From: Chlorella sorokiniana
Lineage: Eukaryota > Chlorophyta > Trebouxiophyceae > Chlorellales > Chlorellaceae
Assembly (NCBI GenBank): GCA_025917655.1
Contig: CP084616.1
Location: forward strand, 1,922,001 to 1,986,000
Length of the DNA: 64,000 nucleotides
Direction of reading: 5' to 3'
In this document: in pieces, positions 1 to 64,000 of the stretch
How the letters are laid out: every line of letters starts with the position of its first letter
Numbering within the stretch: position 1 is the first letter of the stretch
Position numbers and translations under genes: made by a program
Notes under the pieces: model-generated
The model's database searches: none
What the model was told of the DNA's origin: nothing
The model's input: the letters and a program-made list of their open reading frames with translations, nothing else

Positions 1-2995
1 AGCTCTGCCTCGAGGCGGCGCAGCTGTGCCATGTGCTCCTCCTGCTCCTGACTGCAACACCTCACGCGGAGAAGGGGGCCGGAAAGCGGTACTCAGCGGA
101 GGAAAGGAGGAAAGCAGAACAGATGAAGGGTGAGAGGGATGTGACCGAGCTGGCAGGCGGTTTGGGAAAGGACATTGGATGGAAAGCGTGAAGGCGCATG
201 CAGTCTGCCATCGATGATACAGGCAAACACACAATGCACAGACAGCAGCACACATATGAAAGTAAGCACAGAACAAAACTTCAATCGGCAGCCCCTGAAC
301 AACCTGTCCTCCAGCAGCCCCAAGGTGAGGTCAGCCAGCTTAGCGGCTACAGCGCAAGGCATGGAGCGACAAATGAGCCATTCTGCGCATGTCGTGCATT
401 ACGAGACACCCCCAAATCCCCGCCCTGCCCGCGACTCGACAAGATCTGCAGTCTCCTGCTCTTCAATTTGCCGCCCACCCGCATAGTGCTCCAGAGGGTC
501 CATGGCCTCCTGCGCCGCCTGCACAGCATGACCGGGGGCGCTTGAGCCCAGCGAGCCGGGTCATGACAGGCAGGGCTTCACGGCGGCTGTCTTGAGACGC
601 ATGCAGGGGAGCAAGCTGCCCCACCTTCTCCGCAGCCCAGCGCTCCTGTACTGCCGTCACCGCCTGCAGGTACAGCTCCCACTGGGTGGCAGCTCCTCCT
701 CTGCAACGGTACATGGGCGGTACAACAACCCCTGCCCATAGCACATCACAGCTTCTCAAGTAATGCAGCAACAGAATCAAGCGATGCAACAACAGAATTT
801 TGCAACAAGTGACGGTGGAAGTCGGAAGCCTACCCATCAGCTCCAAGTCTTTCTGGGCCCGTGCCGCCGCTCGAGCCGTGTTGCGCTCCTGCGGCGTGCC
901 CACCGCAGCCGCTGCCGCCGCCGCCGCCTCTTGAGCCTGCAGAATGCGCTGCTGACGCCAATCATCCCTGGGCGGATTAACAGGCAGAGGATCAGAGTCA
1001 GCAGTGCAATGAAAATATGCAGCATGCGCGTCGCCCCAACCCAGCATTCAGCATGCAGTTTGGCACAAGGCAGGCAGCAGCAGCGGGCGGGGTGTGCCGG
1101 CAGCAGGCTCACAGTGCAGCCTCATAGCTGAAGCGTTGAAGACCGTACTGCGGACCGAACAGCAAAACTCACCAGGCGCTTGTCAGCACAGCACAGGCGC
1201 AGGAGGTGCCGCAACCAGCGGTGCATGCTGAGGCACACGGCAGGTGGGTACTGGCATGGTACCGCCCACCTGCTCGCAGTACATGAAGCGGACCTCAGAC
1301 GCCAGGAAGCCGCTGGCTTGGCAGGACTCCAGGTTGTCCTGCCTGCACAAAGTGTGACAGGCAGATGTGCAAGCTCTGTGCTGCAGGCAGATAAACTTAC
1401 ACATCCACCAACGACAAGGAAAGAGGGCAGGCCGCTCACTCGACCTCCAGCCAGTCTGGGCGCGGCAGGTGGCCGTACTCATCCTGCTTGGCGGCAAAGA
1501 AGAAGACAGCATGTAAGCCAGAAGCAGACAGCGATCCGAAAACAGACTAGCCGCGTGCCCACCAATCCAATGCTCACAAAGCGTGGCAGCTGCAGTGCAC
1601 AAGCAGTTCGGTGGACCCACCAGGAAGCGCTGGCGCCGCGCCGCCGTCCAGAAGGAGGCGTACTGCTCGCAAAACAGTTGATCATCATCCAGCAGGGCCG
1701 CCTCGGCTGCGGAGATTGAGGGAAGAGCAGACATGTCGCCGCACTACAGAACCGGATGGGGCGCTTACACCCTGGAGCTCAGGGGTCGGCTTGGAGACAC
1801 CCACCAGCCAGCTCGCCCCTGTCTTCCTCGCTTTCTGATGTGTCGCGGAAGGAGGAGGAGGGACTGCCCTCTTCGCTGGCGGTGCTGCTGCACTCTGCAG
1901 CGGTGATTGGAAGGACATAAGAAGGCAAAGATGGCAGACAACCACCCAGCAGCCGGGTATGGACATGACAGGGGAGCCCAGCGCTGCATGATCGCACCCG
2001 ACTGTTCCACCTCCAGCTGCTGTGACGCCACGGCGGCACCACGCTCTTCTGCAGGTGGCCCGGCAGCAGCGCTGCTGCGCTTGCGCTGCGGCTTGGCCGG
2101 CTTGGCTTTGGGTTTGCTGGGTGCCGCCGTACTCACTGGAAACGCAAGGAGCAGAAGGTTGTGTTTGGAGGCAGGCAATGCCAACACGAGGCACACAGCG
2201 GCGTTAAGGCACGCACCTGCCGGTGGTGCCTCTCCCGCTGCTATGTTTGCCTCATACGCCGCCAGCTCAGCAGGATAGTCAGTAAGCGGGAAGTTGGTGC
2301 GGGCAGCGCTGCAAATCGGATGAAGCACTGCGAGTCGTGCGCTTGGAGGGGATACGCACAGGTAGACAAACTCACCTGCCAAACATTTGTATCTGAATGT
2401 GGTCGTAGCAACGAGCAGCATCTTCCTCTGTAGAACACCGCTTCTTTACACGCTTGCCTCCACCTACGCCTGCACACATCTCCCACACTCTTGTACTGCG
2501 GATCCAGCTGACGCCGCGGTGACGGCTGCTGCCCTTGCGGAAGCGAGCGTCCCGTCGGGCCTCGGCCTCCTGCTTCCTCTCTGCCAGGTACTGCAGGGCA
2601 GGGCAAAGGGGTGCCAATGGAGCTGCCTCGACCCCGCAAGAAGCCACCCTGCATGCCGCCGCCTCACCGCGTGCACGTCCTCGTATCCATCCAGCTTGGC
2701 CTTGAGCTCTGCTGTCATCAGGTGCGGCAGGTTAAAATCTGCATCCTCGCCGCGGACAAGGTACGCACCGCTGCAGTATGCGGCAGCAGCAGGGGGTGAG
2801 CGGAGCGAGGGAGGCGGTGAACAGCGGAGGCGGCTCTCACATGTCCCGGTGGTGCGCCGCAGCCTCAGGTGTATCATGGTATACGCCAAAACTCAGCTTC
2901 CTGCGCTTCTTACCCTCCTTCACCTCAAGGGAGGCCTCCCATTTGTTTGTTTTAGCCTTGAAACTGATCCCTTTAAACGCATTGCTTTCCATCAT
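1..2995 (-). CDS. Double-AP2-domain transcription factor (3' end outside window)
   Basis: Nuclear DNA-binding regulator of the plant AP2/ERF superfamily. The start is taken as the paired ATGs at 2995-2990. Exon 2995-2841 carries the first AP2 unit (FKGISFKAKTNKWEASLEV, then YHDTPEAAAHHRD). Exon 2770-2668 finishes it (GEDADFNLP). Exon 2590-2376 carries the second AP2 unit (SRHRGVSWIRSTRVWEM, then EEDAARCYDHI), and the exon near 2316 continues with TNFPLTDYPAEL. The junctions keep frame with GT-AG ends. A basic stretch KPKAKPAKPQRKR near 2100 is a plausible nuclear signal. Further alanine- and glutamate-rich exons follow near 1730, 1330, 940, 620, 500 and 340. An exon ending at base 1 reads QEQEEHMAQLRRLEAE, probably a coiled coil, so the gene runs off the left edge. 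Two AP2 units put it with the AP2/ANT class rather than single-domain ERFs. Target genes cannot be told. The downstream exon borders are approximate. Confidence 0.72.
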
Positions 2996-3381
2996 GGTGC
3001 TTGATGCAGCACGACAGGCAGCCGCAATGTCTCTATGTACGTAGGGCAATGTTTCACAGCTGTGAATTGTATGCGCTGTGGGGTACCGGAACGATGTACT
3101 GTACCGTGCCAGCGTAGATATGAAGCTTGCCAGTGCTGACAAACGCGCACGTTTGTGTGTCGTAGGAATGCTAAAAAGTTACGGGAACGCCCTCATCCAG
3201 CTATAGCTACTCCTTCGGTTTGCAGCCAATCTTTCACGAGGTCGCTCAGGCAATTTACAATGCACAACAATCAACTGATCAGAAACGACTGTTTATACAC
3301 CAGGCCACGCCGATGTCGCCCAACGCCAGCTTTCCGCCTGTTTGCCGCCGCCGCAGGTTTCTCAACGCACCGACGGAAGCC

Positions 3382-5519
3382 ATGGCTGCAACCCCACCAG
3401 CCAAGCACATTGCCGTCACCGGCAGCCTCAATGCCGACCTGGTGTTCACGCTGCAGCGCGTGCCGCACGCTGGCGAGACGCTGGCAGCACGCAGCTTCAC
3501 CGTGCACCCGGGCGGCAAGGTGAGGGTTGTAAATCAACGCTGTCCATTGCATTTCCCTTGTGTCACGTTGCTGGACTTCAAACTTTCGGTGCCACACATG
3601 CGTTCAGGGCGGCAACCAGGCGGCGGCGGCAGCTTGCCTCGGCTGCCCCACCAAGCTCATCGCGCAAGTGGGGCGGGACGACCCCCAGTCCCTCATGTGA
3701 GCTGCTGTTCTGCATTGGTCGCTATTTCTCATTTGCTCCCTGCCTGCGACCCACGTTCATCCTACGTCATCCTCTGGCGCAGGTTACGCACTGCACTGGA
3801 GGGCTGCGGCGTGGACACGGCTCTGGTGCGGGGAGTAGACGGGCCCTGCGGCACCGCGGTCATCCTGCTGGAGGAAGATGGCGAGTAGAGGGCGGGGAGG
3901 CACCCAACTCACAAACAGTTTGCAGTTTGCTGTTGGGCTCGAAACTTTGGCTGTGGGATCGAAGCTTGGCAGGAACCGATCCACCTGTCGAGACCAGCTC
4001 CTTGCACATGAGCATGATTGTTTTCCACACTCTTTCCTCCCTCCCAGGCGACAACCGCATCATCCTGCACGGCGGCGCCAACACCGCGCACTGGCAACTG
4101 GGCGCCGAGGCGCAGGCCGCCATCCGCGGCGCGGGGGCGGTGCTGTTGCAGCGGGAGGTCCCCGAGGGCGTCAACACCGAGGTTGCGCAGGTTAGGTTGC
4201 GAGCGTGATGACTGTCTTCTTGGTCTGCCTGGTTTCCAGCGCAGCCGTTTACACACCTCTGCCCTCTGCATGGCTGCTTGTCTTCCCAGCTTCTTTTTAC
4301 CCGTTTCCTGGCTGTTGCAGCTGGCTCACGCGGCAGGCGTGCCCGTTATTCTGGACGCGGGCGGGGGCGTGGACGCCCTCAGCCCCGCACTGCTGCGCTG
4401 CCTGGCCGTGCTGTCGCCCAACGAAACGGAGCTGCAGGGCCTGACAGGTGGGTGTGTTTATGTTGGTGTATGTGTGTTTGCATGAAAGCAGTTTGTGTGT
4501 TGAGAACGAGGTGGGCGGCGTGAACATCTTGCTATGTGTGCGGGTTTTGTGTGCGGTGGTGTCTTTTAAGGAGGGAGCATGGTAAGGGATTGGGGTGGAG
4601 ACATAGGCTGCGCACGGGTGCTTCAAAGCCTGGCGAGCCCTGTATGACGGCTACGAGGGTTGCCCCAAGCTGCGTATGTCCCGCCAGCTGCCGCCCTCGC
4701 TTCATAGCTGCCGCTGCTGCCTCTTGTCGTCACAGCTGGCGCCACCCATTCTTTCCCCCACCCGTTGTCAGGCCTGCCAACCGAGACGGAGGAGCAGGTG
4801 GTGGCGGCGGCGCGGGTGCTGCAGGGGCAAGGCGTAGGCACCGTGCTTGTCAAGCTTGGGGCGCGGGGCAGCCTGCTCATAGGTGGGTGGCTCGCCTTGT
4901 TCCTCGGGTACCCGGCGCTGCAGACTGCTTCCATTGAACAGCCAGCAGGCTGCCGGCTTGGTCAGCCGGCCTTGCCGCAGCGCTGGCCGCTGCCGACTGC
5001 TCCTGATGTGCCCGCTCTGCGTCGCCATCTTGCTTCTGCCGTGGTGCAGATTCGCAAGGGGAGGTGTGGCGGCAGGCGGCACACCCTGTAGAGCGCGTTG
5101 TTGACACGACGGGGGCAGGCAGGCGCCGCCGCAGCTGCTCCCGCCGCGCTTGTCTGCTCGGGAAGCGCTTGCTTGCCGTCTCTGCACAACCTTGACTGTA
5201 GCTTGTCGCATGGCATCAGACGTGCTGGTCGTCACGTGCCTTCTCTAAACACACCTGCTCCGCTGTGTTCCCTGGTTGTGCCTCTATCCATCCAGGCTGT
5301 CACGCGCGCTCTGACCCGCCTGTCTTCTCCCGCAGGCGACTGCTTCACCGCCGCCTTTGCCGTTGCGCTGCTGGAGGGGCGGCCACACCGCGAGGCGATG
5401 CTGTTTGCGGCGCGGCGGCCGCGCTGTGCATTCAGGTGGCGGGTGCCATGCCCAGCATGCCCAGCAGGCAGGCCGTGGACGCCGCGCTGGCGGCGGCGGC
5501 GGCGACGGAGGGAGCGTGA
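3382..5519 (+). CDS. Ribokinase (PfkB-family sugar kinase), one-base frame break near the end
   Basis: Phosphorylates ribose to ribose-5-phosphate with ATP, feeding the pentose phosphate and nucleotide pathways. Plant ribokinase is plastid-targeted, and an in-frame ATG at 3313 would give a longer basic N-terminus. Exons: 3382-3519, 3608-3696, 3783-3880, 4048-4190, 4321-4447, 4772-4882, 5050-5118, 5336-5519. Motifs: N-terminal VTGSLNADLVFTLQRVPHAG; PfkB signature 1 VHPGGK joined to GGNQAAAAACLG; LSPNETELQGLTG; C-terminal signature VVDTTGAGDCFTAAFAVALL with the catalytic Asp. Two introns use GC donors (3881 and 5119). At about 5405-5420 the frame changes inside a GCG repeat: the upstream frame gives EAMLFAA, and one more G gives AAAALCIQVAGAMPSMPS and the expected family end at TGA 5517-5519. 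As written, the upstream frame would continue into an unrelated tail. A sequencing slip is more likely than a real mutation. Confidence 0.85.
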
Positions 5520-5594
5520 CGTGAGCGGCAGCTTTGTTTCCTTCCTGAGCATTGTATCACTGTTGAGCACTGAGTCCCCCTGCAGTTTTGAAGC

Positions 5595-7390
5595 CTACCT
5601 CCGGTTGTTACAGAGATCCATCAAAATGGGGCCAGAAACGAGGCAGTGAAAAGGAGGATGTGTCACACAGCGACTATTGCTTTGAGGGTGTGCTCGCGCC
5701 GCCATCCTCTCCTCCTGCATGTCCCCCATCCGCCCCCGCTCTCGCGCTTCTGCCTCAGCTCGCTGACGTCGCTGCGCCGCCGCCCTTGCCGCCGCCGCCG
5801 CCGCCTGCTGTTGCTGCTGCAGGAGGAGCAGCTGCGCCGCCACGAGTTCCTCGGCGAGCGCATCCAGGAGCAGCTCTGCACGAGGCCAAAAACATCACAA
5901 GAGCTTACAGCCTCACAGCCGGCTATTGCTGCAACTCGCTGTCGCTGCCTGGCGCTCCCACTGTCGCACGCAGCAGGCAAGGAGGCCCAGCATGCAATGC
6001 GGCCAGGCCACACGCAGCTCTTCCCCCACCTGAGCCTGTAGGAGTGGTGCCCGCTCGGTTGGGCGCCCAGCCCGCCGCCACCGCCGACACTGGCACCGTC
6101 AGCGGGTGCTGCTGCTCCTCCTCGTCATGCTGCTGCTGCTGCTGCTGCCCTGTGGCTCGCTGCTGCGCGGCTTGCAGCACAGCGCTGGCGGCCCAAGAGC
6201 CCATGGCATGCTGGTGGGCGGCTGCGCTTTTCGGTGCTGCTCCTGATGTCACATCCTCCTGCTGCTGCTGCTGCGGGGCAGCCCAAGTGGGTGCCCGCAC
6301 CGCCGCCTGCTGCACCTGCTCTGCGTGCTGCCCCTGCGGCGCAGCCTGGTAGCTGCCCGCGGCGTCTGGCTGCCACGGGACGTGCTGCCCGCCCATCACA
6401 CGCTGCGTCACCGGCCTGTGTAAGCAAATGGAAGGAGAAAGGCAGCTGGCATCTACAGGCAGCAAGCAAGGGTGCAAGCATGTCACTGCGGTGTTGACGC
6501 CCTCCGCATTGCTGCGCTGCAACCCGCAGACAGTCGGCTGGCCTGCCAATGTGAAGCCCTGGCAGTTGTTGCGGTTATGACGGATAATCAACAGCCAGCG
6601 CACTTCCACGAATGGGCTCAGACAGGGGCCGACGAGGTCGAGGTCTCGACCAGCGCACCAACTCACACGAGAAACAAAACAAATGCCAACACACCCAGCC
6701 TGCCGCCCACCCACCCGGGGCTGAAGATGTTGATGCCTCCCTGCAGCTCGCTGCGGATTGCGTGCAGCTGGTACATGGTGCTCTGTACCTCCTGGTGTAG
6801 CTGCGGTACAGCCGCACAGAAATGGCGAGTTTGGATTTAGACGAAGGCAGGAGTGTAGGAGGAAGGAAATAGGTGGGTGCGTGAGTGGGATGCAAGCATA
6901 CATGCTGGAAGGAGACGCGAGGGTGCAGCCGGCAGCATGTCTCCAAGCGGCTTGTGCAGAGGCAATGTCTCTTGTAGGGCTGGGCCGCTGCCCAAGACGT
7001 TCCGCTGCAGGGACGACGCCAGTGCACTCAGGCTTGCCTTGGAGATCTCCGTCTCCTCGGCAAACTTGAAGAACTGGCGGCGGGCGCGGTAGAGCAAGCC
7101 GGTGGCCAGCCCGGTGTAGCGGCCCGCCGCCCTCGCCACCCGAGGAAGCTCTTCAGGCCCTGCACAAGAAGCAGCGACCGCTTGGGCACACGGATTGAAA
7201 GGTCACAAACCTTTCATAGCGGAGCATGCTATGCCTTGAGCTGGGTGGCGTTCTCTCGCAAGCGAGGAGAGCATTTGTGGCAGTCCCCTTGCTGCCGCCT
7301 GCCGCCAGCGGCAGCAGCGGGGCGCCACCGCTCACCAAAGGCCCAAGCGGCCGCCACGGCGAGCACAAATATCTCTCCCAGGCTGAACAT
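5595..7390 (-). CDS. TatA/B-family (Sec-independent translocase) protein, mitochondrial TatB-like
   Basis: Five exons (7390-7336, 7159-6999, 6800-6715, 6415-6030, 5875-5595) join in frame with GT-AG introns to 322 residues. The N-terminus MFSLGEIFVLAVAAAWAFG is one membrane helix with no presequence. It is followed at once by the family hinge and amphipathic helix (GPEELPRVARAAGRYTG, then LLYRARRQFFKFAEE). After the next junction come STMYQLHAIRSELQGGINIF and SPGPVTQRVMGG. This order (helix, GP-x-x-LP hinge, long helix, coiled coil, N/S-PGP-VTR) is that of plant mitochondrial TatB-like proteins rather than plastid Tha4 or Hcf106, which carry cleaved transit peptides. The C-terminal half is glutamine/alanine-rich with a helix of about 60 residues (LLLDALAEELVAAQLLLL onward) and is not family-specific. 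An upstream in-frame stop supports the chosen ATG. Expected role: with TatC, moving folded proteins across the inner mitochondrial membrane. The organelle is inferred. Confidence 0.72.
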
Positions 7391-7739
7391 GTGTGTCGCA
7401 AGCAGTGCCAGGAGAAGGTGCCCCCGCCGGGGTGGAGACTCAGGGTAGGGGCCGCTCTCTATTCAGGCCTCAGCTCAGAGGCAAAATAAAGGTCATGATA
7501 AGGCGGAAACCTCAAACAGAATGCAGATGATCGCCCCTTGCGTAAGCCGCGGGGTAGATGCAACCGCATGCGGTGAGTGCTGGCCTTGAGCATCAGGTGC
7601 CTCAGCCTTCAGTCCACAACCTCTCGCCCTCCACCACACTGTTCCCACACCTTCCCCGCCCTCAACCTTCCAACCACCTTCGTCCTGCGCCCCGGCGAGC
7701 CCCTGTGGCAGTCTACCCACCGCGGCAACAACACGTCCC

Positions 7740-9294
7740 ATGGCGCGGACTCTTTCACACTCCCTTGCCAGCTGCAGCTCCAGCAGCTTATATAGCGCTC
7801 CTCTTAGCAGCAGCCGCCGCCTCCTGGCACCCATAGCTGCGCCGCTTCAGAGGCAGCCAGCGGTTCGTGTTCAGGCGGTGGCAGGGCTCAGCCGAGGCTT
7901 GGACTCCGCTGGCTCGCTTCTGGGCCACGGCTTGAATGCCCCCAGTGCGGAGGAGCTCAACTCGCCGGTGGCTCTGGTGAGCGATTATCAAGTTCGCCTC
8001 ATCTTCCCCACGCGCTGCTGCTGCGTCCCTGCCAGCGACGGCCCCTTCTACTCCATGCATTCAGCCTTGAGCGACCCATATATCGCTCGCCGCACGCTGC
8101 AGCAACGCCCTAGTGGCTAGCTGCTGCGCTGCCGCTCGGCTGGCTGCGCCTCCCGAACTCCGCGTGCTGATTGTAGCTCCGCCTTCCTGTCCACAGGTTC
8201 ACTCGCCAGAAGAGTTCAAGGACATTCTGACGGCCAACAGTGACAAGTTGGTGGTGCTGATGTGCAAGGCCACCCACTGCCGTCCCTGCAAGGTGCGATG
8301 CTAGCGGCGCTCACTCGAAGGCAGCGCTCCCGCTGCATCAGGCGCAAGGGCTCCAGCATGCATTTGCGGCCACCTGAAGTGTCAACCAGCCTTGCGCGAT
8401 CAGATCAACCAGGGCTGAGAATAAGAACATTTACAAATTGCGCAGCTTTCATCCGAACAGCCTCACCCGATGTGGACGTGGGCCGTCTCTGCCGCCCACG
8501 TACTGCGCAGCCCACCCCACAACCAGCCAACTCCAACCACCCCTGCCCCGCCTCCATCCCGTGCAATGCAGATGTTCGCTCGCAAGTACGCGACAGCGGC
8601 GCGGCAGTACAGCGACGCCGTCTTTCTGGAGATTTTTGGCGACGAGTCCAAGGCCACGCGCCAACTGATGATCGACATGAAGGTGAGCGCCCGCGCTCAG
8701 CCAGCCTGCGCGCTCAAATTTGTTTAGGGTGTGATGTTTGTTTGCGTGGGTGCCATCAACAGCATGCCCATGCGGTGCCGCTCTGTCACTGGGGCTGGCT
8801 GGTGCGCAAAACACAGCGGGGGCAGAAGTTGCGACCCGGCCAGGCGACCAAGCCTTCACTGCATGGGCCTGCCTCATCCTTTGGCATCCTCCTCAAGCTT
8901 CCCTGCTTGCGCCCCCACTGTCGCCTTAGGTCAAGGTGACCCCCACCTTTGCCCTCTTCCGCGGCGGCGGCGAGAAGGTGCACAGCCACGGCGGCATCAA
9001 CGAGACCAACCTGCATAGGGTGGGTGGCTGGCTGGGGGCTGTGTGTGTGGGTGGCTGGTCACAGCTCCACATAAAGGACGTGCAGCAGCGCTTGGATGAT
9101 TCTGTGTGTTGGTCCCAAGGTTCCCACACCGACTGGCAGGCGGCGTTGCAGCTGGTGGCTGCGCACACCGATTGACAGCTGAGTCCGCCTGTACCACCTC
9201 CACCCTGTTGCAGTACATCTCCAAGCACTTGCAGCCCGGAGAGGCTGGCTACGGCAGCTTCTCTGAGCCAGAGCTGGGGCTCCCCGCCCAGTAG
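7740..9294 (+). CDS. Plastid thioredoxin-like protein, CRPC active site
   Basis: Five exons (7740-7976, 8197-8292, 8572-8682, 8930-9019, 9214-9294), all GT-AG, give 204 residues with no frame break. The first about 60 residues are rich in Ser, Leu and Arg with almost no acidic residues (MARTLSHSLASCSSSSLYSA), as in chloroplast transit peptides. The mature part has VHSPEEFKDIL, then the strand and active site KLVVLMCKATHCRPCK. CRPC replaces the usual CGPC, and the Trp before it is missing. Next come MFARKYATAARQYSDAVFLE and VTPTFALFRGGGEKV, which holds the conserved cis-Pro, and a final helix near YISKHLQPGE. This is a thioredoxin fold of typical length. CRPC suggests a redox potential unlike that of classical thioredoxins. 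It may be a light-linked disulfide reductase or oxidant sensor in the plastid; the substrate is unknown. Confidence 0.8.
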
Positions 9295-10511
9295 CCCTCA
9301 GGGGCAGCAGTCGCCGCTGCAGCCGCGTCAGGAAGCTGCCGCCGGCTGGCGGCAGCCACGTAGCCTACAGTCAAAGATGAATGCAAGATGCCACCGTAGC
9401 TGTACCCCTAGACCGCATGCAGCTTCTTGCCAGCTACCTCAGCAGCAGGCGCCGGTGCGCCGCTGCTCAACCCTGCTGGCCAGAGCCCCCACCCCGGTTT
9501 TCCGCCGCCAGCCTCTGGGCTTCACATACCTTTCCCCGCCTCTGCACTGCAATTTTATGCAGCAGGCGCCTGCGCTTGCTGCTCTTAGCCAATCACACGC
9601 TTGTCCCCGGCCCCGGGCCGCCGCATGCAAACTGGAGGGCGCTGCTGGGACGCTGCGGTCGGTGGCCCCGCCCCCTTTATTGTGGGGGCTCGCCGTCCGT
9701 CTGTGGCGCCTCAGGCTGCTGCCCGTCCCGCCCCTTCCTTGTCACCCGGCCCGCCGGGGCCCATGTCGCATATACACATTTGCTGCAGTTGCTGCCGCGT
9801 TTGCTCGCCCATTTCCGCCATTTTCTCCGCACCCCGCCTGCGCACCGTGCAGGCAGAATGCCTTGCCGCCCCTCGCCAGCAGAGCTGCACACCCCTGCAA
9901 GCATTCCCCATTTCGTCCCCCTGCGTTCCGTTTATCTTAAACCCCCTCCCACATTCTTTGTCCAACGCAACCTGAGTCCCGTCTGCTGCCCTGGGCCCCA
10001 CGCCTTCTCCGCTTTGAACCCGCTCGGGAGCAACCGCTAGCGCCTGGATGCCCCCGCTTTTGGCTTGACCCACCTTGCGGCCCTGCGAGGAGACTGCACG
10101 ATTGCCGACAGCTGGCTCCCTTCCAGGCAGCGCCCCGGCTCCGCCCCCCGTGGTACCGCCCATGTGCCGCTCTCAGTGCAGCTCCGTCCTTCAAACGATG
10201 TATCACCGCCAAAGACGAACCCGGCCATTTTCTTTTTGCCCCGCTTGTCCTTTTCCCGCCTGCCTGCCCTGTATCTGTAAACCTGCAGCGCGATCAGCCT
10301 GACGTGAGTTGCTTGCAGCAAAACGAATGTGGGCTGGTTGATTGTCACAGTGGGATGGAACCGGAAGCCCTTGGCTGTCTCTGTGTGTGCTTGCAGGGGG
10401 AAAGAGCGAGCGCAAGGAGGTCGCATGGGCTCTGGGGAGCAGCATGCGGCTGCTTGCTGCTTGCAGACAGGCGATGCCTAACACCCCTTTGTTAAAAAGA
10501 AAGAAAGAAAG
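9295..10511. other. Long non-coding interval / probable long 3' UTR
   Basis: About 1.2 kb after the thioredoxin-like stop. Open frames exist on both strands but show no family resemblance, no low-complexity coding pattern and no consistent splice pairs. A TGTAA motif at 10276-10280 could end a long 3' UTR of the upstream plus-strand gene. The gene on the other side is on the minus strand and ends at 10512, so this is a tail-to-tail interval. Confidence 0.4.
10276..10280 (+). terminator. Candidate TGTAA polyadenylation motif
   Basis: TGTAA is the usual polyadenylation signal of green algae. This copy lies about 980 nt beyond the thioredoxin-like stop, so use by that gene would imply a long 3' UTR. 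It is the only copy I noticed in the interval. Confidence 0.3.
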
Positions 10512-11179
10512 CTACACCCCCTTGTAGCTCCCATCCTCAAATCGCTCCTCAAGGCCAAACGGGTTGGTGGCAGCTCCCGCTGCCGTCTCATGATCTGTGG
10601 GTGATGGCAGGGCAGGCATCAAGGGCTTCGCTGAGCTGCGCTAGGGCTGCCGGCCAGGGATGGGCTGGAGGAGAGGGGTGATGGGCGGTGGTTTCACCCT
10701 AGGAGGCAGTACAGCACAGCCAGGACGCCAGCGGCCCGCAGCGGCGCACCGCCTCCGTCTAGGGTGTGGTCAGGGTCCAGATGGCCCTCCTGGGCTGCAG
10801 AGAGGAGAGCAAGGGCGGCGCTGTGAGGGCGGCAGAACTGCGGGAGACGAGGCATGCGTGGCAGGCACAGCGTGCAGCGGACAAAGCAGGACCCTTGCTT
10901 ACAAGGCGGGCACCAAGGCTGCTGAGAAGGGCTGCTGCACTGACCGTAGCGCCCGCTGCTGCTATGCGGTGCCCTATGCGGTGCCGACAGGGCGCAGCGT
11001 GTGCCCTGTCTGGCTACCTGGCACTTCCTCGTTGCATGGGCTCTGCTCCCAGGCAGCAGCGCACAGTACCAAGCACACCGGGAGGCCCAAGAGCAACCCA
11101 ACCTGCTCACCCTGAGCATCCAGGCGCTCCAGCCCTCCCGCAAAGCTGTCCTCTGGCAGCAAGGAGGGTATGTCGGCAC
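10512..11179 (-). CDS. C-terminal exons of an unidentified protein
   Basis: Three consecutive exons fit together in frame with GT-AG introns: 11179-11111 (GADIPSLLPEDSFAGG, LERLDAQ), 10794-10698 (QEGHLDPDHTLDGGG, then the hydrophobic LRAAGVLAVLYCLLG) and 10635-10512 (SAKPLMPALPSP, then NPFGLEERFEDGSYKGV, TAG stop). The hydrophobic run of about 15 residues could be a membrane anchor. Upstream exons probably lie between 11200 and 11900, where a minus-strand ATG near 11894 opens a frame with hydrophobic stretches (LSFVFRLLAVCLP), but I could not join them. The alternative that these exons continue the F-box gene is less likely, because that gene reaches its own stop at 11960 beside a TGTAA motif. 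I do not recognise the family. Confidence 0.4.
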
Positions 11180-11959
11180 CTGCGCTTCCAGTAGGGAGCA
11201 GTCAGGCCTAGTGCAGTGAGCGGCAGAGCAGTGTGAGCGACCCGCCAGCCACGTTTGCCCAGCCGTACACATGGCAGAAAGAAAGCACCGCCACCGCCTT
11301 AATGTATTCGCTGAAATGCTTGTCACTTTGGTGTTTCCCAGGACTGGATCTCCGCACCTCCGGCAAACAGCCGCTCCCCGTGCTCCGACTCAGGCACCTG
11401 ATCCCGTGATAGCGGCTGGTTGGCGGCGGTGCTTCCAGCTGCCTCAGTGCCAGCCCCTGCCAGGCTTTGCGAGGAGCAGCAGGCTGCTGAAGCAAGAAGT
11501 TGCACCATCAGCACAGAATGTAACCGAGAGGATGTTCCCCGCTGGTCAGGATGGAGTGAAGGGGCCGCCAGGCTGCCGCTGCGCCGGTACGGAGGTGCGC
11601 TCCGCCCCTCTCAGCACCCACCTTGGACTGCCTCGTGCACCCTGGCGCCAGCCTCCTCGGCCGCCTCCTTCCCCTGTCAGCGGCACCCGCCAGCAGCCGG
11701 CAGGACTGGGCGGGAGCGCCTGCAGGAAGCGCTACGGCCGCCACTCCAGCTCTCACTGCGACCAGCTGACGCAGCATAGCAGGCAAACACACTGCAAGCA
11801 GTCTAAAGACAAATGACAAACGATTGGCCGCGTCCGAAACAGCGAAGGCGGGTTTGCGCCAGCTGCCCCCAGGCGCTGGCAGGGTGGCAAGCAAAGGAGG
11901 TGCCTCTCACGCCTCCCAGCTCCAGTTCATCTGCCCACCGAATCACGCATGCTCTTCCC

Positions 11960-14900
11960 TCACAAATTTACACAGCTCAGGGTGCGGTATGACCTTGGCA
12001 AGGTATGATCGCTGCAACAACAACAGAAGTGCCGCCGAGCGTCGGCCGACTCCCACACGTTCTTGTCACCGCAGCCCCAGGGCCGCCCGCAGCTGCTGCA
12101 TGCCTTTGGAGGCCGCCTGCCGCACCCCGCGCTCCAGCCCCGGCAGCTGCTCACGTCCAGCTGCAACCGCTGCTGCTGCTGCTGCTGCCGCTGCTGCTCG
12201 GGTTGCCACCGCTGCTGGGCACCGCCGCTGATGCTGCTGACATCAAGTGTGGCCGCTGCTGCTGCTGCGTGGGCATCTGCGGCCTGCAGCAGGCGCCGCA
12301 CCCCGCTGTAGTGACGGCGGTGCCTGTTGGAAAGGGGTTGATGGGGGAAGTGAGGGCGGACAGGCAAAGTAGGTTGGGGTGGGGGCCAGAGGGATGGAGA
12401 ATGCAGGAGGGGCAGTTCTGACAGCGGCATGCCGGGTGTTTTCAAGCTAGCTCAGTGGCAGCCTGCGCCACTCCAGCTGGCTGGCACAAAGTTCAGGAGC
12501 GACCTCGCTGCTTCAGCCACCTCGTTCCATCCCAACTGACCGCCTGTGCGGCTGCCCGCCTCTCCTTCCCTCCCTCAGCAGCATGCAGGCAGCCAGCTCA
12601 TTGCCAGTGGAGCCTGTGCTGCAGCAAAGCGGCGACCCACCTGCCAGCGCCGCCGACCGCAAGCGGGGGCAGCGCGCGAGGGCCGCCGCAGCCGCGTCGC
12701 TGATGCGCCCGCCGCCCCAGCTGAGGTCAACGGCCTCCAGGGAGGGCCCAAACCTGCATGGCTTGCATTGCATACAGCTCGGTTTCTTGAAGTCATGCAC
12801 ACTGCAAATGCATAGTGTCAGGCCTCTCTCACAGCCTTTGTGTGCGAAGACCCCCCCCCCCCACCCACACACGCACACCACACCCCCTTGCCACACACAC
12901 ACGCACACCACACCTCCTACCCCCAGCACCCCACCCCACAGACACCCCCACGAGCGCCCCACCTGTCCACCAAAAACTCCACCGCCTCGTCGCAGCAGGC
13001 GCCGCTGCGCGCCAGCAGCACATGGCGCAAGGGGACGGCTGCATGTGCAGGAAGCAGGGAGCGGGGCGGGGCGGGTCCGGCGAGGCATCTTATGCCGGTG
13101 TGCCGCCTCTGCAGGCACACCCAGATACAGTCAGCAGCCCGCCTGTGAATACCGGCTGTGCAGTCCCCACCTGGGTGGATCGCTGTGGCCAAGCTGTCGG
13201 GGGTCAGCCGCTCGCAGCCCCCAGATCCAGCTCCTCCAGCAGCGGCGAGTGCGCCAGCAGGCTGCGCACCAGCACAGAAGGTGGGGGAGAGGTATGAAGT
13301 GGGTCATCAGGGGCGACGGGAGGAGGCAGGCCTCGCGTTGCAAGTTGCAACATGCGCCATGCCGAGCAATGAGCTGGGCAGCCAAGCTGGCAGAGCGGGC
13401 GCTTCGATCCCGCGCGCTGCACTGGCGACAAGCTTGCACTGGCGACAAGCTCAAGCAGGGCGCCGCCGCACAGAAGACATGCAAGACATTTGCATTGGAC
13501 CACCCCCAAGGGCAGCCTGGGATGCCTTGCGCCCCCTCAAGGGCACAGCCACCGCCGGCACCATCAGAACAACGCAGTGGCAAAACTGCTGCAAGCAAAA
13601 GGGAGGCCGCACCGCGTCAGGCAGGCGTCGGTCACGTTTGTGGCGCCGGTGCCAAGGCCCGCCATGTCTGGATTGGATTTGGCTGCCACCTGGATACCAA
13701 AGAAACCAAAACACAAAGGGAGAAAGAACTGAGAATTTTAAGCCAGGGTGAGAGAAGCGGGCAGGGGCCCCGTCGGGGTCTGTAGGCGAGCATGCGATTG
13801 CTGGGATGATGAGCAGCACTAAGGCGAAAAAGGAGCCAGCGGCGAAAGGGAGTGGGCCCCTTGCAATAGCAGCCGACGGGGCAGGAGACTGCAGCAGCGG
13901 CCAGAGCACCAGCAGCGCTTGCACCCGGCACACGCGCAGCCGCGGCCAGCCGGGCGGCGGCGCCCGGCGGCAGCGCCGAGGGCGCCGCGTTGACCCCCAG
14001 CCGTAGGCGCCGCACAGGCCGTTGAGGCGCAACTCTTGCAGGTTGGGGGCCGCGTACTGCAGCTTCTCAATGTTGAGGGTGAAGTCGGAGCGGGCGCCGG
14101 CGCTCTGCGAGAGACAGAGCGTGCGCAGCGCGCACAGCGTGGCGCCCGCGCCTCCACCGCCGCCTCTGCGGCCGCGCGCAGCGCGTGGTGGGAGAGCAGC
14201 GGGCACCCCTCAACGACCAGTTCCTGCGGGTTTGGGGGATTAATGGCAGCACGCGAGTGTTTTGGGGATACGGGCAGTGGCGCGTGGAAGAGAGGCCATG
14301 TCGCAACCACCCAAGCTGACAGGATTCGAGAGGACAGCCGGGAGAAGCAGCGCGAATGGCACCGCCGCCAGTGCCAGCCATGGCCCCCTGCCATGCATGC
14401 AAGCCTGCCACGCCGCAGATAAACAAACAGACAAACAAGCCACTGTGCCACACCTGCAGCACGGGCCCCCCGGGTTGGCTGCCTGCTGCGCCAGCACCTC
14501 GCGCACAACGGCATCCAGCCCGGACACCTTGGGAGACACCTGCGGTACGTGTGCTGGCGGTACACGTGATGACGTGTGTGCAGTACATCGATGAGGCACA
14601 GTGCGCACGAACGGCGCCATACTCAGTGCTGCTGGAGACTCTGTCCTGCTGTTCTGCACCATGGAATGAATGTTTTGGCTGCTGGCAGGGCACGCCCGGG
14701 CGCAGGAACGGGCAGAGCCAGCCAGGCGGGGGCTTGCCTGGATGAAGGAGAGGTCGAGGCGGGCGAGCGGCGCGGTGGAGCCGTCGGCGGCGGCGGGCGC
14801 AGCAGCATGGTGGACAGGGCGGCGCTCAGCGCTCGGTCGGAAAACTGGGTGCAGTGCGCGAGGCTGAGCGAGGTGAGCGCGGGGCAGCTGGAGGCCAGGA

Positions 14901-15505
14901 GGGGGAGGGAGGCGTCGGTGACGGCGGCGCCGACGCCCGCCAGGCTGAGGTGGCGCAGCGCACGCCAGCGTGGCGCAGCCCGCGCCAGCGCCGCGTCGCT
15001 GGGCCGGCAGCGCCGCCCCGTCAGCGCCACGTGGGCCCAGAGCTCGGGGTGGCCGCCACGGCGGCTCGCCACGCGCGGCACACGCAGGCGGCGGCGGCGA
15101 CGGTGGGGATGGCGCCGCCTGCGGCGGGGCGCAGGCCAGGCGCAGGATGTGGCCCAGAACCTGCTCGGGAAGGTGCGGCGCCGGTGCCGCCGCCGCTGGT
15201 TGCACAAGCGGCGACGTTGTCGGCGGCCGCCCTGGTGGTCCCGCAGGGCTGCCGGGGCTGCCCACAGCCGACAGCCGGCGCTGTTGCGCGATCAGGCGGC
15301 GGCGGCGCTGGGCCAGCGGAACATCCTCCTCTGCTTCTGCCTGCTGCCGAAAGGGCTTGCGAGCCGCGGCGGCACGGGCAGCGGCGGCGCTGCCCTCCGG
15401 GACATAGTCTTCGTCCTCGGAGCTGCCAGCCAATTGGATGCCGAGAAGACCTACCGCCCTCCTTTTGGCGGGGGTGGTGCGTTTCCCTGCGCGCTTTGGG
15501 GCCAT
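11960..15505 (-). CDS. F-box / leucine-rich-repeat protein, with several one-base frame breaks
   Basis: Substrate-recognition subunit of an SCF-type ubiquitin ligase by domain order. The start ATG is 15505-15503 (MAPKRAGKRTTPAKRRAVG). An acidic/alanine linker is followed by the F-box near 15170-15030 (LPEQVLGHILRLACAP, VAAAACVCRAWRAAV, PELWAHVALTG). AMN1-like leucine-rich repeats follow: LRHLSLAGVG, CPALTSLSLAHCTQFSDRAL, LARLDLSFIQ, ELVVEGCPLLSHHALRAA, APNLQELRLNGL, SPLLEELDLGA, LEAVDLSWGG, RLQLDVSSC. The end reads GLRDHTLPRSYRTLSCVNL, stop at 11960, overlapping a TGTAA. The intron after LDLSFIQ has a GC donor (14737). Reading through needs one extra G or C at about 15115, 15046, 14800, 14135, 13222 and 12140, always at a short G/C run. 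This could be a pseudogene, but one-sided losses at homopolymers point to sequence error. Middle exon borders are approximate. Confidence 0.68.
12845..12960. repeat. C-rich and CA-rich low-complexity tract
   Basis: Runs of C, CCCA and CACACA with short interruptions lie in an intron of the F-box/LRR gene. It is a simple-sequence tract with no coding meaning. Confidence 0.8.
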
Positions 15506-15779
15506 GTTCACGACAGCCACCGCAAGTTACGGGGCTGTGGGGCGGTGCCTGTGTATCGATAAATGCGCATTGCCGATCCAATGGCACATGTGCACCGTTT
15601 CTGCGATTGTGACAGCCCTGCCCTCAACTGTACTATCGAGTACTGCCCGGACTCTCTCCTATTCATGTCAGCCCCCTGCTTCCCAGCATTTACTTCTCCA
15701 TCCTGATTTACTTTGCGTCAAAACCTCAGAGTTCATCCAGGCCATCTGTAGTTGAAGCGGCAGTCAAAACACAAGCGCA
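15506..15779. promoter_or_regulatory. Shared divergent promoter interval, F-box gene / centrin
   Basis: Only 274 nt separate the start codons of the minus-strand F-box gene and plus-strand centrin, so both 5' UTRs and promoters must fit here. The sequence is clearly less GC-rich than the coding flanks. I see no convincing TATA box or known element. Confidence 0.5.
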
Positions 15780-17279
<1,500 letters not shown>

Positions 17280-17713
17280 GGCAGTCGCAGCTGGTGGGCT
17301 GGAAGAGGCGGCGCGTGGCAGCAGCACACGCAGCCCCCTCACCCCCACTCTCACCGTGTACTTTTCCTGACGTGTAGCGTAGCTTGCTAGGCAGCTTTCC
17401 TTCTGCGCTTGTGCCGTGATCCTCCAGAGAGCAGGTAGCTTTGACCAAATACGTTGGGTTTTATGCCCCTCTGCAACCGCCGAGTGGCGCCGCTGCAACC
17501 ACACCTCATTGCACGTACACAGAAAGAGGAACGGCAGAGGGCAACGTGCACAGAGAAGGCGGCTGGTTGCCCTGTGCTTGCGCTCCTTCGCCAGAGCTTG
17601 ACTCTAATGGTGCTGGAAACCCAGACAATCTCGATTACAAAAGGCAAACAAGTGCAACGAATAACTGGGCAGGGGGCGGCCCATTGTGTGGCACCGCTGC
17701 TGGCGCTTCCCCC

Positions 17714-19128
17714 TCACATGAGCCGGCCGGCGTACACTGCCCGCGGGTATCGCTGCGCCAGCTCTTGCCATTGCACGAAGAAGGGGCTAGCCAGGCGGGA
17801 GTGGTACAGGATCTTTCCTGCAGCCAAGCACGCAGAGGGCCAGGGAGGAGCGACCCGTCAGTCCCGCCAGCAGCGCTGGGTTGGCAGACCCTGCCCGCCT
17901 GGCGCTGCTGCCCCAGGCGCCCTGTGCTGCTGCGCTGCTGCAGTTACAGCGCCACTCGGCGGCGGGCCATGGCCACAGCTGCACGCGCCGGCGACGCGCA
18001 AGGCGGTACGCACCCGACAGCGACAGGCGGTACACACGGGCTATGCTCTCCACGTAGGCGATCCGCCCCCGCACAGCCCCAGCACGCGGCCCAGCAGGGC
18101 GGCGGCGGCGATGGGGATGCAGGTGCCTGGGCCGTTGAGCAGCAGGAGGTCAGGCTGGTGCCCCAGCACAACTGCCACTGCAGGGGAGGCGGCGGCGGCA
18201 AGCTGGTGTGAGGAGGCTGGGACAGAGAAACAATGGTGCAGCTTCACGTTTGAGATTGCCGCTGGCGGCCTGCCCCTTGAGAACCGCAGCCTGGCCCCAG
18301 CCTCGGCAAACGAGCGCTCTGGTTGGCACGGCCTCACCTGCCGCCCACAGCGCGCGCAGCGTGGTCGGCACGCTCGAGACGAAGCTCTGCCCCACCTCGC
18401 GGCTGCGCGGGATGACAACAACGCTGTAGGGCAGCGCCCCATCGTGCTGCTGTGCCGTCGCGGTTGCATGGCGCCGCGTCTGCGGCCCAGCCTGGCTGTA
18501 ACGACGCTTGGCGGGACTCTCCGGCGAGCGAGCGCCCGGCAGCGCGCGCCGCGGCGTGCCCGCCCCTGCCCCCGCCCGCCACTGCCGGCTGCTGCAGCGG
18601 CTGCGACGCGCGGCGAGCGGCGCACTGCTGGTGAAGGCGCGGCGCCCGCTTTCAGCGGCGTCCGCGCTGCTTTGGAGGCTGAGGGCGGGGCCTCCTCGTC
18701 GAGTGCGGCGGCGGCGGCGGCCGCCGCCGCCTCAAACGCGGCGGCTTTTGCCCGCTCATAGAATCGGTGGCGGCCACGACGTAGCAGCGCGGCTGGTAAA
18801 CGCTCAGGTCAAAGGCTTGCAGGAGCGCCATCATTTCAGCGGTGTGGCCGCCTGCACCCAGGTAGTGCGGAACGCGGGCGGCGGCGGGGGGGCCACGGAG
18901 TGCATGGATCGCTTGCAACAGCATACAGTGCAGTGTCCGATTGCAGGTTGCACTCCAGTTTGCGAGTATACCCAGCAGTCTGCGACTTGCACCTGAGCCC
19001 AGCACAACCATGGTGTTGACGCGGCGTCGGCGCTTGGAACGGATGAAATGAATCACTGCTAAGACAAGCCGCAGGCCAAGCAAGGCGATGGCTATCCCAG
19101 CGGCGAACGCGCCCGCCGGGAAGGCCAT
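17714..19128 (-). CDS. ALG14: ALG14, subunit of UDP-GlcNAc transferase (N-glycosylation)
   Basis: Membrane-anchor partner of ALG13. The pair adds the second GlcNAc to the dolichol-linked precursor on the cytosolic face of the ER. Exons: 19128-18993, 18851-18338, 18177-18014, 17817-17714. The first exon has the single N-terminal membrane helix (AAGIAIALLGLRLVLAVIHF) and the start of the glycine motif VVLGSG, completed in exon 2 as GGHTAEMMALLQAF. Then come YVVAATDSMS, an alanine-rich insert, PYSVVVIPRSREVGQSFVSS, GHQPDLLLLNGPGTCIPI, RIAYVESIARVYRLSLSGK and the typical end FFVQWQELAQRYPRAVYAG. The insert of about 100 residues after the TDS motif is longer than in land plants. One missing G or C is needed near 18750, 18567 and 18066 to keep frame. 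The motif order leaves little doubt about identity. Confidence 0.9.
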
Positions 19129-19447
19129 CTTGGCTTGAACGTGGTACAGATCAGGTTGAAACAATGTAGGAGAGTCGTAAATCGCATCACAACATGGCAA
19201 ATGCGCCTTGCACATGCCCAGCGTTTGTTGCCTGGTCTCGGGGCCAGGTGGCAGGGCTTTTCCTGGCGGCATGCTCCTGCGAATGCAACCATCGCCCCGC
19301 ACTTTCAGAGTGTTGTTAAATCGCTGCAATATGCCGCGGAAACGCCGTGTCCCGTAGGAGGTCCGGCCGTCATCGAAGCGCTCAAAACTTGGCACACAAG
19401 TCTCTGTGAGGGCCCGAGAGCCGCTCTTTAAGTTTGAAGGTCTCAGC

Positions 19448-21139
19448 ATGGACGGCCCAAACACCCCTGCCCCTCCTGGTGGCGGCTGGGCAGGGCATGG
19501 CGCCGCCACTGCTGGCACGGGCGCCGCCGCTGCAGAGGCCGGCAGCGTGCGAGTGCAGTTTGAGGGCGGGCGGCGTCTGGGCGGCTGCGTGGCATGGGAC
19601 CCGGCCAGCGGACTGCTTGCGGTGGAGCTTCAAGCCAGCGGTGGGGCAGCTGCCGCAGCGGCGGTGGCCATCATTGACCCGCAGGCTCCAGAGGTGCGGG
19701 GCTCCAGTCGTGGGGCGGCCCCTTCTTTTGTTTTTTGACTTTTGTTTGTTTATTTTGAAGTACGTGGGCGCTGTTTCGAAGCCGGAAAAGGTCCCGACTG
19801 GCATGCTCTGACTATTCTGTGTGGCTAGTTTGTAGTAGGCCAGAAGGCAGCTGGCTGTGCCCCGCTGCCCCGCTTTTGCTGCCGCCCCTTCCCTCGCTCA
19901 TTCCGGGGTTCTGCCGCCGCCAGCCCCCTGAACGCCGCCGCCTGAGCGCCGCCTGCGTCGCTACCTTGCTCCCCTCCCCCGGCAGGGCCACTTTGTGGCG
20001 CTGGTGCCGCCCGGCCGCGGCGGTTCCTCGGGCGAAGGCCTGGCGGCGCTGCTGTGGTCGCCGCCCGCCGCCCGCCGCCTGCTGCTGGCCGTCACCTCCA
20101 GCGGAGCGGCGTTTGCCTGGACCATGGATGCCCCCGCTGCTGCGGCGGCTGCCAGCCTGATTGGAGCGGCCGCCAACGGTGCGACAGGCAGCGGCTCTGC
20201 CCAGCCCGGCGGCGGCGTCGGCGGCGTCGGCGGTGTGGCGTGCGTGAATCAGTGGTACCGCCGGGCTGCCTTCCAGCTGCCGGTACCGCAGGAAGAGGCA
20301 CCCACAGCCAGCGGGGGTCAGTCGCGGGGGCGCAGCCTGCTGTGCTGCCGCTTCCTGGGCAGCGCGTCCGCGGCGGCATGCTGGGACGCGGCGGCGGCGC
20401 CGCCCTTTGCTGACAGGCAAGCAAGCCCTGACTGCGCTGCTCTCCTTTTTTGCTAGCAGCGGGGCTTCTAGCGGATGGTTTTCTTTATCGTTGCATTGAT
20501 TGCCTGGCAGCGCCCGCAAGAGGAGAGGAATGCAGCTGAAGAGCAGAAGTGGGAGGTGCATTGCTTGGCCCACCCGTTTCCTCTGTCTGTCTGTCTTCTG
20601 ATGGCTCTGGCTGCTGGCCCCCCTTACAACCCCGCAGGCAGCTGAGTGCAGATCAAGTGTGCGAGTATTACCGGCAGCGGGGGCTGGAGCGAGCGTTTGC
20701 CCCCGCCGTGCCGCCGCCGCCCGGCGCGGAGCCGCACTGGCTGCGCCCAGGGCTGCTGTGTGTGGCGGCGGTGACTCGGCAGGGGCAGGTGCTGCTGGCG
20801 CTCGGCGGTCGTGGCGTGTCGAGCGGCTGCGGCAGCGCGAGCGACGGCTGGGTGCTCGCTCCTGCGCTGCCGCTGCCGCTGCCACCTCCCCAGCAGTCGG
20901 CCCTCTCGCCTGATGCTTCTGTCGACGTCGCCGGCGGCAGCGACGAAGCACAGCTGGAGCTGCTCCTTGCTGACGTGGCGCCGTCTGCCGGCGGCGGCCT
21001 GCTTGTCGCCGCCGCCGCCGCCACGGCGGCGCCGCACGGCGCCGCAGCACATACCTCCAGCGAGGGTCCCCACCATCAACTGTTGCTGTTTGAGGTGGCT
21101 GGCCCACCGCCGCCCTTGCTGGCAGCCGGCGGCGGCGCC

Positions 21140-21173
<34 letters not shown>

Positions 21174-24100
21174 TGGCGAGGCTGTCTTCCCCGCTCGCTG
21201 CCCTGCCGCCAGGAGCGGCGGCCCTCTGCCTGGCCTTCCTCCCAGGCGGGCCGGCCGCTGCCAGCCGGCTGCTGGTGGCTACCGGCTGCGTGGACGGCGG
21301 CAGCTCAGCCCTCGTGCTCTCCTGCAGCAGCAACAGCCGCAGCCTGGGCGGTCTGCACACGTGGCAGGTGCAGCCGGGGCCCAGCCTGCAGCTGGACAGG
21401 CAGGCAGCAGTCGAGGCAGGAGCGGCGGCGAGCGCCGCAGCCGCCGCCGACGGCGCTCCATAGCGCTGCTGCTGCCCGCGGAGCGGCGCCTGCTGCGCCT
21501 GCAGGCCGGCCACGGCGGCGCGGCGGGCGGCGACGGCGGCGGCGCGGCTCTCCCTCTCCCAACCGCCGGCCGCCGCTCCTTTCGCTGCTGTGCCCGCCGC
21601 CCGGGCAGCGGAGGCGCCGCCGGGGCTGGCGTGTTCGCCCAACGGCACGTTTGCTGCCGCCGCGCAGCCCGGGCGCCTCTGCGCTGCTGCTGCTGCCGCT
21701 GGTGGCGCAGCCGTGTGGGGCCGCTGAGGTGGAACCTTTCATGCTGCAGCTGGGCAAAAGGTGGGCTGAGGGGCGGCAGGGCCGTGGGTTGGGCGTGGCG
21801 GCTTTGGGAGGCCACGTGGCCGCATTCAGCTGCTGCCGCAGCATTCAGCAAAATTCGGACCAACCACTGTTGCACTCAGCTGGGGATGGGCTGGGCAGCC
21901 TGACGCCGCTGGCAACGCCTCCCAGCCAGACCAGAATCTGTCACGGCCAGGGGCGGGGTAGCGGCGACGGCGCTGCAGCCCCCTGTCCATTTTCGCTGCC
22001 TCCCACCTCGTCCCCCTCCCTCTTTATGTGCATGACCCCCGCCCGCCCTCCCACCAAACCAGCCACCCCTCCAACCATAGCGCCCCTCACACCCAACCCC
22101 ACCCCATGCTGCACCCTCGCTTCCCTGCAGGTGCTGTGCCGCCCTGCTGGCGGGCACCGCGGGCGGCGCAGCCGGCTGGGACCTCACCGCGGCGGCGGCG
22201 GCGGCGGTGCGCCGCTGGGGCCACCCCGGCCTGCAGGCAAGCGCAGCCGCAGCGCATCCAAAACTGCACTGTTTGTGTCGAGAATCATGCTGGTCTGGGG
22301 TTGTGCTGCTTTCTGCTGCCTTCCCGCCCTTGGCCTGCCCCAGACAGACGTGGGCCGACTGCACACAGCTTCCTTTGCGGTTGCTAGCATCGGCATCAGT
22401 CGCCGCCAGTTTGCAAGCGCTCATGTGATGAAGCCTCAGCCTGCCGCCTCCCCTCCACGCCCGCAGGCCACCCAGCAGCTGGTGGATTTCGCGGTGGCGG
22501 CGGTACGGGACGACGCCCGCCCGCAGTACGCGGCCGCCTGGTCCCGCCTGAAAGCCGCGCTGCTGGCGGCCGCCGCCGCCGCCCACCCCGCCGCCGCGGC
22601 GGACGCCGGCGCCGCCGCCGTGCGAGCCGACTCGGCAGCCCGCGAGTGGATGGCTGCTGCCGCCGACATCTTCGATGCCCACCTGCCTGACAAGGCCGCC
22701 CGCGCCGCCGCAGCCAAACAGGTGGGTGCTGCAGCCGCTGGACAGCGATGCAAGTGTGGAGATAGGGGAGAGAGGGGGGGGCAGCTTGCCCACACCCCTG
22801 CGCACAGCCCCGTTTTTCTGTAGTTGCTCCCTACAATCCCTACGGATGCTTTGGCTGTGCCTCTTGCGTATGCTCTGCCGCCGCTGAGCCCCTTGCTTGC
22901 GCCGCCTTTCCCCACCCTCCACCCTTCGCCGCCAGGGCTCCGCCGCCATCCACGCCGACATGCGCGCTGCGCTGGTCAAGCTCATGCCAGCGCGCTACTG
23001 GGCAGTGTGGGCCGCCGATTTCTCCTGCTACCTCGCCCGCTGCCTGCTCTACTGGCTGCGCCTCAACCAGAAGGGCAAGGGCGGCGGCGGCGGCGGTGGG
23101 GACGCGACGGTGGCGCCGCCGGGCGACGGGCTGGCTGCGGGGGCGGACGTGGAGGCGGCCGCCGCCGCTGCTGCCTTTGCGGCGGAGCAGAGCGCTGGGC
23201 CTGACTGCCTCCCCTGTGTGCGGCTGCTGTCAGGTCCGCGGTGTGCTGCTGGGGCGAATTGTGTGCGGGTCTGTGTGGGGTGTGTGTGGAGGTGGGCGTG
23301 GGCGTGCCTGCGATGATGTCGGTTGCGTTCCCTCAAAGTTTTAAGTACCTCTCGCCACCCATCATCCAGCCTGGATGTTCTTGTTTTTCTCTTGCATTGG
23401 CTTCAATCGCTTTGCTCCCTGCAATATGGCGCATCTTGCCCCCCCACCACCCACCCACCCACCCCACCCACCCACCCACCCACATCCACCCACCCCCTTC
23501 CCCCCTCCTCTGCAGATGCCCAGTTCTACCGCTCCTTCAGCCGCCTCGTGTCAGGCATCCACCAGGCGAGTGCTGCCAGTGGGTGGTGCCGGCGTGGGTG
23601 GAGGGGGGGATGGGGTGGGGGCTCAGTGCTGCCAGTGGGTGTTGCCGGCGTGGGTGAGTGGAGGGGCGGGGAGGGGGATGGCTCCCTCCTGAAGCTAGGC
23701 TGGGGGTGGGGGCCGGGGCTGCAGCGAGGACATATGGGGATAGGCTGGCGCACATGTCAGCTTCTCAACACATCGCAAAGCCCCGCCCACCGCCATATCC
23801 CCCCTCTCGTCCAATGTCAGCTTCTCAACACATCGCAAAGCCCCGCCTTTTGCCATTTACCCCCTCCCCGCCCTGTCGCAGTTCCACCGCCTGCTGTCCA
23901 CCCTCAACCGCTCCAAGACGCCCAACAGCAGCTTCGAACTCATCATCCAGGTGCGCCGCCGTGCCAGCAGCCTCTCTTTGGCGCGCCTTTGCGGTGTGGA
24001 TAAGCTGGCTTCTGCTGGAAAAGCGCTCGGCCCGCCCTGCGCCGCAAACTAAATAAAGAATGCGGCCCCTGCCTGTTGCATGCCCTATGCGCTGGGTTTC

Positions 24101-25607
24101 GTGCGGGCGGCCCCTGTCCAGCTGCGAGCACCTAGTGAAGACCCCCTTGACCCTGTTTTGTCCGGCTCGTTTCCTTTTCGGCCCTGCAGCAGCTGCAGCT
24201 GGTGCAAGACATGGTGGTGCTGCTGAGGGCGCTGCGTGAGTGCACAGCTGCCACTGCCTGCTGCTCGGCTGCCTCCGGAGTCCACTGCGCTTGCTGCAGG
24301 CGCACGCCGCCGCCGTGTGTGGCGCTTTTCCGCCGCTCTCCACAAGCTGCTGTCCATGCACCGCCGCAGCCCTCCGCCTGTCGAACCAACAGCCAGTTCA
24401 CTCGTTTGAGAGCCAGCCTCGTCGCTTTTCATGGGTGCAGACGAGGCCTTCAGCAAAGCGCAGGCGGAGGCGGCGGCAGCCGCCTCGCCGCCGGGCGATG
24501 CCGGCGAGGCCACCTCGCGGCTCTCCCCCACGCTGTCGCCAACGGCGGCGGCTACTCGGGCGCTTGGACCCTCGTGTGCGGCCAGCCGGCGCGGCCGCTG
24601 GCCTGGAGCGGCGCGGCGGCGGCGCTGCACAAGCTGCGCCAGCAGCAGGGCGGCAGCAGCCTGCTGGCGCGCGTGCGGCAGCACTGGAGCAAGGCGGGGG
24701 CGGGGGAGCAAAGCGAAACGGTTGGGAGCCTGCTGGAAGCTGCGGCGCAGCTGGGGCTGCTACCGGCGCCGCCAGCCGCCGGCAGCGGCGGCAGCGGCGG
24801 CGGGGGGTTGGCAGCGCGGCGGCCCGCGCCCCCTGCTTGCCGAGCAGTTGAAGCGGCGCGCTGTAGCGCTGGCGGCGGCCGAGGCGGGCGAGGGCCTCCT
24901 CGGCGGCGTGGCGCTGCCGGCGACGCCGCCGCAGCAGCTGCGGTGGGCGGCGGCGGAGGAGGAGGATTCAGGCCAGGACGGTGAGGGGTCCCAGGCACAT
25001 GCTCGGGCCTTGGAGCATCCGGGCGCCATCCGCGGCCGCAAGCGAGCGGCGGCGCGCCAGCTGGCAGCCTGGGAACTGGAGCGCGCGGCGGCGCTGGGCC
25101 TGCCGCCGCCGCCGCCGCCGCCGGGGTCGGGCGGCGCGGCTCTGTTTGAGGGCCGCCTGGATGTCCTCACTGGTGGGTCCTGCCCCCTGCTTTCTTTTCT
25201 CGGCGGCTGGGAGGGGGCGCATGAGGTCGCGTGGGGTGTGTGTTTGATTGAAACTGCCTGCGGGGAGCCCAAGCATTTCTGTTGTGCTGCCGTGCGATCC
25301 TGCTGCACACACACGCTGACACGCCCCCACCCCTCAACCACCCACTCACCCACCCACGCCGCCCGCAGGCCGCCCCCTGTCCTGGGAGCACGGCGCGGCG
25401 TTTGCGGCGGCCGATGGCGGCTGCGCCACTGCGGAGCTGCAGCCCGACGCATTCGCCCCCGGCTCCGCCCTCGCCTGGCAGGCCGCCTACGCAGCTGCGG
25501 CGCCTGTGGGGGCAGCGCTGGAAGCGGTTGCGGCTGGAGGAGCTGTGAGCAGGGGCTGTAGGAGCCCTGAGCGCCAGCTAAAGGAGACCTGTACTGCTGC
25601 ACAATAA
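19448..25607 (+). CDS. Probable Mediator complex subunit 16 (MED16/SFR6-like)
   Basis: Tail-module subunit of Mediator, linking transcription factors to RNA polymerase II. Placed exons: 19448-19693, 19986-20416, 20637-21760, 22131-22236, 22467-22721, 22936-23233, 23516-23565, 23882-23950, 24190-24235, then several to about 25607. The N-terminal half has the order of plant MED16 beta-propeller pieces: LGGCVAWDPASGLLAVEL, LLWSPPAARRLLLAVTSSG, ACVNQWYRRAAFQLPV, LLCVAAVTRQGQVLLALGG, LLLADVAPSAGGGLLV, HHQLLLFEVAG, ALCLAFLPGGPAAASRLLVA, LHTWQVQPG. The C-terminal half is helical (RYWAVWAADFSCYLARCLLY, QFHRLLSTLNRSKTPNSSFE). The land-plant C-terminal cysteine motif is not seen. Three introns use GC donors (20417, 22237, 23566). 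Frame is lost near 21461 and 24527. The assignment rests on motif order, not on strong identity. Another WD-type scaffold is possible. Confidence 0.55.
21143..21171 (+). repeat. Coding CAG (polyglutamine) tract
   Basis: About ten consecutive CAG codons between alanine/glycine-rich segments of the MED16-like protein. Such tracts change length easily and probably form a flexible linker between propeller blades. Confidence 0.8.
23436..23510. repeat. CCCA/CCAC simple repeat in intron
   Basis: Repeated CCCA units form most of the pyrimidine-rich part of the intron that ends at 23515. Confidence 0.8.
23569..23660. repeat. Imperfect tandem duplication (56-bp spacing) at an intron start
   Basis: AGTGCTGCCAGTGGGTG followed by TGCCGGCGTGGGTG occurs at 23569 and again at 23625. 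The first copy starts 3 nt inside the GC-AG intron beginning at 23566. Confidence 0.8.
23754..23873. repeat. 60-bp tandem repeat, two copies, in intron
   Basis: ATGTCAGCTTCTCAACACAT plus the next 14 bases recur exactly 60 nt later, with the remaining part diverged. The repeat lies in the MED16-like intron ending at 23881. Confidence 0.85.
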
Positions 25608-26475
25608 ACTGCCCCGCTGCAAGGAAAGACCCCCCCCCCCGCCCGGGAGTGCCCTCCGCTGAGTGGCGGCGCTCGAGCGATAGCCCCGCGCCCCGTGTTG
25701 CTTAAATAGCCGCTGTTGCAACAGCCGCTCCAGTGGGCTTACTGTTGAGTTGTGTGCCGTTTGAAGCTCGCTGTGAAGCCGGCCCTGGTTGTTACATGCC
25801 AAGCGCGCTGCCAGCAGGGCGGCGGCAGGTGGCAGGATTGGGAAGGGCGGGCACAGGAAGGGGCTGGCGCGAGGCGCAAGCAATGAAAGGGGATGGTGGG
25901 TCTGACAGGCGGAGGGGGTCTCATCCGTTGCGCTGGCGGCAAGCGCGGCAGCGTGAGGGGTCATTGGCAGCGGGGCCAAGCTTCGAGTTGGCCGGCAGTA
26001 TGCCTCTGGGCAAGGGGGGGGGCCGACGGCCCCGTCTGGCTTTGGAGAAAAGCAGTGCAGGGGCTGCTAGCGAACATAAGGAAGGGCCAACGGAGCAGGA
26101 AGCAGCAGCAACAGGGAAACATGACAGCTGCCTAGAGGTGTGAAGCGCTGAAGGGGTGCAGTGCGGCAGGGTCTGCCAGCCTTGGCTTGCAAAAAGATGT
26201 GGGATGTAATGAAAGGGGTGTCATGAAAGGGAGGGCAGAGGGGCCCATCAAACCAAGGGCATCTTGCTATCGGGGACAATGCTGGCGGCAGGAAGGGAGG
26301 GGCACTAAAGGGTTGGCAGAGAGGGGCGCCAAGAAATGGGGGGGGGGCACAGGGCCCCAAAATCCCTCAAAAACCGCGGGAAAAGGGAACAGAGGGGTGC
26401 GCGAGCGGCAGCAGGGCGAGCCACTGCGGGCCGGCCATGCTGCGCCGGAGACAGCGGGAGAGGAAGCGCCTCCGC
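25608..26475. other. Convergent 3' flanks, no gene seen
   Basis: Interval between the end of the MED16-like gene (+) and the end of the low-complexity gene (-). It has C and G homopolymers near 25631 and 26340 and a purine-rich plus strand from 25800. No frame with coding character is evident. It is probably two 3' UTRs. Confidence 0.45.
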
Positions 26476-29403
26476 CTAAAAACTGCCGGGGGCGCAAAGG
26501 CGGTGCTGCTGGGCCCCGTGATGACTCCCCCGGGAAGGCTGCGGCGGCGGAGGAGGGTGCTCCCGGCATGTTGAGCAGCGGCACGGAGCAGCCGGGGGCC
26601 AGCGAGCCCCCGCCCCCACCATCGTGTCTGGGAGCGACAGGCCCGACAGCTGCTGCTGCGCCTGCTGCGCCTGCTGCGCCTGCTGCTGCGCTTGCTCCGC
26701 CTCCCGCTGCACCTGCTGCTGCGTCTGCTGCCGCTCGCGCTTGCGCTGCCGGCGCTGCGGCGGCGCTGCCGGGCCCCAGCGGCGACACTGCAGGCGCGGG
26801 CGGCGCCGCTGCGGGAGGCCGTGCCGGCGGCGGCGTGGCGGCGGCGCCGCGGCCGGCTGCCGCGGCCGCCCGGCCAGTTGCTGCTGCTGCTGGTAAAACT
26901 GGGCCACCAGCTGCTGCTGCTGCGCCGTCAGCAGCTGCTGGTACAGGGCAGCAGCGGCGGCGGGGTTGCCTGGCGCAGCGGCGGCCGCCGCCTGCGCCGC
27001 CGCTGCAGGCTGTAGGCCAACCGCTGGAGCGGCGGCGCCAGCCGACGCCCCGCTGGCGGCATTGCCGGCGAGCAAGCCGGGAGGCACCCCAAAGTAGGCA
27101 GCGGCTGCCGCTGCGGCGGCGGGCGGCAGCGCGGGCGCCGTCGCTGCCGTGGCCGAAAACGACTGGATGATTTCAAAGGCCTTGAAGCAGGCAGACATGA
27201 CCGCTTGGGTGTTGCAGGTGTGCTGGCGGCTGCCGGGCAGCTGCCCCTGCATCCCCGCCACCATCGCCATGATCTGCTGCACCTGCAGGGGGACCACAGC
27301 GCAGCGCAGCGGGCACAGCGTGCCGGCGGTCAAAGCGGCAGTCGAGCGTCTGCCAGCTGGGCCGAGCCCAAGAGGCAGCCAGCGCCCGCAGCCAACCACC
27401 CGCTCAAGCCAAGACAGACACACGGATGACCGCTGCCGCTGCACCCAGCCATGGCCATCCAGGCCACGCACCCTGCAGCGACAAAGCCCCACCTGCTTCA
27501 CAAAGTTGTCCCGGGCCTCGGCGTAAAATGAGGAGATGGGAGCGAGCAGCGCGCCGCGCGTTGGCCAGGCCCCTGGCCTGTGCCGCCGCCGCCCGCTCGG
27601 CCGCCGACAGGCGGCCGGGGTCAACCAGTGGCAGCCAGGGGCGCGCAGCAGGCGCCGATGCTGCGGCGGCTGCCGCCGCCGCCGCCGCGCGCGCCGCCGT
27701 CCCCCGGCCGCCGCTGCCGCGCCCCCGGCGGTGTTGCAGCATGCGGCGCGGCCGCGCCGCCCGCGCCGCCCGCCGTCGCCGCGCGCTGCGCCTGCGGCCT
27801 GGGCGGCGGCGGCAGCATGGCGCCGGCGGGGCGCTGCTCCGGCTCCTGCTGCGCGTGCAGCAGCGTCTGCGCGTGCTGCTGCTTGATGCAGGCGGTGTGC
27901 TTGGCGGCAAACACGGCGGCGGCGGCCTGCTGCCGCGCCTCCTGCCGCTGCCTCGTCGCCGCCGCACCCGAGTGGTACCCGCTGTCGGCCTGGCTGCTGT
28001 TGTCGCCGCTGCTGCGGCCGTTGCCGCCGGAGGAGGCGCGGCTGCCGCCGCGGACGGGCGGCACCGTGCCGCCCAGCGCCGCCGCCGCCAGCTGCTCCAG
28101 GTTGGACCCCTCGCCTGAGCCGGAGCCGCCGCGGCCGCCGCTGCCGTCGCCGCCGCTGTTCTCTTGCAGGCCGGCGGCGGCGTCGTCGCCGTCGTCGCCC
28201 GCCTGCTGCGCCTGCTGCGCCTGCTGCGCCTGCTGAGCAGCGCCGCCCGCCCCTCCGGCGGCGGGCGAGGCGAGGGAGGCGTGGCGGGGGCGCTGCGCCG
28301 CGGCGCCGATTGCCGCCGCAGCCCTGTGCCAGGCTGCCGCTGCTGGCGCTCCTCATGGTGGCTGTGAAAGGAGGGGGGGGCAAGAGAGGCGCGGTTGGGG
28401 TTCATGCTTGTGGAATTTTGTGGAATGGGTGTGCGACGTGCCGAGGAACGCAGAAGCAGCCGTGAAAGCCGAGCCGGCGATGGGCGGCTAGCTAAGCCTG
28501 AAGCTTGGCTGCTCAGCCATCAGAGCGAGGGGCGGCAGCGGAAAAGAAACCGCCGGGGCTGCGGTTGACGGAGCACAGGGCGGACGCTCTGACGCCTCGC
28601 TCTGGCCTGCAAGCAGCAAGCCGGAAAAACACAGCCGAGCAGGCAACGGCTGGACGCCTCACCGTTGCTGGGGCTGGGGCTGCGGTCCCGCTTCAAAGTG
28701 CCCAGCCGGCTGCTGGGCTGGCCGCCGCCGTCGGCGGCGCCCGCTGCCGGCTCGCCGCCGCCGCCGCCGCGGGCAGGGTGGTGGCCTGCTTGCGTCGCCG
28801 GCGCCTGCTCTGAGCGGTTGATTTGCGCGAGAGCAGAGGGACCAGAGCCGGGTGCGGAAGGATCTAGGGCTGCGTGGTGCCAGCCGCTGGCGGCGACGCC
28901 GCCGCCCAGCGCCCCCCCGGCACAGGCTGCTCCTGAGTGCCGCCGCTGCCGTCGCAACCCGGGAGCCGGCTTGGGGGCGCGGGGGCGGGGCCCCGGCTGC
29001 GTGCCGCTGCCGGGGGAGTTGCTTGGGAGGGAGCGGCCGCCGCCCAGCTCCCGCTGCAGCTGCTGTGCGGCGGAGGTGCCGCAGTCCAGCCCCGGCTGCG
29101 GCACCAGCAGCAGCGGGCTGCTGGAGCGGTTGGGGTCCTCCTCCCCCGCCTCCGAGCCGCTGCCGCTCGGCGACGGCGGGCTCGCGCCGCCGTCGCCACC
29201 GCCGTGCCGCCCGCGCCACCGCCGCCGCTTCTGGGATCCTCCCCCGACCTGCCCCCCATCTGTTTCGGAGAGCAGGCGCTTGCGGGCCGTCTGCTGCTGC
29301 TCTTCTAGGGTGGGGCCTGCCGGGCGACGACAGCGCCGCCGCCCCGCGTCAACGCGCCGCCTCCTTCCGTTGCGGCGCCGCCCTCAGGCGCATTGGCCTG
29401 CAT
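26476..29403 (-). CDS. Glutamine/alanine-rich nuclear-type protein, family not recognised
   Basis: The start is taken as ATG 29403-29401 (MQANAPEGGAATEGGGALT). The first part has KRLLSETDGGQVGGGSQKRR, a lysine/arginine-rich segment that could be a nuclear signal, then Ser/Gly/Pro-rich sequence (PPSPSGSGSEAGEEDPNRSS, DRSPSPSNG). The second part, from about 28360, is Q/G/S-rich (SSGDNSSQADSGYHSG, FAAKHTACIKQQHAQTLLHA). A more ordered middle reads WLPLVDPGRLSAAERAAAAQ, ISSFYAEARDNFVKQV, then QQIMAMVAGMQGQLPG and AVMSACFKAFEIIQSF, split by an intron at about 27500-27280. The C-terminus is alanine-rich followed by poly-Q and QA repeats near 26650-26950. It resembles transcriptional co-regulators in composition only. 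Several frame changes at G/C runs make the exact protein uncertain; the stop at 26476 is one of two possible ends. Confidence 0.45.
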
Positions 29404-30828
29404 ACGCTGTGCGGCTGGTGAGCCGCTATTTTGGCCGTCCTATGGACCCCGCTCTCGCGCAGTGCCGTGAGAAACGATGGGGGACTGGGGCCTGCAGCAG
29501 GTTTGGTGAAGGGGAGGAGAGCCGGCAGGCTACGGGTCGATAAGTGTGCTCAGGCGACACAGAAGTCGCCGGCGCACAAGCGAAGCCAGTTCACAAAACA
29601 AAGCGGGTGCGGGTCGGTCGCGGCACCTATTTGGCGTCTTGGAGACTTGCAAGGAAGTCACAATCGTTTCAGAAATGTTTGAGCTCAAAGCGAGGAGCTG
29701 GGTAAGGTCGGCGATGCTCATGTCCTGACGGCCGCAAGTCAGAGCAGCAGATTTGCGCGCTTTTTGGTTCGATGCGGCGGCATTCCCCACACGCCAGTGG
29801 CCGTTTTTGTCGCTGCCTGAGCGCGCAATAAGCCTGCGTGACAGGTTCTTTCGCTTGTAGGGCCCTGCTGACTGCACAGGGCGCCCCCGCCTTGCTGGCA
29901 GATGGCTGCCGCTGCGGCGTGGTGCCTGCCTTCACGATGCACCGAATGCTCACTACAAGCGTCAGCTTCAGAGATACAAACTTTTCCTGGGCCTCAATGG
30001 TGTGTGTTGTCCTGCTCGAAGCAGGGTCACGGTGCTGCTGCCGCAGCTACACGTGTTCCCGACACGTGATGCTAGCTGCTTGCTCATCAGACGGCAGCCT
30101 TCTTCTTGTTGAAATGTGCTGCCCATCAGTGGAAACTGGCTGAAGTTCACACTACTGGGAACCGTCGCTCCTTGTACACTGGGCGATTCTGCCTCCCCCT
30201 GAGCCCGGCGGGAGGCTGCGACTTCGACCCTGCCGCCGCCACCAGCAGCGTTAGCCATGTCAGGCACACAAGTAGCCTCAAATCCAAGTGAAGCTGCACG
30301 TAATGCATGCATGCCTCTCGGATGATGCACCGCGCTTTGATGGAGAAGCTGGGGTGGGTGGTGGTGGTGTGTGTGTGTGTGGTTGGGGGCCGGGCGGGCG
30401 GCGGCGACGGCGGTGGCGAGGCCGCAGACCACCCCTCCGGCATGCCTTCTTCCGCCGCTGTTGCGCTTCCTTGTGCTCTCCCGTGTCTCAATCCAGGGAG
30501 TGCCGCAGAGAGTATATGATGGTACATGACGCGAGAGGTGGTGCGATGCAGAAGGTGCCAGCACGGCACTGACTTGCCAGCACTCTCACAAGCGACGCAA
30601 AACGAATGTGTCTCAACTCCCAAGTGTTGCACTCGATCCTTATCTCTTTACGAGCCACAATAGCCGGCAAAATCGCCCGCAAACCGTGAAAGGTGGATGG
30701 CTGGGCAGCGCACAGGCCGGTTCGGCTCCAAATTGCACTGGAATTGATCATGAATGTCGATTTGTGTGCTCTTGAGTCCATCTTCCAATCGCTGTGCGGT
30801 ACGCAGGGCGGCGCAACCAGAGTCCAAG
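29404..30828. other. Lower-GC interval with possible minus-strand exons
   Basis: About 1.4 kb, visibly less GC-rich than its neighbours. Minus-strand frames hold short plausible peptides (DMSIADLTQLLALSSNISET near 29700, SFSIKARCIIREACMHYVQL near 30330, LRHIRFASLVRVLASQCRAG near 30600). No splice pairs or family motifs tie them together. It also has a GT-rich run at 30358-30382. It may be a small unrecognised gene or the 5' flanks of the divergent genes on either side. Confidence 0.25.
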
Positions 30829-31961
30829 ATGGTGAACCCCTCGCACATTGTGGCCTTCACTCTGGCTCTGACGCTTGGCGGAGCATTCGTCGCCGTCGGC
30901 GGCCTGGCATCGCTTCAAGCGGTGAGTCGCGGCGCGCAAGGGGGTTGTAGACAGGGGTAGCGCCAGCGCTTGCGCCTGCGCCTGAACGTGCAGGGGGATG
31001 GAGGTGTGCTGGCATTACATGTTGCCGGCCTTTCACTGCCCATTGCAGGCCACCCCCGGAGGTCGACTCTCAGTTCAAGCCCTACCGATTCGCCTGGTTT
31101 GTGGGCGTGCTCGGTGAGACCGCCGCCGCCGCACCACGGCGGGTGCCGCCGCCACATTTGGCCGCTCCTGTGCAGCCGCCCCGCTCCGGCTCCGCGCACA
31201 GCTCGCAGCCAGCACCAGCTTAGCTGGGCATAGTTTTCGACTCCCCACTGCAGAGCTGGTCACCATTGCGTACGGCTTCATCGCACTCAAGCTCGACTTC
31301 CGGGCCCTTGCCTCCTCGGTGCTCGCCCTCTTTGCCGTCGCCACCGCCCTCATCATCCCGCTGATCAACGAGTGAGCTGCCCGCCTCCTTTATCGCCGTG
31401 CTCAATTTCGGTCACTGCATTTCGACTGTCACCGGACTGCACGGTGGCGGTCAGGTGGCGGTGGCCGTCCAGGCCGCCAACGGGGTGCCCGTCGCTGGCG
31501 GCGGCTACCCGACCCCTCTCTCTTGCCCAACCGCGCGGGATGACCCTGCCCCCTGCCCCATACCTCCAGAGTCATCTACAAGACCGCCGAGCTGCCCGGC
31601 TCCAACGGCGACCCCCTCAAGGGCAACGTCACCGTGGCGGGCCTCATCATCAGTGAGCGGCGGCGCCGCTCCACCTGCCGCCGCGGCCGCAGGGAACGAT
31701 CCCACAGGCCGGGTCGTCAGCCCTGCCAGCTGCAGCCGCCAGTGCTCCTGCATGGCCCCGCACTGCACCTGCGCTGCATCTTCCACGGGCTGCCGCCGCC
31801 TTGCTGCGTAACTGAACGAACCGACCCCCTCTTCACTCCTGATCCCCGCAGCCACGACCCTGAACTTCTTCGTCATCTTTGCGATTGCCTTCCACAGCCA
31901 CGCAGCCCGCCGCGCACGCAGCCCGGCCAGCAGCATCGACAGCCTGGCTGGCAAGGTCTGA
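30829..31961 (+). CDS. Small four-helix membrane protein, function unknown
   Basis: Exons 30829-30921, 31049-31113, 31254-31371, 31570-31652 and 31852-31961 encode about 155 residues. Four hydrophobic helices stand out: VAFTLALTLGGAFVAVGGLA, YRFAWFVGVLELVTIAYGFI, ALASSVLALFAVATALIIPL and LIITTLNFFVIFAIAF. A polar loop between helices 3 and 4 reads VIYKTAELPGSNGDPLKGN, and the tail is basic (HAARRARSPASS). The layout recalls CASP/MARVEL-like or other tetraspan plasma-membrane proteins, but no diagnostic motif is visible. Joining exon 1 to exon 2 is out of frame by one base at a CCCCC run (31053-31057); one C too many would explain it (GCC ACC CCG GAG), opposite in sign to the other frame breaks here. 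Other junctions are clean GT-AG. Confidence 0.6.
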
Positions 31962-32230
31962 GCGACGGGCGGCGGCGCCGGCATGCGGGGACGTCAAGTC
32001 AACTGGTGCCTCACCGGCACGAACGCTTGCGTGCCTGGATAGAAACATTCGACCTGCACAAAAACAGACCAGGCCAGCCAGCCAGCCAGCCAGCTGGCCA
32101 CAGGAATCACCGACCCATGGCAATGACTGACTTGCTGCAGCGCTTGCTCTGTGTCGGGACACTTGCTGAAACTGAGCCGTGGAGGCTGGCGTGAGTTATT
32201 TATTCTGTATCAAAATACCTTCATATCGTG

Positions 32231-32235
32231 TGTAA
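32231..32235 (+). terminator. TGTAA polyadenylation motif
   Basis: Algal-type signal 270 nt past the stop of the four-helix protein and 225 nt before the next start codon, which is the right place to end the upstream transcript. Confidence 0.5.
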
Positions 32236-32459
32236 CATTAAGTTTCGTGTCAAGCCCGCAAGGCAGTGCCTGTGGGTGTGCAGTCTCGTTGCCTTGCTTT
32301 GGCTCGTTGCCGCCAAGGCTGCGCTGGCGCCACCACGGCTCCTCTGCACATCAGCGGAGCCTCCTGCTTGTGGCGGTGTCTTAGTCTGTCCTTCCGCGAT
32401 TGATTGCAAGGCTTGCCGAGCTGCAGAAGAGCTGAAGTTGCCGGCTGAGAAGCAGCAGC

Positions 32460-35041
32460 ATGGGGTTGTTCGACCAGCTGCCCGCGCCCAAGCGGCCCGC
32501 TGAGTTTGAAGCAGAAGACTCGTCGCACGGCAAAGCACCGCGATTGGGGGCCGCGCCAGGTGCGGACAGACTCCTTGCCCTGCAAGCTCGCGTTTCCCGG
32601 GCTCTGCATGCTAAGAATGTCCAGAGCAGTGGTCGAGACGAGTGTCAGAGGCCGCGGGGATGCGACACTGACACTGCTGGGGCCAGCCCAGTGCCAGCAC
32701 ATGAGCCTCTTCTGCCGCCCTCTCCCGCTGCTTCTGCAGCCTCTGCAGCTGCGCACCTGGCTGAGCCCAGCGCTGCCGATTTAGAAGACCTGGACGAGAG
32801 CGGTCCACCTTTGGAGGCAGCTACAGTGCAAGCAGCAGGTGCCGAGCCCGCGGCGGCCGACGACCTGCCGCCTCCGCCGCCGCCTCCGCCGCCGCCGCCC
32901 GAGGCGCCAGGGAGCGGGGGCGCCGGCGACGACCAGGTTTCAGCCGCGCTGCGCAAGATTGCAGCGCACATAGGGCAGCCCAAGAAGTTTGGCAAGGCGT
33001 CGGCGCTGCTTCGGGAGCTGCTGGCTCAGGTGTGGTGTGTGGGGGGGGGGGGGGGGGGGAGGACTTGCTGAGGGTGGAAAGGTTGGGCACGCTCCCCACC
33101 TTTCCCAGGTGAAGAGGGGGAGCACAGGGAGCCAGCATTTCAGCCTTAGCAGGTCACACGTCGCACTTTGTTCAGCAGGCAGGCTGCCAGCGCGCTGTTT
33201 GCCGAGTCTGCAGCTCTGCATGCTGTCCAGTTTTGCAGCCACCGCGCCTCCTCCCTATCCACCATTCATGCATCCACCTGCCCCTCTCTCCGCCCCCGTT
33301 TCCTCCCAAGGGTGCCATCACCGCTAAGCACGGGCCACTGCTCTTCTCGGCCCTCAAGGCGTCCATGGCGGACCCCTCAGCGGCGGCGGAGCCGCTGGCA
33401 GCCCGGGAGTACTTGAAGCTCTTCACGGCGGCCAGCAAGGCGGCGCAGGTGCGGCAAGGAAGCAGGGCGGCTCCTGGCAAGCAGCTGGATGTGCGGGCCT
33501 GTCGAGGGCGCTGCTTCGCCCCGCGACCCCTTTTGCAACTGGCTTCAGAGCCCTGCCTGCCCCTGCTCTCCCCCTCTTTCCTTCCCCCGAACCCCATCTG
33601 CATCTGCACAGTGACGTGCCCTGTTTTCATTTACACCCCCCCACCCCCCACCCCCCGCCCCCCCATCCCCCCACCCCCCCCCACCCACACCCCACCCACA
33701 CCCACCTCCCCCTTCGACCCCTGTTGCAGGTGTTCAGCGTGCGGGAGAAGAACCAGCTGGATGTGTACGGCGTGTGGGCGGTGCTGCGCAACCAGTTGAA
33801 CACCGACGACTCCTTCCAGTTCAACAAGGTGATCCTGCTGTGGATGGCTCAGGGTCAGGCTGCCTCCCCCTCCTACTCACAAACTCGTCCTGAAGTCCGG
33901 GCAAGGCCAGGACGCGCCTGGGGTCGGAGGAGCAAGCGCAGCCGCCCTCGCTTCCTCGGGCGCCGCTCCTCCGCCCCATTCACCGTGCCTTTTTGCGGGT
34001 CCATGTATAACATCCCCTGCCTGTGCCGGTTTTCTTGCTATCATGGCCCCCTGCTGCCTTTGCAGGTGGTTGCCCGGTTGAAAGATATGGCTGCCCAGCT
34101 GCCTGAAGCAACCGAAGACGACGAGACAGTGGCGGGCCGGCTGGCGACGGCCGCTGCCAACCCCGACCCCGTCCTAGCAGCCGTTGACGACCGCGCCGCA
34201 GAGGCAGCGGCGGCAGCGGTGGTGGCGGCAAGCGGCGGCGCTGCTGCAGGCCCCCAGCAAGCTTCGGGTATGCCGATGCATGCATGCGAAAGGGAGGGCA
34301 GGGGCAGAGTGCTGCGGCTTTGAGATAGCAGCCACCGTTCCTTTGCCGAGGAGACTGTTGGGCTCCTTGTTGGGCTCTCCTTGAAAGGCTCCACATTGCC
34401 ATGGCCTTGCCTCCTTGACTGCAGCGCCGTCGCCGGCAGCGGACGCTGAAGCCGACCCGTTTGGCCTGGATGCGCTGCTTGAGCAGCAAGAGGCGGCGGA
34501 GGCAGCAAAGCAAGCAGCAGCGGCCAAGCACCCCAAGTCGCTGACCTGGAGCGGCGTTGAGGTGGCGTGCCAGCGGCGGGCGGCGCTACTGGATTGCCTA
34601 GAGACCGCCAAGGCGTGCTACAGGTGGGCGGGTGGGATCATCATGCTTCCTTCTGCCCTTCCTGTTGTGTTGTTTCCATCAACTATTGTTGTCATTTTAT
34701 GGAGTGTAGCCGTGTTCTGGTGGGGACGGATGAGTGTGGTGGTGCGGGTGCACGGGTGTCATGTGTGGCTGCTGGCGCCATGTGTGCCTGCTGATTTTGC
34801 CAAGGCCGGCCTCGCGAATCCCAGAGGGACAGGCATGCCCTCGTGCAAGCCTCATCTCCGCCGCCGCTGCCCTGCGAGGGATACACGGCGCAATCACGCT
34901 GCTTCCCCCTGCGCCGCTGCCCAGCAAGCAGCCAGTGTGGCGGTTGCTGCGGAGGGCACGCACCCGCCTGGCCCCCTTCCCCCAACCCCACACCCACCCC
35001 CACACCCACCCACCCACCCACACACACACACACACACCCAA

Positions 35042-35079
<38 letters not shown>

Positions 35080-35816
35080 CACCCCCAAACCCCTCTGCCG
35101 CCGCCAGGCTTGCCACTGTTGCCTTCTCATTACGCTGGGTGCTGTGCCGGTGCTGCAGGCACGCCTGGGCCCGCACCTCCATTGACCTTCTGATCGAGCA
35201 CTGCCACAGCCACCGCCACCGGTGGGCGCCACCTGCAGCAGCACTGTGCGCGCAGTGTCCCCTGAACTTCTCTCCGTACTGCTGCATGCTGTGCTGGGGA
35301 TCCTGCTGGTCGGTGTGGGCCGCGGCTGTGGGTCAGCTGCCATGCTGTGGGCCTGGCTGCAATTTGACGCCAGTGCCTGTGCCTTGGCCCCCATGCTGTG
35401 GGCCTGGCTGCAGTTTGACGCCAGTGCCTGTGCCTTGGCCCCCATGCCTGCTTGCCTGCGCTTGTTGCGATTTCTTCACTTCCCCCATTGGCCCCCTTCC
35501 CAGGTTCCTGACGGCACAGCAGCAGCGTCTGGACAGCCTGATGGCGTTTGTGCGGGACCAGCGCCGCGTGCGGAGGCTGGTGCGTGTCGCTGCGGCTGCC
35601 TGCGCGCCCCTGTGCAGTGCCTGCTCACCTTCCGGCGCTGCGGCCCTTTACATCCATGGTGCCCCCTGCCTCACACAGGGCCCCTCTGCAAAGGAGCTCA
35701 GCAGGGACACGACATCCTTTGAGCGGGCGAGGGCGGAGTGGAGCCGTGCCGACGTAAGCTGTCGCGGCAAGGTGGGCGGCGGCGGCGACCGCGGCGCAGA
35801 GCAGTGGTTGGGCTGA
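32460..35816 (+). CDS. Conserved 494-residue protein of unknown function, proline-rich linker
   Basis: Eight exons (32460-33029, 33311-33448, 33730-33828, 34066-34267, 34425-34623, 35159-35221, 35504-35579, 35679-35816), all GT-AG, give one uninterrupted 494-residue frame. The first about 140 residues are acidic and disordered and end in eleven prolines. Then comes a helical region (SAALRKIAAHIGQPKKFGKA, HGPLLFSALKASMADPSAAA, REYLKLFTAASKAAQVFSVR, NQLDVYGVWAVLRNQLNTDD, VVARLKDMAAQLPEATEDDE), an alanine-rich spacer, SLTWSGVEVACQRRAALLDC, WARTSIDLLIEHCHSHRHRF and QQQRLDSLMAFVRDQRRVRR. The composition suggests a nuclear or nucleolar scaffold. I do not recognise the family, and no catalytic motif is visible. 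The last exon (SAKELSRDTTSFERARAEWS onward) has a diverged copy at 40735-40863. Confidence 0.75.
33637..33718. repeat. Poly-C / CCCA intronic tract
   Basis: Nearly pure C with scattered A forms the polypyrimidine part of the intron before exon 33730. Confidence 0.85.
34978..35080. repeat. CA microsatellite
   Basis: Long CCCA and (CA)n array in the intron between exons ending at 34623 and starting at 35159. Confidence 0.9.
35341..35442. repeat. 51-bp tandem duplication in intron
   Basis: CATGCTGTGGGCCTGGCTGC and the following 31 bases occur twice head to tail, differing at one position (AATTTGACG versus CAGTTTGACG). It lies in the intron before exon 35504. Confidence 0.9.
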
Positions 35817-35918
35817 AGACAAATTGCGGGAGAGCTGGCGGGGCCCGACTTTCTGGCATGATTGGTTGCACTATTGATAAAACCACATGATGCAACTTTG
35901 ATCAACTTTCACACATAA

Positions 35919-35923
35919 TGTAA
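35919..35923 (+). terminator. TGTAA polyadenylation motif
   Basis: 103 nt after the stop codon of the 494-residue protein, a normal distance for an algal 3' end. Confidence 0.55.
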
Positions 35924-36067
35924 GACTTTTCGCTACATATCATGAGAACCGGACGCACAGCGAAGACGCAACAGCTGGAAGTGCCAGCGGCACGACTGGC
36001 AACAAAGAGGAAACACGGTGCAGTTGGTCCCTCACAAACCCGTTGATTTGATGACCCCTAAGGAGCG

Positions 36068-39000
36068 TCACACGCTGGGAATGGGGGCATTGTACGTCAT
36101 CACCACCAACTTGCTGTCATTCCCAAACGGGCCTTCCTGCATGCCTGCCACCCACACACGCCCGGTGAAGGGGTCCACCGCCATGTCGGGCCGAGACAGC
36201 GCTGTCTGTGGAAGCAAGGTCGAGGTGAAGCGCGCCGACCCAATGTTGGACCACCGTCCGTTGGTAGCCAGCGGGGTGGGGGTACGTACTGCACCACGCT
36301 GTAGCCGTCGGGCTGGCCAAAGCTGGCTTTGATGTATGCAAGGAGAAGCGTGGTGCCGCTCCGTGCAAGCCTTGGGCTACACGCCTGGCCGTCAGCAAAG
36401 CCCGACTGGACTGCGACAAGGTGTCAAGAATTTTGCATGAAGGTAAGCCCACCAATTGGGAAGTGGAGCGAGCCTCGTGGCTGGATGTGTGACAACACAA
36501 CAAGTTCAGGCCGCTGCCAGCAGGCAAGGAACACAGCAGGCGCTGATGTTGCACCTCAAGACATTCGTTCTCACTTCTGGATATGTCGTCCAAACTCGTG
36601 GCCACAAACGTTGAGGGATCTACAGACACTACAGTCACGAGTGATTGGCTGGGCCCACCCTGATCTCTGCACCAAGCAACAGTTGGAGCGCCGCTGTTGT
36701 TGGGCCCCAACACCAGGCTGGCATGAGTGAGCGGTGCAGTGAGGCCGAAACCTATACCCGCTGACGTCCAGCCCGTGCCAGACTGCCACGTGAACAGCGT
36801 GACCGCATCGAAAGGAAAGGTCAGCGCAAGGGTGGCGGCCACCCATGGCTGCCCGGTGACGGCGTCAATCGCGATGTCCACGCTGCGCACGACTCGCGTG
36901 TCGCTCCCAAGCACCGGCTGAGGTTCTCCCGCGTAGGGGATGAACCTGCCGTTTTCGTATTCGTAAACCAGCACGGTAGGGTTGCTTCCAGAGGTGGCCA
37001 GCGCCACCACCGGATTGCCGGTTCGGTCCACCGCCACCGCGGAATCTGCCGCCACGATCCCCGTGGTGACAGGATCTGAGGACAGGATGGACGAGAAAGG
37101 GTCGGCCGGCCCGCCCACGGTGAAGGGCAGGACCTCGGGCCCTTGGCCATATGAGAGAAAGGCGTTCCGGCTGTCGGCGCTGAAGGCCAGGTCCACCAGT
37201 GGAGTGTAGGAACTGCCGTCGCTCCCGCCGGTGACAATCCACGCACTGCCGTTCCAGTGTGCTAACCCGCGTTCCGGCGGAGCAACGCCTGCAGCCGCGT
37301 ACGGCCCCGCGGGGTTGGAGGCCGAGAAGGCGATGGCGGCGCGGTTGGACGGGTTGGTCGCCGTGCCTGTTTCCACACTAAGCCCGGATCACCCACCACA
37401 ATCCAGTCGGCCTGCAAGGGAGGAGTCGGAGCCCGTGCCGATGTTGCTCAGCCAGTCGCATTGTTGCAGACCTGGGCAAGACCCTGAACTCAGTGCCGTG
37501 CCGTCGTTGGCAGCAAGATTGCTGACGGATCAATGGGTGACAGAGATGGAATGACAGCTGGACATCCCACCGCGGGGGCAGGCGGCGGCGGGCTGGGGGA
37601 GGTGGTCTGGGCGGCGGGCTGGGGGAGGCGGGCTGGGAGGCGGTGGCCTGGGCGGGGGCTGGGGGAGGAGGGCTGGGGGAGGTGGCCTGGGCGGGGGCTG
37701 GGGGAGGTGGCCTGGGCGGGGGGCTGGGGGAGGTGGGCTAGGGGGAGGTGGCCTGGGCGGCGGGCTGGGGGAGGTGGGCTGGGGGCGGTGGCCTGGGCGG
37801 CGGGCTGGGCTTGGGGCGGGGGGGGCGGCGGGCGTGGCTTGGGGCGCGGAGGCGGCGGGCGCGGCTTGGGGCGCGGAGGCGGCGGACGCGGCTTGGGGCG
37901 CGGGGGCGCGGGCGCGGCCTGGGGCGCGGGGCGGCGGGCGCGGCTTGGGGCGGGGGCGGCGGGGGCGCGGCTTGGGGCGCGGAGGCGGCGGGCGCGGCTT
38001 GGAGCGCGGGGCGGCGGGCGGGGCTTGGGGCGCGGGGCGGCGGGCGCGGCTTGGGACGCGGAGGCGGCGAGCTGGGCTTGGGGCGCGGAGGCGGCGGGCG
38101 TGGTTTGGGGCGCGGGGACGGAGGCCGCGGTCTGGGGCTGGGAGGAGGGGGCTTGGGGCGTGGTGATGGCGGCCTGGGGTAGTCAACTGTCCAATCCAGC
38201 AGCACAGAAGGGTCGCCGTTGTTTGGGTACAGTCTCAAGCCTGCAAGGACATGGGAGAGCGACCGGCAAGGAAAGCGTCAGCATCAGAAAGGGAGGCCTG
38301 AACCGGCAGCGTCGGCAGCCTTGCGATGTGGCTGCAGGCGGTGGGGGCATGCGGTGAGGGCAGCACGCAGGAATGGCGACATTGGGAAGGCCGTTGCCGT
38401 GCCTGGGTCGCCGCAGGCTGGTGCCGGTGCGCGGGGGGCCAGCGCGCCGAGGAAGCGCGCTGGGCAGCCGGCACGGGCCTGCAAGAGCAGCCAGATGTCA
38501 ACAAATCGTGTGGCGGGCTCAAAAGGGCAGCCAGCAACATGATGTGCGGGCGTGCAAAAGCTTGCGGGAGCAGCTGCAGCAGCTCGGAGAGCAGCTTCGT
38601 GGAACGACTGCACATTACTCTGGCAGGGCCAACGAATTCGCCCAACCTCACCTCGAACTTGACCAGGAAGGCGCCGGGAACGGTCCTGCTGCGCTGCAGC
38701 AGCCAGCGCGCCCCCTGGCCCCGCCCCCATGCTGAGGCTGGTGTTGGCGCACTCTGGGGAGGCAGAGAGGAAGCTCCTGCTGGGGCACGTGCCTGCGCGC
38801 CCCACCAGCTGCAAGCCAGCAGCACCACAGACGGAGGCAATGGGCTGAATGCGGCCAGGCCCGCTGAGCATGGCCAGCATGCACCTGGGTCGTGTGAAGC
38901 ACACGGGCACACGCCACGCTCATGCCCTACGCTCCCCACAGCCCCACGCCTCCCCACAGAAGCCCACCTGGAAGGTGAGCGGCACGCCGGTGGGGGGGTC

Positions 39001-40273
39001 GGGCACGCTGGCTGCCTGCGGCGCGACCGTTACCCAAGTCGATCGCACGTCTCCCGCATTGGCCCACAGCAACAGCTCGTCGCTGTTGCCCCGGTCGCTG
39101 TGAACAGGGCAAGGACAAGCAAACAATGGGACCTTGCAAGATCAAGGGTTGCAGGCAGCCACCACAGCAGGGAACAGGCTGAGTCGCAGCTCCCTCCCAG
39201 CGGCAGGTGCCCTTCCTGCTCGGCATGGTCTCACTTTTCGCAGAGCAGCGACCCCAGCCAGCCTGCGCGGCAAGCAAGGAATACACTGGTGGTCACAGCG
39301 TTTTGCGGTCCGCACCCCTACTTTCCCCCACCGCTCCCACAGAGTCTGATCCACGGCTGTCAGCAGCAGAAGTCGCGAGCCGCTGCTGGCAAGCAGCCGC
39401 CGGAGAAGCAGGCCCCTCACCGCTGAAGGAGCAGCCCCGGCGCCCCACCAGGCGGATCCAGTTGAGGCCCACATCAGTCTGTGCAGCAACGCCTGCAAAA
39501 GGACGAACAGGCTTTCACGAATTTGCTGTTATCAGACAGAGAGCAGGTGGTGATCCGCTTTCAGGCAGACACCAGTGCCAACAGGCCAACCCGCGTGTGC
39601 GGCTTGCAGGCAGCGGGCGCTCACAAGTTGTGTACATGGTCAGCCATGCACATGCAAACAGTAAACTGTACATCCTTGCGCCTGGTGATGCCCTGCGGAG
39701 GAATGAAAAAGGCGAGGCTTCAGATTCCCGAGGCAGCCGCGCAGGGCCCTGCGCGGTCTCGCTGGCACCGTCGTGTGGCCGCTCCATGTGGGAATCAACT
39801 GCCGCACTCCTCCAGGGCGGGGGTGCTGCGACGTGATCAGACACCGGGCTCTGCGTATCATGAAAACGCAAAGAGGTGCTAGAAGCTACTCACCCTCGAG
39901 CCATCGTGAGCGCGGCCCTGGAGGTCCAGCCACCAGCGCCGCTCAACCGGCAGGAGGCGCGCGAGAATACTGTCGGGCGCAGTGACACCACTATGAAAGG
40001 AAGCAGAGACCCGCTGAGCAACCCGCTGATACCAAGCGCAGCTTCTCCACCCAGGGTAGCCGTGAGCCCCCAGCTCCTGCATCAACTCTGTGGCAAATGG
40101 ATATTCAATGGGTTTCCAATAGTGGCAGCCATCATTCAGCAATGAGGCAACTTGAGAAACCTCGGCCCTGCACGGTAGCGGGCCAAAGTCGCCAACAGGC
40201 AAACGTCGCAGTCCCGATCCAGCACGCCGATTGAGGTTGGGGAGATGTAGGAAATGAAGGCGACTAGGACCAT
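36068..40273 (-). CDS. Proline-rich, probably extracellular protein with a beta-propeller-like C-terminus
   Basis: The minus-strand exons run from about 40273 (MVLVAFISYISPTSIGVLD, then LLNDGCHYWKPIEYPFATEL and YPGWRSCAWYQRVAQRVSAS) through 39692-39625 (RRKDVQFTVCMCMADHVHNL), near 39490 (DVGLNWIRLVGRRGCSFS), near 39090 (SDELLLWANAGDVRSTWVTV) and near 38700 to 38238-37560. That last exon begins LRLYPNNGDPSVLLDWTVDY and becomes a long PPPxP/PRPKPxPP array of hydroxyproline-rich glycoprotein type. The last about 350 residues have repeated WNGSAWIV, LVDLAFSADSRNAFLSYG, DSAVAVDRTGNPVVALAT, VDIAIDAVTGQPWVAATLAL and MAVDPFTGRVWVAGMQEG units, resembling propeller blades. Stop at 36068. Wall or secreted location is inferred from composition. 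Signal peptide and 5' end are unsettled. G/C-run frame breaks occur near 37384 and 36283. The upstream exons are less GC-rich than the rest of the window. Confidence 0.5.
37570..38200 (-). repeat. Proline-codon minisatellite-like array
   Basis: Highly repetitive G-rich plus strand (GGCGGGCGCGGCTTGGGGCG and variants) encodes Pro-Arg-Pro-Lys-type repeats on the minus strand. Copy number and frame are unreliable in such DNA, so the length of the proline-rich domain should be treated as provisional. Confidence 0.8.
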
Positions 40274-40734
40274 GCGGCGCCAGGCACAGCCTTTTTCCCA
40301 ATGGCGGCGGCGTGGGCGGCACTGGCGGCAGCAGCCGCCCAGCCAGCAACCTTTCATGCCGACCAGGCTGCCAATGCACCAGGGGCTGGGGTGGACCAGC
40401 TGCAGTGGCAAGGCAGCCATCATAGGATGGCTCCTGGCTTGATGTGCAGCACAGCTAAGTCGTGCATCTGTCCTGCATCCGGTCCCTGCCCAACAGCCTC
40501 GCGACAACAGCGCAAGCGGGTGACCTCTTGAAGGAGCAGCTTGCAGCACAGGCAGCCTGTTTCGCGAAATGCGGCAGTCACGACACGATGCTGCTGCAGC
40601 CTGCTACATGATATACATATGGTCTTAAACAGCCGTGGCCATCTGTGTGTGAGTGTGCGCGAGCAGGTTGCAGCTGTGTTTTGGATGCGCTGGCAGATGG
40701 CAGTTGTTTTGAGTAAGTGTCTTTTTATAATCCC

Positions 40735-40863
40735 TCTGCCAAGGAGCTCAGCAGGGACACGACATCCTTGGAGCGGGCGACGACGGAAGGGAGCCGCGCC
40801 GACGTGAGCTGCCGCAGCGACGTCGTCGGCGGCGGCGACCGCGGCGCCGAGCTGTGGTTGGGC
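40735..40863 (+). pseudogene. Diverged copy of the last exon of the 494-residue protein gene
   Basis: This matches 35683-35815 along its whole length at roughly 87-88 % identity by eye. It reads SAKELSRDTTSLERATTEGS, then RADVSC and GGGDRGAELWLG, beside SAKELSRDTTSFERARAEWS in the original. Similarity starts within a few bases of the exon's 5' splice junction and stops at its stop codon, which here is CGA (read-through). No acceptor-like AG with a pyrimidine tract precedes it, so it is probably not spliced. It may be a relic of exon-sized duplication or a retrocopied fragment; the flanks do not match. Confidence 0.7.
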
Positions 40864-41253
40864 CGAGGGCAACAGCGGAGGGGCTGGCTAGCCAGCCGAT
40901 CACACAGTCAGCTGCTTGTATGCGCCAGATCCGTTCGCATGCGTCCACACTTCTCACACTGGAAATCTGTGTGCTCGCCAGGTGTGAGATGGCCGGCAAG
41001 GGTGTGCTTATAAGTCGACGAAGAAAGGGGCCACTTTTGGAGATGCCCACAAACCTGTGCTGCTGCCCTTACTTCTTTGTTTCGATTCCAAGTCGCTCCA
41101 TGCGTTTTCAACGTTTTCAGGTTGGCTGCTGCGCGGAGGCTGCCACCCATCTTCTCGAGCTGGGGCCCGCCGAGCCGGGAAGCAAGCTCCCACTGCCTTG
41201 GACTGAACTATACTGTATAGTGAAGGCTGCAGGGCACCGCCTGAGGCGCCAGC
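40864..41253. other. Upstream region of the PB1-Raf-like kinase gene
   Basis: About 390 nt between the exon copy and the kinase start codon, with no coding features. Probable promoter and 5' UTR; no clear core element. Confidence 0.4.
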
Positions 41254-44200
41254 ATGACTGAAACGAGGTCCACCGCTGACGGGCAGCCGGCTGGGGTTTC
41301 CCAGCCGGGATTTGGCAGCCCTGGTTCGCCTTGTCAGCAAGGCGACAGCCCAGCCAGCCAGCAGCAGCAGCAGCAGCAGGGCCACGTCAGCAAGGCAGCG
41401 AGCGACAGCATTGCCGCCGCCTCCTCGACGCCGCCACGCCTGCCTGCCTGCCTAGAGAGCCCACAGCTTCCCAGCGCCTTCCTAGCACGGTCGCTGGTCG
41501 CTGCAGCCAGCGGTAGCAGCAGCAGCAGCGGCGCCACTGGTGGCAGCAGCCCCGAAAGCAGCCTGCGCCAGCCAACGGCCCGCCTGCCGCCGCTGCAGGA
41601 GCAGGGCAGTGACGAAGGAGCTGCCTTGCCGGCGGCTGCAGCCATGGATCAAGCTGGCAAAGGGACGGCCCCCGAACCTCCTGCTGCAACTGCCTCGGTT
41701 GCTGATGAAAAGACGATCCAGGCGCCCCGCCGCCGCCGCCCATGCGCCTCCCGTCGTCAGCCCTACTGAGCGGGGCCAGCAGCATATCCATCGCCAGTCC
41801 CTTCATGCAGCAGCAGATCAGCTCTGCAGCGGCCAGCGAGGGCAGCACGGGCTGGCGCACGGGCTGGCTCAACGGCGCCGCCACGAAGCCCGGCGGCGGC
41901 GGGCGACGGCGGCCGCCGGCAGGCAGCCGGCGGCGGTGGGCTGGACGGCGGCACAGGGGTGCAGGCTGACAGCCGGGGACAAAAGCCTGCGCACTCTCAG
42001 GCGCCCGCTGCAGCCTCGCCCACCGCACAGCAGCGTGGGAAGGAGCGGGCAGAGGCGGCGGAGCCTGCCGGCGCCAGTCAGCCGCCCATGCCGCGGCAGC
42101 GCGCACCACGGCCCCCACAGGCCTGCGGCACCCTCGGAGCACCCATCTGCCCCCAGTGCAGCCCCAGCGCAAGCAAAGGCAGCTGCAGTGTGGCCAGCAG
42201 CGACATCCCCACGTAGCAGCAAGAGCGCCAGCAGAAGCACGAGCAAAACTAGCAGCGGAGGGAGCGCCGCCGCGGCCGGGGCCGCCAAAGCCCCCGGGCG
42301 GCAGCTGCGGCAGCCGGGGCCGCGCAGGCCGCTTGTCCACAAGCAGCAGCGGCAGCACCTGCTGAGCCTGCTGTGCCAACAGTGCTTCCTGCCGCGCAGC
42401 AGGCGGCCGAGGCAGCAGCTGCCTCGCAGCCGCCACCGCCGTTTGCGCCCCAGCTGCCGCCCGCTGCTCAGCCCTCCCAGCCTGCGCCCGCTCTGCAGCG
42501 GCACGCAGCGCCGCCGCCTGCCCCTCCATCCATCCCCGTTCAACCCATCAGCGCAGCCACTGTGGCTCTGCCGCTCCCTGCAGCTTCCTCACAGCTTCAG
42601 CCTCAGCTGGCAACAGAGCAAGAAGCGCAGCTGGGGGCATGGGCGCCTCATACCCCGCGCAGCTGCCCTCCGTCCCAGCCGGTCCAGAAGCTCTCCTGCA
42701 GCTGCAGCAGGAGCAGCAGCAGGCCGCGCTGCAGTTTAACCCGCCAGGGCAGCCTGCTCTGGCGGCGACGGCATACCAGCAGCAGCTGCCGGGGCACAGC
42801 TTTGCACCCGAACAGCTTCTCTCTCAGGTCGCTGCCGCGCATGCTCCTGCGCCGCACCATGCTGCTGCCGCCTTTCCTGCCCAGGCGCCTGCAGCGCCGT
42901 CGTTTGTCCCGCCCGCCGTGCCGCCTTTCTTCTTCGACCCACAAGCGGGCGTAGAGCGGCAGCATGCCGCCCTTGCTGCGCATCAGCAGCAGGAGCAGGC
43001 GCTGCTGGCTGCGGCGGCGGCGCAGCAGCACGCTTCGCTGCTGTCGACCCAGCACGAGCTGGCGGCTGCCGCCGTGCAGGCGGACGTGCGGCAGCAGGCG
43101 GCCCTCAGCGCCGAACAGCGGCGGCACGCGGCCCTGCTGGCTGACCAGCAGCAGCAGCAGCAGCAGGCCTTGCTGCAGCAGCAGCAGGCAGTGGCCGCCG
43201 CAGCTCAGCAGCAGCAGCAGGCCTTGCTGCAGCAGCAGCAGGCAGTGGCCGCCGCAGCTCAGCAGCAGCAGCGGGCTGCTCTGCAGATGGCGGCCGAGGT
43301 GACGCAGCTGCCGCAAGCGTACCACGTCCCATACCATCAACCTCCAGGGCAGTACCATCAGTTTCCAGCGCAGTACCATGCCGGCCTGCCCTCGCCGCCG
43401 TCTGCTGCCGTGCAGCCGCCAGCGTGGCTGGCTGTGCCGCCCCAGTTGGCGCAGCTGCTGCCGCAGATGGAGCAGCTGCTTGGTCACGATGCGGCGGCTC
43501 ATGAGCAGCTGGAAAGGCAGTCTTCCCAGGCCCTCTCTGGATACTCGGAGCTGGTGCCCGGGTCTATGCCCCTGCCGCAGCCCCCGCTGGCCCCCCACCT
43601 CATGCCAGCTGGGCAGCCCGCCCTCTACCCCTTCAGCCCCGCCCTCACAGCCAGCAGCGACGGCGGTCGGCGGCCGGCCCCGCAGCAGCCGGGCCCCTCG
43701 GCGTTTGCGGTGGCGGCGACGGTGGGGCTGGGGCAGCTAGCGCGCCGGGGCAGCGCCGCACTCGGGTGGGCACTTGCTGCTTGCCCTCAGCCGTGCGTGT
43801 CCCTTTGTTTCTTACTGGGTTGTGTTGGCATGTCCTTCAAACTCAAGTGAGGCTCGCAAGCGCACGCCTGCTCGGTCGTTGCCGCCCCTTCAGGTGAAGG
43901 CGGTCCTGGCCACCGGCGGCAGGTTCCACCACCCAGCCGCCGCCCGCGGCAGCAGCGGAGCGGCTGGCAGCGCCGCCGCCGCGGCGCCGGGCACTTGGCG
44001 GTACGAGGGCGGGGAGACGCGGCTGGTGAGTGGGCTTGGATGCATGTGTGTGTGTGTGTGTGTTTTTGCTCGGCCCCGGTGGTCGGAAACAATTTGATGA
44101 AGAATGAAGCAAAGCAGCTCGGGCCGCGCCCGCCGACCGTCACGCTCCAAGTGTCGCTTGGCAGCGCCTAACGCCCCACCTCTTGCTCTGCTGGTCAAGT

Positions 44201-47200
44201 TTCGGCTGGAGCTAAAGGTTCCTCCTCCTGCCTGCTTGTTGCGCAGCATCACGATGATCCTTCTGCCCCCTGCTCCCAAATCCTCTGCTGTGCAGGTGTC
44301 CCTGCCCTTTGGCTGCTCCCTGCCAGAGCTGCTGGCCCTGCTGTCCTCCAAACAACGCCGCGGCGGCCCCGCGCCGCCATCGCCGCCGCCGGCCTCTTCT
44401 CTCCGGGCCCTGCCCCCGCCTATCCCGCTGGGCAGCAGGGCGGGGCAGCGCCGCCGCCCAGGGGCGTGGGCGGCGAGGGGGCGATGTGGCCAGTCCGGGC
44501 CAGTGGCCCAGCGCCGCCCACAGCACACACGGCAGCGCTTCACCTGCAGACGCTCCGGAGGCAGCAGAAGCGGCAGCTGCCCACGCACCGGCGCCGGCCG
44601 CACCCCAAGCTGGCGCCCTCGCCAGCCCCTGCCCAGCGCAGCCGGGACCGATCAGAGCAGCGCGCTGGCGGGAGCGGCAGCCGCCATGGCGGCGGCGGTC
44701 GGCAGCTCGGCCACCGGGCTTCAGAAGGTGCGGGGGGCCTGCGAGGTTTCAGCCTTTTTATAGTTGATTGTAGTTGATTATAGTTGAAAAGCTCCCTACT
44801 GCCGCCCCGCTGGGCCCGCCTGGCGGCCCCCTCTTGGCAGCCTTCCCAAGGCCAGAGGGAAGGCCGTGCGCCACATCCTTCCTTGCTGCTTTCGTCTCGC
44901 AGCTTACTTCTCGCCAGGCCAAAACATCCAGCACCGTCTCCTTGCGTGTTCATCAACACTGCTACCGTGCCGCAGCTGTGCATCGTGCGGTACCGCCTGC
45001 CCTCCGAGCCGGCCCTGCTTGTGGACGTACTGGACGACGACGACGTCAGGTACCGCTGTTGTACCGCTGTGATACCGCCGATGCTGCCGGCGCTTGGTTT
45101 GATTTCCCTGATTGAACCTGGGGAGCACTTTGTGCTGACCCAACAGCGCTGGGGTCGGCTGTCGCGGCGACACCCTGGCTGCCTGTGCCTCTGTGGCCGC
45201 TGCCGCGCTACCCCTGCCGCCGTAGCGCTGTTGCGGCCTCCACCGTCCACCCAGCTCGTTGAGCCGACTGTACCGCTGGATGTGACACTGTACCGCTGTT
45301 TGCAGGCTCATGTTTGAGGAGTACTCAGACTGGATGGTGGAGGGCGGTGAGTTGGGGACGCTGCTGTTTGCTTGTGCGGGACGTTTTTATTGCGTTGACC
45401 TGCACATGTCTGCTGGATCTGTCTGCCGAGACTAGGCCACCAAGCGCACTCAGCTTCACTTGGAAAGGGCTGTGCTGGCGGGGGCGCACCCGTGGCTGCT
45501 TGCTGGATTGCACTCGGCGATGGGTGCCTGCTCGTCTCCTGGCGCCGCTCTGCCGACCCGCTCCCTGCCAGGCTCCCCTCTGGCCAAGAGGCTTGTTCAT
45601 GGAGCCTCCATTGATGGACTGGCTTTACAGCCCAACCAGACTGATTCCTGCCAGCTGTCCCCCCTCCTCCCCCTGCCCCGGCAGCAGGCGGCGACGCTGG
45701 CAGCCCCTCTGCCCGCAAGCTGCACCTGTACGTGGAGTGGCTGCCGCCGGCCACCCTCGTGGCAGCGAGGATTCAGGCGAGGCCCCAGCCTCGCTGCCTC
45801 GCTGACGCTGCACCCGCTGCTGTCGCCGATGCTGGCAGCAATGAAAGAATGCGGCAGCTGCGGATGTTGGCTGCGGTTGCTTTGTTCCAACAAGTCATCT
45901 GAGCTCCCGCTGTACTGGTTACATGACAAAGCATCCGACGCGCGCCACCACTTCCCCACCTCACAACGCCTTACCCCCACCCTCTCGTCCCCGCAGAGGA
46001 CTCGGAACCGCGCCCTCCGGCGGCCCCCTGGCGTCCTCACCCCTTCTGATGACAGCTTGGAGGACGCCGGGCTCCCCGCCGCCTCCACTCTGGAGCCGCG
46101 GCTTTCAGACCTTCGGTAAGCTCCCTCAGTGCTGTGTGGTCACGCTTTCCCCTGCTGCTGCCGTTCCTGCCGTTGATGATGCTGCTGCTGCTTGTGCCGC
46201 CGCCGCTGCTGCTGTCCGCTTCTGCCACCTTTCCCCGTCTCTGATCCCGCTGCCCACTGCTCTTCCCGCTTAGTCCGCCGTCGGGAGCAGCACATGCGCT
46301 CTGTGCTGCTGCACTTCTGGCCCTCTCTGTCGCTCTCTCCGTTACTGCAGTGCCCTGTTCACCACTTATTCGGGAGCGAAGCGCGTGCCGCCGTCTCCCA
46401 ACGACCCTATCTGATTTGCTCCTCTCCCTACTTTTGACTCACCTTCAGGAGCAGTAAGATTGAGGTCATCCCCGCCACTGACGTCACGCTGCTGGCACAG
46501 CTGGGCACAGGCACCTTTGGTGGGTTGCGGATTCAGCAGCTGGTGCTGCTGCGGGGCTTGGACCATTTGCAAGTAGGGGCGAGCTGTTACAGTTGCAAGC
46601 TGGCCCCGGTCTTGTCTACCGCACTCACGGCTGCTCTTTGCTCCTCCCACCCACCCACCCCACACACACTGCAGGCGCCACCTACCGCGGTTGCTGGCAC
46701 GAGAGCGACGTCGCTGTGGTGAGCCGCCTCGCCCCATTGCTTCAGCTGCTGGCGCTGCTGCTGCCAGGGCTGCCGCCCGCCTGGCCCTGCTCCCCTTGCC
46801 GTCGGGCCGTGGCGGCACTCCCGCCTCAGCCGCAGCCCGGCCTGTGCCTCCTGCCTGCGATTACACAGCCCTGCCCCCAGCCTGCATTTGCTATGCGTCG
46901 GCTCCTGCCGCGTGCTCACCCCGCCTGGCCCTCTGCCGCCCGTGCCCGCAGAAATGCATGAACCCTCTGATGGTGGGCGGGCGCAGCCAGCTGGGCGTGG
47001 GGGCATCGTCTGCAGGCTCAGCGGGCTCAGCAGGGCTCAGTTGGCTGCGTTTCTGCCCAGCTGCGAGCTGTTGCTGCATGGGATGTGGACCCATCTGGGT
47101 ATCCAGGCATGCATGCCGCGCTGCGCTGCCGAATTCACTGCATGCATCCCGGCTGCTGGGCCTGCACCGGTGTACCGCAGATAGGCGTGCAGTACGCCAG

Positions 47201-50200
47201 TCGCCAGGCGTGGGTGGACTTCTTGCGGGACGCCAACGCCATGGGGAAGCTGCGGCACCCCAAGTGAGCCTGCTTGACAGATAGATTGAGCGGTGCAGGT
47301 GGCGTACCGCGGCTTCCTCTTGCGCCCTGCCTGCCTGCGCTGCTCAACTGCTCTGCATCCGCGGCGGCTGGCCTGGGCTGCCCGCCGTGCCCGGTCTCGA
47401 TGCATCACCTCGCAAACCCTGTTCTGGTGCTGACGTACTGTTGGTGCTGACTGTACCGCCCCTGTACCGCAGCCTTGCTGAGGTGTATGGCGTCATACTG
47501 CCACACGACAACGACCCGCGCCTGGCCGCCCCCGCTCTCGCTCCGAGCCGCCCCACACCGCCAGCAGCGCCGCGGCCGCCTTCCCCACCGCGGTCCCCGG
47601 AGACACCGCGCCGCTGTCGTCCCAGGGCGCTGCTGTGGCGGCAGCGGGCGGCAGCGCCACCACGGAGCCTCCGCCGTCGCCGGCTGCTTACCGTGCGGTT
47701 GCCCTTTATGGCGGCAGGGGTGTGTTTGAACCCAGGCGCTCGAGCCCCGACCCATCGGCCGCTGCTGCTGCTGCCGGCGAGGACGGCCCCCTGTGGGCTC
47801 GCCGCCGCGCCAAGCCACGCTGCCGCCGCTGGCTGAGGCGGTGCTTCCGCAGGAGCTGCCGGCAGCGGTGGCCAACCCTCCGGCCATCGTGATGGAGTAT
47901 GTCAGCGGCAAGTCGCTGGGGTGAGCTCCGGGCTGCAGCGATCAGCTCGTGAGCTTGGTTGGTTTGCCTGCCTGCTGGCACTTGTGTTGCACTTGCTCTT
48001 CTTTGGTCCCCTCCTCTTCTCCACTTGCTGCCCCGCCGTCGCTGCCTGTCTTTAGCTGCTGCTGGGCATCGAGTGTGGTCCCCAGCGGGCGCCGCGCTGT
48101 TGTTGATCCTCTGTTGAGAGACCCTGTCGAGGTTGCGCTGGGGGCCCGCCTGGCCTGCTCCTCACAAGGCGCTCACAGGCTCTTGCCCTCTGCGCTAGCC
48201 TGCTCGCCTCACCCACCACAAACGCCAACCCCTGGCCGCAGCGCCGCCATCGGCACGCGCAGCGACCTGTTGGCTGGGCGTCTGGCGAGGGTGGTCTACG
48301 CGCTGGACACCGCCAAGGTACCGCATGCCTGGGGGCTATACTGCCTTTGCTGCACCGCCTGACAATAGGCATCGCCCCTGCTGTACCGCCGGCACGAAGC
48401 AGGCCCTGTTCCCACCTTTATTCCTTTCCACGCTTCTGTTTTGTGCTGCTCGCACTTGTACCGCCCCCGCAGGCTCTGTCGTACCTGCACTCGCGCCGCG
48501 TGGCGCACCTCGACCTCAAGAGCGGCAACGTGCTGCTGGGCTGGAGGGACAGGCGGCCCACTGCCAAGGTGCGCGCTGGTGTGCGTATTTAGGCATTCAT
48601 AAGCCTGAGTAAGGCCAGCCTGTGTGATACCAGATAGCAGCGCTGCTCCGCCTCTCGCCTTTGGAGGCAGGGAAGGGCGGGAGGGGTGTTGCTGCTGCTT
48701 GGGCAGAAGCAGCGCCTGTTCCCCCTCGCTGTCATCTGTCGCTGCCCTGGGGGCCTGCCCATCGGCAAAAAACTAAAGGATGTTGCGGCCAAAGATCAGT
48801 CGGAAAGCAAATGCTGCCGTCCGCTGCCGCCGCAGGTTGTGGGTTATGGCCTCACCGGCCGAAAGGTGGGCAGCAGCACTGAGCAGTGGGGTCTGTTCCT
48901 GAATTGAAAGCTTGGGGCGGCCGGCCTGAAGGCTACCTGCTGCCGTGGCCGCTGCAACTGCCTGCTCCTCGACCTCCCTACAGCCCACTGAATGCTGCCA
49001 CTGAATGCCAGGGACCCCATCATCCCCCCATCCCTCAAGCGCCCCTTCCCAAATCAACAGGTGTCGATGGTGCGCGGTGCGGCGCAAGGGGTGGCCGCTG
49101 CCGCCTCCATGCTGCCCTGGGTGGCGCCGGAGGTGCTGCGCACCCCGAGCTGGTGACGGGCAAGGTGCGGCGGCGGCCCGCTGCCCAGCTTATCACGTTC
49201 AAGGCACCTTGTTTCCTTTACCTGTCCCTGGGTTTGAAGGCTGCACCCCCATGCATCTTTCCTGTATTTGGACAAACCGGCTTTGGGCATAGCTGGTTGG
49301 GGTCGGCGGCGGCGGATCTGCAGCGCAAGCCGCCAGTCGCTGCCTGCCCAGGATGCAGCAGTGCCTGCCCACCTCCCTCCGCCTGTGTCATCCCCCTGCC
49401 CCCAGGCGGACGTTTTCTCCTTTGCAATGGTGATGTGGGAGCTCTGGGCCCTGCGCACGGTGGGCGGCGCTTCCCCGCAGCTGTTGCTTGCCGCTGCCGC
49501 TGCCGCTGCCGCTGCCGCTGCAGCGGCACTAGCGCGTCGGCTGGCCCTGCATCGTGCGGGCGCCGCCGCCTGCCGTGCGTTTCTGCCGGCGGCTGTTGCA
49601 GCCGTGCCGTCGCGGCGTGCTGCTTGCTCCGGCGGCGGCATTGTCCCTGCCACCAGAAAGCAAGACAGTCAAAAACTGCGTCGCCGCTCCTGTACCTTCC
49701 CACCGCACGCCGCATTGGCCCCTTCCCAACCTGTGTTGCCCGCCTGTACCGCAGCCGTACAAAGGGCGGGACATGCAGGCGCTGCTGGTTGCGGTGCTGG
49801 CCGGGAAGTGGTGCGGCCGCCGCTGCCGGGCCAGGACGGCGAGCCGGCGGCGGAGCAGCCAGGTGGGGCCCGCCGGCGCCGCAGCTGGCAGCCGGCTGGG
49901 ATACTGCAGCCGCAGGGTTCCGCCCTGCGTGGACGGGCTGGGCGGGCACCTATGCTGGCTGGGCCCCCTGACCGGCCTCTGAAGCTCGAGAGGCGCTGCC
50001 CCAGCTGCCGCCCGCTGCCCCCACCACCAACCTCACCCCCACCCTCGAGCATTCACACTTCTTCAGCCTGTTCACACCCCTTGCCTTGCCCCGGCAGGCC
50101 CGGGCTGGCGCGAGCTGATGGAGCGCTGCTGGGTGGAGGACCCGGAGCAGCGCCCTGACTTCAGGTGTGTGCGCGTGTGTTCGGGGGTGTTCGGGGGCGG

Positions 50201-50277
50201 GAGGGGGGGTCGCTGATCCACACATGTGATGGTGGTGGTGTGTATGTAAAGTGTGTGTGTGTGTGGTGGTGGTGGTG

Positions 50278-50309
<32 letters not shown>

Positions 50310-51101
50310 ATGTGTGTGTGTGTGGGGGGGGCAGGGGCACGCTCCCTCTCGCTTCTTATGCTGTGGGTGGTACCGCTGTTTGGAGAGATAACAGGGTGGG
50401 GCGTGTGCCACTGGGCCCAGCAAGCAAGAACCAGGGCTGTCCCTGCCCTGCCCTCCCGTCGCGACAGCTTCCCAGCGGTTGCGCCCCCAACCGCACCATG
50501 GCATGGCCTTGGGGACTCCACGCTGTCTCACGCGCTGGCTCTCTCATGTATCTTATCGTATCATGTGCTCACTCCTGCAGCGTGGTCGAGGAGGAGCTAC
50601 GCAGCATCGCCCGAGAGGTGCGGCGGCAGCAGGCGCCCGCCGCCCCGCCATCCCGCTGCCTCGCGCCGCGTCGCGCGCGCGCCGCCAGCCCCCTCCCGCC
50701 CCTGGCGGCGGCGGCGGCGGGCGGCGGCGCTGCGGCGGCGGCCCAGCAGCAGCGGCAGCCGAGGGCTGGCGCTGCCGCGGCAGCGCAGCGGCTCTGTGCC
50801 TCCTGCGGCGGTGGCCCGCAGCCACTGCGGGGAGCAGCTGCAAGGCCAGAGCAGCGGCAGCTCTTTCGCCATCGGCTTGCAGCATCCGCGCTCAGCTGAA
50901 GCTGGGCAGGGGCCAGCGGCAGACGCGGCTGCGGCTCCCCTTGGAGGCCCCCTTCAGGCCGACCGAGGCCTGGATGGGGAGTCGAATGCACAGCAGGCGC
51001 AGCTTGCCTCAGACCCGCAGCAGCAGGCCAGCTTCAGCCCAGCCGCAGCCATGAGGGGTGGGCAGCAGCAGGCCGACGGCGGCGGACCAGAGGAGCCATG
51101 A
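41254..51101 (+). CDS. PB1-domain Raf-like (MAPKKK-type) protein kinase, probably catalytically impaired
   Basis: ATG 41254 opens a long Q/A/S-rich region to about 43765 (frame breaks between 41740 and 42640). A PB1 domain follows in exons 43894-44025 (VKAVLATGGRFHHP), 44295 onward (VSLPFGCSLPELLALLSS), 44975-45049 (LCIVRYRLPSEPALLVDVLD) and 45306-45346 (RLMFEEYSDWMVEG). The kinase domain starts at 46449-46519 (SSKIEVIPATDVTLLAQLGT, G-loop GTGTFG), then 46674-46718 and 46952 on (VAV-K), 47181-47263 (WVDFLRDANAMGKLRHPN), 47473-47920, 48242-48317, 48473-48568 (YLHSRRVAHLDLKSGNVLL), 48836-48865 (VVGYGLTGRK), 49061-49164 (LPWVAPEVLR), 49406-49459 (DVFSFAMVMWELWALR), about 49755 (PYKGRDMQALLVAVLAG), 50098-50164 (WRELMERCWVEDPEQRPDF) and 50581-51101. 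The VAVK lysine and the catalytic-loop Asp and Asn are present, but HRD reads HLD and DFG reads GYG. The domain pair is that of plant PB1-containing Raf-like kinases. One intron has a GC donor (45777). Confidence 0.8.
43167..43274 (+). repeat. 54-bp in-frame tandem repeat (two copies)
   Basis: GCCTTGCTGCAGCAGCAGCA and the following 34 bases occur at 43167 and 43221. They encode two copies of QALLQQQQAVAAAAQQQ in the glutamine-rich region before the PB1 domain. The copies are almost identical, so the duplication is recent. Confidence 0.9.
50236..50330. repeat. GT microsatellite
   Basis: (GT)n and (GGT)n tract in the last intron of the PB1-Raf-like gene, followed by a G run. Confidence 0.9.
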
Positions 51102-51680
51102 AGTTGTGATGCCTTCTAACGAAGACGTGACTGCCGGCCGGTTAGTAGTGCAGTTGATGCCGCCCGCCGTGATACATTGCACATGGTCGTTTCTCGCGAG
51201 GTTTTGCATGACTACAAGCCGTGATCCCGTGACTAGCTGGTTTCCAGGCTTAGTAATGGCTGGCCAGCCGCCAAGGCACCTATGTGCACCTGACCTGGGT
51301 TGTTTGGTTGCGTTTCATGCCAGTTTTCCATTTTCTCACGCCCAGAGCTGGTTGTGGAGGCAAGTGGCACAGCGCAATGCGCACAGCGCCATTAGGCGGC
51401 GACCAGGTTGCAGCGGTCAGACCAGGGCAGCGGCTCAAACACTGCCCCACAAGCAGCTGCGCCCACTTCCCTGGCAGCTTGACTTCAAAATCTCGTCAGC
51501 GATTCGTCAGCGCTTTGAAGCAGCACCCGGTGCCCAGCAGTCAGCGTGAACCTGCCCTCTTGAACTTGATTTTCTGGGGCGGGTTTCCATCCACTCCAGC
51601 TTGCAACTCCCTCTCGACCACCTCCGGGCGCTGTCTCCGCGGTCCGAGGAGCCTGTTTTCGTCTTGCAACGCCCACCACC
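51102..51680. other. Intergenic interval, no gene seen
   Basis: 579 nt between kinase stop and ankyrin gene start. It should hold the kinase 3' UTR and the promoter of the next gene. No TGTAA motif or core element was identified with confidence. Confidence 0.4.
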
Positions 51681-54150
51681 ATGAGCGTCTCCTCGCAACC
51701 CTCCTGTAGCACCGCTCGCGGCCGCACGGGCTGCTTGCGGCCGCCATATCAGGCCCGGTTTGGCCAGGCGGCGGTCCACCAGCGACGCTGCCTCCCACCC
51801 ACTGCCGCCGCCGTGGCTGCCGTTGCCGCCGCTCCTGGCGGCGCTCGCTGGGGCGGTCGCCCGCAGCCCTACCCTCGCCGCACCGCCCGCCTGCGTGCCA
51901 GCGTCGCAGAGTGAGAAGAGAGGCTGCCCTGCTGCTGCATGCCTGGTTAGGGCTGGCCCAGCAGCGGCTTCGCCGGCCGCTGGGTGCTGCCACCGCTGCC
52001 ACCGCTGCTGCACGCTCGCCGCCGCCGCCGCCGCCGCAGCGCCACACCCGCGTCCCTTCCCGCCCATGCCCTCCGCGCCGCCTTCTTTCCTCCTGTTGCC
52101 GCAGCGAGTACCCCGTGGATGACTGGCCGGCTGAGGCGCAGCTGATTGCGGCGGCGAGCGCTGGCGACCTGGCTCGGCTGCGGGCGGTGCTGGCCGAGCA
52201 TCCGGGCACCGTCAACGCGCGCACCCGCCTGCCCTGCTCCGTCGCCTCCGGCTACTGCGCCCTGCACTTTGCAGCGTTCAACGGCCACGTGGCGTGCGTG
52301 GGGAGCTACTGGCGGCGGGGGCTGAGCCCAGCACGCGGGACGATCGCGGCGCCACCCCGCTGCACTGGCTCGCGGCATCGGCCGGCCTGGCGGGCGACCA
52401 GGCGCGCGGCGAGGCCTGCCTGCGCCTCCTGCTGGCGGCGGGGGCCGACCCGGATGCTCGCGACGAAGACGGCGAGACGGCGCTGCACTCGGCCGCGCGC
52501 CTCGGCAACGTCGCCGCCGTGCGGGGCTTGGCGGAGGCGGGCGCATACCTTGAGGTGGGGGCTGCCTGCTGCCTCCCAACCTATTTTTTTTTTTTTTTTT
52601 GTCACTGTTGGTATAAATGGATTGGTCGGTCGTGGGGGCCTGTTCAGCACTCCCTGGCGGGGTCGGCGGGCAGCCCGCATTTGCGGGTCCAGTAACAACA
52701 GCCGTCCAACTGATGTGGCCCCACCCGCCCCGGCTGCCGCCGCCCGCAGGCGCTCTCACTGGAGGGCGAGACGCCGCTGGAGCTCGCCGACAGCCATGGC
52801 ATGGGGGAGGCGTCCGCTGTGCTGCGCGCGCTGCAGGTGAGGGGTGGTGAAGCACCTCGCCACGGCGTGATGGGGCGCAGCGGCTGCGGCGGCTGGCGCT
52901 AAGGAAACAGCAGAGACGCACGCATCCTTGTTTCCGGGCGCTTTGCGACCTCTGCATGGCTCCTCAGCACAGCCGCCCCCCCGTCCGTGTCTTGGCAGGG
53001 TGACTTGGATGCCAGCCTGTCGCTGCGCGTGCCCGGCGCCGACGCCCCCTGTACACTGATGCCCTGCACACACCCCTGGATGAGCCCCCGGCGCCGGCCA
53101 GCCGGGCAAGGCCGGAGAGGAACACGGAGATGCAGCGCCAGTCGCCGGCGGCCGCCGTGGCGGAGCTGGCGCAGTACATGCGGCGCGGCGGCGGCGGCGG
53201 CGAGGAGGTGTTTGGGCGGGAGCTCGTGGGCAAGGAGATTCGGTGCGTCCGCCCTTCCTTCAGCTCTTGTTTCATTTATATCATCTGCTGGCTGTCCGTC
53301 TGTCCAGCGGCCCCGCCCAGCTGCGCGTCTCCTGCTTCTCTCCTTGCTTCAGCTAGCCTGCCCGCCGCACCCAGCGCTGCTGTGCAGCAGGCTTCCCGCC
53401 ATGCCGCCGGCCCCGGCCTCGTCGCCGCCCGGCCCAGCTGCAGCACACACCAACCACCATGATCGCTCCAAATCTGCAGGGTGTGGTTGCCTGATCGCCG
53501 CGCTTTCCACCTCGGCCTCGTCACCAACTGCATCCTGCCAGACAGGCGAGCCGAGTGCGGGGGCCGCGCTGGGGGCTGATGGGGAGGACAGCTGGCAGAC
53601 AGGCAGATGCCGGCGTGAGAAGCAGGCTGGCAGGTGCATGCGTGCCCAACCAGGCTGCACATCATTGTGCTTGGTTCTCTTGACCTGTTGCTGACTGTTG
53701 AAAGCCGCAGCTTCTGCGCTTCCTTGACCGCAGGGTGCACCTGGTTCGCTTTGAGGGCTTGGACTCGGATGAGGTGACGCAGCGCCTGCGCCTGCGCCAC
53801 GTGAGGCACTCGCAGCGCCGCTCGTCCCCGTGGCTGCTGCGCCGCATCGCTGCCTGCTGCTGTTAGCTGTGGCACCGCTGCCGCCCACCGGCTGCCCTGG
53901 GCCGGTGCATTGCTTGGGGAACAGATGGCATGCTGCTGCCTGATGCGGCGTTGCTGTCTTTTTTCCAGCCAGGACGTCGGGAGCCGCGTACGCTGCTTCA
54001 AGCCTTTGTACGCGCGCGCGCACACACTCTGGCTGCTTCCTGGCTTCAACCTCGCATGCCTCGCCTCCCCTGCTTTCCTCGCAGGAGGTGGTTGAGGTGC
54101 CGGGCCCCGACGGCCGCTGGGTGCGCTTTGAGCGTGGCCAGCGCTCGTGA
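51681..54150 (+). CDS. Ankyrin-repeat protein
   Basis: Exons: 51681-51910, 52105-52554, 52750-52836, 52999-53242, 53480-53545, 53734-53800, 54085-54150. The N-terminus (MSVSSQPSCSTARGRTGCLR) is basic and alanine-rich and could be a plastid or mitochondrial targeting peptide. Ankyrin units: AEAQLIAAASAGDLARLRAV, GYCALHFAAFNGHVACVGEL, DDRGATPLHWLAASAGLA, LRLLLAAGADPDARDEDG, ETALHSAARLGNVAAVRG and LEGETPLELADSHGMGEASA. The C-terminal part has AAVAELAQYMRRG, VWLPDRRAFHLGLVTNCILP, VHLVRFEGLDSDEVTQRLRL and EVVEVPGPDGRWVRFERG. The intron at 53546 has a GC donor. One base is missing at 52302 (GGGG run) and at 53046 (CCCCC run). Ankyrin repeats mediate protein contacts; the partner is unknown. The C-terminal segment is not a domain I recognise. 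Confidence 0.75.
52584..52600. repeat. Poly-T run of 17 in an intron
   Basis: 17 consecutive T 30 nt into the intron after exon 52105-52554. Such long A/T runs are rare in this window. Confidence 0.9.
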
Positions 54151-55662
54151 AGTGGCCAGCTGGGCCGAGGAGCTGGCCAGCCGGGCGCCAGCCAAGCAAC
54201 TGGGGCGCCCCCTGCCAGCCGTCAGCCTGACCGTATACCTGGGCAAGCGCCCTGCTCTTGAACAGCTGCGCAGATCTGGAGTGCCAGTGAGCGGCAGCCC
54301 CTGGCCCTCTTTCCCCGCTCCAATTCGCGGAAGAGTTTGACTAAATTTGTCCCTGTACCTACTTGCCCCAACGAACGATGCGAGGCTTGGTGTGCCCCCT
54401 TGAACCTGATGCTCCCCGCCTCCGCTACTAGCGCCCATACCGCTGTTAGTAACGCCCCTGCCCCGCTGTGCGGGCGGGCCGCGCCCATCGCCGCCCCTTC
54501 CCGCCTTTTGCACCGCTTTTTCGCCCCCTGGGCCAGCACCTTGGATGGACGAGCCCGAAATACATACTACCACACGGAATGGAAGCTGTACGAAAGCTGG
54601 ATCCTCTTTGATATTCAGCACTACCTTGCCTTGATCTCATCAATACTCTGTACCTACGCTGTTGCCCTCTGGCCCCCCGCATCAACCGCCCTGATGGCAG
54701 ATCCTCCCGCCTTGCTCCCTCCACGCCGCATACTTGGCGCCGTGTTGCCCCGTGCTGCCCTCTGTACGATGCCGCCGCAGTGCTTCGTATTAGCAACCAG
54801 AGCCACATGCTTTGAGACCGCTGCCTCAATGTGACTTAACCTATCTACGGTATGCCCCACAGTCTGCCTGCAGTGTGCCCGCCTGCTCCGCAACTGCACA
54901 TCCTTCCTGGGTTGGTGGCTTCACACTGGGGCAGCCTCATTTGTGAAGGGCACATAGCATGGAGCAGCAGAGCTCTGGCCAATCGCTCTGGTGGGCAGAC
55001 GGGGGCGCTGCAGCAGAGCAGGGGGAGCTGGGTGGGAGAAGCGGAGGGCTGAGGGGGCACAGGGAGGGACGGTAGGCACAAGGCGGCTGGGCAGCTTGCT
55101 TGCAGCTGCGGCAGGCGAGGGTTGGAGCCTGATGCAGCCTTCTGATGCAGCGTTCTTGGATGCCTGGCCGTGGGAGCAAGGGCAGCCGCAGCTGGGGAAG
55201 AAGGAGGGGAGAATAACACGGAGGGACGGGAAAAAGTGGGGCAGGGAAGAAGGGGGGACAGGAGAGCAGGCAGCGGTTTGCAGTGACTGTTGCTGTTGGG
55301 CCACGGGCGGTGTGGCCGCCGGGTCGGCCCTGACAGCAGCAGAGGGAGCGTTGAGGGGACGGGGGCTTGGCAGGGAGGGCAGGATGGTGCATGGTACAGG
55401 GGGTCAACGCGCGGCCTGCACAGACATACGAAAACGAAGGCCCAGCAGCGCAGGGGCGTCCAAATTCGAGGGAGGCACAGGGAAAAGGAGAAAAAGGTGG
55501 GGGAAAGAGGGCGGGGACAAGCGGCTGCTGGCACGGAAACAGGGGCAGTCGGAACCGACAGTGCGTTCTTCTCTCCTCGTCAAAACTGGCGTGCAGGGAA
55601 AGGGAAAGAGGGAGGAAGGAGGGGGCGGGGACATCGCTGCAGCTGTCGCCGCGGCAAAGCGC
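54151..55662. other. Convergent 3' flanks, no gene assigned
   Basis: 1.5 kb between the tail of the ankyrin gene (+) and of the RSH1-like gene (-). A plus-strand frame at 54337-54834 is open but shows no family motif, and its region is less GC-rich. From 55190 to 55640 the plus strand is strongly purine-rich, which looks like a pyrimidine-rich 3' UTR of the minus-strand gene. Confidence 0.4.
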
Positions 55663-58600
55663 TCAAATGCGGCGCCGCGGCAGCTGAGCCTCTGGCAGCG
55701 CGCAGCCCGAGGCCCAGGATGAAACAGACTCGATGCAGCTGAGCTCCTCGCACAGCGTTTGCAGCGTGGAGGGGCGGCCTGCGGGGGTGGGAGGGGGAGG
55801 GGAGGCAACTGGGTGAGGGCAGGGCATTGTGGGTTGGGCGAGGGGCTGCTGTGCTGGCTGAGCAGCGGGTGCAGGGCAGACCGGCAGCAGCAAGTGACCC
55901 AAGGCGGGGCAGGGGCAGGGGCAGGCGCCCCCAACCACCATTTGCCTCAAACACACACAGCAAAACAGGCCGAGGAAGCCAAGGGAGGCGACACGGATGA
56001 AATAATCCCCACACAATGTTGCTGGCCACACGAACAAAAAAAAAAAAAAAAAAGTGGCAGAAAGGGCGCGCAGCCCACCCTCTAGCTCGTATTCCATCAC
56101 AAACAGGCCGGCCTCGGGATCGGCGCTGCCGCTGTAGGCCTGCGGCGGGCGGGCAGACAAGGCGGGCGGGGGGGGTTTAAAAATGCAGGCTGGGTCAGCA
56201 ACTTTCCCAGCCGGCACACGGTGACGCAGGGACAGCGGGCAGCTGTCAACCTTGGCATGGAGCGAGCGAGCAACGGCCTTCACAACCGGCGACAGCATGA
56301 TACGCATGAAACAACCAGTGGAGACGAGGGGCGAGGTTGGGGCTGCGCAGCGCCCGCAGAAGCGGCGCGGCGGCGCACCGTGATGTTGTGCTGGTGGCGG
56401 GCGATGACGTTGGCCACCTCTGCCAGCAAGCCCGGCCGATCCTCACACTGGATCACCATCCAGGTGACCTGGCGCGCGTCGGCGTCCGCGGGGTGCCGGC
56501 AGCGGTACTGCCGCATGTACCGCTGCCTGCATCCCCGCCGGAGGAGAGCATGGCGGAGCCGCCCGGGGGCGCCATGCCCTTGCTGACCGCCAGCGCGGCG
56601 TGCTGGCGCAGGAACTTGGCTATCTTGTGGCGGGCAGTGCGGGTCTGCGAGGAGGAAAGCGCGGCCACGGTGAGGCGGGGAGGTTTGGTGGTCTGGGGGA
56701 GCGCCGGGCGACTGCATATCGCTTGGAAACTGCCCCGCTGCCCGACCCCAAAACCTGCCATTGGGTGCTGTGCTGTACAGAATCGCAGGCGCAGGCGCAG
56801 GGAACCCAATATAGCCCATTACAGCGGCAGCTGAGCGGAAGTCGGGCACCCACCTGCGCGGCATCCAGCCACTGCTGGTGGCGGCGGATGATGGTGGCGT
56901 TGACGGGGCCCCTGTACCGCACCACCTCCACCACCTCTGCGGTACAGGTGGCGGCGCAGAGACACTGATATCGGTCTGTGTGCCATGGACATGTCGCAGC
57001 TCTCCGACCATCGGCAGGGCCCCATCATTGCAAAGAGAGGTGGAGCAACTGCCGCTGCCCTCTCCCCCTCCGCAAACCCCTCGGCCCGCCCCCCCGGCCC
57101 CCCACCACCACACCACACCACCACACACACACACCATCTCTGCTTAACACCGCACCCCTCCCCCCACACCCACCCACCCACCTGCGTTCTGCAGCTCCCG
57201 GTCCGCGCTCACCACCTTGCCGTTCACCTTGGCCGCCACCATGGTGTTGCCCATCTCGGTGTGGATGTGGTAGGCAAAGTCGATGACGGTGGCGCCCTGC
57301 GGCGGCGGCACGCACAGAGTGTGTGTGTGTGTGTGTGTGTGTTGTGTGTGTGTTGTGTGTGGATGTGTGTGTGTGTGTGTAGGTGTGTTGGGGGTGGGGC
57401 GCGCGGGAGGCGGGGAGGGTGGAGGGGCCGATGGTTGGCAAGGGCGCGTGCAGGTGGTGGGGGCCGACACCAGACCCAGCTGCGCCAGCACGAGCACCGC
57501 CCACACAGCGGCAACCGGGATCCGAAGCCCCGGCTGCAGCAGCACGCAGCGTGCAGCGCTCATGCCGCCGCAGAGCTGGCAGCAAGGGCCGCGGCGGCAA
57601 CCTCAGCGCCGCACCTTGGGCAGGCGCACCACCTCGCCCGAGGGTGTGAACACAAACACCGACTGGCCCAGCAGGTCGTCGGTCACGCACTCCACAAACT
57701 CGGAGGCTGCAGCGGAGCGAAGGTGGAGCGGCGTTTCTCTCATCGGAGGGGGCCAAAGGGTGGGTTGGGAGGAGAAGCATGCACGTGAGTGAGCATGCAA
57801 GCGGGGGGGACCTGCCTCCCCAACACCCGGTGCAGGGGAGGCAGGGCGGCATCAGCGCCCGCTGCCACCCCTCCTCCCACCCACCCCCTTCCCCTGCCCC
57901 TCTCCCTCCCTCCCCCCCTCCTCTGTCCCTCAATCCCTCCCTCCCCCTGTATCCGCCCACCCACCCGTGAGCGTGCCAACGAACTCGCTCTGCCACTCTC
58001 GGATGGACTTGAGCCAGTTGATGCGCCGCGACAGCACCTGGGGGTCGATGGAGCCCTCGCCCAGGGCAGCCGGCGCGCCGCTGCCGTTGCTGCCGACCGC
58101 GGCGCCGGCAAGCGAGGAGCCGTTGGCCGAGGCGGTGCCATTGACGGCGCCGTTGCTGCCTGGGGCCGCACCGTTGCGACTGGGAGCGGCAGCCCCGTTG
58201 GTGCTTGCGCGGCCGCTGCCGCCGCCGCCGCCCGCCCGTCATGCTGGAGACGAGGCGGCCCAAGTCGAATGGGAACCTGCTGCCTGCGCTGCCGTTGCTG
58301 TTGCCGTTGCTGCCGGCCGGCTGGCTTGCCTCGCTGGCGCCGGCGCCGGCCCCGGCTGCATCCCACTCGTCGCTGGAGCCATCGCCGCCCGCCCGCCGCC
58401 AGCTGCCCCCCGCAGCTCCACGACTCGATTGCGATGCCGTTTTCCGCAAGCCGGTTCATCTGCTCGGTGCGGATCTGCACCTCTATGGGGAAGAGCAGGC
58501 CGCCGCTGCTCTTGCGCCGCGACCCGGGCGCCGCCGACCCGTTCTGCAGCGCCGCAGCGACGTCCAACCCGGTAGGCACCACCTGGGGAGCACAGGAAGC

Positions 58601-61600
58601 AGCGGGGGCCAGCACAGTCAGCCGACAAGTGGGGCTCCCTGGGGAAGAGAGAGCAGGGGAGCAGGCAAGAGAGCCAGGCTTGCGGTGCTGCGATGCTGCT
58701 GCTGACCGCCTCGCTCTAGCCCCCACACCCCTTTCACGGCGCCGGCTCAAATTGCACACCCCGAACCGCCCAGTGTCAGGGCAGGGGGGCAACGAGCGCA
58801 GCACCCACCGAAGTGTGCAGTGACTGGTAGTTGTTGGGCTTGGGGGTAGCGATGTAATCCTTCATCGATCCGGGGATGGGCGCCCAAAAGGTGTGCACCA
58901 GGCCCATGACGTGGTAGCACAGCTGCTTCTCAGACCTGCGGCAGGCGCAACGCACAAGGGGGCATGGGTGCAGGCTGCAGAGCGAGCGACCGACAGGGCG
59001 GCCGGGCGGGGCTGCCACGCAGGAAGGTCGCCAAGGCGGGCGGGCTGTGTGGCGGAGGGGCAGGTCAGGAGCAGGGCGGAAAGCGGGCACGCGGCAGGAG
59101 CTGAGAACAAAGGCGGGCACAAGGGGACGCCAGCAGCAATGTGTTCTTGGTGGCTGCGCGGATGCGGCGCGGCTTGCAGAGGGAGCAAGGAGCAGCAACG
59201 CAGCAGCAGCCGGCGGCTCACCCGTAGTCCAGAGCAAGGGCAGAGGCGCCGGCGGCCCCCGCGCCCGTCCCCGCGGCGCCATCACCACCCGCAGCTGCGC
59301 AATGTCCCCCACCTCCTTCACGCTCCGCCCCGCTTCGTTCAACTTGCGCCAAGAGCTGCAGGGAGGGGGTGGAAGGTGCGGGGCGGGCCAGGTGTCGGCA
59401 TGCTGCGGCTTTGGTGGGGCGCATGGCTCCCCCTCGAGGCTCTCCCTGTGGCTGGGAGCTGGCAGCCAGCGGGCTATCCAGTGGCTGTTCCGCCAACAAG
59501 TGGCGCCGGAGCGAACACTCTGCCCACCCGCCCCTCCCCCTCTTGGGCCCTTTGCTGCCCTTTGCTGCTCGAATGGCTCCGCAGCTTGCCTGTAGAGCGC
59601 CTTGCGGCACGCCTCCACCCGCACACCCTCCACCCGTGCCAGCAGGTAGGGATCGTTGTCCAGCCGCTCCTGCAGCTCCGCCCGCGCAGCCTCCACCACC
59701 GGCCGCTGCGCATCCCACAGGCGGGACATGGAGCGGCGCATCTGGTCGTACTGGGCGGGCAGGGCGTACCTGGGGAGTGGGGTGGGGTGGGGTGTGGGGG
59801 GGCAAGCGTGGGCACACACAGGGAGGGGTGGGAGCGGCGGATGGATACGTGGGATCTGACACCGCGCTCTCAGCATGCAGCCCGCTAACCGAGCTGCTGA
59901 AAGCTGGCACCCCCAGCTTGAGCCTGCTTGCGCTGCCCTCGACCCCCTGCTGGTTGGTTCTCCTGATCCACAAATGGACAGTGGCAACAACCCCACTTCT
60001 CACTTGAAGCTCAGCTCCTCGAGCTCCTCCTTGATGCTGTACAGCCCCAGCAGGCGCGCCAGCGGCGCAAACACCGCCAGCGTCTCCTGCGCGATGCGCC
60101 GCTGCTTGGCGGGCGGCATGGCCGCCATCGTGCGCATGTTGTGCAGCCGGTCGGCGAGCTTCACCACAATGATGCGCACCTGGGGACCGGATCACGGGAA
60201 GGAAGCAGGGAGGCGGGGAGTGAGGAGACAACAGAGAGGGAGCAGCGATGCCGCCGCGAGGGGGCAGTGGTCAAAAGGCGGGCAGGCTCGCTGCCGCGGC
60301 GGCGCCAGCCGGCCGCCAAGCAGCCAGGACAGTCCAGCAGCGCAAGGCCAGCGGTGGCATGGCACAGAGAGCCGGCTCCTGTCGGTACCGCTGGAGCTGC
60401 AGGAGCTGGAAAGGGCCCGCTCACCTCCTCCGTCATGGCCAGGAACAAGAACTGGAGGTCCTGCGCCTTGGGGTCCACCGGTACTGCTCCTGTACCGCTA
60501 GAGGTCCCCGCCAGCTCCGTGGCGGCTGCCGCGCAGGCCAGCCCGCCGCTGCGCCCGCCCGTGCTGTTGCGATCCTCAGGATGGTGCGTGGGCAGCTTGC
60601 TGCGGCGGACATACGCAAACAGCGGCCGTAGGAAGGCAGCGGCAGGGCATGGAGAGGGGGCAGCCGAACCAGGGCCGGCGGGGCTGACAGTGCATGCTTT
60701 GCTCCACGCTTTGCTGCCTCAGCTCGCGCTGCACCCTGTGCTGCTGCCACGGCCCGCGCTTCCCCATGCAGCGATGGAGCCACAGAAAAGCAGGCAGAGA
60801 AGCCGAGGCAGCGTCCGCCCCCACCTGAACTTTGTTTCGCCCTCCACGATGCGGCGCACCGCGGGGCCAAAGTGGAAGTGGATCTCGTCCAGCCCCACCA
60901 CGTCCCCGCAGTCCTCCACCGTGTCGTGCAACAGGCCTGCGCAGAGCGAAAGGAGCGGCGGCTTGGCGACTATGCCTGCAGCGGCTCGCAGAATGTATCC
61001 GGCAGCGAGCCTCTGTGTGAGGGAGGAAGGAGGGGCTGGCGTGCGTAGACGAGCGGGTGTGGGTAAACCCGCGCAGGAGAAATGTGGTGTAGGAACATTG
61101 CAGGGTTGAAATGAGGTGGAGGGGGAGAGGGCACGGCGACACGGCGGCGTGCCGCGCCAGTAACCACTGCACGCAGGGCGGCTGGACCAGCCAGCAGCCC
61201 CTACCAGCCCCTACCCAGCCCGCATGCCAGGCTGGTGCCAGCCGCGAGCCTCCCTCGGACACGCCCATGCTGCGCCCCCCGCGAGCGGCTCACCCGCCGC
61301 CAGGCTCTCGTGATCCATGCGCAGCTCCGCCAGTATGCGGGTCACTTCGACCGGATGCGTGATGAAGGGCTCCCCCGACTTGCGGCGCTGCCCCGCGTGC
61401 GCGTCGTACGCCAGGCTGAGCGCCTCCCGCACCGCCACCACCTCGTCGGCGGCCAGGTAGCCCAGCAGGGGCAGCAGGCGCGTCTCCCACAGGTAGTCCT
61501 CCGTCAGCTCGCCTTCCCGCAGCCGCTGGTAAAACTGCGGCGGCGGCGGAGGAGAACAGAAAGTAAGATCAGGTTGCAGCGAGGGGACGGGGAGCGAGGC

Positions 61601-62231
61601 CGTAGCGTCAAGCATGCAGCCTTCATTGTTGGCAAGACAGAGGGCAGGCCAAGCAGCAGGGGCATAATAGCTGCCAGCATGGCCGGGAAGACGGCTGACT
61701 GGCGGGGAGCAGGTCAGCAAGCTCGGCAGCCTTGCAACCGCAAGTTCCTGCAGCACGCTGCAACCAACAGATACACTCACAGAATAGTCGGCAGCTTGCA
61801 GTGCCTGGCACACGACCGTCACTGCCTCGCCGCCCACGCGTCTCCGCTGCCGCTGCCGCGCGCGCTGCCAGCCTGCAGCCCGCAGGCGTTCGTCAAACGC
61901 ATGTATCGGTCGAAACATGCAGCTGATAAGAGCCTGGAAGCCCCTGCAGCGGGCAAACGAGGGGGCGATCGACCCACCTGCCGTGGTGGGTTGGCAAAGC
62001 TGCTGCCGCGCTGCCAGGTGGCCCGACACGATTGAAGTCGCTTGGAGGATGCGACGAGACGCCGGGGCCCGTGGTCTGCAGGCAGGGAGAGGGCAAACTT
62101 GCTGGGTGGGTGTGTCCGCGCTCTCCCAGTCCATCTGGTCGCATGTCGTCGCTTCTCCACTGACCTGCGGTCGATGCCGAAGGTCCTGCAGCCGCATGGC
62201 TCAGCAAGCGCTCCACCAAGAGGCTTGCCAT
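55663..62231 (-). CDS. RSH1: RelA/SpoT homologue, RSH1 type: (p)ppGpp synthetase/hydrolase with TGS and ACT domains
   Basis: Makes and degrades (p)ppGpp, the alarmone that tunes plastid transcription and translation. Exons include 62231-62165, 61977-61791, 61534-61294, 60936-60825, 60599-60425, 60180-60004, 59769-59590, 59355 on, 58935-58809 and 58582 on. The hydrolase HD part is intact: [20 protein letters not shown] followed by [12 protein letters not shown] and [10 protein letters not shown]. Synthetase part: [50 protein letters not shown] and [20 protein letters not shown] low-complexity insert of about 120 residues follows ([13 protein letters not shown]), then [17 protein letters not shown], a TGS domain ([38 protein letters not shown]), [14 protein letters not shown] and a C-terminal ACT domain ([20 protein letters not shown]). 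Stop at 55663. TGS plus ACT marks RSH1. The intron at 59589 has a GC donor, and one G is missing near 59265. The short N-terminus has Ser/Ala/Leu-rich transit-peptide character. Plastid location is inferred from plant RSH1. Confidence 0.9.
56036..56053. repeat. Poly-A run of 18 (plus strand) in an RSH1 intron
   Basis: An uninterrupted A run, seen as poly-T by the minus-strand gene, inside the intron between the two last ACT-domain exons. No target-site duplication was recognised beside it, so there is no sign that it is a retroelement tail. Confidence 0.9.
57317..57390. repeat. GT microsatellite in an RSH1 intron
   Basis: (GT)n with a few interruptions just upstream, in gene orientation, of the acceptor for the second TGS-domain exon. 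To the minus-strand transcript it is a CA-rich tract. Confidence 0.9.
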
Positions 62232-63257
62232 GCTCCAGGCGTCAAGGATGCCCTGCGGCTACGCCCACCGCCAGCCCGAAACCATTTGATGCGTACGAGT
62301 TGTAGGATGGAAGGGCAATGAAGGCACGGGGCGGACGGTAGCCAGCACGACAGCAACCGCCCCTTCAGGGGCTCGCTGGATTAGCTTGGTTGGAGCCTGG
62401 AAGTATTGCGGGAATCGTGCAAGTATGACTGGCCCCGCCTCATTCGCAGCCACGCGAGGGGCTCGGGCGCTCTGGCGCCAGGCGGGCGCCGGCCGCAGGA
62501 TTCATTTGTGCTGATCTTTGGCCTGCAGGCATCATAGTGATGGAGATGAATCTGTTGAGAACCTTCAATCATGCTCTGCTCTCCAGCATTTTTTGTCCAT
62601 CCAACCAGAGGCCATACTTTCTCATGGGCCGCGCCTCACGAGATGTGCATGCCGACACTGGAATCACTTGCTGTAAAGGCCTGCCCCTACCGCTCACCGA
62701 TGCTGCAGGCTACTCTGCGTTACTTTACAATCAGATGGAGGGAACAGGATAAGTACGAAGGTACACGGGGAAGGTTAGCAATCCGGGCAGCCAATGCCGC
62801 AGGCAACGTGTGGAACCTGAACAGCAGCTTTGTGCGGGGGGGGCAAGGCCTGGGTGGGAGTGTACAGCTGGCCTGTCAGAGGCAGGAAAGGCCAGGTCGA
62901 GATTAAACGGGGAAGGGCAACGAAAGGGGTTGGGGAGGCGGGGGTGGCAGGGGCGATGCGCCCTTCTCTGGCGGCGGTGATGAGCGGCACCAATAAAGAA
63001 AGAAGAGCAGGCGGCTGCGGTCTTCGTCCGAGCAGTTTTGAAGCCCAAGCGACACATAGCGAACAGAGAGAGTATACATCTTATAGTGTGCAGCACAAGA
63101 AGGGAAGCGGGTTGGGGCGCATGCAGCCGAGGAGGGGAGCTTTTTGAGTTTCGTGGGGATTCCAGCAGCACAGCATGGGCAGCGGCGAGAGCGGTGCTAT
63201 GCGCAGGGTGGAGCCCTTGCAGCCACCTGATCATTGTTTGTTTCTTCACCTCAGCCT
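62232..63257. promoter_or_regulatory. Interval between the two RSH genes: RSH1 promoter and upstream gene's 3' UTR
   Basis: 1 kb with no convincing coding frame and lower GC than the genes on both sides. On the minus strand it must contain the 3' end of the second RSH-like gene and the RSH1 promoter. No clear polyadenylation or core promoter motif was found. Confidence 0.4.
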
Positions 63258-64000
63258 TCATATTTTCACCCTGTCCCGGCTGAGCACCACGTAGTCGCCG
63301 TCATAGAGCGGCGTCTCCTCGGGCACCAGCCGGTTGTTGACGTTGACCAGCTGCTGGGGCGGCGCGGGGGCGCAGCGCGTGCCACGTCAGCGTCGTCGCT
63401 GGAGCTGGAGGGCAGCTGCTGGATCTCGATCAGCCCCAGGGTGCGAATGACGGAGCCTGCGGCGCGAGTGGGGTGGGGGTGGGGGTGGGGAGCTGGAGCG
63501 TGTTGCGGATTGGACGCTGGGAGGCAGGAACTTGGGGCCAGCGGGAGCGTCACGAATGGCAACCCAATGCTGCATCTTGCAGGCCCGGCTGCCTGCCAGC
63601 AGCCCAGGCCCTGGCTGCCCCCTCTAGGACGCACCGGCGGTGGTTCCACGCGGCACCCGCAGAATGCGTCCCCGGGCCACACAACCACCATCACATCCGG
63701 GTCGGCTCCTGCCCCCGCCCCCGCCGCCCGCGGCGCCAGCTGCGCCTCGGTCCAGGCGGCAATGGCGGCGGCGTCCGACCCCGCGGCGGCTTCCTCGGCC
63801 AGCGCGGATTCCGCTGCGATGGAGGCCCCCAGCTCGCGGCCCCACTCCAGCATGGAGCGCAGCAGGCGGATCTGCGCGGGTTGATGGGTTGGGCAGGGCG
63901 AGAACGTAGGGGGAGGAAAGGTTGGATGGGGACGGGGTGAAAGCTGTGAGGAGGGGTGTGCCGTTGAGCGGCGTGGAACAGGCCAAGCTCCTGGCGGCAC
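63258..64000 (-). CDS. C-terminal end of a second RelA/SpoT-homologue-like gene (RSH2/3 type), cut by the window edge
   Basis: The visible minus-strand exons encode RLLRSMLEWGRELGASIAAE, an alanine-rich helix, then DVMVVVWPGGRILRVPRGTT (one G must be added at about 63686), an intron, SVIRTLGLIEIQQLPSSSSD, and after adding one C near 63355 QQLVNVNNRLVPEETPLYDG, DYVVLSRDRVKI, stop at 63258. A WPxGxIxRVPxG-T strand, a helix and a final VNxxLVPxxxxLYDGDYV hairpin form a TGS-like module at the extreme C-terminus. This is what plant RSH2/RSH3 proteins have after their synthetase domain, where RSH1 has ACT instead. The HD and synthetase domains would lie beyond 64000, so the identification is provisional. 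A different TGS-fold protein is the main alternative. Confidence 0.55.

Follow-up and report, generated by a model that had tools for sequence, protein, structure and literature searches.

Apparent GC-AG introns at about one in ten in a GC-rich Chlorella genome, probably through drift at strong donor sites

GC-AG introns, at around 10% or more, look like a genome-wide feature of Chlorella sorokiniana, and their probable origin is T-to-C drift at strong donors of ordinary U2-type introns, served by U1 and U6 of ordinary sequence. A first-pass annotation of the window (the whole 64,000-nucleotide stretch of contig CP084616.1 analysed here) had claimed eleven GC donors and a GC-AG share above 10%, and gene copies outside the window point to a genome-wide share of about 10% or more. 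There, an indel-tolerant alignment which allowed any donor dinucleotide and applied a strict gap filter gave 7 GC among 67 GT and GC introns (10.4%, CI 4.3-20.3) in ten conserved gene copies; two of the seven lie at one shared tubulin position, an intron that is GC-AG in both beta-tubulin paralogues. Five of these copies were chosen before the donors were seen (fully blind) and held 4 GC among 39 introns (p 0.0012 vs. 1.2%), whilst with the five further copies added the total of 7 of 67 departs from the same 1.2% with p 1.7e-5. Both the aligner and the gene model required AG at the acceptor end.

With the strict filter and all 16 donors at equal cost, the ten copies gave GT 60, GC 6, TG 6 and other 3, and with GT favoured by 4 they gave GT 60, GC 7, TG 6 and other 2. 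Of the six TG calls, five have the form GG/TG (the slash marks the donor junction) and are probably GT donors shifted from the frame by a single base. Rough ab initio estimates of the GC-AG share, corrected with decoys, range from 11 to 25%. Several calls were left out of the 7 of 67: early GC calls in TUA, EF2 and the tubulin copies TUB L034 and TUB L035 besides the four counted, which were dropped because they were taken as indel or masking effects; SnRK1 432, OASTL 16 and several CLC junctions, which were discordant between runs; and OASTL 196, CLC 118 and CLC 245, which were picked in both runs yet fail the filter.

In the window itself, the letters read directly show GC at all 11 coordinates on the strand claimed; as introns, eight are supported, one is weak (45777) and two found no support (20417 and 53546). 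Homology backs five junctions, across which the flanking protein is continuous (3881, 5119, 16150, 16441 and 59589), and the coding model with decoys backs 14737, 22237 and 23566 by itself. In the coding-model test donors were added singly and the gain was set against 450 decoy sites drawn from 4,651; it is not a fully independent test because the models behind its codon table already admitted GC donors. Both centrin introns, at 16150..16320 (+ strand, aag/GCACGG) and 16441..16623 (+, cag/GCGCGC), were picked even when none of the 16 donor dinucleotides was favoured, have coding-model gains of 16.6 and 12.0, and are flanked by residues identical to Chlamydomonas centrin at 16 of 16 and 14 of 16 positions, respectively. 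The ribokinase intron at 3881..4047 (+, atg/GCGAGT) was chosen in both the GT+GC and the all-16-donor alignment runs, is ungapped across EEDG^DNRII (the caret marks the junction) against ribokinase 6ilr and has a gain of 14.8 (p 0.002). GCGA is common to both ends of this intron, and an alternative GT..GA placement, one without an AG acceptor, is possible. The second ribokinase intron, at 5119..5335 (+, cag/GCAGGC) inside VDTTGAG^DCFTAAF, was chosen in the all-16 run only, not in the GT+GC run; it is ungapped against the second domain of 6ilr in a query hand-joined around this junction, and its coding-model gain is 0. In RSH1 (RelA/SpoT homologue), the intron at 59356..59589 (-, cag/GCAAGC, CRKALYS^SWRKL) came up in both the GT+GC and the all-16 run and aligns to 6s2t without a gap; it fails the strict gap filter, and its gain is 0.4 (p 0.018).

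The coding model also points to probable GC-AG introns in two less recognisable places: at 14540..14737 (-, cag/GCAAGC; gain 10.0, p 0.002) in an F-box/LRR-like gene which has just a weak LRR match, under the Pfam cut-off, and in a MED16-like region, whose predicted protein gave no match in a Pfam search, at 22237..22466 (+, cag/GCAAGC; gain 4.9, p 0.004) and 23566..23881 (+, cag/GCGAGT; gain 4.6, p 0.007). Between PB1-like and kinase parts, the intron at 45777..46448 (+, cag/GCGAGG) is weakly supported (gain 1.5, p 0.016), with a frameshift in the model just downstream. The donors claimed at 20417..20418 (+, MED16-like region) and at 53546..53547 (+, after the ankyrin region) have a gain of 0 and are absent from the gene model. 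The bases tttgctgacag just before 20417 resemble an acceptor. Equal-cost alignment of three window genes called GT 10, GC 3 and four others (AG, CA, GG and CG), so that the decoy background there matches the GC signal in size; all four others vanish once GT is favoured by 8.

The AG/GC donor context noted in the first-pass annotation holds for the GC-AG introns. With +2 set aside, Watson-Crick matches to U1 are more numerous in GC donors than in GT donors (7 vs. 60; MWU p 3e-5), an excess also found with the window genes added (MWU p 6.5e-5; p 0.04-0.05 in the energy version of this test), and +4A occurs in six of seven GC donors against 14 of 60 GT donors (p 0.002). GC donors without the GCRAG form exist, namely GCGCGC in GDI and centrin and GCACGG in centrin. 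U12-type introns carry an RTATCC-type donor, a form seen in none of the ten GC donors listed. At [CA]AG/GC/AAG sites a coding drop occurs in 6 of 44 and, in the same context, at none of 14 other non-GT dinucleotides; when any of 16 donors was permitted, 9 of these 44 sites were called as donors vs. 2 of 215. Looser contexts separate less clearly: [CA]AG/GC[AG][CG]G was called at 10 of 336 sites, against about 1% or less of decoys and 73 of 209 for GT, and in the /GAG context a few coding drops are seen among decoys too.

Two kinds of raw count were rejected as measures of donor number. Genome-wide 9-mer counts (CAGGCAAGC 2911, CAGGTAAGC 277, CAGGTGAGC 1533 and CAGGCGAGC 1807) were unused because most of their C:T ratio already follows from an order-3 model of the sample, the excess of CAGGCAAGC over CAGGTAAGC being mostly predicted by it (ratio ~7.7). 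Counts from gene models that permit GT and GC donors (334 GT and 93 GC; 128 and 26 in 14 recognisable genes) are inflated, as CC 29, CA 20 and GG 19 appear beside GC 51 once all 16 donors are allowed, and decoy-corrected values alone were therefore used. An enriched GTACCGC word showed no tie to intron ends.

Drift under high GC had been suggested in the first-pass annotation, and the data are compatible with it; what that account omitted is the stronger U1 match elsewhere in GC donors. The second base of U2-type introns may drift from T to C, which would put C opposite an A of U1 at +2, a mismatch. A GC donor would therefore persist chiefly when its other positions pair well, with G just ahead of the junction (usually as AG), A or G at +3, A at +4 in most cases and G at +5. 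T-to-C pressure, by mutation or biased gene conversion, would keep generating GC donors in a 66% GC genome (66.5% in the window and 51-71% in 18 other regions, 17 of them at 63-71%), and the changes would be tolerated at strong sites, not at weak GTGNG sites. The outcome would be about 10% or more GC-AG introns handled by U1/U6 machinery of ordinary sequence. Splicing at the GC sites, the T-to-C direction and the role of GC pressure are what we infer from sequence. In mammals, fixation in strong contexts is neutral, with compensation (PMC2490688), whilst Micromonas RCC299, with just 2.7% GC-AG despite 64.1% GC (PMC3033335), counts against an account by GC pressure.

A share of about 10% against a plant average of 1.2% (PMC6310983) might instead reflect a lineage-level change in 5' splice-site recognition that accepts +2C, by U1 modification or by variation in U1C, LUC7 or Prp8, and base modification or U1 proteins have been proposed for Aureococcus and Micromonas pusilla (PMC3033335). 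We regard this as unlikely, since U1 and U6 RNA are canonical and GC donors are still compensated, which fully relaxed machinery would not require. The lineage-level U1 shift earlier offered as one of two causes lacks support: an RF00003 search, which scored 41 of 617 candidates, gave a single U1 gene above the cut-off, starting with AUACUUACCUGG, and reported no second U1, and the ACAGAG box is intact in the one U6 copy read; zf-U1 (U1C) and LUC7 gave matches above cut-off. Similarly doubtful is a relaxed check at +2 (U1/U6 RNA modification, U1C, LUC7 or Prp8), under which C and T would be nearly interchangeable at strong donors and GC content merely permissive.

Somewhat less probable again is that the signal is mostly artefact, with assembly indels and free frame choice creating GC introns over true GT donors. 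The assembly had been treated as error-free, yet apparent small deletions in conserved exons speak otherwise: ten of 1-2 bases occur in four of six alignments (~2,600 codons), and such deletions can put GT donors out of frame. EF2 763 is called GC in GT+GC runs, but the all-16 run gives cgg/TGCGAG, where the donor is an out-of-frame GT; donors of the GCGAGT form (tubulin L035, SnRK1, ribokinase 3881 and 23566) are followed by a GT 4 bases downstream; and the two claims in eleven that found no support point the same way. However, the indel-tolerant alignment with decoys keeps GC at 6-7 vs. 2-3 for the dinucleotides that remain once GT and TG are also set aside. Moving the donor to the nearest following GT, 4-5 bases away, would insert residues and break the frame within an otherwise conserved block in centrin 16150, SnRK1 and tubulin L035, and neither centrin 16441 nor tubulin L034 has a GT among its first ten intron bases. 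A variant U1 devoted to GC donors, with G opposite +2, is highly improbable, since the family search gave a single U1 above its cut-off among the candidates scored and compensation at GC donors would be needless, even though ATACTTGCCTG, which has a G able to pair with +2C, occurs at 15 genomic sites vs. ~7 expected by base composition alone.

Drift at strong donors, the reading we prefer, has practical and comparative consequences. Gene finders restricted to GT would get roughly every tenth intron of this genome wrong, in conserved genes too, in line with the gene-finder errors anticipated in the first-pass annotation. Buffering by strong context predicts that in GC-rich algae the share of GC-AG introns should track the product of T-to-C pressure and the fraction of strong donors; shares of 8-40% in some GC-rich algae against near 3% in a close relative have been called an "enigma" (PMC3033335). 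Abundant GC-AG introns in GC-rich algae, Chlorella included, are already published, with shares of 39.6% in Aureococcus, 22.2% in Micromonas pusilla and 7.7% in Chlorella sp. (PMC3033335, Iwata and Gotoh 2011). Like those genomes, the present one is rich in GC and has GC-AG introns at many times the usual 1%, and the 7.7% of Chlorella sp. is not different from our 10.4% (p 0.36). The 5' end of U1 is canonical in the one U1 found here, as it is (AUACUUACCUG) in the three species checked in that study, Aureococcus and two Micromonas, a trio which excludes Chlorella. Relative to that work, we add a further genome, a junction-level decoy control and a measurement of donor-context compensation, all known from the DNA letters alone. 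GC-AG introns of mammals and nematodes likewise have the rest of the donor nearer to consensus, offsetting +2C, but there they make up <1% and are tied to alternative splicing (PMC2490688), whereas here they reach about 10% and include housekeeping genes.

Eighteen stretches outside the window were sampled, comprising housekeeping genes found via reference proteins and 13 arbitrary 10 kb regions, and donors were placed with a purpose-written protein-to-DNA spliced aligner in which acceptors were fixed as AG and to which frameshift moves were added later. Junctions were counted under a strict rule, gap- and frameshift-free for eight residues around the junction with at least two identities per side. 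Ten gene copies outside the window yielded 60 GT, 6 GC, 6 TG and 3 other donors at equal donor cost, and 60 GT, 7 GC, 6 TG and 2 others with GT favoured by 4. The GC share was 7/67 with AG acceptors imposed (10.4%, CI 4.3-20.3; p = 1.7e-5 vs. 1.2%); the first-pass annotation had implied a figure above 10% from the window. The share outside the window was 4/39 in the five copies picked before their donors were known and 3/28 in the remaining five. Five of the six TG junctions have the context GG/TG, these are probably GT donors shifted one base out of frame next to an assembly deletion. Three window genes gave 10 GT, 3 GC and four other dinucleotides in the equal-cost run, so alignment with remote bacterial references is noisy.

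The genome of 15 contigs totals 38.8 Mb, with 13 long contigs summing to 38.6 Mb; the other two, 77 and 118 kb long, are possible organelle genomes. Gene content, GC level and intron lengths suggest a Chlorella-like green alga. The assembly looks unpolished: with ~2,600 codons aligned overall, conserved coding exons of alpha-tubulin, EF2 and beta-tubulin carry what appear to be ten deletions of 1-2 bases, chiefly at C/G runs (stretches L032, L033, L034, L035 (reverse strand)). Alignments of actin and centrin exhibited no such deletions. Masked bases (N) lie within or adjoining the beta-tubulin and actin coding exons in L034, L035 and L036, and within the window the gene model introduced frameshifts close to 689, 14799, 22137, 24540, 46455 and 60480. 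GC content of the window is 66.5%. The word GTACCGC occurs 103 times on both strands of 242 kb (window plus L032-L049), ca. 3× its order-3 expectation, and showed no tie to intron ends there.

Eleven GC-AG introns among about 80 had been claimed in the window; all eleven positions read GC, eight are called by the gene model itself, and the claim held in part. In centrin, 16150 and 16441 remained best even with all 16 donor dinucleotides at equal cost, and restriction to GT lowered the alignment score from 601 to 548 and raised the gaps from 2 to 11. Homology also supports 3881 and 5119, each within a block aligned gap-free to Arabidopsis ribokinase 6ilr, and RSH1 59589, which lies within a block ungapped to 6s2t and fails the strict junction filter. 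A coding model trained on the same 242 kb, with donors added singly and 450 of 4,651 decoy sites scored alike, supported 14737 (F-box/LRR-like) and 22237 and 23566 (MED16-like), weakly supported 45777 (PB1/kinase), and gave no support for 20417 (MED16-like) or 53546 (ankyrin). It gave zero support for 5119, for which homology is the sole basis. A gain >5 was seen at only three of 250 sampled GC sites (578 in the window), namely 16150, 16441 and 14737; because GC donors were permitted when the codon table was trained, this test is not fully independent.

Ab initio estimates of the share, all from one common coding model, are rough. With donors weighted alike, the decoy-corrected GC share was 15.4 or 12.6% at two settings, against a heavy background (at the first setting GT 164, GC 83, CC 58, GG 49, CA 48). 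A single-site test, with GT counts free of decoy correction and decoys sampled one in four, gave 11.9% under the most permissive threshold and 25% under the most stringent one, where overlapping window pieces double-count some sites, and 11.3-22.8% without the window.

Donor anatomy differed between the two classes. Among the ten-copy GT donors +3 is G in 57/60 and +4 is A in 14/60, whilst the GC donors have G at both -1 and +5 in 7/7 and A at +4 in 6/7. Outside +2, GC donors match U1 better than GT donors (p = 3e-5), and a T at +2 would make their pairing stronger than that of the GT donors (median -10.3 vs. -8.1 kcal/mol, p = 0.004; weaker, p = 0.04, with window genes included). Both beta-tubulin paralogues (L034 and L035) share a GC-AG intron at codon 22 with different donors, GCAAGG vs. 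GCGAGT. Across the sample, [CA]AG/GC/AAG sites were called as donors in 9/44 cases vs. 2/215 for 14 other dinucleotides, and [CA]AG/GC/GAG sites in 7/41 vs. 8/355 for other dinucleotides, so both contexts act like donors; where +4 is C or G, just 10/336 GC sites were called.

A shift in U1 recognition or donor drift had been proposed as the cause; a conventional explanation fits better than a U1 shift. The sole U1 gene above cut-off in the genome begins AUACUUACCUGG. ATACTTGCCTG, which differs from the U1 5' end by one change, is present at 15 places in the genome, ca. 2× the expectation from base composition alone. U6 gave 14 matches, 13 above cut-off, with ACAGAG present in the one inspected. 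Eight U6-like matches of 64 bases each recur every ~555 bases across C4:2006301-2010250, beside a full U6 gene at C4:2010742; by sequence they form a tandem series of truncated U6 copies. Profiles matched zf-U1 at two places and LUC7 at two loci; a match to the METTL16-type family Methyltransf_10 is not diagnostic of METTL16, because the profile also matches prokaryotic controls.

The predicted abundance of GC-AG introns is most likely real, genome-wide and of an already-known type. A limited literature search found no prior report on this species, and passages of PMC12902096, PMC3488318, PMC12633428 and PMC6972661 hold no GC-AG share for this genome. Published work describes compensation in mammalian GC-AG donors, with neutral fixation where context is strong (PMC2490688), and gives a plant mean of 1.2% (PMC6310983). 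In PMC3033335, the cause of high algal shares is termed an enigma, the shares are 39.6% in Aureococcus, 22.2% in M. pusilla, 7.7% in Chlorella sp. and 2.7% in Micromonas RCC299, and U1 is canonical in Aureococcus and two Micromonas.
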